Positions 1 to 64,000 of a stretch of 64,000 nt of DNA are shown here, in pieces. Location: contig OZ038464.1 of assembly GCA_964036295.1 (NCBI GenBank), positions 616,001 to 680,000 of the forward strand. Reading direction: 5' to 3'. Under the pieces are notes generated by a model. The model ran no database searches, had not been told where the DNA came from, and saw only the letters and a list, made by a program, of their open reading frames with translations. The translations under genes and the position numbers were made by a program. Numbering within the stretch: position 1 is the stretch's first letter; each line of letters starts with the position of its first letter. The stretch is from Plumapathes pennacea (Eukaryota > Cnidaria > Anthozoa > Antipatharia > Myriopathidae).

Positions 1-3000
1 GTCGTACTCGTTATGGTCCTGTGGACTACAGCGGAACTCTGTATATGAAAGGAAAGGAAGGCTCAGACTATATTGGAGTTGTGTTTGGCTACCAGTCCAA
101 CAGGAAGTTCTACGTTGTCATGTGGAGACGAGAAAACCTGAACTACGCAGACTCGAACAGCAACGCAGGAATCAAAGGACTTCAGCTCAAGGTGCTGTTG
201 TCGCCTGTTCTCGTGCCTTACATTCTCGGTATTCGTGTCTTATTCGTCGATATTCGTGTTGTGTTCGTCGGTATCCGTGTCTTGCTCGTCAGTATTCGTT
301 TCTTGATTTGGCACTATTTTTGGCCATTGTGTTTATTGTTTACTGGTTTGTTTACTTATCTACTTAACGTCCGGTGTTCGGCTTTTTATTGCATTCTGAA
401 TATCTTCTAATTCTTGTCCAGTTGGTGAATTCTAAGACTGGCCCTCATGTACGCTTGGCTGAAGCGTTGTGGCATTCAGGGGACACATCTAACCAAGTAA
501 GCCTGGTCATCTCTTTAGAGCAACAACAGACGTCATCTGATTAAGTTGCTTTACTTATGTAAACCAGAAACAGCGTCCATAAGCACCAAATTTTAGACTA
601 ACATTGTTGCTCCCCTCCCCCTCCCCCACAGGTGACTCTGTTGTGGCAGGATCCTAAGATGGCGGGCTGGAAGCATAAGACCTCGTATTCATTCCACGTG
701 ACCCACAGACCCTCTATCGGACTCATCAGGTTTGTTTAGCGTGTTGAACCTGATTTACCTGTTGTGTCCAGCTGACTGTGATGTATTTGTCGTACCCAGG
801 GTGTATATCAATCGTGGCGAAGAGGTGCTGACAGACTCGGGAGACATCTATGACATCACACTGACCGGGGGAAGACTGGGAATGATTGCGTTTGGCCAGC
901 AAGACGTCATCTGGTCCAGATTAGAAGCCAAGTGCAGTGACAGGTAGGAAACTGTTCCTGGATGAATTTGAAGAAAGATTGCTCAAACAAGAGAAATGCG
1001 TGAACCAGTGCTGTGATCTCCATTTTAACTGTTTGTTTGTTTGTCTGTCTGTCTGTTCCTTCAGAGTCAACACTGCGCTGCTGTTTGACGGGGAGAATGA
1101 TCACGTGGTTCTACCGTCCATTCAGACGCTTGGACTCACGGACAGCTTTACTATCAGCGCCTGGGTCAACATGGCAGCGGATTACCCCATGACGAGCATG
1201 CCCATTGTGTGCAGTCTAGACGCGACTCTTTGTCTTTACCTGAAAAGCAGGTGTGTACTGAAACGAGGCTCGCTTTAATATGAAAACGAGGCTCGCTCAA
1301 TTATGGAAGTCTGTGCATTACTCTTGTACTTTGTTCACTGGCAGACGCGTGCACGGCATTCTGGGTAGCAATAACGTGGAAGGACGCGAGGGCCTGGAGG
1401 CCAACACGTGGCAACACGTGGCTCTCAGATTTGACGCTCAGCGTAAGTGACACACCTCCGGGTGAGAGAGAGAGAGTGACAGGTGTCAATCAACAATAGA
1501 CCAATTGGACACAACATCATTTAACTGGTTCTAACGGTGCTTTCTTTTAGGACACGAACTTGAAGTTTTTGTCAATGGCTCGTCTGTGGGGAAGTCGTCG
1601 GACGTCACGCCATACAAATGGGTAAGTCGACTTACATCCCGCACCACTGTCACGACCAACTGAACCAACCAATTAACTAACAAAATAAACAGCAACACAA
1701 ATAACCCCAACAAAACCCACTGTCACGACCAACTGAACAACCAACTAACAAAATAAACAACAAAACAACTGAACATCCATCTAATCAACCAAACAACCAA
1801 CAAAATATACAACAAAACAACTAACCCAACAAAACCCTCTGTCATGACCAACTGAACAACCATCTAATCAACCAAACAACCAACAAAATAAACAAAACAA
1901 CCACCCCCAACAAAGCCCACTGTCATGACCAACTAAACAACAAAACAAGCAACAAAACAAGCGACAAAGCAACTAACCTAACAAAACTCCGTCACGTCCA
2001 ACTGAACAACCATCTAATCAACCAACAAAATAGGCAACAAAACAACTAACCCAACAAAACCCACTGCCGCGACCAACTGAACAACCATTTAATCAACCAA
2101 ACAACCAGTAACTAACAAAATAAACAACTAACCCAACAAAACAAGAAAACGGAATTGGTGCAGGTGAGAACTTTCTTGTGGAGTTCACTATAATTCACCG
2201 TATTGACTATACTTTACTGTATTCACTTCACAGCAGCCAAATGCGGCACTATATATCGGTACAGACGGCCAACATTACCTGAACGGGACTTTGGATGATG
2301 TGAGTTAATGCACACGCATATTACAGCATACATTCATGCATGCATGCATGCATGCATGCATGCCAACATACATACATACATAACACATAATACAAAGTTA
2401 CATAAACAATATTGCTCCTGACTGGTTACATTACAATGAATATCATTCTCAACGGACTATGAAATATTACAGGCTCCTGAACATCAATACGCGTGCAAAA
2501 TGAACACATGCGTACACAACCGCGCTATATATGACAATTATTGTCGCGTGCTTTTTACGTATCAGATCCAAGACACGATCGCACTTCACACTCAGTACAC
2601 GGTAGAGCATACTCGACACAGCACTTGAGTTCTACCAACAAACATACAGGCAGGATTGATCACAAGCCTTGTCACGGTTCTCTCATCGTAGGTAACGTTG
2701 TGGGGGGTCCGCGTTCCCGACGACGAGATTGGACATTTTCTGAAGTTAGCCGGGCTGACGTGGCCCATTCACAAGGGACTGGTGCGGGCTCATTACAACA
2801 TGGAGGGGATACACGGCACGTTACTAACGGATCACAGTGGAAATCATTACCATGGCAACCTGATGGGTGGACCAATCGTCATTCCTGTGAGTGATACTCC
2901 ATTTTGGTCTCTTACTTTGCTTGCCTTATTCTATGTCGTTTATAAGCTCGGCTGTTATATCAAGAAACTTTCCTTATTTTATACGTCGGTTATATACTCG

Positions 3001-3196
3001 ACTTTATATCGAGGAATTCTCTCGAACTGCTTGATCTGCAAGGTTCCACCAGCAGTAAAGCTATATTGTGACGTCATCCACTATCGTCTGTCTAATTTCC
3101 CAGAGTTCCGTGGACAAGAACCGTTTCGTCATCACCTTTCCCAACAATAGACGGAAGAGATGGGCAATCTGGCCTGAGAGACACTCGGAGCTGTGA
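1..3196 (+). CDS. Thrombospondin C-terminal domain plus laminin-G-like domain protein (3' ten exons; 5' end outside window)
   Basis: Exons read in one consistent phase: 1-191, 422-496, 632-729, 800-943, 1065-1250, 1345-1442, 1551-1621, 2234-2299, 2692-2886 and 3104-3196 (stop TGA 3194-3196). All introns are GT-AG, and about 404 residues lie in the window. Exons 1-4 encode the end of a thrombospondin C-terminal beta-sandwich: [55 protein letters not shown] and a final Cys (AKCSDR) match the family closely. Exons 5-9 encode a laminin-G/pentraxin-like jelly roll: [48 protein letters not shown] and [13 protein letters not shown] basic tail ([17 protein letters not shown]) ends the protein. Thrombospondins are secreted, calcium-binding matrix glycoproteins, so this one is probably extracellular. 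Classical vertebrate thrombospondins end at the C-terminal domain; the added LamG domain is unusual. Exon 8 may start at 2237 instead of 2234, because the acceptor reads CAGCAG. Confidence 0.88.
230..302 (+). repeat. 21-bp tandem repeat in intron
   Basis: About 3.5 copies of a 21-bp unit of the type tattcgtgtcttattcgtcg lie in the first intron seen of the thrombospondin-like gene. Copies differ at a few positions. No function is apparent. Confidence 0.75.
1640..2150 (+). repeat. Degenerate A/C-rich intronic minisatellite
   Basis: The intron at 1622-2233 is filled by irregular copies of a unit built from blocks such as ctgtcacgaccaactgaac, aaccaaacaaccaacaaaat and aacaactaacccaacaaaac. The 'gtca(c/t)gaccaact' marker recurs near 1643, 1719, 1837, 1917, 1987 and 2061, so the period varies from about 70 to 120 bp. 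The strand is strongly poor in G and T. It probably expanded by slippage or unequal exchange. Confidence 0.8.
2335..2381 (+). repeat. (ATGC)n / (CATA)n microsatellite
   Basis: A run of alternating catg/atgc tetranucleotides at 2335-2363 is followed by catacatacata to about 2381, within the intron after exon 8 (2300-2691) of the thrombospondin-like gene. The remainder of that intron shows nothing else recognisable. Confidence 0.85.
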
Positions 3197-3330
3197 CGTG
3201 ACATTTTTAGCCTGCTGTAACGGAGCGGTAACGTGACAATTTTGGTCTGCCGTGACTTGGAGCTGTACAGTGTAATTCTTTGCTCTGTGAGAGAGCTGTG
3301 AAGTGGTATTCTTTGCTCTACTGTGACAAA
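3188..3330 (+). repeat. About 35-bp tandem repeat spanning the stop codon and 3' UTR
   Basis: Four imperfect units start near 3188, 3223, 3260 and 3293, each with a gagctgtgacgtgacattt-like core followed by a ttgctctgctgtgac-like part. The thrombospondin stop codon (GAG CTG TGA) lies in the first unit, so the repeat grew from the gene's own terminus or invaded it. Confidence 0.6.
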
Positions 3331-3581
3331 TCTATGACATGCGTTCCATAAGGAACCGACCTGTAAGGATTTCCTTTTCTGACTGAGTCCGCTGATGACA
3401 ATTTCTGCAGGTTGTTTAATCTCTCTTTATCAATAAGGTAGCTTCATGTTCTAGTAAATATGTCATTTTTATTTCCAAGCTATCTACTAATTGTTATATG
3501 TACATTTTGCAATGAGGGTCAACAGTTGCATTTCAAATTCATACATACAACATTTTGACTATGCAAAGTTGTATATAGAGG

Positions 3582-3930
3582 TTATTACACGGGAAGGAGT
3601 GCAATACGGCGGAGTATTTTTACGAGTCGGTTTTATTTTTTCGAGCCTGCTTCAGGCGAGAAAAAATAAAACTGACGAGTAAAAATACAGCCGTGTTGCA
3701 CGACTTTTCGTGTAATAAATTGTTTATTATACGACAAACGAAGCAGGGCAAACGTTCTCGCCGCGCGCAAAATGGAACAAAAAATGACGCGTTCGTAAAC
3801 TTTGCTTGCGAAAATTGATCACGTAAGCTAATAAACCAGTTGATCTGGTTCTTGACGAGTGCAATACGCTCCCATCTTTGCACTCGTTTTGGCCCGTATT
3901 TGCACTCGAAAATTTGCACTCGTGTAATAA
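3582..3930. mobile_element. Nested foldback element with TTATTACACG termini
   Basis: TTATTACACG at 3582-3591 is matched by its inverse CGTGTAATAA at 3709-3718 and again at 3921-3930. The inner 137 bp is an almost complete inverted repeat centred near 3650: the left arm carries tatttttacgagtcggtttt and the right arm aaaactgacgagtaaaaata. The outer part holds several ttgcactcg motifs, some inverted. No transposase frame is visible, which fits a non-autonomous foldback or MITE. The remaining intergenic sequence at 3331-3581 and 3931-4114 shows no gene or clear repeat. Confidence 0.7.
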
Positions 3931-4114
3931 AGAGTAGTATTGCTGTCCAAGTCCTGTACTGATTGTGCGGGTTATATTAGTTCAGCCTGTTCTTGATCCC
4001 TGAGATGATGGTATTCATTGTTTGAGATATTGGTTTGAATATAATTGTAAGATGCACCGTTTGGTTCGACCTGTAAAAAGAACACAGGTGCAGTCACATG
4101 TAAGTTATAGCTCT

Positions 4115-4356
4115 GGGCCCGGTTTTTTGAAAGCCGATTAAGCTAATCCAGGATTAACGAAATTTATTCTCTCGACCTCTCTGCCAATAAACTGTACGGT
4201 TTTGTTCAAAGATAGATTAAAAAGCTTGTTCCAGCTTAAGACGTATCAAGGAAGTCGTTGTAGGACGAAACCTTCACATTTTGAAACTTACAAATGACAA
4301 CAAAGTTTAGACCTAATCCAGGATTAGCCTAATCGTCCTTTGAAAAACCGGGGGGC
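4115..4356. mobile_element. MITE with about 40-bp terminal inverted repeats
   Basis: The left end begins gggcccggttttttgaaagc and runs on to ctaatccaggatta. The right end is its imperfect inverse: taatccaggattagc then gtcctttgaaaaaccgggg, ending near 4356. The length is about 242 bp with no coding capacity. It lies downstream of both convergent genes, between the thrombospondin-like 3' end and the FN3 receptor-like 3' end. No target-site duplication was confirmed. Confidence 0.75.
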
Positions 4357-4517
4357 ATAATGGACAAGGTTCAGCTGGCATAAGATTCAAATAACTCAAG
4401 GCAGTGACAACTTAAATTACCAAATAATTTTATAGGAAGTTATTTGTATCTTTATATGTATGACAAGAACCACTTGAAACTTTCAGAAAAGTTCACCAAA
4501 TCACATGAAGGCAATTA

Positions 4518-7500
4518 TTACTTCTCCTGTAAATGTACATGTGAACATGAAACAATTAACACCGTGCATACTGTACCTCAAACTTATTCAGAGGAGGAGG
4601 ACGTGGTTTTTGATCTGATCTTTTGCTGAAGAGCAAAACAAAAACTTGTCACAAATCATGTTAAATGTTGTACATTTTATTGTGAACACTGCATCAGTAA
4701 TCTCAAAGAATATAATAATTTTTTTTAAATGTAGTCAGAATAAATACAGTGCAAACATGACTTGCACATTTTGTCTATAAACATTCCCTCCTATAAAGCT
4801 GCCTGCCAAAGACCAGTGTGGTAAACGAGAGAATTAGATGCAATAGATAAATATTACTTACCAATAAAATATGTATACTCCAATTGCAATGACCACTATA
4901 ACAAGCACTGGTATTAATACTGAAACTGTCACTATCAGTGTCAGATTCTGTGCATCCCCTGGGGAAACTATGTAAGAATAAGTCAATAATTTTACAAACT
5001 TTAAAGGCGTTTTGCAGGATCTGGTCACAACGACTCAAAATTCACAACCTAACTGAAAATTCATCAGCATGAAAACTACTGTGCAAGAAATAATTTTTGA
5101 GTGCTGCCACAAAGTTGAAGTAATGAAAAGAGAGACAGATGCTTAATTTATTTAAACAGAATTTAGCTACATAGTATGGACTTGAAAAATCTGCAAGTGT
5201 ATATTTTTTATGCTCTCTATTTCTGGCACTCAAAAAAGCCTGGGTGGATGAATTCTCAGTTACATGGTGAATTTTGGATCACATGGCATATTTAAACATG
5301 AGCTATGTGAGTAAACAATACCAGCATACAGTACATATTACAAGGATCCAAGGGTGCTGCAGGGTGAAACAACACTGACAATGAACAAGGTTGGTACACT
5401 GTAAGAATCAAAGACTGTATAAGTTGTGCAATAGAACCTTGATAAATATCATGTTACAGTAGTTGTCGTGTGCATTACGGAATTGAGCCAATATTAGACT
5501 GTTAGTCAGCCAGCTAGTCAGTCAATCAGTAAGCTGGCAAACTGCCAGTCAGCCAGCCACAGTCAATCATTCAGTCAACCAGCCAGCTTGTCAGTCAGTC
5601 AGTCAGTGAATCAGTGAGCTGGTAAGTCAGTCAGTCAATCAGTAAGCTGGTAAGTTAGTTATTTGGCTATAATTTGTGTTAGTTACCTTTATTATTGGGC
5701 AAAGCTTTTATGAGAAAGCCCTCTCCTGGAACGCTGCATTTCCTCGTGTTACACATCTTCATAAAGACGTGATAATTTTGTCCAGACTGCAGCCCTGGTA
5801 TTACTGTGTTATTCAAGGATGTGTCCCTCACAATCAAAAGAGTGTAGTTAAGTGACATGTCAATTACCGTAGCATTTTCAGTCGAAACTTGCTGGTACGG
5901 CAGATAATACACCTGGAATGAATCTGGCTTTCCAAGCCATGCCCTTTCACCTGGATCCTGAAAACATAAGGTGAAAGAAATAACTTGAACACAGTAAAAA
6001 TATATAATATTATTGAGATGTATGTATGCATTTACTGGGTACATTTGTATCTCCTCTGCATGCCTTTGTTGGATGCAGTAAAACTGTATTTCTTGTTCAG
6101 CCATTTAAAACTCTAATATCACAGGAATACATAAACAACTGCATGTTTGGTCATGGTTATGTGTCAATTCCTGTTTGCTGTGGTGTGCGTCACTGTACCA
6201 CAGCATAACAAGTATTTTATGCACCAGGAAGAAAAAATAATCAGGTATTAATGATTGGTACTTGGATTCTAAACTGCAGCTGTAAACCTGAAAACCTCAA
6301 GAAAATCTAAAATGAAATGCTTACCTTCCATTCAATTGTAACATTCCTGAAAAACGTGTTATCTAAGGTGCGTGATGTGGCATTTACTATTGTAGGTGGC
6401 GGGCTTGGCTCTGTTGGGTGAGATCATAATTTTTTTTTTATAAAATAAATTACATGTATAATTATAAATATAATAAAAATTATTTTGCAACTGTAAATAT
6501 TACTCCTTCCATACTGGTGTAGGCTATATAATGCTAATTGTGAACAGTATATTTAAAACTTTTAACTGATACGCTTTTGAGAAGTACAGTATGTAAAGTC
6601 GAACCAATTTATGCAATGTGAGAAAAGAAAACTCAAATTGAATGATGGCACTTCTTAATTATTCAATTTCTGGATGGAAATGCTACATGATAAGGTCTGG
6701 GGTCCATATGGGGCATAATCATCTTACTGAGGACTTTGGAATTCCTTGGAAATATTTGGACATCCTCAGATATAGTTGTCATCTTAGAAAATCCTGTCAC
6801 TTCCTGGCAATTCCAGGATAGAAATCTCATGCCTTTGGCCAGAAAAAAGTTGGCAAGTACAGTATATTTATACAAGACCAGTACAGCAAACCAAACAGAG
6901 CTTACCTCCCTCTGGAGTGGACACTATCATTGGTCCAATTGTCTCACTGGATGAATGTTTTATTGATGCCCTCAAGTAGAAATGGTAAGTCTTGAAAGCT
7001 TCAATTCCATCTTTCTTATATAATGTTATATGCTGCTGGGATATACCTGGTGAAACAACCTAATTAAACAAAAAAAAACATAAATATAATCAATTATTAT
7101 AAAAAATGATACTAAAATAAGTTATTAATAATAATTATTAAAATATTTATGTTGACTATATTTCCCATAAAAACAAGTAGGCTGGTTTCAAGAAATTATC
7201 AACTAACAATAAATGTTTATTCATGGTAATATTGTGAACAAGTTGTTACATGGTATAATGTTCAGTATTATGTGGTTGGTAGATGTTTTACCAACATGAT
7301 ATTTACTTTACAAACCACACAATACTCTTTAAAACAGACATTATTTACCACACTCTCATGTAAAAGTATCCTGACTGTCCTGCCCTACAAAATTGCCTAC
7401 ACCACATATGACATGAACAGCTCTATTAGCATGACACAGTTTCAAGGGTATACATACCTTGCTAGAATTCTCGCCGTCAGCATAATAAGTTATGTAATAC

Positions 7501-9010
7501 AGGACATCATAACTCGACCAATCTTCACGCTTCTGCCACCTCACTTTGATTTGCTGGTTTTCTGTTGCATTTACCTCAAAGTTAAGAGGAGGCAATGGAG
7601 TAGCTAAAAGTTCACATTAAAAAATCCATTATGATTATATAAACCTTCTGTTTTGAACATTCATACATAAATAACCACTCAGATTATCATTGTTAACATC
7701 AGCTGATTTTATTCTGATGCCAATCTTTCTAGGATGATAAATTCAATGTGATGGTTGCACATAACGTTTTCACATAACAATTTCAGAACAGACATAATAC
7801 ATCAAGTTTATGTCACATAGATTGACCAACATCACGCATCACTTACGTATGACCGGGAACTTTACAAACACAGCAGCACTCTCCACTTGTCCAACCGAAG
7901 TGTTTGCAATGACTGACACATTGTAATTGCAGTATTTATTTAAATGGTTTGTTAATGCATCAGATTGGACTTTGCACTGAAACTTGTCAAAGTTCACATC
8001 ATGATGTTGGATGGTCAGTTGACAGCTGTGTATAGCATCCACACCTTTACCATTACAGCTATTTGCGTGAAACCTCACAGTGTATGACACATTCAGAGCT
8101 GTACCAGTAGCCTGGGGGTTCTTTGGGACTTGCCAATGAACGTAATATTGACGATTATTTACTTCCATTATATTTACCCAAACTTGTTCAGGTTTCTGTG
8201 GCAACCCTATTGCATGAAAATTAACAATATTTAACATACAAATTCAAGCAAAGCAACTAACTGCGTATGGCAATGCTTTTTATCCAAGGAGTTCCTAAAT
8301 CAATTATAGCAGAAGGAAGTTTTTGAGATATAGTAATACTGACTACAATACACTATACATACTTTCATTGTAGTACAAATACTGTATAAAATGTACATAC
8401 AAATATATTAAACTATACTGTACAATGACATGCAATCTATACCCATCGGGTGTTTAAAACTGCTAAATGCTAATGATCAGCAAATATTAGAATTATAAAA
8501 AACCCAACCAGAATCACATTTTAGAGTCTCAATTCCTAGAAATTATTTATCCAACTTGTTTGACCGATCGCGACTGTTTCTTCGCACAACAGCAAAGAAA
8601 ACAACAAAGACATAATATTACAATGTTTGACCGAAATAACAGTGTATTCTTATTATAAATACGTGTATTTTTGCACGGGGGTACATGTGTCACAATGTGA
8701 AAGTAGTTCAAACTGTCGATGATGGATATCGATATCAAAAATCTCAAAACTGCTACGAGAAATGTCAACACATGACAACCACAGCAACTACTGAAATGTG
8801 GAAATACTTCGTTCTGAACCGAATATGTTATGGAACGAAACAAGCGACATTCAAAATACTGTATGGAGGAAATATCATGTAAAAATTACCTGACGATTAA
8901 ATCACAAAAACAGCGACTTTAGAAGACTTACCGCCAACAGCATCCTCGCTACAAACAGCCACAAATTCAACAATTGAAATGACAACCCCAAGCAATCGCG
9001 ATTTAAACAT
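4518..9010 (-). CDS. Type I membrane protein with three fibronectin-III-like domains (nine exons, complete)
   Basis: Minus-strand exons in order: 9010-8932, 8206-7847, 7603-7458, 7059-6906, 6410-6325, 5957-5687, 4958-4862, 4625-4577 and 4526-4518. They sum to 1251 nt (416 residues plus TAA), with every phase matching and all introns GT-AG. The start MFKSRLLGVVISIVEFVAVC gives a signal peptide. Domain 1 (about 30-145) holds four Cys; domain 2 starts PTPLPPLNFEV; domain 3 starts EPSPPPTIVNA. About ten Asn-X-Ser/Thr sites lie outside the membrane. A span (LIVTVSVLIPVLVIVVIAIG) is followed by a roughly 20-residue tail beginning CKRSDQKPRPPPLN, whose PRPPPL is SH3-ligand-like. No kinase or WSXWS motif was seen, so 'cytokine-receptor-like' is only a possibility; cell-surface adhesion or receptor is the safe call. 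The largest introns (8207-8931, 4959-5686) show no other gene. The start codon lies about 145 bp from the satellite array. Confidence 0.83.
5507..5652 (+). repeat. CAGT/CAGC-rich simple tandem repeat
   Basis: Repeated cagt, cagc and caat tetranucleotides, with recurring segments such as gtcagtcaatcagtaagctg, lie in the intron just downstream of the third FN3 exon. This is a typical slippage-derived minisatellite. Confidence 0.75.
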
Positions 9011-9154
9011 AATCGGCACAATATCTCGAGGAAACGATCTGTTTTTCCGAGAAACTTCACTTTCAGCATCTCGCCTTCGAAGAGGGCTGGTGACGAATTC
9101 CGAATTTTTCCGGAAACGATCGGGAAAATTCCGACGATATTTTCGTGGCAACCA
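9011..9154 (-). promoter_or_regulatory. Presumed 5' flank of the FN3 gene, squeezed against the satellite
   Basis: These 144 bases separate the FN3 gene start codon from the first recognisable satellite sequence. They are not satellite and contain small dyads (ttccgaatttttccggaa; gggaaaattccgac). No TATA box was seen. Calling it a promoter is inference from position only. Confidence 0.35.
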
Positions 9155-9860
9155 TCGACAAATTAAAGCATCACACCTCTCGAGCAAAGGAGCCAAAATA
9201 TTAAGCTGCTATATCTCGCCAACGAACGAAAATAGACAACGCAAATGTATTGCAAAAAGTCTTGTTATAGTCCAAGGAAGGTTCCTGAACGCTTCAAGAG
9301 TTTTCAAATTTTGACAAAAGAACCCTGTGTTACAGTCATAGTATTTTGTGAAAATCCGGTCATTTTATGACCTCAAAATCGCATGAAACTTTCAGGAAAA
9401 GTTCGCTTCACTATACCGACGGTTTCTGCATAGTTTTTGTAAACTTTAAGCCCGCGCGTCGTAAGAAATTACAGCAAATTGGAGAAAATCATGCACTAAT
9501 TAAAACATCACACCTCTCGAGCAAAAGAGCCAAATTTAAGCTGCTATATCTCGCCAACGGATGACGATAAATAAAGCAAATGTATTGCAAAAAGTCTTGT
9601 TATAGTCCAAGACAGGATCCCTCAAATTCTCAAGAATTTTCAATCTTTTGACAAAAAACCCTGCGTTATACCCTTAGAATTGAGTCCGATCATATTATGA
9701 CCATCTCAGGATCGCATGAAACTCTTAGGAAGCATTCCTGGAACTATGCCGACGGTGTTTGCATAGTTTTTGTAAACTTTAAGCCCGTGCGTCGCGAGAA
9801 ATAACAGCAAATCATCGACTAATTAAAACATCACACAATTCATAGTTTTAAGCGGTTTAA
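9155..9860 (+). repeat. Left edge of the satellite: diverged subtype units
   Basis: About two units related to the 338-bp satellite but clearly diverged. They carry gtcgtaagaaattacagcaa (or gcgagaaataacagcaaatc) where core units have gtcgtcagatattcgagaaa, 'ccggtcattt' where core units have 'ccaagatttt', and in the last unit 'catagttttaagcggtttta' in place of the ggagcc...gctcc hairpin. These features recur in the units at 52029-53817 on the far side. Confidence 0.85.
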
Positions 9861-12800
9861 ATGCTATAACTCGCCAACAGATAAAGATAGATAAAGCAAA
9901 TGTATTGCAAAAAGTCTTCTAATAGTCTAAGGAAGGTTTCCTGAAAGTTTCAAGAGTTTTCAATTTTTGGTCAAAATCGGCAAAAAACCCTGTCCTATAG
10001 CCTTAGTATTTTGTGAAAATTCCAAGATTTTTCGACCATCTCAGAATCGCATGAAACTTTCAGGAAACGTTCCTGGGACTATGCCGACGGTTTCTGCATA
10101 GTTTTTGTAAACTTTTAGGTCGCGCGTCGTCAGATATTCGAGCAAACCATGCCCTAATTAAAACATCACACCTTTCGCGCAAAGGAGCCAAATATAAGCT
10201 CCTATATCTCGCCAACGGATGAAGATAGATAAAGAAAATGTACAGCAAAAAGTCTTGTAATAGTCTAAGGAAGGTTTCCTGAAAGTTTCAAGAGTTTTCA
10301 ATTTTTGGCCAAAATCGGCAAAAAACCCTGTGCTATAGCCTTAGTATTTTGTGAAAATTCCAAGATTTTTCGACCATCTCAGAATCGCATGAAACTTTCA
10401 GGAAACGTTCCTGGGACTATTCCGACGGATTTTGCATAGTTTTTGTAGACTTTCAGGTCGCGCATCGTCAGATATTCGAGAAAATCATGCCCTAATTAAA
10501 ACATCACACCTTTCGCGCAAAGGAGCCAAATTTAAGCTCCTATATCTCGCCAACGGATGAAGATAGATAAAGCAAATGTATTGCAAAAAGTCTTGTAATA
10601 GTCTAAGGAAGGTTTCCTGAAAGTTTCAAGAGTTTTCAATTTTTGGCCAAAATCGGCAAAAAACCCTGTGCTATAGCCTTAGTATTTTGTGAAAATTCCA
10701 AGATTTTTCAACCATCTTAGAATCGCATGAAACTTTCAGGAAACGTTCCTGGGACTATTCCGACGGATTTTGCATAGTTTTTGTAGACTTTTAGGTCGCG
10801 CGTCGTCAGATATTTGAGAAAATCATGCCCTAATTAAAACATCACACCTTTCGCGCAAAGGAGCCAAATATAAGCTGCTATATCTCGCCAACGGATGAAG
10901 ATAGATAAAGCAAATGTATTGCAAAAAGTCTTGTAATAATCTAAGGAAGGTTTCCTGAAAGTTTCAAGAGTTTTCAATTTTTGGCCAAAATCGGCAAAAA
11001 AACCCTGTGCTATAGCCTTAGTATTTTGTGAAAATTCCAAGATTTCTCAACCATCTCAGAATCGCATGAAACTTTCAGGAAACGTTCCTGGGACTATTCC
11101 GACGGTTTTTGCATAGTTTCTGTAAACTTTTAGGCCGTCCGTCGTCAGATATTCGAGAAAACCATGCCCTAATTAAAACATCACACCTTTCGCGCAAAGG
11201 AGCCAAATTTAAGCTCCTATATCTCGCCAACGGATGAAGATAGATAAAGCAAATGTATTGCAAAAAGTCTTCTAATAGTCTAAGGAAGGTTTCCTGAAAG
11301 TTTCAAGAGTTTTCAATTTTTGGCCAAAATCGGCAAAAAACCCTGTGCTATAGCCTTAGTATTTTGTGAAAATTCCAAGATTTTTCAACCATCTCAGAAT
11401 CGCATGAACCTTTCAGGAAACGTTCCTGGGACTATTCCGACGGTTTTTGCATAGTTTTTGTAAACTTTTAGGCCGTCCGTCGTCAGATTTTCGAGCAAAT
11501 CATGCCCTAATTAAGACATCACACCTTTCGCGCAAAGGAGCCAAATTTAAGCTCCTATATCTCGCCAACGGATGAAGATAGATAAAGCAAATGTATTGCA
11601 AAAAAGTCTTGTAATAGTCTAAGGAAGGTTTCCTGAAAGTTTCAAGAGTTTTCAATTTTTGGCCAAAATCGGCAAAAAACCCTGTGCTATAGCCTTAGTA
11701 TTTTGTGAAAATTCCAAGATTTTTCAACCATCTTGGAATCGCATGAAACTTTCAGGAAACGTTCCTGGGACTATTCCGACGGATTTTGCATAGTTTTTGT
11801 AAACTTTTAGGTCGCGCGTCGTCAGATATTCGAGAAAATCATGCCCTAATTAAAACATCACACCTTTCGCGCAAAGGAGCCAAATATAAGCTCCTATATC
11901 TCGCCAACGGATGAAGATAGATAAAGCAAATGTATTGCAAAAAGTCTTCTAATAGTCTAAGGAAGGTTTCCTGAAAGTTTCAAGAGTTTTCAATTTTTGG
12001 CCAAAATCGGCAAAAAACCCTGTGCTATAGCCTTAGTATTTTGTGAAAATTCCAAGATTTTTCAACCATCTTAGAATCGCATGAAACTTTCAGGAAACGT
12101 TCCTGGGACTATGCCGACGGATTTTGCATAGTTTTTGTAAACTTTTAGGTCCCGCGTCGTCAGATATTCGAGAAAATCATGCCCTAATTAAAACATCACA
12201 CTTTTCGCGCAAAGGAGCCAAATTTAAGCTCCTATATCTCGCCAACGGATGAAGATAGATAAAGCAAATGTATTGCAAAAAGTCTTCTAATAGTCTAAGG
12301 AAGGTTTCCTGAAAGTTTCAAGAGTTTTCAATTTTTGGCCAAAATCGGCAAAAAACCCTGTGCTATAGCCTTAGTATTTTGTGAAAATTCCAAGATTTTT
12401 CAACCATCTCAGTATCACATGAAACTTTCAGGAAACGTTCCTGGGACTATTCCGACGGTTTTTGCATAGTTTTTGTAAACTTTTAGGCCGTCCGTCGTCA
12501 GATATTCGAGCAAATCATGCCATAATTAAGACATCACACCTTTCGCGCAAAGGAGCCAAATTTAAGCTCCTATATCTCGCCAACGGATGAAGATAGATAA
12601 AGCAAATGTATTGCAAAAAAGTCTTCTAATAGTCTAAGGAAGGTTTCCTGAAAGTTTGAAGAGTTTTCAATTTTTGGCCAAAATCGGCAAAAAACCCTGT
12701 GCTATAGCCTTAGTATTTTGTGAAAATTCCAAGATTTTTCGACCATCTCAGAATCGCATGAAACTTTCAGGAAACGTTCCTGGGACTATGCCGACGGTTT

Positions 12801-15800
12801 CTGCATAGTTTTTGTAAACTTTTAGCCCGCGCGTTGTCAGATATTCGAGAAAATCATGCCCTAATTAAAACATCACACCTTTCGCGCAAAGGAGCGAAAT
12901 TTAAGCTCCTATATCTCGCCAACGGATGAAGATAGATAAAGCAAATGTATTGCAAAAAGTCTTCTAATAGTCTAAGGAAGGTTTCCTGAAAGTTTCAAGA
13001 GTTTTCAATTTTTGGCCAAAATCGGCAAAAAACCCTGTGCTATAGCCTTAGTATTTTGTGAAAATTCCAAGATTTTTCAACCATCTCAGAATCGCATGAA
13101 ACTTTCAGGAAACGTTCCTGGGACTATGCCGACGGTTTCTGCATAGTTTTTGTAAGCTTTAAGGTCGCGCGTCGTCAGATATTCGAGAAAATCATGCCCT
13201 AATTAAAACATCACACCTTTCGCGAAAAGGAGCCAAATATAAGCTCCTATATCTCGCCAACGGATGAAGATAGATAAAGCAATTGTATTGCAAAAAGTCT
13301 TGTAATAGTCTAAGGAAGGTTTCCTGAAAGTTTCAAGAGTTTTCAATTTTTGGCCAAAATCGGCAAAAAACCCTGTGCTATAGCCTTAGTATTTTGTGAA
13401 AATTCCAAGATTTTTCAACCATCTCAGAATTGCATGAAACTTTCAGGAAACGTTCCTGGGACTATGCCGACGGTTTCTGCATAGTTTTTGTAAACTTTTA
13501 GCCCTCGCGTCGTCAGATATTCGAGAAAATCATGCCCTAATTAAAACATCACACCTTTCGCGCAAAGGAGCCAAATTTAAGCTCCTATATCTCGCCAACG
13601 GATGAAGATAGATAAAGCAAATGTATTGCAAAAAAGTCTTGTAATAGTCTAAGGAAGGTTTCCTGAAAGTTTCAAGAGTTTTCAATTTTTGGCCAAAATC
13701 GGCAAAAAACCCTGTGCTATAGCCTTAGTATTTTGTGAAAATTCCAAGATTTTTCAACCATCTTGGAATCGCATGAAACTTTCAGGAAACGTTCCTGGGA
13801 CTATTCCGACGGATTTTGCATAATTTTTGTAAACTTTTAGGTCGCGCGTCGTCAGATATTCGAGAAAATCATGCCCTAATTAAAACATCACACCTTTCGC
13901 GCAAGGGAGCCAAATATAAGCTCCTATATCTCGCCAACGGATGAAGATAGATAAAGCAAATGTATTGCAAAAAGTCTTCTAATAGTCTAAGGAAGGTTTC
14001 CTGAAAGTTTCAAGAGTTTTCAATTTTTGGCCAAAATCGGCAAAAAACCCTGTGCTATAGCCTTAGTATTTTGTGAAAATTCCAAGATTTTTCAACCATC
14101 TTAGAATCGCATGAAACTTTCAGGAAACGTTCCTGGGACTATTCCGACGGATTTTGCATAGTTTTTGTAAACTTTTAGGTCCCGCGTCGTCAGATATCTG
14201 AGAAAATCATGCCCTAATTAAAACATCACACTTTTCGCGCAAAGGAGCCAAATTTAAGCTCCTATATCTCGCCAACGGATGAAGATAGATAAAGCAAATG
14301 TATTGCAAAAAGTCTTCTAATAGTCTAAGGAAGGTTTCCTGAAAGTTTCAAGAGTTTTCAATTTTTGGCCAAAATCGGCAAAAAACCCTGTGCTATAGCC
14401 TTAGTATTTTGTGAAAATTCCAAGATTTTTCAACCATCTCAGTATCACATGAAACTTTCAGGAAACGTTCCTGGGACTATGCCGACGGTTTTTGCATAGT
14501 TTTTGTAAACTTTTAGGCCGTCCGTCGTCAGATATTCGATCAAATCATGCCATAATTAAGACATCACACCTTTCGCGCAAAGGAGCCAAATTTAAGCTCC
14601 TATATCTCGCCAACGGATGAAGATAGATAAAGCAAATGTATTGCAAAAAAGTCTTCTAATAGTCTAAGGAAGGTTTCCTGAAAGTTTGAAGAGTTTTCAA
14701 TTTTTGGCCAAAATCGGCAAAAAACCCTGTGCTATAGCCTTAGTATTTTGTGAAAATTCCAAGATTTTTCGACCATCTCAGAATCGCATGAAACTTTCAG
14801 GAAACGTTCCTGGGACTATGCCGACGGTTTCTGCATAGTTTTTGTAAACTTTTAGCCCGCGCGTTGTCAGATATTCGAGAAAATCATGCCCTAATTAAAA
14901 CATCACACCTTTCGCGCAAAGGAGCCAAATTTAAGCTCCTATATCTCGCCAACGGATGAAGATAGATAAAGCAAATGTATTGCAAAAAGTCTTCTAATAG
15001 TCTAAGGAAGGTTTCCTGAAAGTTTCAAGAGTTTTCAATTTTTGGCCAAAATCGGCAAAAAACCCTGTGCTATAGCCTTAGTATTTTGTGAAAATTCCAA
15101 GATTTTTCAACCATCTCAGAATCGCATGAAACTTTCAGGAAACGTTCCTGGGACTATGCCGACGGTTTCTGCATAGTTTTTGTAAGCTTTAAGGTCGCGC
15201 GTCGTCAGATATTCGATCAAATCATGCCCTAATTAAAACATCACACCTTTCGCGAAAAGGAGCCAAATATAAGCTCCTATATCTCGCCAACGGATGAAGA
15301 TAGATAAAGCAATTGTATTGCAAAAAGTCTTGTAATAGTCTAAGGAAGGTTTCCTGAAAGTTTCAAGAGTTTTCAATTTTTGGCCAAAATCGGCAAAAAA
15401 CCCTGTGCTATAGCCTTAGTATTTTGTGAAAATTCCAAGATTTTTCAACCATCTCAGAATTGCATGAAACTTTCAGGAAACGTTCCTGGGACTATGCCGA
15501 CGGTTTCTGCATAGTTTTTGTAAGCTTTTAGGTCGCGCGTCGTCAGATATTCGAGAAAATCATGCCCTAATTAAAACATCACACCTTTCGCGCAAAGGAG
15601 CCAAATTTAAGCTCCTATATCTCGCCAACGGATGAAGATAGATAAAGCAAATGTATTGCAAAAAGTCTTCTAATAGTCTAAGGAAGGTTTCCTGAAAGTT
15701 TCAAGAGTTTTCAATTTTTGGCCAAAATCGGCAAAAAACCCTGTGCTATAGCCTTAGTATTTTGTGAAAATTCCAAGATTTTTCGACCATCTCAGAATCG

Positions 15801-18800
15801 CATGAAACTTTCAGGAAACGTTCCTGGGATTATTCCGACGGATTTTGCATAGTTTTTGTAAACTTTTAGGCCGTCCGTCGTCAGATATTCGAGCAAATCA
15901 TGCCCTAATTAAGACATCACACCTTTCGCGCAAAGGAGCCAAATTTAAGCTCCTATATCTCGCCAACGGATGAAGATAGATAAAGCAAATGTATTGCAAA
16001 AAAGTCTTGTAATAGTCTAAGGAAGGTTTCCTGAAAGTTTCAAGAGTTTTCAATTTTTGGCCAAAATCGGCAAAAAACCCTGTGCTATAGCCTTAGTATT
16101 TTGTGAAAATTCCAAGATTTTTCAACCATCTCAGTATCACATGAAACTTTCAGGAAACGTTCCTGGGACTATGCCGACGGTTTTTGCATAGTTTTTGTAA
16201 ACTTTTAGGCCGTCCGTCGTCAGATATTCGATCAAATCATGCCATAATTAAGACATCACACCTTTCGCGCAAAGGAGCCAAATTTAAGCTCCTATATCTC
16301 GCCAACGGATGAAGATAGATAAAGCAAATGTATTGCAAAAAAGTCTTCTAATAGTCTAAGGAAGGTTTCCTGAAAGTTTGAAGAGTTTTCAATTTTTGGC
16401 CAAAATCGGCAAAAAACCCTGTGCTATAGCCTTAGTATTTTGTGAAAATTCCAAGATTTTTCGACCATCTCAGAATCGCATGAAACTTTCAGGAAACGTT
16501 CCTGGGACTATGCCGACGGTTTCTGCATAGTTTTTGTAAACTTTTAGCCCGCGCGTTGTCAGATATTCGAGAAAATCATGCCCTAATTAAAACATCACAC
16601 CTTTCGCGCAAAGGAGCCAAATTTAAGCTCCTATATCTCGCCAACGGATGAAGATAGATAAAGCAAATGTATTGCAAAAAGTCTTCTAATAGTCTAAGGA
16701 AGGTTTCCTGAAAGTTTCAAGAGTTTTCAATTTTTGGCCAAAATCGGCAAAAAACCCTGTGCTATAGCCTTAGTATTTTGTGAAAATTCCAAGATTTTTC
16801 AACCATCTCAGAATCGCATGAAACTTTCAGGAAACGTTCCTGGGACTATGCCGACGGTTTCTGCATAGTTTTTGTAAGCTTTTAGGTCGCGCGTCGTCAG
16901 ATATTCGATCAAATCATGCCCTAATTAAAACATCACACCTTTCGCGAAAAGGAGCCAAATATAAGCTCCTATATCTCGCCAACGGATGAAGATAGATAAA
17001 GCAATTGTATTGCAAAAAGTCTTGTAATAGTCTAAGGAAGGTTTCCTGAAAGTTTCAAGAGTTTTCAATTTTTGGCCAAAATCGGCAAAAAACCCTGTGC
17101 TATAGCCTTAGTATTTTGTGAAAATTCCAAGATTTTTCAACCATCTCAGAATTGCATGAAACTTTCAGGAAACGTTCCTGGGACTATGCCGACGGTTTCT
17201 GCATAGTTTTTGTAAGCTTTTAGGTCGCGCGTCGTCAGATATTCGAGAAAATCATGCCCTAATTAAAACATCACACCTTTCGCGCAAAGGAGCCAAATTT
17301 AAGCTCCTATATCTCGCCAACGGATGAAGATAGATAAAGCAAATGTATTGCAAAAAGTCTTCTAATAGTCTAAGGAAGGTTTCCTGAAAGTTTCAAGAGT
17401 TTTCAATTTTTGGCCAAAATCGGCAAAAAACCCTGTGCTATAGCCTTAGTATTTTGTGAAAATTCCAAGATTTTTCGACCATCTCAGAATCGCATGAAAC
17501 TTTCAGGAAACGTTCCTGGGATTATTCCGACGGATTTTGCATAGTTTTTGTAAACTTTTAGGCCGTCCGTCGTCAGATATTCGAGCAAATCATGCCCTAA
17601 TTAAGACATCACACCTTTCGCGCAAAGGAGCCAAATTTAAGCTCCTATATCTCGCCAACGGATGAAGATAGATAAAGCAAATGTATTGCAAAAAAGTCTT
17701 GTAATAGTCTAAGGAAGGTTTCCTGAAAGTTTCAAGAGTTTTCAATTTTTGGCCAAAATCGGCAAAAAACCCTGTGCTATAGCCTTAGTATTTTGTGAAA
17801 ATTCCAAGATTTTTCAACCATCTTGGAATCGCATGAAACTTTCAGGAAACGTTCCTGGGACTATTCCGACGGATTTTGCATAGTTTTTGTAAACTTTTAG
17901 GTCGCGCGTCGTCAGATATTCGAGAAAATCATGCCCTAATTAAAACATCACACCTTTCGCGCAAAGGAGCCAAATATAAGCTCCTATATCTCGCCAACGG
18001 ATGAAGATAGATAAAGCAAATGTATTGCAAAAAGTCTTCTAATAGTCTAAGGAAGGTTTCCTGAAAGTTTCAAGAGTTTTCAATTTTTGGCCAAAATCGG
18101 CAAAAAACCCTGTGCTATAGCCTTAGTATTTTGTGAAAATTCCAAGATTTTTCAACCATCTTAGAATCGCATGAAACTTTCAGGAAACGTTCCTGGGACT
18201 ATGCCGACGGATTTTGCATAGTTTTTGTAAACTTTTAGGTCCCGCGTCGTCAGATATTCGAGAAAATCATGCCCTAATTAAAACATCACACTTTTCGCGC
18301 AAAGGAGCCAAATTTAAGCTCCTATATCTCGCCAACGGATGAAGATAGATAAAGCAAATGTATTGCAAAAAGTCTTCTAATAGTCTAAGGAAGGTTTCCT
18401 GAAAGTTTCAAGAGTTTTCAATTTTTGGCCAAAATCGGCAAAAAACCCTGTGCTATAGCCTTAGTATTTTGTGAAAATTCCAAGATTTTTCAACCATCTC
18501 AGTATCACATGAAACTTTCAGGAAACGTTCCTGGGACTATGCCGACGGTTTTTGCATAGTTTTTGTAAACTTTTAGGCCGTCCGTCGTCAGATATTCGAG
18601 CAAATCATGCCATAATTAAGACATCACACCTTTCGCGCAAAGGAGCCAAATTTAAGCTCCTATATCTCGCCAACGGATGAAGATAGATAAAGCAAATGTA
18701 TTGCAAAAAAGTCTTCTAATAGTCTAAGGAAGGTTTCCTGAAAGTTTGAAGAGTTTTAAATTTTTGGCCAAAATCGGCAAAAAACCCTGTGCTATAGCCT

Positions 18801-21800
18801 TAGTATTTTGTGAAAATTCCAAGATTTTTCGACCATCTCAGAATCGCATGAAACTTTCAGGAAACGTTCCTGGGACTATGCCGACGGTTTCTGCATAGTT
18901 TTTGTAAACTTTTAACCCGCGCGTTGTCAGATATTCGAGAAAATCATGCCCTAATTAAAACATCACACCTTTCGCGCAAAGGAGCCAAATTTAAGCTCCT
19001 ATATCTCGCCAACGGATGAAGATAGATAAAGCAAATGTATTGCAAAAAAGTCTTCTAATAGTCTAAGGAAGGTTTCCTGAAAGTTTGAAGAGTTTTAAAT
19101 TTTTGGCCAAAATCGGCAAAAAACCCTGTGCTATAGCCTTAGTATTTTGTGAAAATTCCAAGATTTTTCGACCATCTCAGAATCGCATGAAACTTTCAGG
19201 AAACGTTCCTGGGACTATGCCGACGGTTTCTGCATAGTTTTTGTAAACTTTTAACCCGCGCGTTGTCAGATATTCGAGAAAATCATGCCCTAATTAAAAC
19301 ATCACACCTTTCGCGCAAAGGAGCCAAATTTAAGCTCCTATATCTCGCCAACGGATGAAGATAGATAAAGCAAATGTATTGCAAAAAGTCTTCTAATAGT
19401 CTAAGGAAGGTTTCCTGAAAGTTTCAAGAGTTTTCAATTTTTGGCCAAAATCGGCAAAAAACCCTGTGCTATAGCCTTAGTATTTTGTGAAAATTCCAAG
19501 ATTTTTCAACCATCTTGGAATCGCATAAAACTTTCAGGAAACGTTCCTGGGACTATTCCGACGGATTTTGCATAGTTTTTGTAAACTTTTAGGTCGCGCG
19601 TCGTCAGATATTCGAGAAAATCATGCCCTAATTAAAACATCACACTTTTCGCGCAAAGGAGCCAAATTTAAGCTCCTATATCTCGCCAACGGATGAAGAT
19701 AGATAAAGCAAATGTATTGCAAAAAGTCTTCTAATAGTCTGAGGAAGGTTTCCTGAAAGTTTCAAGAGTTTTCAATTTTTGGCCAAAATCGGCAAAAAAC
19801 CCTGTGCTATAGCCTTAGTATTTTGTGAAAATTCCAAGATTTTTCAACCATCTCAGAATCGCATGAAACTTTCAGGAAACGTTCCTGGGGCTATTCCGAC
19901 GGATTTTGTATAGTTTGTGTAAACTTTTAGCCCTCGCGTCGTCAGATATTCGAGAAAATCATGCCCTAATTAAAACATCACACCTTTCGCGCAAAGGAGC
20001 CAAATTTAAGCTCCTATATCTCGCCAACGGATGAAGATAGATAAAGCAAATATATTGCAAAAAGTCTTCTAATAGTCTAAGGAAGGTTTCCTGAAAGTTT
20101 CAAGAGTTTTCAATTTTTGGCCAAAATCGGCAAAAAACCCTGTGCTATAGCCTTAGTATTTTGTGAAAATTCGAAGATTTTTCGACCATCTCAGAATCGC
20201 ATGAAACTTTCAGGAAACGTTCCTGGGACTATTCCGACGGATTTTGCATAGTTTTTGTAAACTTTTAGGTCGCGCGTCGTCAGATATTCGAGAAAATCAT
20301 GCCCTAATTAAAACATCACACCTTTCGCGCAAAGGAGCCAAATATAAGCTCCTATATTTCGCCAACGGATGAAGATAGATAAAGCAAATGTATTGCAAAA
20401 AGTCTTCTAATAGTCTAAGGAAGGTTTCCTGAAAGTTTCAAGAGTTTTCAATTTTTGGCCAAAATCGGCAAAAAACCCTGTGCTATAGCCTTAGTATTTT
20501 GTGAAAATTCCAAGATTTTTCGACCATCTCAGAATCGCATGAAACTTTCAGGAATCGTTCCTGGGACTATGCCGACGGATTTTGCATAGTTTTTGTAAAC
20601 TTTTAGGCCGTTCGTCGTCAGATATTCGAGAAAATCATGCCCTAATTAAAACATCACACCTTTCGCGCAAAGGAGCCAAATTTAAGCTCCTATATCTCGC
20701 CAACGGATGAAGATAGATAAAGCAAATGTATTGCAAAAAGTCTTCTAATAGTTTAAGGAAGGTTTCCTGAAAGTTTCAAGAGTTTTCAATTTTTGGCCAA
20801 AATCGGCAGAAAACCCTGTGCTATAGCCTTAGTATTTTGTGAAAATTCCAAGATTTTTCAACCATCTCAGAATCGCATGAAACTTTCAGGAAACGTTCCT
20901 GGGACTATGCCAACGGTTTCTGCATAGTTTTTGTAAACTTTTAGCCCGCCCGTCGTCAGATATTCGAGAAAATCATGCCCTAATTAAAACATCACACCTT
21001 TCGCGCAAAGGAGCAAAATATAAGCTCCTATATCTCGCCAACGGATTAAGATAGATAAAGCAAATGTATTGCAAAAATTCTTCTAATAGTCTAAGGAAGG
21101 TTTCCTGAAAGTTTCAAGAGTTTTCAATTTTTGGCCAAAATCGGCAAAAAACCCTGTGCTATAGCCTTAGTATTTTGTGAAAATTCCAAGATTTTTCGAC
21201 CATCTCAGAATCGCATGAAACTTTCAGGAAACGTTCCTGGGACTATTCGGATGGATTTTGCATAGTTTTTGAAAACTTTTAGGTCGCGCGTCGTCAGATA
21301 TCTGAGAAAATCATGCCCTACTTAAAACATCACACCTTTCGCGAAAAGGAGCCAAATATAAGCTCCTATATCTCGCCAACGGATGAAGATAGATAAAGCA
21401 AATGTATTGCAAAAAGTCTTGTAATAGTCTAAGGAAGGTTTCCTGAAAGTTTCAAGAGTTTTCAATTTTTGGCCAAAATCGGCAGAAAACCCTGTGCTAT
21501 AGCCATAGTATTTTGTGAAAATTCCAAGATTTTTCAACCATCTTAGAATCGCATGAAACTTTCAGGAAACGTTCCTGGGACTATTCCGACGGATTCTGCA
21601 TAGTTTTTGTAAACTTTTAGCCCGCCCGTCGTCAGATATTCGAGAAAATCATGCCCTAATTAAAACATCACACCTTTCGCGAAAAGGAGCCAAATATAAG
21701 CTCCTATATCTCGCCAACGGATTAAGATAGATAAAGCAAATGTATTGCAAAAAGTCTTCTAATAGTCTAAGGAAGGTTTCCTGAAAGTTTCAAGAGTTTT

Positions 21801-24800
21801 CAATTTTTGGCCAAAATCGGCAAAAAACCCTGTGCTATAGCCTTAGTATTTTGTGAAAATTCCAAGATTTTTCGACCATCTCAGAATCGCATGAAACTTT
21901 CAGGAAACGTTCCTGGGACTATGCCGACGGATTTTGCATAGTTTTTGTAAACTTTTAGGCCGTTCGTCGTCAGATATTCGAGAAAATCATGCCCTAATTA
22001 AAACATCACACCTTTCGCGCAAAGGAGCCAAATTTAAGCTCCTATATCTCGCCAACGGATGAAGATAGATAAAGCAAATGTATTGCAAAAAGTCTTCTAA
22101 TAGTCTAAGGAAGGTTTCCTGAAAGTTTCAAGAGTTTTCAATTTTTGGCCAAAATCGGCAAAAAACCCTGTGCTATAGCCTTAGTATTTTGTGAAAATTC
22201 CAAGATTTTTCAATCATCTCAGAATCGCATGAAACTTTCAGGAAACGTTCCTGGGACTATGCCGACGGTTTTTGCATAGTTTCTGTAAACTTTTAGCCCG
22301 CGCGTCGTCAGATATTCGAGAAAATCATGCCCTAATTAAAACATCACACCTTTCGCGCAAAGGAGCAAAATATAAGCTCCTATATCTCGCCAACGGATGA
22401 AGATAGATAAAGCAAATGTATTGCAAAAAGTCTTCTAATAGTCTAAGGAAGGTTTCCTGAAAGTTTCAAGAGTTTCCAATTTTTGGCCAAAATCGGCAAA
22501 TAACCCTGTGCTATAGCCTTAGTATTTTGTGAAAATTCGAAGATTTTTCGACCATCTCAGAATCGCATGAAACTTTCAGGAAACGTTCCTGGGACTATTC
22601 GGACGGATTTCGAATAGTTTTTGAAAACTTTTAGGTCGCGCGTCGTCAGATATCTGAGAAAATCATGCCCTACTTAAAACATCACACCTTTCGCGAAAAG
22701 GAGCTAAATATAAGCTCCTATATCTCGCCAACGGATGAAGATAGATAAAGCAAATGTATTGCAAAAAGTCTTGTAATAGTCTAAGGAAGGTTTCCTGAAA
22801 GTTTCAAGAGTTTTCAATTTTTGGCCAAAATCGGCAAAAAACCCTGTGCTATAGCCTTAGTATTTTGTGAAAATTCCAAGATTTTTCAACCATCTTAGAA
22901 TCGCATGAAACTTTCAGGAAACGTTCCTGGGACTATGCCGACGGTTTCTGCATAGTTTTTGTAAACTTTTAGGTCGCGGGTCGTCAGATATTCGAGAAAA
23001 TCATGCCCTAATTAAAACATCACACCTTTCGCGCAAAGGAGCCAAATATAAACTCCTATATCTCGCCAACGGATTAAGATAGATAAAGCAAATGTATTGC
23101 AAAAAGTCTTCTAATAGTCTAAGGAAGGTTTCCTGAAAGTTTCAAGAGTTTTCAATTTTTGGCCAAAATCGGCAAAAAACCCTGTGCTATAGCCTTAGTA
23201 TTTTGTGAAAATTCCAAGATTTTTCAACCATCTCAGAATCGCATGAAACTTTCAGGAAACGTTCCTGGGACTATTCCGACGGATTTTGCATAGTTTTTTG
23301 TAGACTTTTAGGTCGCGCGTCGTCAGATATTCGAGAAAATCATGCCCTAATTAAAACATCACACCTTTCGCGAAAAGGAGCCAAATATAAGCTCCTATAT
23401 CTCGCCAACGGATGAAGATAGATAAAGCAAATGTATTGCAAAAAGTCTTGTAAAAGTGTAAGGAAGGTTTCCTGAAAGTTTCAAGAGTTTTCAATTTTTG
23501 GCCAAAATCGGCAAAAAACCCTGTGCTATAGCCTTAGTATTTTGTGAAAATTCCAAGATTTTTCAACCATCTCAGAATCGCATGAAACTTTCAGGAAACG
23601 TTCCTGGGACTATGCCGACGGTTTTTGCATAGTTTTTGTAAACTTTTAGGCCGTCCGTCGTCAGATATTCGAGAAACCCATGCCCTAATTAAAACATCAC
23701 ACCTTTCGCGCAAAGGAGCCAAATTTAAGCTCCTATATCTCGCCAACGGATGAAGATAGATAAAGCAAATGTATTGCAAAAAGTCTTGTAATAGTCTAAG
23801 GAAGATTTCCTGAAAGTTTCAAGAGTTTTCAATTTTTGGCCAAAATCGGCAAAAAACCCTGTGCTATAGCCTTAGTATTTTGTGAAAATTCCAAGATTTT
23901 TCAACTATCTCAGAATCGCATGAAACTTTCAGGAAACGTTCCTGGGACTATTCTGACGGATTTTGCATAGTTTTTGTAAGCTTCTAGGTCGCGCGTCGTC
24001 AGATATTCGATCAAATCATGCCCTAATTAAAACATCACACCTTTCGCGAAAAGGAGCCAAATATAAGCTCCTATATCTCGCCAACGGATGAAGATAGATA
24101 AAGCAATTGTATTGCAAAAAGTCTTGTAATAGTCTAAGGAAGGTTTCCTGAAAGTTTCAAGAGTTTTCAATTTTTGGCCAAAATCGGCAAAAAACCCTGT
24201 GCTATAGCCTTAGTATTTTGTGAAAATTCCAAGATTTTTCAACCATCTCAGAATTGCATGAAACTTTCAGGAAACGTTCCTGGGACTATGCCGACGGTTT
24301 CTGCATAGTTTTTGTAAACTTTTAGCCCTCGCGTCGTCAGATATTCGAGAAAATCATGCCCTAATTAAAACATCACACCTTTCGCGCAAAGGAGCCAAAT
24401 TTAAGCTCCTATATCTCGCCAACGGATGAAGATAGATAAAGCAAATGTATTGCAAAAAGTCTTCTAATAGTCTACGAAAGGTTTCCTGAAAGTTTCAAGA
24501 GTTTTCAATTTTTGGCCAAAATCGGCAAAAAACCCTGTGCTATAGCCTTAGTATTTTGTGAAAATTCCAAGATTTTTCGACCATCTCAGAATCGCATGAA
24601 ACTTTCAGGAAACGTTCCTGGGACTATTCCGACGGATTTTGCATAGTTTTTGTAAACTTTTAGGTCGCGCGTCGTCAGATATTCGAGAAAATCATGCCCT
24701 ACTTAAAACATCACACCTTTCGCGAAAAGGAGCCAAATATAAGCTCCTATATCTCGCCAACGGATGAAGATAGATAAAGCAAATGTATTGCAAAAAGTCT

Positions 24801-27800
24801 TCTAATAGTCTAAGGAAGGTTTCCTGAAAGTATCAAGAGTTTTCAATTTTTGGCCAAAATCGGCAAAAAACCCTGTGCTATAGCCTTAGTATTTTGTGAA
24901 AATTCCAAGATTTTTCAACCATCTCAGAATCGCATGAAACTTTCAGGAAACGTTCCTGGGACTATGCCGACGGTTTCTGCATAGTTTTTGTAAACTTTTA
25001 GCCCTCGCGTCGTCAGATATTCGAGAAAATCATGCCCTAATTAAAACATCACACCTTTCGCGCAAAGGAGCCAAATTTAAGCTCCTATATCTGGCCAACG
25101 GATGAAGATAGATAAAGCAAATGTATTGCAAAAAGTCTTCTAATAGTCTAAGGAAGGTTTCCTGAAAGTTTCAAGAGTTTTCAATTTTTGGCCAAAATCG
25201 GCAAAAAACCCTGTGCTATAGCCTTAGTATTTTGTGAAAATTCCAAGATTTTTCGACCATCTCAGAATCGCATGAAACTTTCAGGAAACGTTCCTGGGAC
25301 TATTCCGACGGATTTTGCATAGTTTTTGTAAACTTTTAGGTCGCGCGTCGTCAGATATTCGAGAAAATCATGCCTTACTTAAAACATCACACCTTTCGCG
25401 AAAAGGAGCCAAATATAAGCTCCTATATCTCGCCAACGGATGAAGATAGATAAAGCAAATGTATTGCAAAAAGTCTTGTAATAGTCTAAGGAAGGTTTCC
25501 TGAAAGTTTCAAGAGTTTTCAATTTTTGGCCAAAATCGGCAAAAAACCCTGTGCTATAGCCTTAGTATTTTGTGAAAATTCCAAGATTTTTCAACCATCT
25601 TAGAATCGCATGAAACTTTCAGGAAACGTTTCTGGGACTATGCCGACGGTTTCTGCATAGTTTTTGTAAACTTTTAGGTCGCGCGTCGTCAGATATTCGA
25701 GAAAATCATGCCCTAATTAAAACATCACACCTTTCGCGAAAAGGAGCCAAATTTAAGCTCCTATATCTCGCCAACGGATGAAGATAGATAAAGCAAATGT
25801 ATTGCAAAAAGTCTTGTAATAGTCTAAGGAAGGTTTCCTGAAAGTTTCAAGAGTTTTCAATTTTTGGCCAAAATCGGCAAAAAACCCTGTGCTATAGCCT
25901 TAGTATTTTGTGAAAATTCCAAGATTTTTCGACCATCTCAGAATCGCATGAAACTTTCAGGAAACGTTCCTGGGACTATGCCGACGGATTTTGCATAGTT
26001 TTTGTAAACTTTTAGGCCGTTCGTCGTCAGATATTCGAGAAAATCGTGCCCTAATTAAAACATCACACCTTTCGCGAAAAGGAGCCTAATTTAAGCTATT
26101 ATATCTCGCCAACGGATGAAGATAGATAAAGCAAATGTATTGCAAAAAGTCTTGTAATAGTCTAAGGAAGGTTTCCTGAAAGTTTCAAGAGTTTTCAATT
26201 TTTGGCCAAAATCGGCAAAAAACCCTGTGCTATAGCCTTAGTATTTTGTGAAAATTCCAAGATTTTTCAATCATCTCAGAATCGCATGAAACTTTCAGGA
26301 AACGTTCCTGGGACTATGCCGACGGTTTCTGCATAGTTTTTGTAAACTTTTAGCCCGCGCGTCGTCAGATATTCGAGAAAATCATGCCCTAATTAAAACA
26401 TCACACCTTTCGCGCAAAGGAGCAAAATATAAGCTCCTATATCTCGCCAACGGATGAAGATAGATAAAGCAAATGTATTGCAAAAAGTCTTGTAATAGTC
26501 TAAGGAAGGTTTCCTGAAAGTTTCAAGAGTTTTCAATTTTTGGCCAAAGTCGGCAAAAAACCCTGTGCTATAGCCTTAGTATTTTGTGAAAATTCCAAGA
26601 TTTTTCAACCATCTTAGAATCGCATGAAACTTTCAGGAAACGTTCCTGGGACTATGCCGACGGTTTCTGCATAGTTTTTGTAAACTTTTAGGTCGCGGGT
26701 CGTCAAATATTCGAGAAAATCATGCCCTAATTAAAACATCACACCTTTCGCGCAAAGGAGCCAAATATAAACTCCTATATCTCGCCAACGGATTAAGATA
26801 GATAAAGCAAATGTATTGCAAAAAGTCTTCTAATAGTCTAAGGAAGGTTTCCTGAAAGTTTCAAGAGTTTTCAATTTTTGGCCAAAATCGGCAAAAAACC
26901 CTGTGCTATAGCCTTAGTATTTTGTGAAAATTCCAAGATTTTTCAACCATCTTAGAATCGCATGAAACTTTCAGGAAACGTTCCTGGGACTATTCCGACG
27001 GATTTTGCATAGTTTTTTGTAGACTTTTAGGTCGCGCGTCGTCAGATATTCGAGAAAATCATGCCCTAATTAAAACATCACACCTTTCGCGAAAAGGAGC
27101 CAAATATAAGCTCCTATATCTCGCCAACGGATGAAGATAGATAAAGCAAATGTATTGCAAAAAGTCTTGTAAAAGTGTAAGGAAGGTTTCCTGAAAGTTT
27201 CAAGAGTTTTCAATTTTTGGCCAAAATCGGCAAAAAACCCTGTGCTATAGCCTTAGTATTTTGTGAAAATTCCAAGATTTTTCAACCATCTCAGAATCGC
27301 ATGAAACTTTCAGGAAACGTTCCTGGGACTATGCCGACGGTTTCTGCATAGTTTTTGTAAACTTTTAGGCCGTCCGTCGTCAGATATTCGAGAAACCCAT
27401 GCCCTAATTAAAACATCACACCTTTCGCGCAAAGGAGCCAAATTTAAGCTCCTATATCTCGCCAACGGATGAAGATAGATAAAGCAAATGTATTGCAAAA
27501 AGTCTTGTAATAGTCTAAGGAAGATTTCCTGAAAGTTTCAAGAGTTTTCAATTTTTGGCCAAAATCGGCAAAAAACCCTGTGCTATAGCCTTAGTATTTT
27601 GTGAAAATTCCAAGATTTTTCAACTATCTCAGAATCGCATGAAACTTTCAGGAAACGTTCCTGGGACTATTCTGACGGATTTTGCATAGTTTTTGTAAGC
27701 TTTTAGGTCGCGCGTCGTAAGATATTCGATCAAATCATGCCCTAATTAAAACATCACACCTTTCGCGAAAAGGAGCCAAATATAAGCTCCTATATCTCGC

Positions 27801-30800
27801 CAACGGATGAAGATAGATAAAGCAATTGTATTGCAAAAAGTCTTGTAATAGTCTAAGGAAGGTTTCCTGAAAGTTTCAAGAGTTTTCAATTTTTGGCCAA
27901 AATCGGCAAAAAACCCTGTGCTATAGCCTTAGTATTTTGTGAAAATTCCAAGATTTTTCAACCATCTCAGAATTGCATGAAACTTTCAGGAAACGTTCCT
28001 GGGACTATGCCGACGGTTTCTGCATAGTTTTTGTAAACTTTTAGCCCTCGCGTCGTCAGATATTCGAGAAAATCATGCCCTAATTAAAACATCACACCTT
28101 TCGCGCAAAGGAGCCAAATTTAAGCTCCTATATCTCGCCAACGGATGAAGATAGATAAAGCAAATGTCTTGCAAAAAGTCTTCTAATAGTCTAAGGAAGG
28201 TTTCCTGAAAGTTTCAAGAGTTTTCAATTTTTGGCCAAAATCGGCAAAAAACCCTGTGCTATAGCCTTAGTATTTTGTGAAAATTCCAAGATTTTTCGAC
28301 CATCTTAGAATCGCATGAAACTTTCAGGAAACGTTCCTGGGACTATTCCGACGGATTTTGCATAGTTTTTGTAAACTTTTAGGTCGCGCGTCGTCAGATA
28401 TTCGAGAAAATCATGCCCTACTTAAAACATCACACCTTTCGCGAAAAGGAGCCAAATATAAGCTCCTATATCTCGCCAACGGATGAAGATAGATAAAGCA
28501 AATGTATTGCAAAAAGTCTTCTAATAGTCTAAGGAAGGTTTCCTGAAAGTATCAAGAGTTTTCAATTTTTGGCCAAAATCGGCAAAAAACCCTGTGCTAT
28601 AGCCTTAGTATTTTGTGAAAATTCCAAGATTTTTCAACCATCTCAGAATCGCATGAAACTTTCAGGAAACGTTCCTGGGACTATGCCGACGGTTTCTGCA
28701 TAGTTTTTGTAAACTTTTAGCCCTCGCGTCGTCAGATATTCGAGAAAATCATGCCCTAATTAAAACATCACACCTTTCGCGCAAAGGAGCCAAATTTAAG
28801 CTCCTATATCTCGCCAACGGATGAAGATAGATAAAGCAAATGTATTGCAAAAAGTCTTCTAATAGTCTAAGGAAGGTTTCCTGAAAGTTTCAAGAGTTTT
28901 CAATTTTTGGCCAAAATCGGCAAAAAACCCTGTGCTATAGCCTTAGTATTTTGTGAAAATTCCAAGATTTTTCGACCATCTCAGAATCGCATGAAACTTT
29001 CAGGAAACGTTCCTGGGACTATTCCGACGGATTTTGCATAGTTTTTGTAAACTTTTAGGTCGCGCGTCGTCAGATATTCGAGAAAATCATGCCTTACTTA
29101 AAACATCACACCTTTCGCGAAAAGGAGCCAAATATAAGCTCCTATATCTCGCCAACGGATGAAGATAGATAAAGCAAATGTATTGCAAAAAGTCTTGTAA
29201 TAGTCTAAGGAAGGTTTCCTGAAAGTTTCAAGAGTTTTCAATTTTTGGCCAAAATCGGCAAAAAACCCTGTGCTATAGCCTTAGTATTTTGTGAAAATTC
29301 CAAGATTTTTCAACCATCTTAGAATCGCATGAAACTTTCAGGAAACGTTTCTGGGACTATGCCGACGGTTTCTGCATAGTTTTTGTAAACTTTTAGGTCG
29401 CGCGTCGTCAGATATTCGAGAAAATCATGCCCTAATTAAAACATCACACCTTTCGCGAAAAGGAGCCAAATTTAAGCTCCTATATCTCGCCAACGGATGA
29501 AGATAGATAAAGCAAATGTATTGCAAAAAGTCTTGTAATAGTCTAAGGAAGGTTTCCTGAAAGTTTCAAGAGTTTTCAATTTTTGGCCAAAATCGGCAAA
29601 AAACCCTGTGCTATAGCCTTAGTATTTTGTGAAAATTCCAAGATTTTTCGACCATCTCAGAATCGCATGAAACTTTCAGGAAACGTTCCTGGGACTATGC
29701 CGACGGTTTCTGCATAGTTTTTGTAAACTTTTAGGCCGTCCGTCGTCAGATATTCGAGAAACCCATGCCCTAATTAAAACATCACACCTTTCGCGCAAAG
29801 GAGCCAAATTTAAGCTCCTATATCTCGCCAACGGATGAAGATAGATAAAGCAAATGTATTGCAAAAAGTCTTGTAATAGTCTAAGGAAGATTTCCTGAAA
29901 GTTTCAAGAGTTTTCAATTTTTGGCCAAAATCGGCAAAAAACCCTGTGCTATAGCCTTAGTATTTTGTGAAAATTCCAAGATTTTTCAACTATCTCAGAA
30001 TCGCATGAAACTTTCAGGAAACGTTCCTGGGACTATTCTGACGGATTTTGCATAGTTTTTGTAAGCTTTTAGGTCGCGCGTCGTCAGATATTCGATCAAA
30101 TCATGCCCTAATTAAAACATCACACCTTTCGCGAAAAGGAGCCAAATATAAGCTCCTATATCTCGCCAACGGATGAAGATAGATAAAGCAATTGTATTGC
30201 AAAAAGTCTTGTAATAGTCTAAGGAAGGTTTCCTGAAAGTTTCAAGAGTTTTCAATTTTTGGCCAAAATCGGCAAAAAACCCTGTGCTATAGCCTTAGTA
30301 TTTTGTGAAAATTCCAAGATTTTTCAACCATCTCAGAATTGCATGAAACTTTCAGGAAACGTTCCTGGGACTATGCCGACGGTTTCTGCATAGTTTTTGT
30401 AAACTTTTAGCCCTCGCGTCGTCAGATATTCGAGAAAATCATGCCCTAATTAAAACATCACACCTTTCGCGCAAAGGAGCCAAATTTAAGCTCCTATATC
30501 TCGCCAACGGATGAAGATAGATAAAGCAAATGTATTGCAAAAAGTCTTCTAATAGTCTAAGGAAGGTTTCCTGAAAGTTTCAAGAGTTTTCAATTTTTGG
30601 CCAAAATCGGCAAAAAACCCTGTGCTATAGCCTTAGTATTTTGTGAAAATTCCAAGATTTTTCGACCATCTCAGAATCGCATGAAACTTTCAGGAAACGT
30701 TCCTGGGACTATTCCGACGGATTTTGCATAGTTTTTGTAAACTTTTAGGTCGCGCGTCGTCAGATATTCGAGAAAATCATGCCCTACTTAAAACATCACA

Positions 30801-33800
30801 CCTTTCGCGAAAAGGAGCCAAATATAAGCTCCTATATCTCGCCAACGGATGAAGATAGATAAAGCAAATGTATTGCAAAAAGTCTTCTAATAGTCTAAGG
30901 AAGGTTTCCTGAAAGTATCAAGAGTTTTCAATTTTTGGCCAAAATCGGCAAAAAACCCTGTGCTATAGCCTTAGTATTTTGTGAAAATTCCAAGATTTTT
31001 CAACCATCTCAGAATCGCATGAAACTTTCAGGAAACGTTCCTGGGACTATGCCGACGGTTTCTGCATAGTTTTTGTAAACTTTTAGCCCTCGCGTCGTCA
31101 GATATTCGAGAAAATCATGCCCTAATTAAAACATCACACCTTTCGCGCAAAGGAGCCAAATTTAAGCTCCTATATCTGGCCAACGGATGAAGATAGATAA
31201 AGCAAATGTATTGCAAAAAGTCTTCTAATAGTCTAAGGAAGGTTTCCTGAAAGTTTCAAGAGTTTTCAATTTTTGGCCAAAATCGGCAAAAAACCCTGTG
31301 CTATAGCCTTAGTATTTTGTGAAAATTCCAAGATTTTTCGACCATCTCAGAATCGCATGAAACTTTCAGGAAACGTTCCTGGGACTATTCCGACGGATTT
31401 TGCATAGTTTTTGTAAACTTTTAGGTCGCGCGTCGTCAGATATTCGAGAAAATCATGCCTTACTTAAAACATCACACCTTTCGCGAAAAGGAGCCAAATA
31501 TAAGCTCCTATATCTCGCCAACGGATGAAGATAGATAAAGCAAATGTATTGCAAAAAGTCTTGTAATAGTCTAAGGAAGGTTTCCTGAAAGTTTCAAGAG
31601 TTTTCAATTTTTGGCCAAAATCGGCAAAAAACCCTGTGCTATAGCCTTAGTATTTTGTGAAAATTCCAAGATTTTTCAACCATCTTAGAATCGCATGAAA
31701 CTTTCAGGAAACGTTCCTGGGACTATGCCGACGGTTTCTGCATAGTTTTTGTAAACTTTTAGGTCGCGCGTCGTCAGATATTCGAGAAAATCATGCCCTA
31801 ATTAAAACATCACACCTTTCGCGCAAAGGAGCAAAATATAAGCTCCTATATCTCGCCAACGGATGAAGATAGATAAAGCAAATGTATTGCAAAAAGTCTT
31901 GTAATAGTCTAAGGAAGGTTTCCTGAAAGTTTCAAGAGTTTTCAATTTTTGGCCAAAATCGGCAAATAACCCTGTGCTATAGCCTTAGTATTTTGTGAAA
32001 ATTCGAAGATTTTTGGACCATCTCAGAATCGCATGAAACTTTCAGGAAATGTTCCTGGGACTATTCGGACGGATTTCGCATAGTTTTTGAAAACTTTTAG
32101 GTCGCGCGTCGTCAGATATCTGAGAAAATCATGCCCTACTTAAAACATCACACCTTTCGCGAAAAGGAGCCAAATATAAGCTCCTATATCTCGCCAACGG
32201 ATGAAGATAGATAAAGCAAATGTATTGCAAAAAGTCTTGTAATAGTCTAAGGAAGGTTTCCTGAAAGTTTCAAGAGTTTTCAATTTTTGGCCAAAATCGG
32301 CAAAAAACCCTGTGCTATAGCCTTAGTATTTTGTGAAAATTCCAAGATTTTTCAACCATCTTAGAATCGCATGAAACTTTCAGGAAACGTTCCTGGGACT
32401 ATGCCGACGGTTTCTGCATAGTTTTTGTAAACTTTTAGCCCTCGCGTCGTCAGATATTCGAGAAAATCATGCCCTAATTAAAACATCACACCTTTCGCGC
32501 AAAGGAGCCAAATTTAAGCTCCTATATCTCGCCAACGGATGAAGATAGATAAAGCAAATGTATTGCAAAAAGTCTTGTAATAGTCTAAGGAAGGTTTCCT
32601 GAAAGTTTCAAGAGTTTTCAATTTTTGGCCAAAATCGGCAAAAAACCCTGTGCTATAGCCTTAGTATTTTGTGAAAATTCCAAGATTTTTCAACCATCTC
32701 AGAATCGCATGAAACTTTCAGGAAACGTTCCTGGGACTATTCCGACGGATTTTGCATAGTTTTTGTAAACTTTTATGTCGCGCGTCGTCAGATATTCGAG
32801 AAAATCATGCCCTAATTAAAACATCACACCTTTCGCGCAAAGGAGCCAAATATAAGCTCCTATATCTCGCCAACGGATGAAGATAGATAAAGCAAATGTA
32901 TTGCAAAAAGTCTTCTAATAGTCTAAGGAAGGTTTCCTGAAAGTTTCAAGAGTTTTCAATTTTTGGCCAAAATCGGCAAAAAACCCTGTGCTATAGCCTT
33001 AGTATTTTGTTAAAATTCCAAGATTTTTCGACCATCTTAGAATCGCATGAAACTTTCAGGAAACGTTCCTGGGACTATTCTGACGGATTTTGCATAGTTT
33101 TTGAAAACTTTTAGGTCCCGCGTCGTCAGATATCTGAGAAAATCATGCCCTACTTAAAACATCACACCTTTCGCGAAAAGGAGCCAAATATAAGCTCCTA
33201 TATCTCGCCAACGGATGAAGATACATAAAGCAAATGTATTGCAAAAAGTCTTGTAATAGTCTAAGGAAGGTTTCCTGAAAGTTTCAAGAGTTTTCAATTT
33301 TTGGCCAAAATCGGCAAAAAACCCTGTGCTATAGCCTTAGTATTTTGTGAAAATTCCAAGATTTTTCAACCATCTCAGAATTGCATGAAACTTTCGGGAA
33401 GCGTTCCTGGGACTATGCCGACGGTTTCTGCATAGTTTTTGTAAACTTTTAACCCTCGCGTCGTCAGATATTCGAGAAAATCATGCCCTAATTAAAACAT
33501 CACACCTTTCGCGCAAAGGAGCCAAATTTAAGCTCCTATATCTCGCCAACGGATGAAGATAGATAAAGCAATGCTATTGCAAAAAGTCTTGTAATAGTCT
33601 AAGGAAGGTTTCCTGAAAGTTTCAAGAGTTTTCAATTTTTGGCCAAAATCGGCAAAAAACCCTGTGCTATAGCCTTAGTATTTTGTGAAAATTCCAAGAT
33701 TTTTCAACCATCTCAGAATCGCATGAAACTTTCAGGAAACGTTCCTGGGACTATTCCGACGGATTTTGCATAGTTTTTGTAAACTTTTAGGTAGCGCGTC

Positions 33801-36800
33801 GTCAGATATTCGAGAAAATCATGCCCTAATTAAAACATCACACCTTTCGCGCAAAGGAGCCAAATATAAGCTCCTATATCTCGCCAACGGATGAAGATAG
33901 ATAAAGCAAATGTATTGCAAAAAGTCTTGTAATAGTCTAAGGAAGGTTTCTTGAAAGTTTCAAGAGTTTTCAATTTTTGGCCAAAATCGGCAAAAAACCC
34001 TGTGCTATAGCCTTAGTATTTTGTGAAAATTCCAAGATTTTTCGACCATCTTAGAATCGCATGAAACTTTCAGGAAACGTTCCTGGGACTATTCCGACGG
34101 ATTTTGCATAGTTTTTGAAAACTTTTAGGTCCCGCGTCGTCAGATATCTGAGAAAATCATGCCCTAATTAAAACATCACACCTTTCGCGAAAAGGAGCCA
34201 AATATAAGCTCCTATATCTCGCCAACGGATGAAGATAGATAAAGCAAATGTATTGCAAAAAGTCTTGTAATAGTCTAAGGAAGGTTTCCTGAAAGTTTCA
34301 AGAGTTTTCAATTTTTGGCCAAAATCGGCAAAAAACCCTGTGCTATAGCCTTAGTATTTTGTGAAAATTCCAAGATTTTTCAACCATCTCAGAATTGCAT
34401 GAAACTTTCAGGAAGCCTTCCTGGGACTATGCCGACGGTTTCTGCATAGTTTTTGTAAACTTTTAGCCCTCGCGTCGTCAGATATTCGAGAAAATCATGC
34501 CCTAATTAAAACATCACACCTTTCGCGCAAAGGAGCCAAATTTAAGCTCCTATATCTCGCCAACGGATGAAGATAGATAAAGCAAATGTATTGCAAAAAG
34601 TCTTCTAATAGTCTAAGGAAGGTTTCCTGAAAGTTTCAAGAGTTTTCAATTTTTGGCCAAAATCGGCAAAAAACCCTGTCCTATAGCCTTAGTATTTTGT
34701 GAAAATTCCAAGATTTTTCGATCATCTCAGAATCACATGAAACTTTCAGGAAACGTTCCTGGGACTATTCCGACGGATTGTGCATAGTTTTTGTAAACTT
34801 TTAGGCCGTTCGTCGTCAGATATTCGAGAAAATCATGCCCTAATTAAAACATCACACCTTTCGCGCAAAGGAGCCAAATATAAGCTCCTATATCTCGCCA
34901 ACGGATGAAGATAGATAAAGCAAATCTATTGCAAAAAGTCTTCTAATAGTCTAAGGAAGGTTTCCTGAAAGTTTCAAGAGTTTTCAATTTTTGGCCAAAA
35001 TCGGCAAAAAACCCTGTGCTATAGCCTTAGTATTTTGTGAAAATTCCAAGATTTTTCGACCATCTCAGAATCGCATGAAACTTTCAGGAAACGTTCCTGG
35101 GACTATGCCGACGGTTTTTGCATAGTTTTTGTAAACTTTTAGCCCGCTCGTCCTCAGATATTTGAGAAAATCATGCCCTAATTAATACATCACACCTTTC
35201 GTGCAAAGGAGCCAAATTTAAGCTCTTATATCTCGCTAACGGATGAAGATAGATAAAGCAAATGTATTGCAAAAAGTCTTCTAATAGTCTAAGGAAGGTT
35301 TCCTGAAAGCTTCAAGAGTTTTCAATTTTTGACCAAAATCGGCAAAAAACCCTGTGCTATAGCCTTAGTATTTTGTGAAAATTCCAAGATTTTTCGACCA
35401 TCTCAGAATCGCATGAAACTTTCAGGAAACGTTCCTGGGACTATGCCGACGGTTTTTGCATAGTTTTTGTAAACTTTTAGGCCGTTCGTCGTCAGATATT
35501 CGAGAAAATCATGCCCTAATTAAAACATCACACCTTTCGCGCAAAGGAGCCAAATTTAAGCTCCTATATCTCGCCAATGGATGAAGATAGGTAAAGCAAA
35601 TGTATTGCAAAAAGTCTTCTAATAGTCTAAGGAAGGTTTCCTGAAAGTTTCAAGAGTTTTCAATTTTTGGCCAAAATCGGCAAAAAACCCTGTTCTATAG
35701 CCTTAGTATTTTGTGAAAATTCCAAGATTTTTCGATCATCTCAGAATCACATGAAACTTTCAGGAAACGTTCCTGGGACTATGCCGACGGATTGTGCATA
35801 GTTTTTGTAAACTTTTAGGCCGTTCGTCGTCAGATATTCGAGAAAATCATGCCCTAATTAAAACATCACACCTTTCGCGCAAAGGAGCCAAATATAAGCT
35901 CCTATATCTCGCCAACGGATGAAGATAGATAAAGCAAATCTATTGCAAAAAGTCTTGTAATAGTCTAAGGAAGGTTTCCTGAAAGTTTCAAGAGTTTTCA
36001 ATTTTTGGCCAAAATCGGCAAAAAACCCTGTGCTATAGCCTTAGTATTTTGTGAAAATTCCAAGATTTTTCGACCATCTCAGAATCGCATGAAACTTTCA
36101 GGAAACGTTCCTGGGACTATGCCGACGGTTTGTGCATAGTTTTTGTAAACTTTTAGCCCGCGCGTCCTCAGATATTTGAGAAAATCATGCCCTAATTAAT
36201 ACATCACACCTTTCGTGCAAAGGAGCCAAATTTAAGCTCTTATATCTCGCTAACGGATGAAGATAGATAAAGCAAATCTATTGCAAAAAGTCTTGTAATA
36301 GTCTAAGGAAGGTTTCCTGAAAGCTTCAAGAGTTTTCAATTTTTGACCAAAATCGGCAAAAAACCCTGTGCTATAGCCTTAGTATTTTGTGAAAATTCCA
36401 AGATTATTCGACCATCTCAGAATCGCATGAAACTTTCAGGAAACGTTCCTGGGACTATGCCGACGGTTTTTGCATAGTTTTTGTAAACTTTTAGGCCGTC
36501 CGTCGTCAGATATTCGAGAAAATCATGCCCTAATTAAAACATCACACCTTTCGCGCAAAGGAGCCAAATATAAGCTCCTATATCTCGCCAACGGATGAAG
36601 ATAGATAAAGCAAATGTATTGCAAAAAGTCTTCTAATAGTCTAAGGAAGGTTTCCCGAAAGTTTCAAGAGTTTTCAATTTTTGGCCAAAATCGGCAAAAA
36701 ACCCTGTGCTATAGCCTTAGTATTTTGTGAAAATTCCAAGATTTTTCGACCATCTTAGAATCGCATGAAACTTTCAGGAAACGTTCCTGGGACTATTCTG

Positions 36801-39800
36801 ACGGATTTTGCATAGTTTTTGAAAACTTTTAGGTCCCGCGTCGTCAGATATCTGAGAAAATCATGCCCTACTTAAAACATCACACCTTTCGCGAAAAGGA
36901 GCCAAATATAAGCTCCTATATCTCGCCAACGGATGAAGATAGATAAAGCAAATGTATTGCAAAAAGTCTTGTAATAGTCTAAGGAAGGTTTCCTGAAAGT
37001 TTCAAGAGTTTTCAATTTTTGGCCAAAATCGGCAAAAAACCCTGTGCTATAGCCTTAGTATTTTGTGAAAATTCCAAGATTTTTCAACCATCTCAGAATT
37101 GCATGAAACTTTCAGGAAGCGTTCCTGGGACTATGCCGACGGTTTCTGCATAGTTTTTGTAAACTTTTAGCCCTCGCGTCGTCAGATATTCGAGAAAATC
37201 ATGCCCTAATTAAAACATCACACCTTTCGCGCAAAGGAGCCAAATTTAAGCTCCTATATCTCGCCAACGGATGAAGATAGATAAAGCAATTGTATTGCAA
37301 AAAGTCTTGTAATAGTCTAAGGAAGGTTTCCTGAAAGTTTCAAGAGTTTTCAATTTTTGGCCAAAATCGGCAAAAAACCCTGTGCTATAGCCTTAGTATT
37401 TTGTGAAAATTCCAAGATTTTTCAACCATCTCAGAATTGCATGAAACTTTCAGGAAGCGTTCCTGGGACTACGCCGACGGTTTCTGCATAGTTTTTGTAA
37501 ACTTTTAGCCCTCGCGTCGTCAGATATTCGAGAAAATCATGCCCTAATTAAAACATCACACCTTTCGCGCAAAGGAGCCAAATTTAAGCTCCTATATCTC
37601 GCCAACGGATGAAGATAGATAAAGCAATTGTATTGCAAAAAGTCTTGTAATAGTCTAAGGAAGGTTTCCTGAAAGTTTCAAGAGGTTTCAATTTTTGGCC
37701 AAAATCGGCAAAAAACCCTGTGCTATAGCCTTAGTATTTTGTGAAAATTCCAAGATTTTTCGACCATCTCAGAATCGCATGAAACTTTCAGGAAACGTTC
37801 CTGGGACTATTCCGACGGATTTTGCATAGTTTTTGTAAACTTTTAGGTCGCGCGTCGTCAGATATTCGAGAAAATCATGCCCTAATTAATACATCACACC
37901 TTTCGCGCAAAGGAGCCAAATATAAGCTCCTATATCTCGCCAACGGATGAAGATAGATAAAGCAAATGTATTGCAAAAAGTCTTGTAATAGTCTAAGGAA
38001 GGTTTCCTGAAAGTTTCAAGAGTTTTCAATTTTTGGCCAAAATCGGCAAAAAACCCTGTGCTATAGCCTTAGTATTTTGTGAAAATTCCAAGATTTTTCA
38101 ACCATCTCAGAATTGCATGAAACTTTCAGGAAGCGTTCCTGGGACTATGCCGACGGTTTCTGCATAGTTTTTGTAAACTTTTAGCCCTCGCGTCGTCAGA
38201 TATTCGAGAAAATCATGCCCTAATTAAAACATCACACCTTTCGCGCAAAGGAGCCAAATTTAAGCTCCTATATCTCGCCAACGGATGAAGATAGATAAAG
38301 CAATTGTATTGCAAAAAGTCTTCTAATAGTCTAAGGAAGGTTTCCTGAAAGTTTCAAGAGGTTTCAATTTTTGGCCAAAATCGGCAAAAAACCCTGTGCT
38401 ATAGCCTTAGTATTTTGTGAAAATTCCAAGATTTTTCGACCATCTCAGAATCGCATGAAACTTTCAGGAAACGTTCCTGGGACTATTCCGACGGATTTTG
38501 CATAGTTTTTGTAAACTTTTAGGTCGCGCGTCGTCAGATATTCGAGAAAATCATGCCCTAATTAATACATCACACCTTTCGCGCAAAGGAGCCAAATATA
38601 AGCTCCTATATCTCGCCAACGGATGAAGATAGATAAAGCAAATGTATTGCAAAAAGTCTTGTAATAGTCTAAGGAAGGTTTCCTGAAAGTTTCAAGAGTT
38701 TTCAATTTTTGGCCAAAATCGGCAAAAAACCCTGTGCTATAGCCTTAGTATTTTGTGAAAATTCCAAGATTTTTCGACCATCTCAGAATCGCATGAAACT
38801 TTCAGGAAACGTTCCTGGGACTATGCCGACGGTTTGTGCATAGTTTTTGTAAACTTTTAGCCCGCGCGTCCTCAGATATTTGAGAAAATCATGCCCTAAT
38901 TAATACATCACACCTTTCGTGCAAAGGAGCCAAATTTAAGCTCTTATATCTCGCTAACGGATGAAGATGGATAAAGCAAATGTATTGCAAAAAGTCTTGT
39001 AATAGTCTAAGGAAGGTTTCCTGAAAGTTTCAAGAGTTTTCAATTTTTGACCAAAATCGGCAAAAAACCCTGTGCTATAGCCTTAGTATTTTGTGAAAAT
39101 TCCAAGATTATTCGACCATCTCAGAATCGCATGAAACTTTCAGAAAACGTTCCTGGGACTATGCCGACGGTTTTTGCATCGTTTTTTTAAACTCTTAGGC
39201 CGTCCGTCGTCAGATATTCGAGTAAATCATGCCCTAATTAAAACATCACACCTTTCGCGAAAAGGAGCCAAATATAAGCTCCTATATCTCGCCAACGGAT
39301 GAAGATAGATAAAGCAAATGTATTGCATAAAGTCTTGTAATAGTCTAAGGAAGGTTTCCTGAAAGTTTCAAGAGTTTTCAATTTTTGGCCAAAATCGGCA
39401 AAAAACCCTGTGCTATAGCCTTAGTATTGTGTGAAAATTCCAAGATTTTTCAACCATCTCAGAATTGCATGAAACTTTCAGGAAACGTTCCTGGGACTAT
39501 GCCGACGGTTTTTGCATAGTTTTTGTAAACTTTTAGGCCGCTCGTCGTCAGATATTCGAGAAAATCATGCCCTAATTAAAACATCACACCTTTCGCGCAA
39601 AGGAGCCAAATATAAGCTCCTATATCTCGCCAACGGATGAAGATAGATAAAGCAAATGTATTGCAAAAAGTCTTCTAATAGTCTAAGGAAGGTTTCCTGA
39701 AAGTTTCAAGAGTTTTCAATTTTTGGCCAAAATCGGCAAAAAACCCTGTGCTATAGCCTTAGTATTTTGTGAAAATTCCAAGATTTTTCGATCATCTCAG

Positions 39801-42800
39801 AATCGCATGAAACTTTCAGGAAACGTTCCTGGGACTATTCCGACGGATTGTGCATAGTTTTTGTAAACTTTTAGGCCGTTCGTCGTCAGATATTCGAGAA
39901 AATCATGCCCTAATTAAAACATCACACCTTTCGCGCAAAGGAGCCAAATATAAGCTCCTATATCTCGCCAACGGATGAAGATAGATAAAGCAAATCTATT
40001 GCAAAAAGTCTTCTAATAGTCTAAGGAAGGTTTCCTGAAAGTTTCAAGAGTTTTCAATTTTTGGCCAAAATCGGCAAAAAACCCTGTTCTATAGCCTTAG
40101 TATTTTGTGAAAATTCCAAGATTTTTCGACCATCTCAGAATCGCATGAAACTTTCAGGAAACGTTCCTGGGACTATGCCGACGGTTTGTGCATAGTTTTT
40201 GTAAACTTTTAGCCCGCGCGTCCTCAGATATTTGAGAAAATCATGCCCTAATTAATACATCACACCTTTCGTGCAAAGGAGCCAAATTTAAGCTCTTATA
40301 TCTCGCTAACGGATGAAGATAGATAAAGCAAATGTATTGCAAAAAGTCTTGTAATAGTCTAAGGAAGGTTTCCTGAAAGCTTCAAGAGTTTTCAATTTTT
40401 GACCAAAATCGGCAAAAAACCCTGTGCTATAGCCTTAGTATTTTGTGAAAATTCCAAGATTTTTCGACCATCTCAGAATCGCATGAAACTTTCAGGAAAC
40501 GTTCCTGGGACTATGCCGACGGTTTTTGCATAGTTTTTGTAAACTTTTAGGCCGTCCGTCGTCAGATATTCGAGAAAATCATGCCCTAATTAAAACATCA
40601 CACCTTTCGCGCAAAGGAGCCAAATATAAGCTCCTATATCTCGCCAACGGATGAAGATAGATAAAGCAAATGTATTGCAAAAAGTCTTCTAATAGTCTAA
40701 GGAAGGTTTCCTGAAAGTTTCAAGAGTTTTCAATTTTTGGCCAAAATCGGCAAAAAACCCTGTGCTATAGCCTTAGTATTTTGTGAAAATTCCAAGATTT
40801 TTCGATCATCTCAGAATCACATGAAACTTTCAGGAAACGTTCCTGGGACTATTCCGACGGATTGTGCATAGTTTTTGTAAACTTTTAGGCCGTTCGTCGT
40901 CAGATATTTGAGAAAATCATGCCCTAATTAAAACATCACACCTTTCGCGCAAAGGAGCCAAATATAAGCTCCTATATCTCGCCAACGGATGAAGATAGAT
41001 AAAGCAAATGTATTGCAAAAAGTCTTGTAATAGTCTAAGGAAGGTTTCCTGAAAGTTTCAAGAGTTTTCAATTTTTGGCCAAAATCGGCAAAAAACCCTG
41101 TGCTATAGCCTTAGTATTTTGTGAAAATTCCAAGATTTTTCGACCATCTCAGAATCGCATGAAACTTTCAGGAAACGTTCCTGGGACTATGGCGACGGTT
41201 TGTGCATAGTTTTTGTAAACTTTTAGCCCGCGCGTCCTCAGATATTTGAGAAAATCATGCCCTAATTAATACATCACACCTTTCGTGCAAAGGAGCCAAA
41301 TTTAAGCTCTTATATCTCGCTAACGGATGAAGATAGATAAAGCAAATGTATTGCAAAAAGTCTTGTAATAGTCTAAGGAAGGTTTCCTGAAAGCTTCAAG
41401 AGTTTTCAATTTTTGACCAAAATCGGCAAAAAACCCTGTGCTATAGCCTTAGTATTTTGTGAAAATTCCAAGATTTTTCGACCATCTCAGAATCGCATGA
41501 AACTTTCAGGAAACGTTCCAGGGACTATGCCGACGGTTTTTGCATAGTTTTTGTAAACTTTTAGGCCGTCCGTCGTCAGATATTCGAGAAAATCATGCCC
41601 TAATTAAAACATCACACCTTTCGCGCAAAGGAGCCAAATATAAGCTCCTATATCTCGCCAACGGATGAAGATAGATAAAGCAAATGTATTGCAAAAAGTC
41701 TTGTAATAGTCTAAGGAAGGTTTCCTGAAAGTTTCAAGAGTTTTCAATTTTTGGCCAAAATCGGCAAAAAACCCTGTGCTATAGCCTTAGTATTTTGTGA
41801 AAATTCCAAGATTTTTCGACCATCTCAGAATCGCATGAAACTTTCAGGAAACGTTCCTGGGACTATGCCGACGGTTTTTGCATAGTTTTTGTAAACTTTT
41901 AGGCTGTTCGTCGTCAGATATTCGAGAAAATCATGCCCTAATTAAAACATCACACCTTTCGCGTAAAGGAGCCAAATTTAAGCTCCTATATCTCGCCAAC
42001 GGATGAAGATAGATAAAGCAAATGTATTGCAAAAAGTCTTGTAATAGTCTAAGGAAGGTTTCCTGAAAGTTTCAAGAGTTTTCAATTTTTGGCCAAAATC
42101 GGCAAAAAACCCTTTGCTAATGCCTTAGTATTTTGTGAAAATTCCAAGATTTTTCGACCATCTCAGAATCGCATGAAAGTTTCCGGAAACGTTCCTGGGA
42201 CTATGCCGACGGTTTATGCATAGTTTTTGTAAACTTTTAGCCCGCGCGTCCTCAGATCTACGAGCAAATCATGCCATAATTAAAACATCACACCTTTCGC
42301 GCAAAGGAGCCAAATTTAAGCTCCTATATCTCGCCAACGGATGAAGATAGATAAAGCAAATGTATTGCAAAAAGCCTTTTAATAGTCTAAGCATGGTTTC
42401 CTGAAAGTTTCAAAAGTTTTCAATTTTTGGCCAAAATCGGCAAAATACCGTTTGCTATAGCCTTAATATTTTGTCAAAACTTGAAGATTTTTCGACCATC
42501 TCAGAATCGCATGAAAGTTTCCGGAAACGTTCCTGGGACTATGCCGACGGTTTCTGCATAGTTTTAGTAAACTTTTAGCCCTCGCGTCGTCAGATATTCG
42601 AGAAAAGTTGAGCAAATCATGCCATAATTAAAACATCACACGTTTCGCTCAAAAGAGCCAAATTTAAGCTCCTATATCTCGCCAACGGATGAAGATAGAT
42701 AAAGCAAATGTATTGCAAAAAGTCTTCTAATAGTTTAAGGAAGGTTTCCTGAAAGTTTCAAGAGTTTTCTATTTGTGGCCAAAATCGGCAAAAAACCCTG

Positions 42801-44845
42801 TGCTATAGCCCTAGTATTTTGTGAAAATTCTAAGATTTTTCAACCATCTCAGAATCGCATGAAACTTTCAGGAAACGTTCCTGGGATTATGCCGACGGTT
42901 TATGCATAGTTTTTATTAACTTTTAGCTCGCTCGTCCTCAGATATTCGAGCAAATCATGCCCTAATTAAAACATCACACCTTTCGCGCAAAGGAGCCAAA
43001 TTTAATCTCCTATATCTCGCCAACAAATGAAGATAGATAAAGCAAATGTATTGCAAAAAGTCTTCTAATAGTTTAAGGAAGGTTTCCTGAAAGTTTCAAG
43101 AGTTTTCAATTTTTGGCCAAAATCGGCAAAAAACCCTGTGCTATAGCCTTAGTATTTTGTGAAAATTCCAAGATTTTTCGACCATCTCAGAATCGCATGA
43201 AACTTTCAGGAAACGTTCCTGGGACTATGCCGACGGTTTTTGCATAGTTTTTGTAAACTTTTAGGCTGTTCGTCGTCAGATATTCGAGAAAATCATGCCC
43301 TAATTAAAACATCACACCTTTCGCGCAAAGGAGCCAAATTTAAGCTCCTATATCTCGCCAACGGATGAAGATAGATAAAGCAAATGTATTGCAAAAAGTC
43401 TTCTAATAGTCTAAGGAAGGTTTCCTGAAAGTTTCAAGAGTTTTCAATTTTTGGCCAAAATCGGCAAAAAACCCTTTGCTATTGCCTTAGTATTTTGTGA
43501 AAATTCCAAGATTTTTCGACCATCTCAGAATCGCATGAAAGTTTCCGGAAACGTTCCTGGGACTATGCCGACGGTTTATGCATAGTTTTTGTAAACTTTT
43601 AGCCCGCGCGTCCTCAGATCTACGAGCAAATCATGCCATAATTAAAACATCACACCTTTCGCGCAAAGGAGCCAAATTTAAGCTCCTATATCTCGCCAAC
43701 GGATGAAGATAGATAAAGCAAATGTATTGCAAAAAGCCTTTTAATAGTCTAAGCATGGTTTCCTGAAAGTTTCAAGAGTTTTCAATTTTTGGCCAAAATC
43801 GGCAAAATACCGTTTGCTATAGCCTTAATATTTTGTCAAAACTTGAAGATTTTTCGACCATCTCAGAATCGCATGAAAGTTTCCGGAAACGTTCCTGGGA
43901 CTATGCCGACGGTTTCTGCATAGTTTTAGTAAACTTTTAGCCCTCGCGTCGTCAGATATTCGAGAAAAGTTGAGCAAATCATGCCATAATTAAAACATCA
44001 CACGTTTCGCTCAAAAGAGCCAAATTTAAGCTCCTATATCTCGCCAACGGATGAAGATAGATAAAGCAAATGTATTGCAAAAAGTCTTCTAATAGTTTAA
44101 GGAAGGTTTCCTGAAAGTTTCAAGAGTTTTCTATTTGTGGCCAAAATCGGCAAAAAACCCTGTGCTATAGCCCTAGTATTTTGTGAAAATTCTAAGATTT
44201 TTCAACCATCTCAGAATCGCATGAAACTTTCAGGAAACGTTCCTGGGATTATGCCGACGGTTTATGCATAGTTTTTATTAACTTTCAGCTCGCTCGTCCT
44301 CAGATATTCGAGCAAATCATGCCCTAATTAAAACATCACACCTTTCGCGCAAAGGAGCCAAATTTAATCTCCTATATCTCGCCAACAAATGAAGATAGAT
44401 AAAGCAAATGTATTGCAAAAAGTCTTCTAATAGTTTAAGGAAGGTTTCCTGAAAGTTTCAAGAGTTTTCAATTTGTGGCCAAAATCGGCAAAAAACCCTG
44501 TGCTATAGCCTTAGTATTTTGTGAAAATTCTAAGATTTTTCAACCATCTCAGAATCGCATGAAACTTTCAGGAAACGTTCCTGGGACTATGCCGACGGTT
44601 TCTGCATAGTTTTTGTTAACTTTTAGCTCGCTCGTCGTCAGATATTTGAGCAAATCATGCCCTAATTAAAACATCACACCTTTCGCGCAAAGGAGCCAAA
44701 TTTAAGCTCCTATATCTCGCCAACGAATGAAGATAGATAAAGCAAATGTATTGCAAAAAGTCTACTAATAGTCTAAGGAAGGTTTCCTGAAAGTTTCAAG
44801 AGTTTTCAATTTTTGGCCAAAATCGGCAAAAAACCCTGTGCTATA
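9861..44845 (+). repeat. Main 338-bp satellite array, about 103 head-to-tail units
   Basis: The period is measured from the atgaaactttcaggaaacg landmark: 10051, 10389, 10727 and 11066 give steps of 338, 338 and 339. The array continues without a break to 44845. Each unit holds, in order, gtcttctaatagtctaagga, a TTTTGGCCAAAA palindrome, tgctatagccttagtatttt, the atgaaactttcaggaaacg landmark, gccgacggtttctgcatagt, a variable gtcgcgcgtcgtcagatatt segment, taattaaaacatcacacctt, an aggagc...gctcct hairpin and tatctcgccaacggatgaag. Neighbouring units differ by only a few substitutions. Because 338 is not a multiple of three, reading frames shift from unit to unit; the 60-70-residue open frames inside are not credible genes. 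The size, tandem order and homogeneity fit a heterochromatic, possibly centromeric or pericentromeric, satellite, but location on the chromosome is inference. Confidence 0.97.
42601..44590 (+). repeat. Four-unit higher-order repeat marked by an insertion unit
   Basis: A unit with extra bases (agaaaagttgagcaaatcat) occurs at 42601 and again at 43963, an offset of 1362 bp or four units. The same offset links the 'cagatctacgagcaaatcat' units near 42255 and 43617. The two blocks share rare variants (tttgtggcc, 'aatctcc', 'caacaaatg'), so one is a recent copy of the other. Confidence 0.8.
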
Positions 44846-44866
44846 ACTGTGCTAACCCTGTGCTAC
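44846..44866. other. Filler at the satellite orientation switch
   Basis: Plus-oriented satellite stops after 'ccctgtgctata' at 44845 and inverted satellite starts with gttttaattagtgcatga at 44867. The 21 bases between are made of repeated 'ctgtgcta' and 'aaccctgtgcta' pieces copied from the adjacent unit, as expected from template switching or microhomology-mediated joining. Confidence 0.75.
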
Positions 44867-47800
44867 GTTTTAATTAGTGCATGAATTGCTCGAATTTGTT
44901 CGAATTTCTTACGACGCGCGGGCTAAAAGTTTATAAAAACTATGCAAAAACCGTCGGCATAGTCCCAGGAACGTTTCATGAAAGTTTCATGCGATTCTGA
45001 GATGGTCGAAAAATCTTGGAATTTTCACAAAATACTAAAGCTATAGCACAGGGTTTTTTACCGATTTTAACCAAAAATTGAAAACTCTTGAAATTTTCAG
45101 GAAACCTTGCTTAAACTATTACAAGACTTTTGTAATACATTTGCTTTATCTATCTTCATCCGTTGGCGAGATATAGGAGCCTAAATTTGGCTCCTTTTCG
45201 CGAAAGGTGTGATGTTTTAATCAGGGCATGATTTGCTCGAATATCTGACGACGCGCAAGCTAAAAGTTTGCAAAAACTTTGCAACAACCGTCGGCATAGT
45301 CCCAGGAACGTTTACTGAAAGTTTCATGCGATTCTGAGATGGTCGAAAAATGTTGGAATTTTCACAAAATACTAAGGCTATAGCACAGGGTTTTTTATCG
45401 ATTTTAACCAAAAATTGAAAACTCTTGAAACTTTCAGGAAACCTTCCTTAAAGTATTACAAGACTTTTGTAATACGTTTGCTTTATCAATCTTCATTCGT
45501 TGGCGAGATATAGGAGCTTAAATTTGGCTCCTTTTCTCGAAAGGTGTGATTTTTTAATCAGAGAATGTGTTGCTCGAGTATCTGACTTCGCGCGGGCTAA
45601 AAGTTTACAAAAACTATGCAAAAACCGTCGGCATAGTCCCAGGAACGTTTACTAAAAGTTTCATGCGATTCTGAGATGGTCGAAAAATCTTGGAATTTTC
45701 ACAAATACTAAGGCTATAGCACAGGGTTTTTTGCCGATTTTGGCCAAAAATTGAAAACTCTTGAAACTTTCAGGAAACCTTGCTTAGACTATTACAAGAC
45801 TTTTTGCAATACATTTGCTTTATATATCTTCATCCGTTGGCGAGATATAATAGCTTAAATTTGGCTCCTTTGCGCGAAAAGTGTGATGTTTTATTTAGGC
45901 CATGATTTGCTCAAATATCTGACGACGCGCGGGCTAAAAGTTTACAAAAACTATACAAAAACCGTCGCCATAGTCCCAGGAACGTTTCCTGAAAGTTTCA
46001 TGCGATTCTGAGATGGTCAAAAAATCTTGGAATTTTCACAAAATACTAAGGCTATAGCACAGGGTTTTTTTGCCGATTTTGGTTAAAAATTGAAAACTCT
46101 TGAAACTTTCAAGAAACCTTTCTTAGACTATTACAGGACTTTTTGAAATACATTTGCTTTATCTATCTTCATCCGTTGGCGAGATATAGGAGCTTATATT
46201 TGGCTCCTTTGCGCGAAAGGTATGATATTTTAATTGGTGCATGATTTGCAGCTAGAATATCTGACGAAGCGCGCGCTAAAAGTTTACAAAAACTATGCAT
46301 AAACCGTCGGCATAGTCCCAGGAACGTTTCCTGAAAGTTTCATGCGATTCTGAGATGGTCGAAAAATCTTGGAATTTTCACAAAATACTAAGGCTATAGC
46401 ACAGGGTTTTTTACCGATTTTAACCAAAAATTGAAAACTCTTGAAACTTTCAGGAAACCTTGCTTAAACTATTACAAGACTTTTGTAATACGTTTGCTTT
46501 ATCTATCTTCATCCGTTGGCGAGATATAGGAGCTTTAATTTGGCTCCTTTTCTCGAAAGGTGTGATGTTTTAATCAGGGCATGTGTTGCTCGAATATCTG
46601 ACTTCGCGCGGGCTAAAAGTTTACAAAAACTATGCAAAAACCGGCGGCATAGTCCCAGGAACGTTTAGTAAAAGTTTCATGCGCTTCTGAGATGGTCGAA
46701 AAATCTTGGAATTTTCACAAAATACTAAGGCTATAGCACAGGGTTTTTTGCCGATTTTGGCCAAAAATTGAAAACTCTTGAAACTTTCAGGAAACCTTGC
46801 TTAGACTATTACAAGACTTTTTGCAATACATTTGCTTTATCTATCTTCATCCGTTGGCGAGATATAATAGCTTAAATTTAGCTCCTTTGCGCGAAAGGTG
46901 TGATGTTTAATTGGTGCATGATTTGCTAGAATATCTGACGAGGCGCGCGCTAAAAGTTTACAAAAACTATGCATAAACCGTCGGCATAGTCCCAGGAACG
47001 TTTCCTGAAAGTTTCATGCGATTCTGAGATGGTCGAATAATCTTGGAATTTTCACAAAATACTAAGGCTATAGCACAGGGTTTTTTGCCGATTTTGGCCA
47101 CAAATTGAAAACTCTTGAAACTTTCAGGAAACCTTCCTTAGACTATTACAAGACTTTTTGCAATACATTTGCTTTATATATCTTCATCCGTTGGCGAGAT
47201 ATAATAGCTTAAATTTAGCTCCTTTGCGCGAAAGGTGTGATGTTTTAATTATGGCAAGATTTTCGCGAATATCTGACGACGCGCGGGCTAAAAGTTTACA
47301 AAAACTATGCAAAAACCGTCGACGTTGTCCCAGGAACCTTTCCTGAAAGTTTCGTGCGATTCTGAGATGGTCGAATAATCTTGGAATTTTCACAAAATAC
47401 TAAGGCTATAGCACAGGGTTTTTTTCGCCGATTTTGGCCAAAAATTGAAAACTCTTGAAACTTTCAGGAAACCTTCCTTAGACTATTACAAGACTTTCTG
47501 CAACACATTTGCTTTATATATCTTCATCCGTTGGCGAGATATAATAGCTTAAATTTAGCTCCTTTTCGCGAAAGGTGTGATGTTTAATTGGTGCATGATT
47601 TGCTAAAATATCTGACGACGCGCGGGCTAAAAGATTACAAAAACTATGCAAAAACCGTTGGCATAGTCCCAGGAACGTTTCCTGAAAGTTTCATGCGATT
47701 CTGAGATGGTCGAAAAATCTTGGAATTTTCACAAAATACTAAGCCTATAGCATAAGGTTTTCTTCGCCGATTTTGGCCAAAAATTGAAAACTCCTGAATA

Positions 47801-49963
47801 TTTCAGGAAACCTTGCTTAGACTATTACAAGACTTTTTGCAATACATTTGCTTTATCTATCTTCATCCTTTGGCGAGATATAGGAGCTTAAATTTGGCTC
47901 CTTTGCGCGAAAGGTGTGATGTTTTAATTGGTGCATGATTTGCTCAAATATCTGACGACGCGCGGGCTAAAAGTTTACAAAAACTATACACAAACCGTCG
48001 CCATAGTCCCAGGAACGTTTCCTGAAAGTTTCATGCGATTCTGAGATGGTCGAAAAATCTTGGAATTTTCACAAAATACTAAGGCTATAGCACAGGGTTT
48101 TTTGCCGATTTTGGCCAAAAATTGAAAACTCTTGAAACTTTCAGGAAACATTTCTTAGACTATTACAGGACTTTTTGAAATACATTTGCTTTATCTATCT
48201 TCATCCGTTGGCGAGATATAGGAGCTTAAATTTGGCTCCTTTGCGCGAAAGGTGTGATGTTTTAATTGCTGCATGATTTTCTAGAATATCTGACGACGCG
48301 CGGGCTAAAAGTTTAAAAAAACTATGCATAAACCGTCGGCATAGTCCCAGGAACGTTTCCTGAAAGTTTCATGCAATTCTGAGATGGTCGAAAAATCTTG
48401 GAATTTTCACAAAATACTAAGGCTATAGCACAGGGTTTTTTGCCGATTTTGGCCAAAAATTGAAAACTCTTGAAACTTTCAATAAACCTTCCTTAGACTA
48501 TTACAAGACTTTTTGCAATACATTTGCTTTACCTATCTTCATCCGTTGGCGAGATATAGGAGCTTAAACTTGGCTCCTTTGCGCGAAAGGTGTGATGTTT
48601 TAATTGGTGCATGATTTGCTGGAATATCTGACGACGCGCGGGCTATAAGTTTACAAAAACTAAGCAAAAACCGTCGGCATAGTCCCAGGAACGTTTCCTG
48701 AAAGTTTCATGCGATTCCGAGATGGTCGAAAAATCTTGGAATTTTCACAAAATACTAAGGCTATAGCACAGGGTTTTTTGCCGATTTTGGCCAAAAATTG
48801 AAAACTCTTGAAACTTTCAGGAAACTTTCCTTAGACTATTACAAGACTTTTTGCAATACATTTGCTTTATCTATCTTCATCCGTTGGCGAGATATAGCAG
48901 CTTAAATTTGGCTCTTTTCCGCGAAAGGTTTGATGTTTTAATTGGTGCATGATTTGCTCGAATATCTGACGACGCGCGGGCTAAAAGTTTACAAAAACTA
49001 TGCTAAAACCGTCGGCATAGTCCCAGGAACGTTTCCTGAAAGTTTCATGCGATTCTGAGATGATCGAAAAATCTTGGAATTTTTACAAAATACTAAGGCT
49101 ATAGCGCAGGGTTTTTTGCCGATTTTGGCCAAAAATTGAAAACTCTTGAAACTTTCAGGACACCTTGCTTAGACTATTATAAGACTTTTTGCAATACATT
49201 TGCTTTATCTATCTTCATCCGTTGGCGAGATATAGGAGCTTAAATTTGGCTCCTTTGCGCGAAAGGTGTGATGTTTTCATTCGTGCATGATTTGCTCAAA
49301 TATCTGACGACGCGCGGGCTAAAAGTTTACAAAAACTATGCACAAACCGTCGGCATAGTCCCAAGAACGTTTCCTGAAAGTTTCATGCGATTCTGAGGTG
49401 GTTGAAAAATCTTGGAATTTTGACAAAATACTAAGGCTATAGCACAAGGTTTTTTGCCGATTTTGGCCAAAAATTGAAAACTCTTGAAACTTTCAGGAAA
49501 CCTTCCTTAGACTATTAGAAAACTTTTTCCAATACATTTACTTTATCTATCTTCATCCGTTGGCGAGATATAGGAGCTTAAATTTGGCTCCTTTGCGCGA
49601 AAGGTGTGATGTTTTAATTAGGGCATGATTTTCTCGAATATCTGACGACGCGCGGGCTAAAAGTTTACGAAAACTATGCAAAAACCGTCGGCATAGTCCC
49701 AGGAACGTTTCCTGAAAGTTTCATGCGATTCTAAGATGGTCGAAAAATCTTGGAATTTTCACAAAATACTAAGGCTATAGCACAGGGTTTTTGCCGATTT
49801 TGGCCAAAAATTGAAAACTCTTGAAACTTTCAGGAAACCTTGCTTAGACTATTACAAGACTTTTTGCAATGCATTTGCTTTATCTATCTTCATCCGTTGG
49901 CGAGATATAGGAGCTTAAATTTGGCTCCTTTGCGCGAAAGGTGTGATGTTTTAATTAGGGCAT
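44867..49963 (-). repeat. Inverted block of the 338-bp satellite, about 15 units
   Basis: The same satellite is read on the minus strand: cttcatccgttggcgagata, ccgtcggcatagtcccagga and the inverted hairpin recur about every 338 bases. Units here differ from each other and from the main array more than main-array units do, suggesting less recent homogenisation. The right end is a sharp junction at 49963/49964, where 'ttaattagggcat' meets 'cttgtaatagg' in the original orientation. Confidence 0.95.
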
Positions 49964-50546
49964 CTTGTAATAGGCTAAGGAATGTTTCCTGAAAGTTTCA
50001 AGAGTTTTCAATTGTTGGCCAAAATCGGCAAAAAACCCTGTGCTATAAATAGCCTTAGCATTTTGTCAAAATTCCAAGATTTTTCGACCATCTGAGAATG
50101 GCATGAAACTTTTAGGAAACGTTCCTGGGACTATGCCGACGGTTTTTGCATAGTTTTTGTAATCTTTTAGCCCACGCGTCGTCAGAAATTCGAGCAAATC
50201 ATGCACTAATTAAAACGTCACACCTTTCGCGAAAAGGAGCCAAATTTAAGCTCCTATATCTCGCCAACGGATGAAGATAGATAATGGAAATGTATTGCAA
50301 AAAGTCTTGTAATAGTCTAAGTAAGGTTTCCTGAAAGTTTCAAGAGTTTTCAATTTTTGGCCAAAGTCGGCAAAAATCCTTCGTCTATAGCCTTAGCATT
50401 TTGTCAAAATCCAGTCATTTTTCGAACAACCAGAATCTCATAAAACTTTCAGGAAACGTTCCTGGGACTATGCCGACGGTTTTTGCATAGTTTTTGTAAA
50501 CTTTAAGCCCGCTCGTCGTGAGAAATTACAGCAAATCATCGACTAA
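49964..50546 (+). repeat. Satellite in original orientation, about 1.7 units, up to the Helitron insertion
   Basis: Plus-strand satellite resumes. The second part already has edge-type variants (ccagtcatttttcgaac, gtcgtgagaaattacagc). It stops after gcaaatcatcgactaa at 50546, exactly where the Helitron-like element begins; the expected continuation, ttaaaacatcac, reappears at 52029. Confidence 0.9.
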
Positions 50547-52028
50547 CTAGAAATACGATAATCGCATATACCCCCTCACTCTGACATTGATGGGACTTTT
50601 ACTTTGGTAACTCCCAATAAGAGTAGCCTTTGTTTTACCGAAATGTTGACTCAATCTTTTCTTCGAACTCAAGTGCTATACGCAAAGGAAGGAGAAAAAG
50701 AATGGTGTGTGTTATACTTTTGCGTTGAAAAAAGAATCGATTGCGTGACGAAGTACGTATTTCCCACAGTCGGCACGTCAAATTAATTCATACAGTCTGC
50801 CAAGCACGTTCTCGAAATTTAATACTCAAAGTTTGAAGTTGGTCGGTCGTCGTAGTACGGGAAAAAAGGAACACTGATTTTCCAATTTTGAATTCATAGG
50901 CAGTACAATTAAATAGGCTTCCTGTGCGATTTGTTTTTACTACCGCATGCACCAGACTCAGGCATGCATATTTAATAGGCTCGAATTGTTTTGTATGTGA
51001 ACCCACTCAAAACAGCAAAATTTCTCCCAGAATCAAAGCAAAACTTGAACAGTTCACTTCAAATTATACACGGGCTTCAGACCCAGTAATACTTTTAAGG
51101 GCTTGTGAACGATTCTCGCTGCAATCACCGCGTGTCAGATTAATTACAGAAAAATAAGACATCTGACTAAATCATTCAAGACTCCAAGTTCCGATTGCTC
51201 TGAGCAAATACGGTAGCCGAAACTGGCGACAGAAGCGTAGTAAAACAATACTTCGAGGGAAAATGATCAGCATACAGATTTTAATACATTCTTGAAGTGA
51301 TCGAGTTACAAAATATATATTTGTCACGGTGATTGTTCGATTTCCACTGACTAACCTTTGTTGCTTGTCCTTTCTAAATAAGTATCTGAGTTTAACACAA
51401 AACGGCGTCTGAAGCTCCCGATTTGCTTTCAAGCGCTGTTCCCTTTGCGGAGTTGTCTGTGTTACCCGCTTCTGTTCATGTCGCTTTTGGTCGGCATTCA
51501 TGCGCTGTTGTCTTAATTTGCGGAGTCTTCTCTTCGGCCCGCTTTTTCTCCTGAAGTTTCCGATTTGCGTTCAAGCGCTGTTCTCTTTGCGGAGTTGTCT
51601 ACGTTACCCGTTTCCGTTCATGTCGCTTTCGATCGGTATTCATGCGCTGTTGTTCGCTCGTTTCACGATTTCGCCTTGCTCGTGCCTGTTCCCTTCTCAT
51701 TTGAAGACGAGCTTCGCGAGACTGTTGTGTTTCAAGTTTTTCAGTTAAGTTTTCCATTTTCGTGAACGCAGCTACAATATATTGTTACTTCGTTCAAATC
51801 TAAATGCTTCGTTCAAATCTAATTTCTCTAAGTTATTCCGAGTAAAACAACAGGGCACACGTGATCGATCCGGCCTTTGTTATTGGTTAGCGGGGTAACC
51901 GCGCCTAAAGTCGTACGCCAGACAGACAACGTTAAATTTCGAGATGGCGACAGGCTTGGAGTCCCCAAGTAGGCGGTATAATATTACTGCATTAGTGTCG
52001 TGAGTATTTCCCTCACTTCGTTCGGGGA
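50547..52028 (-). mobile_element. Helitron-like element, copy A (1482 bp, both ends present)
   Basis: Read on the minus strand, the element starts TCCCCGAACGAAGTGAGGGA (5' TC) and ends ...tatttCTAG (CTRR form). A short hairpin, atgcgat paired with atcgtat (one G.T pair), lies a few bases before the end. It sits between A and T of a satellite unit with no target-site duplication: gactaA|element|TTAAAACATCAC, while intact units nearby read gactaattaaaacatcac. These are the canonical Helitron marks. Inside is a decayed basic-protein gene at 51757-51400; the rest (50551-51400 and the roughly 270 bp leader 51758-52028) has no recognisable coding region. No Rep or helicase domain is present, so the copy is non-autonomous. 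Confidence 0.85.
51400..51757 (-). pseudogene. Decayed Arg/Gln-rich protein fragment of the Helitron, copy A
   Basis: From ATG at 51757 the frame reads MENLTEKLETQQSREARLQM and then a very basic stretch (RREQARARRNRETSEQ), with degenerate 'TPQREQR...KRHEQKR' repeats. It meets an in-frame TAG at 51599-51601, and a frameshift near 51506 separates the next repeats. Homology to copy B fades after RELQ near 51400. The basic, Gln-rich repeat character resembles the N-terminal part of some animal Helitron/PIF1-helicase polyproteins (from memory, not searched). No helicase motif remains. Confidence 0.6.
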
Positions 52029-53817
52029 TTAAAACATCACAACTTTGAAAGTTTTAAGAGGTTTTGCTGCTATATCTAGCCAACGGATTAAGATACATAA
52101 AGCAAATGTATTGCAGAAAGTCTTCTTATAGTCCCAAAAAGATTTCCTAAAAGTTTCAAGAGTTTTCAATTTTTGGCCAAAATCGGCAAAAAACCCTCGT
52201 GTATAGCCTTAGTATTCTGTCAAAATCCAGTCATTTTTCGAAGAACCAGAATCTCGTAAAACTTTCAGGAAACGTTCCTGGGACTATGCCGACGGTTTTT
52301 GCATAGTTTTCGTAAACTTTAAGCCCGCGCGTCGTGAGAAATTACAGCAAATCATCGACTAATTAAAACATCACAACTTTCAAAGTTTTAAGAGGTTTTG
52401 CTGCTATATCTAGCCAACGGATTAAGATACATAAAGCAAATGTATTGCAGAACGTCTTCTTATAGTCCCAAGAAGATTTCCTAAAAGTTTCAAGAGTTTT
52501 CAATTTTTGGCCAAAATCGGCAAAAAACCCTCGTGTATAGCCTTAGCATTTTGTCAAAATCCAGTCATTTTTCGAACAACCAGAATCTCATAAAACTTTC
52601 AGGAAACGTTCCTGGGACTATGCCGACGGTTTTTGCATAGTTTTTGTAAACTTTAAGCCCGCTCGTCGTGAGAAATTACAGAAAATCATCGACTAATTAA
52701 AACATCACAACTTTCAAAGTTTTAAGAGGTTTTGCTGCTATATCTCACCAACGGATTAAGATACATAAAGCAAATGTATTGCAGAAAGTCTTCTTATAGT
52801 CCCAAAAAGATTTCCTAAAAGTTTCAAGAGTTTTCAATTTTTGGCCAAAATCGGCAAAAAACCCTCGTGTATAGCCTTAGTATTTTGTCAAAATCCAGTC
52901 AATTTTCGAACAACCAGAATCTCATAAAACTTTCAGGAAACGTTCCTGGGACTATGCCGACGGTTTTTGCATAGTTTTTGTAAACTTTAAGCCCGCGCGT
53001 CGTGAGAAATTACAGCAAATCGTCGACTGATTAAAACATCACACCTTTCAAAGTTTTAAGCGGTTTTAATGCTATATCTCGCCAACGGATGAAGATACAT
53101 AAAGCAAATGTGTTGCAGAAAGTCTTGTTATAGTCCCAGGAAGGTTTCCTTAAAGTTTCAAGAGTTTTCAATTTTTGGCCAAAATCGGCAAAAAACCCTC
53201 GTGTATAGCCTTAGTATTTTGTCAAAATCCGGTCAATTTTCGACCATCTCAGAATCGCATGAAACTTTCAGGAAATGTTCCTTGGACTATGCCGACGGTT
53301 TTTACATAATTTTTGTAAACTAAGTCCGCGTGTCGTAAGAAATTACAGCAAATCGTCGACTAATTAAAACATCACACCTTTCAAAGTTTTAAGCGGTTTT
53401 AATGCTATATCTTGCCAACGGATGAAGATCCATAAAGCAAATCTATTGTAGAAAGTCTTGTTATAGTCCCAGGAAGGTTTCCTTAAAGTTTCAAGAGTTT
53501 TCAATTTTTGGCCAAAATCGGCAAAAAACCCTGGGGTATAACCTTAGTATTTTGTCAAAATCCAGTCATTTTTGGACCAACCAGAATCTCATAAAACTTT
53601 CAGGAAATGTTCCTGGGAGTATGCCGACGGTTTTTGCATAGTTCTTGTAAACTTTAAGCTTGCTCGTCGTGAGAAATTACAGCAAATCATCGACTAATTA
53701 AAACATCACACCTTTCAAAGTTTTAAGCGGTTTTAATGCTATATCTTGCCAACAGATTAAGATACATAAAGCAAATGTATTGCAGAAAGTCTTCTTATAG
53801 TCCCAGGAAGGTTTCCT
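52029..53817 (+). repeat. 334-bp edge-subtype satellite, about 5.3 units
   Basis: Units repeat about every 334 bp (ttaaaacatcac at 52363 and 52697). They differ from the core 338-bp unit in fixed ways: caaagttttaagaggttttg replaces the aggagc...gctcct hairpin, gtcgtgagaaattacagcaa replaces gtcgtcagatattcgag, and 'ccctcgtgtatagcc' replaces 'ccctgtgctatagcc'. The first bases continue the unit interrupted by the Helitron at 50546. The block ends mid-unit at 53817, where truncated Helitron copy B begins. Confidence 0.9.
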
Positions 53818-54139
53818 GCGTTACCCGCTTCTGTTCATGTCGCTTTCGATCGGCATTCATGCGCTGTTTTCTCTGCGGAGTTGTCTGCGTTACCCGCTTC
53901 TGTTCATGTCGCTTTCGATCGGCATTCATGCGCTGTTTTCTTTGCGGAGTTGTTTCTTCGGCACGCTTCTGTTTATGATGCTGTCGATCATAACAGGATT
54001 GTCGCCTTTTCTCGAGACGAATTTGGCGTTGTTCGCTTGTTTCACGATTTCGCCTTGCTCGTGCCTGTTCCTTTCTCATTTGAAGACGAGCTTCGCGAGA
54101 CTGTTGTGTTTCAAGTTTTTCAGTTTTTCAGTTTTCCAT
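53818..54139 (-). pseudogene. Decayed Arg/Gln-rich protein fragment of the Helitron, copy B
   Basis: The ATG at 54139 is followed by an in-frame TGA at codon 4, with three extra bases relative to copy A. From the next Met (54079) an open frame reads MRKEQARARRNRETSEQRQI, then two near-identical 23-residue repeats built on TPQRKQRMNADRKRHEQKR. The frame then runs across the junction into satellite DNA and stops at 53795. The repeats are basic, low in hydrophobic residues and probably disordered or coiled-coil. This is the better preserved of the two copies, but it lacks all downstream domains. Confidence 0.6.
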
Positions 54140-54408
54140 TTTCGTGAACACAGCTACGATATATTGTTGCTTCGTTCAAATTAAATGGTTCGTTCAAATT
54201 CCGAGTAAAACAACTACAGAGCACACGTGATCGATCCGGCCTTTGTTATTGGTTAGCAGGGTAACCGCGCCTAAAGTCGTACGCCAGACAGAATGACTGA
54301 CTGATAGACGAACGTTAAATTTCGAGATGGCGGCAGGCTTGGAGTCCCCAAGTAGGCGGTATATTACTGCGTTAGTGTCATGATTATTTCCCTCACTTCG
54401 TTCGGGGA
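53818..54408 (-). mobile_element. Helitron-like element, copy B (3' truncated)
   Basis: The 5' end at 54408 is the same TCCCCGAACGAAGTGAGGGA terminus, again preceded by A. The leader matches copy A closely (aatttcgagatggcg, ccaagtaggcggtata and gtgatcgatccggcctttgt on the plus strand) apart from small indels. On the other side the element stops inside the basic-repeat coding region at 53818, directly against satellite, with no CTRR end. About 0.9 kb present in copy A is missing, so copy B was cut by deletion or unequal exchange. Confidence 0.75.
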
Positions 54409-55800
54409 TAACATAGAAGATCTTCAGTTTTACAAAAAGCTGTTTTTATTTATTAAAAATATTTCGAATGATTCACAAATGTGCTGATGCAAACTTTATG
54501 TCTATATTTTAAAAGATCTGCGAGTTACATGACTTCAAATTTCGCATATCAAACCGTCATTTTCGGTCAAAATTACACATAAATAAATGCGTAGTTTTAA
54601 AGCTATATCTCGTCAACAGTGACGAAAAATAAACACATTGAACTCCCCGTGAAGTCTCGTTATAGTCCCAGTAAGGTTTCCTGAAAGTTTGGAAGGATTT
54701 AAATTTTTGGTCAAAATGGGCCGATTTTGGACAAAATGTTTTGCCTCTTACGGAAAACGATGTCCCGTCTTGGTCGATCATTCAAATCGCACGAAACTTT
54801 CATGGAATTTTCTGAACAGTTCACAAATGTGTTGCTTTAAACTTTATGTCTATATTGAAAACGATCCGCGAGTAATATGACTTCAAACTTCGCATATCAA
54901 ACAGTCATTTTCGGTCAAAATTTCAGATAAATAAATGTGTAGTTTTAAAGCTATATCTCGTCAACAGTGACAAAAAATAAACACATTGAACTACCTCAAG
55001 TCTCTTTATACTCCCAGTAATGTTTCCTGAAAGTTTGGAAGGATTCAAAATTTTTTGTGAAATTGGGCCGATTTTGGACAAAATGTTAAGGCTAACCCCT
55101 TAAATTTTTGTCGAAAATCGGCCATTTTTCCCTCTTACGGAAAACGGTGTACCGTCTCGGCCGATCATTCAAATCGCATGAAACTTTTACGGAATGCTTC
55201 TGAATGATTTAAAAATGTGCTAATGCTCTATATTTAAAACAATCTGCGAGTAATATGACTTCAAACTTCGCATATCAAACCGTCATTTTCGGTCAAAATT
55301 ACAGATAAATGCATAGTTTTAAAGCTATGTCTTGTCAACAATGATGAAAAATAAACACATTGAACTGCCCGAAGTCTCCTTATAGTCCCAGTAATATTTC
55401 CAGAAAGTTTTGAAGGATTCAAATTTTTGGTCAAACTTGGCCGATTTTGGAAAATATGTTGAGGATAACCCCTTAAATTTTTGTCGAAAATCGGCCATTT
55501 TTTGACTCCTATGGAAAACGATGTCCCGTCTTGGTCGATCATTCAAATCACATGTAATTTTTAGGGAATCGTTTTGAATAATTTCCAAAGGTGCTGATGT
55601 AAACTTTAAGTTTATATTTAAAACGATCCGCGAATAATAAGACTTCAAACTTTGCATATCATTCCGTCATTTTCGGTCAAAATTACAAATAAATAAATGC
55701 GTAGTTTTAAAGCTATATCTCGTCGTGACGAAAAATAAGCACAATGAACTGCCTGAAGTCTCGTTATAGTCCCAGTAAGGGTTTTTTGAAAGTTTAGTAG
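54409..55800 (+). repeat. Distant 348-388-bp relatives of the satellite, about four units
   Basis: The landmark agctatatctcgtcaacagt recurs at 54601, 54949, 55323 (variant) and 55711, giving periods of 348, 374 and 388. The order of blocks parallels the main unit: agctatatctcgtcaac for ctatatctcgccaac, ttatagtcccagtaaggtttcctgaaagttt, 'aatttttggtcaaaatgggc' for 'aatttttggccaaaatcggc', and gatcattcaaatcgcacgaaactttc for accatctcagaatcgcatgaaactttc. Units are strongly diverged and carry extra segments (cttcaaacttcgcatatcaa). A further 44 bases, 55801-55844, are GC-rich and unassigned. Confidence 0.8.
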
Positions 55801-55844
55801 CCCGCGGCGATGTCTTCGATGATTGCAAGGAACCGGTCGGCTTG

Positions 55845-58800
55845 GCAGTCTATATCCTGACCCATTCAAGTTTTCAAAATCTGATCAATTTAGGCCCGGT
55901 TCTATGGTCTGATCAATTCATTCCGTGATTTCAGGCAGTATATAACCTGACCCATTCCACTTTTCAAAATATGTCGAATTTAGGACCGTTTTTAAGGCCT
56001 AATCGATCAATTCCGTGATTTCGAGCAGTATATAACCTGACTCATTCCAGTTTTCAAAATCTGATCAATCTAGGCCCGGTTCTATGGTCTGATCGATTCA
56101 TTCCGTGATTTCAGGCAGTATATAACCTGACCCATTCCACTTTTCAAAATATGTCGAATTTAGGACCGTTTCTAAGGCCTCATCGATCAATTCCGTGATT
56201 TCGAGCAGTATATAACCTGACTCATTCCAGTTTTCAAAATCTGATCAATTTAGGCCCGGTTCTATGGTCTGATCGATTCAGTTCCGTGATTTCAGGCAGT
56301 ATTTAACCTGACCAATTCCACTTTTCAAAATATGTCGAATTTAGGACCGTTTCTAAGGCCTAATCGATCAATTCCGTGATTTCGAGCAGTATATAACCTG
56401 ACTCATTCCAGTTTTCAAAATCTAATCAATTTAGGCCCGGTTCTATGGTCTGATCGATTCATTCCGTGATTTCAGGCAGTATATAACCTGACCCATTCCA
56501 CTTTCCAAAATATGTCGAATTTAGGACCGTTTCTAAGGCCTCATCGATCAATTCCGTGATTTCGAGCAGTATATAACCTGACCCAATTCCAGTTTTCAAA
56601 ATCTGATCAATTTAGGCCCGGTTCTATAGCCTGATCGATTCATTCCGTGATTTCAGGCAGTATATAACCTGACCCAATTCCAGTTTTCAAAATATGATGA
56701 ATTTAGGCCCGGTTCTATGGCCTGATAGATCCATTCTGTGATTTCGAGCAGTATATAACCTGACCCATTCCAGTTTTCAAAATATGACAAATTTAGGCCC
56801 ATTTCTGTGGCCTGACCGATCAATTCCGTGATTTCGAGCAGTGTATATATAGCCTGACTCATTCCAGTTTTCAAAATCTGAAGGCCCCGTTCTATGGCCT
56901 GATCGATCAATTCCGTGATTTCGAGCAGCATATAACCTGACCCAATTCCAGTTTTCAAAATATGACGAATTTAGGACCGGTTCTATGGCCTGATAGATCA
57001 ATTCCGTGATTTCGAGCAGTATATAACCTGACCCAATTCCAGTTTTCAAAATCTGATCAATTTAGGCCCGGTTCTATAGCCTGATCGATTCATTCCGTGA
57101 TTTCAGGCAGTATATAATCTGACCAATTCCAGTTTTCAAAATATGACAAATATAGGCCCGGTTCTATGGCCTGATCGATTTATTCCGTGATTTCAGGCAG
57201 TATATAATCTGACCAATTCCAGTTTTCAAAATATGACGAATATAATAGGCCCGGTTCTATGGCCTGATCGATCAATTCCGTCATTTCAAGCAGTATATAA
57301 CCTGACCCATTCCAGTTTTCAAAATATGACGAATTTAGGATCGTTTCTGAGGCCTAATCGATCAATTCCGTGATTCGAGGCAGTATATAACCTGGCTCAT
57401 TCCAGTTTTCAAAATATGACGAATTTAGGCCCAGTTCTATGGCCTGACCGATCAATCCCGTGATTTCGAGCAGTATACAACCTGACCCAATTCCAGTTTT
57501 CAAAATATGATGAATTTAGGCCCGGTTCTATGGCCTGATAGATCCATTCTGTGATTTCGAGCAGTATATAACCTGACCCATTCCAGTTTTCAAAATATGA
57601 CAAATTTAGGCCCATTTCTGTGGCCTGACCGATCAATTCCGTGATTTCGAGCAGTGTATATATAGCCTGACTCATTCCAGTTTTCAAAATCTGAAGGCCC
57701 CGTTCTATGGCCTGATCGATCAATTCCGTGATTTCGAGCAGCATATAACCTGACCCAATTCCAGTTTTCAAAATATGACGAATTTAGGACCGGTTCTATG
57801 GCCTGATAGATCAATTCCGTGATTTCGAGCAGTATATAACCTGACCCAATTCCAGTTTTCAAAATCTGATCAATTTAGGCCCGGTTCTATAGCCTGATCG
57901 ATTCACTCCGTGATTTCAGGCAGTATATAATCTGACCAATTCCAGTTTTCAAAATATGACAAATATAGGCCCGGTTCTATGGCCTGATCGATTTATTCCG
58001 TGATTTCAGGCAGTATATAATCTGACCAATTCCAGTTTTCAAAATATGACGAATATAGGCCCGGTTCTATGGCCTGATCGATCAATTCCGTCATTTCAAG
58101 CAGTATATAACCTGACCCATTCCAGTTTTCAAAATATGACGAATTTAGGATCGTTTCTGAGGCCTAATCGATCAATTCCGTGATTCGAGGCAGTATATAA
58201 CCTGGCTCATTCCAGTTTTCAAAATATGACGAATTTAGGCCCAGTTCTATGGCCTGACCGATCAATCCCGTGATTTCGAGCAGTATATAACCTGACCCAA
58301 TTCCAGTTTTCAAAATCTGATCAATTTAGGCCCGGTTCTATAGCCTGATCGATTCATTCCGTGATTTCGAGCAGTATATAGCCTGACCCAATTCCAGTTT
58401 TCAAAATCTGATCAATTTAGGCCCGGTTCTATGGCCTGATAGATTCATTCAGTGATTTCAGACAGTATATAACCTGACCCATTCCACTTTTCAAAAGATG
58501 TCGAATTTAGGACCGTTTCTAAGGCCTCATCGATCAATTCCGTGATTTCGACCAGCATATAATCTGACTCAGTCAAGTTTTTAAAATATGACGAATTTAG
58601 GCCTGGTTCTATGGCCTGATAGACCAATTCCGTGATTTCGAGCAGTATATAACCTGACCCAATTCCAGTTTTCAAAATCTGGTCAATTTAGGCCCGGTTC
58701 TATGTCCTGATAGATCCATTCCGTGATTTCGAGCAGTATATAATCTGACCCATTCCATTTTTCAAAATATGACGAATTTAGGCCCGGTTCTATGGCCTGA

Positions 58801-59452
58801 TCGATCAATTCCGTGATTTCGAGCAGTATACAATCTGACCCATTCCAGTTTTCAAAATATGACGAATTTAGGCCCGGTTCTATGGCCTGATCAATCAATT
58901 CCGTGATTTCGAGCAGTATATAATCTGAACCATTCCAGTTTTCAAAATATGACAAATTTAGGACCGGTTCTATGGCCTGATCGATTCATTCCGTGATTTC
59001 AGGCAGTATATAACCTGACTCATTCCAGTTTTCAAAATATGACGAATTTAGGCCCGGTTCTTTGGCCTGATAGATCAATTGCGTGATTTCGAGCAGTATA
59101 TAACCTGACCCAATTCCAGTTTTCAAAATCTGATGAATTTATGCCCGGTTCTATGGCCTGATAGATCTATTCGTGATTTCGAGCAGTATGTAACCTGACT
59201 CATTCCAATTTTCAAAATATGACAAATTTAGGCCCGGTTCTATAGCCTTATCGATTCATTCCGTGATTTCAGGCAGTATATAACCTGACCCATTCCAGTT
59301 TTCAAAATCAGCTGACGAATTAGGCCCGGTTTTATGACCTGGTTGATTTATTCTGTGATTTTAGGCAGCATATAACCTGACTCATTCCAGATTTCAAAAT
59401 ATGACGAATGTTGGCCCACAATGACGTCACCAGTTTCATTCCGTCTGAATGG
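55845..59452 (+). repeat. 90-bp satellite, about 40 units
   Basis: The cagtatataacctga landmark recurs at 55936, 56026, 56116 and onward every 90 bases or so. Units carry attccgtgatttcgagcagt, tataacctgacccattccag and aatttaggcccggttctatg. From 55850 to about 56600 two unit types alternate (tcaatttaggcccggttcta and gaatttaggaccgtttctaa), forming a 180-bp dimer. A stretch near 56667-57485 is repeated 813 bp later. As 90 is a multiple of three, the minus strand stays open as 30-residue repeats for up to 120 residues, but no conserved start, domain or codon bias supports a gene. Confidence 0.95.
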
Positions 59453-60090
59453 CCAGTATATAACCTGAGCCAGCGGTTGATTTCGTCAGAAAATAACCTG
59501 AGCCAGCGGTTGATTTCGTCAGTATATAACCTGAGCCAGCGGTTCATTTCGTCAGTATATAACCTGAGCTAGCGGTTGATTTCGTCAGTATATAACCTGA
59601 GCCAGCGGTTCATTTTGTCAGTATATAACCTGAGCCAGCGGTTCATTTTTTCAGTATATAACCTGAGCCAGCGGTTCATTTTATCAGTATATAACCTGAG
59701 CCAGCGGTTCATTTCGTCAGTATATAACCTGAGCCAGCGGTTCATTTTGTCAGTAAAAAAACCTGAGCCAGCGGTTGATTTCGTCAGTATATAACCTGGG
59801 CCAGCGGTTGATTTCGTCAGTATATAACCTGAGCCAGCGGTTCATTTCTTCAGTATATAACCTGAGCCAGCGGTTCATTTTGTCAGTAAAAAAACCTGAG
59901 CCAGCGGTTGATTTCGTCAGTATATAACCTGAGCCAGCGGTTCATTTCGTCAGTAAAAAAACCTGAGCCAGCGGTTGATTTCGTCAGTATATAACCTGAG
60001 CCAGCGGTTGATTTCGTCAGTATATAACCTGAGCCAGCGGTTCATTTCGTCAGTGAAAAACCTGAGCCAGCGGTCCATTTTGTCAGTATA
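59453..60090 (+). repeat. 33-bp repeat with TATATAA core, about 19 units
   Basis: Units read gtcagtatataacctgagcc then agcggttcatttc (33 bp), with variants ggttgatttc and cagtaaaaaaacctgag. The cagtatataacctga part is shared with the adjacent 90-bp unit. Each unit is three helical turns and 11 codons long, so both strands keep open frames of 11-residue repeats that lack ATG starts on the plus strand. The array stops 43 bp before the FAM185A-like start codon. TATATAA matches a TATA box, so these units could affect initiation there; that is inference. Confidence 0.93.
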
Positions 60091-60133
60091 TATTAACCTG
60101 GTGATTTCGTGCGAAGCGGGTGCAAAACACAGC

Positions 60134-63100
60134 ATGCTCAAGTGTGGACATCTAGTCCAACCGTTTATGCGGAGAGGAATAGGTTCTCTGTTGTTTCAAG
60201 TACGGCACAAGATCCATGTGGTCGATAAAACGTTTCTGCCTGCCTTTCTCGAAGGGATTGCGTGCATCGGTAAATTTCCTTACTCGGTAGAAATTGAGCC
60301 AATCGATTCGACACGAATGCCCAATTTTCCCACTGACTCTAGACCAATGGATTTGACACGGCTGCCCTATTATCCCAAAGCCTTTGAGCCAATCGATTCG
60401 ACACGACTGCCCGATTTTCCCACTGCTTGTGCTACTCTTTTTATACGAACAAGTGATGATCAGGACTTGGACAGTGCACTCATTGAAGAATTCGAGAAGA
60501 ACATTAACTATAAGGTCGAAGCAGCGTTTGAGAAAGACGTTCACTACATCCAGGTAAAGTGTTCATAGGCAAAGTTCTCCTTTCAATGCATAATAAGATG
60601 TATGTAGTTCAGTATGGAGAAAATGACAGGTGATCTCTTGCTTGGGTTAAGAGTGATCAGAGACAAACTTCTCCTTTCAATACATAATCAGATGTATGTA
60701 GTTCAGTATGGAGAAAATGGAAGGTGATCTCTTGCTTGGTGATCAGAGGCAAACTTCTCCTTTCATTAAATAGTCAGCTGTATGTAGTTCAGTATGGAGA
60801 AAATGACAGGTGATCTCCTGCTTGGGTTCAATAGTCAATATCAACACTGGACATGTTGTTCAGGACAGATTGCATATATTCATAATAACTTTCACTCTTA
60901 AGAGTGATCAACTTCAATTTTCTCTTTCAGTCTCTCACCAGAGATATACATAGAGGATATTACACAGCGGCGCGAAGATATGAATTTTATTTTTGAGGGG
61001 TAAAAACAATATTTTACGAATGAGCGCTTCGCGAGTGAGTAAAATATTGTTTTTACTACGAGAAAATAAAGTCCATATCTTCAAGCCGCCGTGTAATTTT
61101 CTTTTTATTATATTAGACACGAGTGTTTTACAAGAAATTGCACAAACAACCGTGCAAAAGCGGAAAATGATGCCAACGATATCCTCACTAGTGAGGATAT
61201 GGAAAATATGCCACTCAGGTCCTGGATGTAGTTTCGTATGGATTCTACACATGGTATATTTTCCAGTAAAACCCTCGTGTCTATATAATAACATATAATA
61301 TGGAGATATTAGGATTTTGATAGATTGATAGTTGACTAAACTATCAATTCTCACTACATCACTCATACATTTTCAACTGATTGGTTGGGAGAACCTGGTA
61401 TTTTAAGCTCAGGAGTGAACAGTTAAGTACTGTACCGTACCTGCCAGATCACTATACAGTATGCTCTCTGGATCCTGTCTAGTGTACTATCATTTATCGA
61501 TTTATGTTGTTCCAGGTCTATTGTAATGAGCGAAAGAAACACACCAGCATTCTTCCACCAAATGTAGAAGTAGGCGTCCGTCTAGAAGTCCCGGTAAAGT
61601 TTGGAGTCAAGGTCACTGGAGGCCGGGATGCCCCCATCTACGTAAAAAACCTGGAGGGCGAAACTTATGAGATAACAACAGAAAATGCAAGCTGTTATCT
61701 AACGAATCTCAAAGGATCGTACATCAGTGTGGAGACTGATGGAGGTAGTATTGTGTGCGATTCATCTTTGATCTACACCTTTGGTTCTCTGGTTACGCGA
61801 GGAGATGGTGACATATCAGCTAGCAAGCTACAGGGTTCAAAATTTTACCTAGAGACAGAAGAAGGAAAGATTGATGTTAAGGCTGTCTATCTGAAGAGGT
61901 CTGAGTTTTGTTCGCAAGGTGGAGACATTCAGCTGGGGGATATACATGGTAAGACTTCAAAACAGTTGTCAAGGAGCGACAATATTGCTTATGGCTTGCT
62001 CTTATGCAACCCCCACTTAGCATAAGAATGCAAGTCCTTTGTGCACAATGAAAACAGGCCTGATGAAAGTCAGGGTTGGCACGGACACGAAAAAACTTCT
62101 GGTTTTCAAGGTCAGGGAAAAGTCAGTGAATTTTGCATCAAGTCAGGGAAAAGTCTATACTCTTGTCAAAGTCAGGGAATTTTATTTTCAGGTTGTGGCA
62201 AGCTTTGATAATGATTTTATGAACAATGTTAATTCAAAAACGTTTCCATGAAGATGAAAAGAAGCATTATACTGTACTTTATAATTACCTAACCCTTTCA
62301 CTCCTGAGTTCAAAATACAAATTCTCCCAACCATATTATAAGGAAATTTGTGAGTGATGAAAAGAGAATTTATGTTTTAACCAGCTGTCATTTGAGCAAG
62401 GTATTAAATGCCAAATTCTCCATACTATATGATATATCTGTGGTGGAAGACTGAAAAGAGAAAATTGAAGTTGGTCACTCTTGGGAGTGAAAGGGTTAAA
62501 AAATGCAGAAGCAATAATTGTATTATTATAATAATTAAAAATTATTTTGTATTTAATATAAAACTCTAAACTTGTTTTAACCATTTCACTCCTGCATAGC
62601 TCATATACAAATTAACCCTCAACTATTAAAAAAGAAAATGTAGGAATGATATAATAGTGAAAATTGATTGTTCACTTTAATCAAACATCAATTGCCAGAT
62701 TCTCCTTACTGTATAGTCTGTTTGCACTGATGCCTCCGTCTTTGTTGCTATTGTCATTACACACATCCAGGCATAACAGAAGTGGAGGCAGAAACAGGAA
62801 ATATTTCTATTGCTTCTGTGACGGGTGACCTGAAGGCTTTAACAAGGCAAGGGGACATAGACATTCACTTGGCAGAGCACAATAATGTGGACATGCAATC
62901 AAAGGAAGGTAGGATATTTATTTAGCACATTATCTGTGTTTGTGAATAGATGGCACTCAGTGAAGACAGACATTCCAATTTGCCCACTTTACACAAGAAT
63001 CTCCCACTTACATCCATTGTCTCCCACAAAATAGTGCCAAGAGCTGTTTACAGCTTTTTTACCTTTAGTAATACAAGTCAAATCTGTATTAATTACCCTT

Positions 63101-63699
63101 GTACTGAGTTGTCAGAGTCAATCTACTCCCCAGCAAGATACTAGCTGTTAACATTTGACTATTTCCCTAGGGTGTCCACTTAAATTTTGCATGTCTACAC
63201 ATCATTTCATGCTCTTTCCATTTCTGCCACTGAAGTGCTGAATTTTCAGTCATGTGGGTGACCTCCAACTGCAAAGGGAAAAATGTTGACTCAATTCCTC
63301 AGGATCAAGCCACCCTCCCCCTCCCCCCCCCCCCCCCCCCCCCCCCCCACCCTCCCCCTCCCCACTTGATGTTTCTCACCAGGACAGGTATTCCATTGTA
63401 GGAAAATGGCCTTTCAAATATATCTGTTTCTTCCCTCAGGTAATGTTAAGTTCAGCATTTCAGAAAGTCCTCAACCTTCCCAAGTCAACATAAAATCTAA
63501 ACACTTGCACATAGCAGAAAATGTTGACATGCAAGTTGATCTGGAAGAAAAAGGAGAGAATTTCACTGTCTTGTCCGCAAGAACCTACCCAGGTGTGGAC
63601 ACAAAAGACAAGAGGACTTTGAATGTTCAAGCCAAAGTTGGGGAGGTAAATGTAAATGTTGCAAACTGGCTGGACTCCTTAAAGCTCACAAGATCCTGA
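60134..63699 (+). CDS. FAM185A: FAM185A-like protein with DUF4097-type beta-strand repeat domain (four exons, complete)
   Basis: Exons 60134-60553, 61516-61948, 62771-62908 and 63440-63699 have consistent phases and GT-AG introns; they total 1251 nt (416 residues plus TGA 63697-63699). The start is the first in-frame ATG; the frame is open upstream through the 33-bp repeats but has no other ATG. Residues 1-140 are poorly conserved and carry PIDSTR(M/L)P-(N/D)FPT repeats. From exon 2 on the protein shows short beta-strand rungs rich in Gly and Asp: KVTGGRDAPIYVKNLEG, GSYISVETDGGSIVC, LVTRGDGDISASKLQG, SEFCSQGGDIQLGDIHG, VEAETGNISIASVTGDLKAL and GNVKFSISES. This pattern is that of DUF4097/FAM185A proteins, recognised from memory, whose biochemical role is unknown. 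Introns contain MITEs, foldbacks and simple repeats. The 300 bases after the stop show no further gene. Confidence 0.75.
60568..60830 (+). repeat. Three tandem copies of an 86-94-bp unit in intron 1
   Basis: Units start at 60568, 60662 and 60748 and share ggcaaacttctcctttcaat, gtatgtagttcagtatggag and gacaggtgatctcttgcttg. The ends contain ttaagagtgatcag, a motif also found near 60898 and, inverted, in the 62290 MITE, so this is probably an internally amplified piece of that MITE family. Confidence 0.8.
60959..61096. mobile_element. Foldback element in intron 1 (ATTACAC ends)
   Basis: The left arm attacacagcggcgcgaagatatg pairs with the right arm catatcttcaagccgccgtgtaat, and inner segments taaaaacaatattttac and gtaaaatattgtttttac pair as well, around a centre near 61025. 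The ends resemble the TTATTACACG ends of the element at 3582-3930, suggesting one family. Confidence 0.75.
61106..61291. mobile_element. Second foldback element in intron 1
   Basis: The arms ttatattagacacgagtgtttta and gtaaaaccctcgtgtctatataa are inverted. At the centre lies a perfect 22-base palindrome, 61179-61200 (atatcctcact and its inverse). There is no coding capacity. Confidence 0.75.
62060..62190 (+). repeat. Irregular GTCAGGGAAAAGTC repeats in intron 2
   Basis: Four copies of a gtcaggg(aaaagtc) motif occur within about 130 bases of intron 2 of the FAM185A-like gene, with uneven spacing. No function is apparent. Confidence 0.5.
62290..62498. mobile_element. MITE with TAACCCTTTCACTCC terminal inverted repeats
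   Basis: Fifteen-base perfect inverted ends, taaccctttcactcc at 62290 and ggagtgaaagggtta ending at 62498, flank about 180 bp with no frame. Its inner right part (gagaaaattgaagttggtca) recurs inverted near 60902, and 'aaccatttcactcctg' at 62579 may be the start of another fragment. Confidence 0.8.
63323..63348 (+). repeat. 26-base poly-C tract
   Basis: An uninterrupted run of C is flanked by ccctcccc-type sequence in intron 3, just before the last exon of the FAM185A-like gene. It may fold as an i-motif/G-quadruplex pair; its length is also prone to sequencing error. Confidence 0.9.
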
Positions 63700-64000
63700 G
63701 GAATTTGATGACAATATTATGTTTCCTGGTGTACAGGTGAAAGTTTGAGGTTTAGAGGTTTTTGGATGACTGTTGAAAACCGAAACCAAAGTATCTGACA
63801 GACTCAGCGGATTAAAGCCCTAAGCAACTATTTATAAATATTGTGTGCTGATCAAAATATTGTCTTTTGCACATGTCATGTGTTTAGAACTTTGTGGCCC
63901 CAAAGACACAAAGTACATAGAAGAGTCAAGAGACAGCTTCCTGTAAGCAATGACCCTTTGTTTGGCTTGTTTAAGTGGTCACTTACAGGAATTTCTCAAT

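What the first reader, a model, noticed from the sequence alone, without database searches (positions are those of the whole stretch)
9155..50546. A 41-kb satellite with a dinucleosome-sized 338-bp unit between two divergent genes
Sequence shows about 120 units of about 338 bp, twice a 169-bp nucleosomal repeat, filling the space between the FN3 membrane-protein gene and the FAM185A-like gene. Known biology: centromeric and pericentromeric satellites often have about 170 or 340 bp units. Inference: this could be a heterochromatin or centromere core lying close to ordinary genes.
Basis: partly seen in the sequence, partly recalled or inferred. Interest (0 to 1): 0.72.

Follow-up and report, generated by a model that had tools for sequence, protein, structure and literature searches.

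The report
Genome-wide satellite repeat between two genes
A long block of tandem copies of a 338-letter repeat really does sit between two genes of a sea-anemone-like animal, but it is one array of a repeat family scattered along many chromosomes and next to chromosome ends, so nothing marks it as a centromere.

Summary
The array is real: 120 near-full units of about 338 bp at 9.15-50.54 kb, 105 forward and 15 inverted. It does not end at 50546. A 1,482-bp Helitron is inserted there exactly at a unit junction; the family continues to 53,817, then comes an older 374-bp relative. The "dinucleosome, 2 x 169 bp" reading fails: no 169-bp sub-repeat, relatives have units of 324-348 bp, and there is no 10-bp AA/TT periodicity. 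The unit holds a roughly 208-bp imperfect palindrome. The host is a hexacoral. The family has about 14,300 units (~4.8 Mb, ~1.7% of the assembly). I saw 52 array places on 10 contigs, 13 of them along this chromosome, including one directly inside its telomere. Most arrays are more alike within than between. The same Helitron entered the same unit junction at three places independently, so it does not carry the arrays. A centromere core is unlikely; heterochromatin is untested. Best reading: a dispersed interstitial and subtelomeric satellite that turns over locally by unequal exchange and expanded between two genes. Ordinary in kind.

The parts
9153..9863 (+). left edge of the array: two old units, 82-84% identical to the consensus, and a transition
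9864..44845 (+). main array of 338-bp satellite units; 102 units with mean pairwise divergence 3.9%
44894..49956 (-). inverted sub-array, 15 near-full units
49963..50546 (+). forward units up to the Helitron insertion point
50547..52028 (-). Helitron, 1,482 bp, begins TC, ends CTAG with a 3' hairpin, inserted between A and T at a unit junction; later than the array
52029..53817 (+). continuation of the array as 334-bp units, about 5.4 copies, 87-90% to the consensus
53818..54408 (-). 5' part of a sister Helitron, cut off where it meets the array
54466..55778 (+). older relative of the satellite, 374-bp units, 2.7 copies

Best explanation
This is one array of an abundant non-coding satellite family dispersed along chromosome arms and subtelomeres of a hexacorallian cnidarian. 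Shown: tandem lattice, genome-wide copies, an array directly inside a telomere, homogenisation array by array in most arrays, a young centre with older edges, an internal inversion and a later Helitron insertion. Inferred: the array grew and stays homogeneous by unequal exchange or gene conversion within itself, in the space between two divergently transcribed genes, without a sequence-specific host function. Inferred: new arrays are seeded by rare ectopic or circular-DNA integration of a few units, not by a transposon that carries them.
For: Copy number: 14,281 matches of a conserved 28-mer at up to 3 mismatches, control 0. Places: 50 collected plus C6 and C11. Within-array divergence 1.3-10.2% in 14 groups of five or more units; in 10 of these it is below every value against other arrays. 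A variant private to one array runs through it at C4:2.01-2.03 Mb. Main array: mean pairwise divergence 3.9% with no decay over distance, identical units at block offsets. Edge units 82-84% against 97.5% in the centre. All 5 listed 374-type matches on C1 lie 1.7-2.3 kb from 338-type matches. No ORF of 90 aa or more inside.
Against: In 4 of 14 groups (L042, L044, L050, inverted part of the window) divergence within is not below that to some other group. Only 6 of 14 non-telomeric flanks carry the 374-type relative. The seeding route was not observed. No chromatin, RNA or population data; a function cannot be excluded.
Confidence: 0.77

Rival explanations
1. Subtelomeric satellite that spread inward: the family lives at chromosome ends, and the window array, 0.63 Mb from the C3 telomere, is an internalised subtelomeric block.
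For: C3 starts telomere, subtelomeric repeat, then 335-337-bp units. The C1 end has satellite then subtelomeric repeat; search hits point the same way at the C2 and C7 ends. All 12 listed places on C1 and all 7 on C2 lie in the outer parts.
Against: Places on C3, C4, C7 and C8 include interstitial ones. The telomere-adjacent 335-bp type is far from the window type (12.4% against 5.5% for an interstitial C1 array).
Confidence: 0.12
2. Centromere or pericentromere core of this chromosome.
For: Abundant satellite, palindromic unit and an inverted sub-array, features also seen in putative centromeric Tribolium madens satellites (PMC13081366, passages).
Against: 13 array places on C3 alone over 23 Mb and others on 9 more contigs; no CENP-B-like box better than shuffles (2 mismatches of 9, matched by 120 of 300 shuffles; motif recalled); flanking genes.
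Confidence: 0.04
3. Helitron-borne satellite: arrays are carried and dispersed by the Helitron that touches the array, as suspected for Tyba and oyster repeats (PMC10048060, passages).
For: The same Helitron family lies inside satellite at three places (C3, C6, C11), at the same unit junction and in the same orientation. Its 5' end has 957 + 925 copies at up to 2 mismatches.
Against: At all three places satellite lies on both sides, so the element sits inside arrays rather than around them. The three copies are not each other's closest: C3 is nearest to a non-satellite copy (98.4%, L061), C6 to another (99.5%, L063), against 95.2% between C3 and C6. That means separate insertions with a shared target preference. 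Its ends were absent from the 11 other array-bearing loci (9 arrays, not every edge fetched).
Confidence: 0.03
4. Transcribed hairpin satellite that silences or regulates its neighbours: each unit RNA folds on itself and feeds a small-RNA pathway.
For: 208-bp palindrome; folds better than 200 of 200 shuffles as DNA and 100 of 100 as RNA; present in nine of nine family consensuses, two only marginally.
Against: No covariation beyond shuffles: 93.0% of cells paired against 92.9%, one pair changed on both sides. No transcript data.
Confidence: 0.04

Closest known systems
Dispersed satellites in euchromatin, e.g. oyster, locust, Drosophila (review PMC10048060, passages read)
   Same: many arrays along chromosome arms, non-coding, homogenised by array
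   Different: here arrays reach tens of kb, and no carrier Helitron was found around arrays in the fetched loci
Tribolium madens TmSat1/TmSat2 (PMC13081366, passages read)
   Same: dyad symmetry within a unit (TmSat2) and inverted sub-arrays
   Different: those fill megabase (peri)centromeric regions; here arrays are scattered and about 1.7% of the assembly
Tyba of holocentric Rhynchospora (passages in PMC10048060)
   Same: many arrays per chromosome; contact with a Helitron
   Different: no evidence of centromere function here; a stony coral karyotype is metacentric and submetacentric (PMC9005458, passages)
Subtelomeric satellites in general (recalled)
   Same: arrays beside telomere-linked repeats at C3 and C1 ends
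   Different: also many interstitial arrays

Membership tests
Satellite DNA | head-to-tail tandem array, abundant, non-coding | tested here: met
Satellite DNA | units more alike within an array than between arrays | tested here: met
   10 of 14 groups clearly, 4 not
Centromeric satellite | largely confined to one region per chromosome | tested here: not met
   13 places on C3
Centromeric satellite | CENP-A chromatin | not testable with these tools
   no ChIP data
Centromeric satellite | CENP-B box (not required in all species) | tested here: not met
   best 2 mismatches of 9, as good in 120 of 300 shuffles; motif recalled
Nucleosome-length (2 x 169) satellite | 169-bp sub-repeat | tested here: not met
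   lag 169 at background; direct halves score 17, shuffles 11.1 +/- 2.2, maximum 24
Nucleosome-length (2 x 169) satellite | nucleosome phasing on the unit | not testable with these tools
   no MNase data; AA/TT periodicity best at 9.2, reached by 29% of 300 shuffles
Subtelomeric satellite | next to telomere-linked repeats | tested here: met
   C3 start and C1 end fetched; C2 and C7 by hits only
Subtelomeric satellite | confined to chromosome ends | tested here: not met
Helitron (insert 50547-52028) | 5' TC, 3' CTRR, hairpin near the 3' end, insertion at A/T without target duplication | tested here: met
   empty site equals intact unit junction
Helitron (insert 50547-52028) | Rep/helicase protein | not tested
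   this copy is too short; no autonomous copy was searched for
Helitron-borne tandem repeat | arrays lie between the ends of the element | tested here: not met
   satellite is outside the element at 3 of 3 places; ends absent at 11 of 11 other array loci scanned

The most novel reading that the evidence does not exclude
The many palindromic-unit arrays per chromosome act together as a repeat-based, multi-site centromere-like or chromosome-organising system in an anthozoan, analogous to Tyba in Rhynchospora, with telomere-adjacent arrays as its outer members.
Probability: 0.03. Interest if true: 0.85.

Novelty: new member of a known kind. Interest (0 to 1): 0.3.

Why it matters
It gives a consensus, copy number, chromosomal positions and turnover pattern for a major satellite of a hexacoral, hence FISH probes and a marker set. 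It is a clean counter-example to reading a 340-bp unit as a nucleosome or centromere signature. Three independent Helitron insertions at one unit junction show a reusable target site inside a satellite and give time-stamps within arrays. Titles and abstracts listed by eight searches of an open-access library showed no description of this satellite; PMC9005458 (passages) mentions repeats in corals shared with human satellite DNA, which is a different thing.

Tried and rejected
Dinucleosome: rejected. Helitron carriage: at first rejected because the Helitron-satellite junction seemed unique; on checking, two of the near matches proved to be the same junction in other arrays, so I fetched both sides and six control copies. 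Satellite lies on both sides, and the copies are not each other's nearest, so carriage stays rejected but on better grounds. With 26-27 A/T sites per unit and about 31 insertions expected in 1.7% of the genome, finding two further insertions at one chosen junction is not statistically striking by itself (my estimate). Palindrome kept by selection: no support. Dominant higher-order repeat in the main array: none; offsets 4, 11 and 18 are only slightly closer. CENP-B box: no. Viral-contig scan with a core 35-mer: 0 matches. Shared flanks as a transposon capsule: degenerate satellite, one 60-bp match and one 239-bp stretch only. Species name: not found; Metridium senile (390.9 Mb, 17.44 kb mitochondrion; passages) and Diadumene lineata (313 Mb, 17.6 kb; abstract in a listing) do not fit 290 Mb and 17,711 bp.

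Full report
Observation. The array is in the sequence as described. TRF reports a 338-bp period over 9161-44845 and 44894-49963, and self-identity peaks at 338 and its multiples. BLAST with a consensus built from 35 units gives 120 units aligned over at least 300 bp, 105 forward and 15 reverse, with 69 of 119 spacings exactly 338. No ORF of 90 aa or more lies wholly inside 9315-50546.

Corrections to the anatomy. The stretch 44894-49956 is inverted. On the minus strand the next 1,482 bp begin TC and end CTAG, with a hairpin just before the end, and sit between A and T. Joining the flanks gives the unit junction that is intact at 52355, 52689 and elsewhere. That is a Helitron; its 5' end has 957 + 925 copies in the genome at up to 2 mismatches. 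Beyond it the family continues as 334-bp units to 53817, then a truncated sister Helitron, then 2.7 units of a 374-bp relative. The satellite proper spans about 9.15-53.8 kb. Tandem repeats of other kinds (90-bp and 33-bp units) continue to 60.1 kb.

Unit structure. There is no 169-bp half-unit: identity at lag 169 is background, and the direct alignment of the two halves scores 17 against 11.1 +/- 2.2 in 200 shuffles, maximum 24. There is an imperfect palindrome over about unit positions 81-288, with 30-bp arms pairing at 28 of 30 positions; the inverted-repeat score is 58 against 22.9 +/- 4.5 in 200 shuffles, maximum 44. One 208-bp copy folds better than all 200 shuffles as DNA, and one whole unit better than all 100 shuffles as RNA. 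The palindrome score exceeds the maximum of 100 shuffles in nine of nine family consensuses, only just in the window's 334-bp (41 against 40) and 374-bp (55 against 53) ones. Across 20 diverse units the arm pairing shows no covariation beyond shuffles, so descent is enough to explain it. No 10-bp AA/TT periodicity was seen: best period 9.2, reached by 29% of 300 shuffles.

Host. The window is C3:616001-680000 of a 290-Mb, 24-contig assembly. Contig C24 (17,711 bp) is a mitochondrial genome with nad5 split around nad1 and nad3, and cox1 split around a LAGLIDADG-like ORF (gene names from my reading of the translations). PMC10167242 (passages) reports nad1 and nad3 within nad5 for Actiniaria, Antipatharia, Zoantharia and Relicanthus. 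The host is therefore most likely a hexacoral of one of these groups; I could not name the species.

Genome-wide distribution. A 28-mer of the 338-type gives 4,015 + 2,970 matches (up to 2 mismatches, control 0). A better conserved 28-mer gives 7,695 + 6,586 = 14,281 (up to 3 mismatches, control 0); on the window and 11 loci it finds 317 places where BLAST finds 308 units. At 338 bp that is about 4.8 Mb or 1.7% of the assembly. Listings are cut at about 100 rows, so positions are a sample. Collected over plus the window and the C3 start they give 50 distinct places: C1 12, C2 7, C3 13, C4 8, C5 3, C7 3, C8 2, C10 2. On C3 they span 0 to 23.3 Mb of 28.3. On C1 the listed places are at 0.4-7.9 and 40.4-42.4 Mb of 42.4, on C2 at 30.7-37.9 Mb of 37.9.

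Chromosome ends. C3 begins with telomere repeats, then a subtelomeric repeat, then 335-337-bp units from about 0.8 kb. At the C1 end a fetched 2.1-kb piece shows satellite followed by the same subtelomeric repeat; it lies 42 kb from the contig end and the telomere was not fetched. Hits at the C2 and C7 ends point the same way but were not fetched.

Turnover. In 14 groups of five or more units (some are two pieces of one array), divergence within a group is 1.3-10.2%. Between groups it is mostly 5-15.6%, with 3.5% between two pieces of one array and 4.4% between L045 and L048. In 10 groups the value within is below every value against other arrays; in L042, L044, L050 and the inverted part of the window it is not. 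A variant private to one array runs through it at C4:2.01-2.03 Mb. In the main array, similarity does not decay with distance, and identical units recur at block offsets, mostly 18, 11 and 5. The two left-edge units are 82-84% identical to the consensus against 97.5% in the centre. The 374-type relative has 93 genome matches. All 5 on C1 lie 1.7-2.3 kb from listed 338-type matches, on both sides of one array, but others form arrays of their own, e.g. C5:22.67-22.68 Mb. Of 14 non-telomeric flanks, 6 carry 374-type units and 8 do not. Orientation changes occur in 5 of 12 array-bearing sequences (window, L043, L047, L049, L050).

The Helitron. Two near matches of the junction search, on C6 and C11, turned out to be the same element type inside 334-type satellite, at the same unit junction and orientation. 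At both, satellite lies on the two sides of an element of 1,523 or 1,484 bp. The three copies are not each other's nearest: the C3 copy is 98.4% identical to a non-satellite copy on C1 (L061), the C6 copy 99.5% to another (L063), against 95.2% between C3 and C6; six control copies were fetched, five with both ends found and all without satellite flanks in the few bases seen. So these are separate insertions into existing arrays, at a shared target site. In the 11 other array-bearing loci (9 arrays, not every edge) no Helitron end was found.

Mechanism. The evidence fits local expansion and homogenisation by unequal exchange or conversion, ageing outward from the centre, plus rare seeding of new places. 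The seeding route is inferred. The position between divergent genes makes an effect on their upstream space possible but untested.

Comparison. It resembles dispersed satellites reviewed in PMC10048060 (passages). It shares unit-level and array-level dyad symmetry with Tribolium madens satellites (PMC13081366, passages) but is not a megabase centromeric block. A stony coral karyotype is metacentric and submetacentric (PMC9005458, passages), which argues against a multi-site centromere but comes from another order. Verdict: a real, well-formed satellite, ordinary in kind; the centromere and dinucleosome readings are not supported.

Noticed in passing
window 55845-60092: Two further tandem arrays follow the satellite: a 90-bp unit (39.6 copies) and a 33-bp unit (19.3 copies) that share the start CAGTATATAACCTGA, leading up to the gene on the + strand.
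   Followed up: no
window 53795-54127 (-): The 5' part of the sister Helitron encodes 23-aa repeats with a weak match to Pfam STPRs (E 0.0019, below the cut-off).
   Followed up: partly
L051 1-482 (C3 start): Telomere repeats run CCCTAA up to about 370 and then TTAGGG, a head-to-head switch; biology or assembly artefact.
   Followed up: no
L051 480-800; hits on C1, C3, C4, C5, C7, C8, C9: A subtelomeric repeat of about 144-bp steps, containing TTAGGG-like pieces, is shared by several chromosome ends.
   Followed up: partly
window 44846-44893: The forward-to-inverted junction carries a short filler with repeated CCCTGTGCTA pieces, suggestive of template switching.
   Followed up: no
L057 (C1:26325000-26325800): Several Helitron 5' ends in a row, each with a short stretch of the same element, apparently nested or tandem insertions.
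   Followed up: no
window 9153-55778 against outer flanks: CpG is not depleted in satellite and Helitron stretches (observed/expected 1.08-1.5) but is in the gene flanks (0.71 and 0.43).
   Followed up: partly
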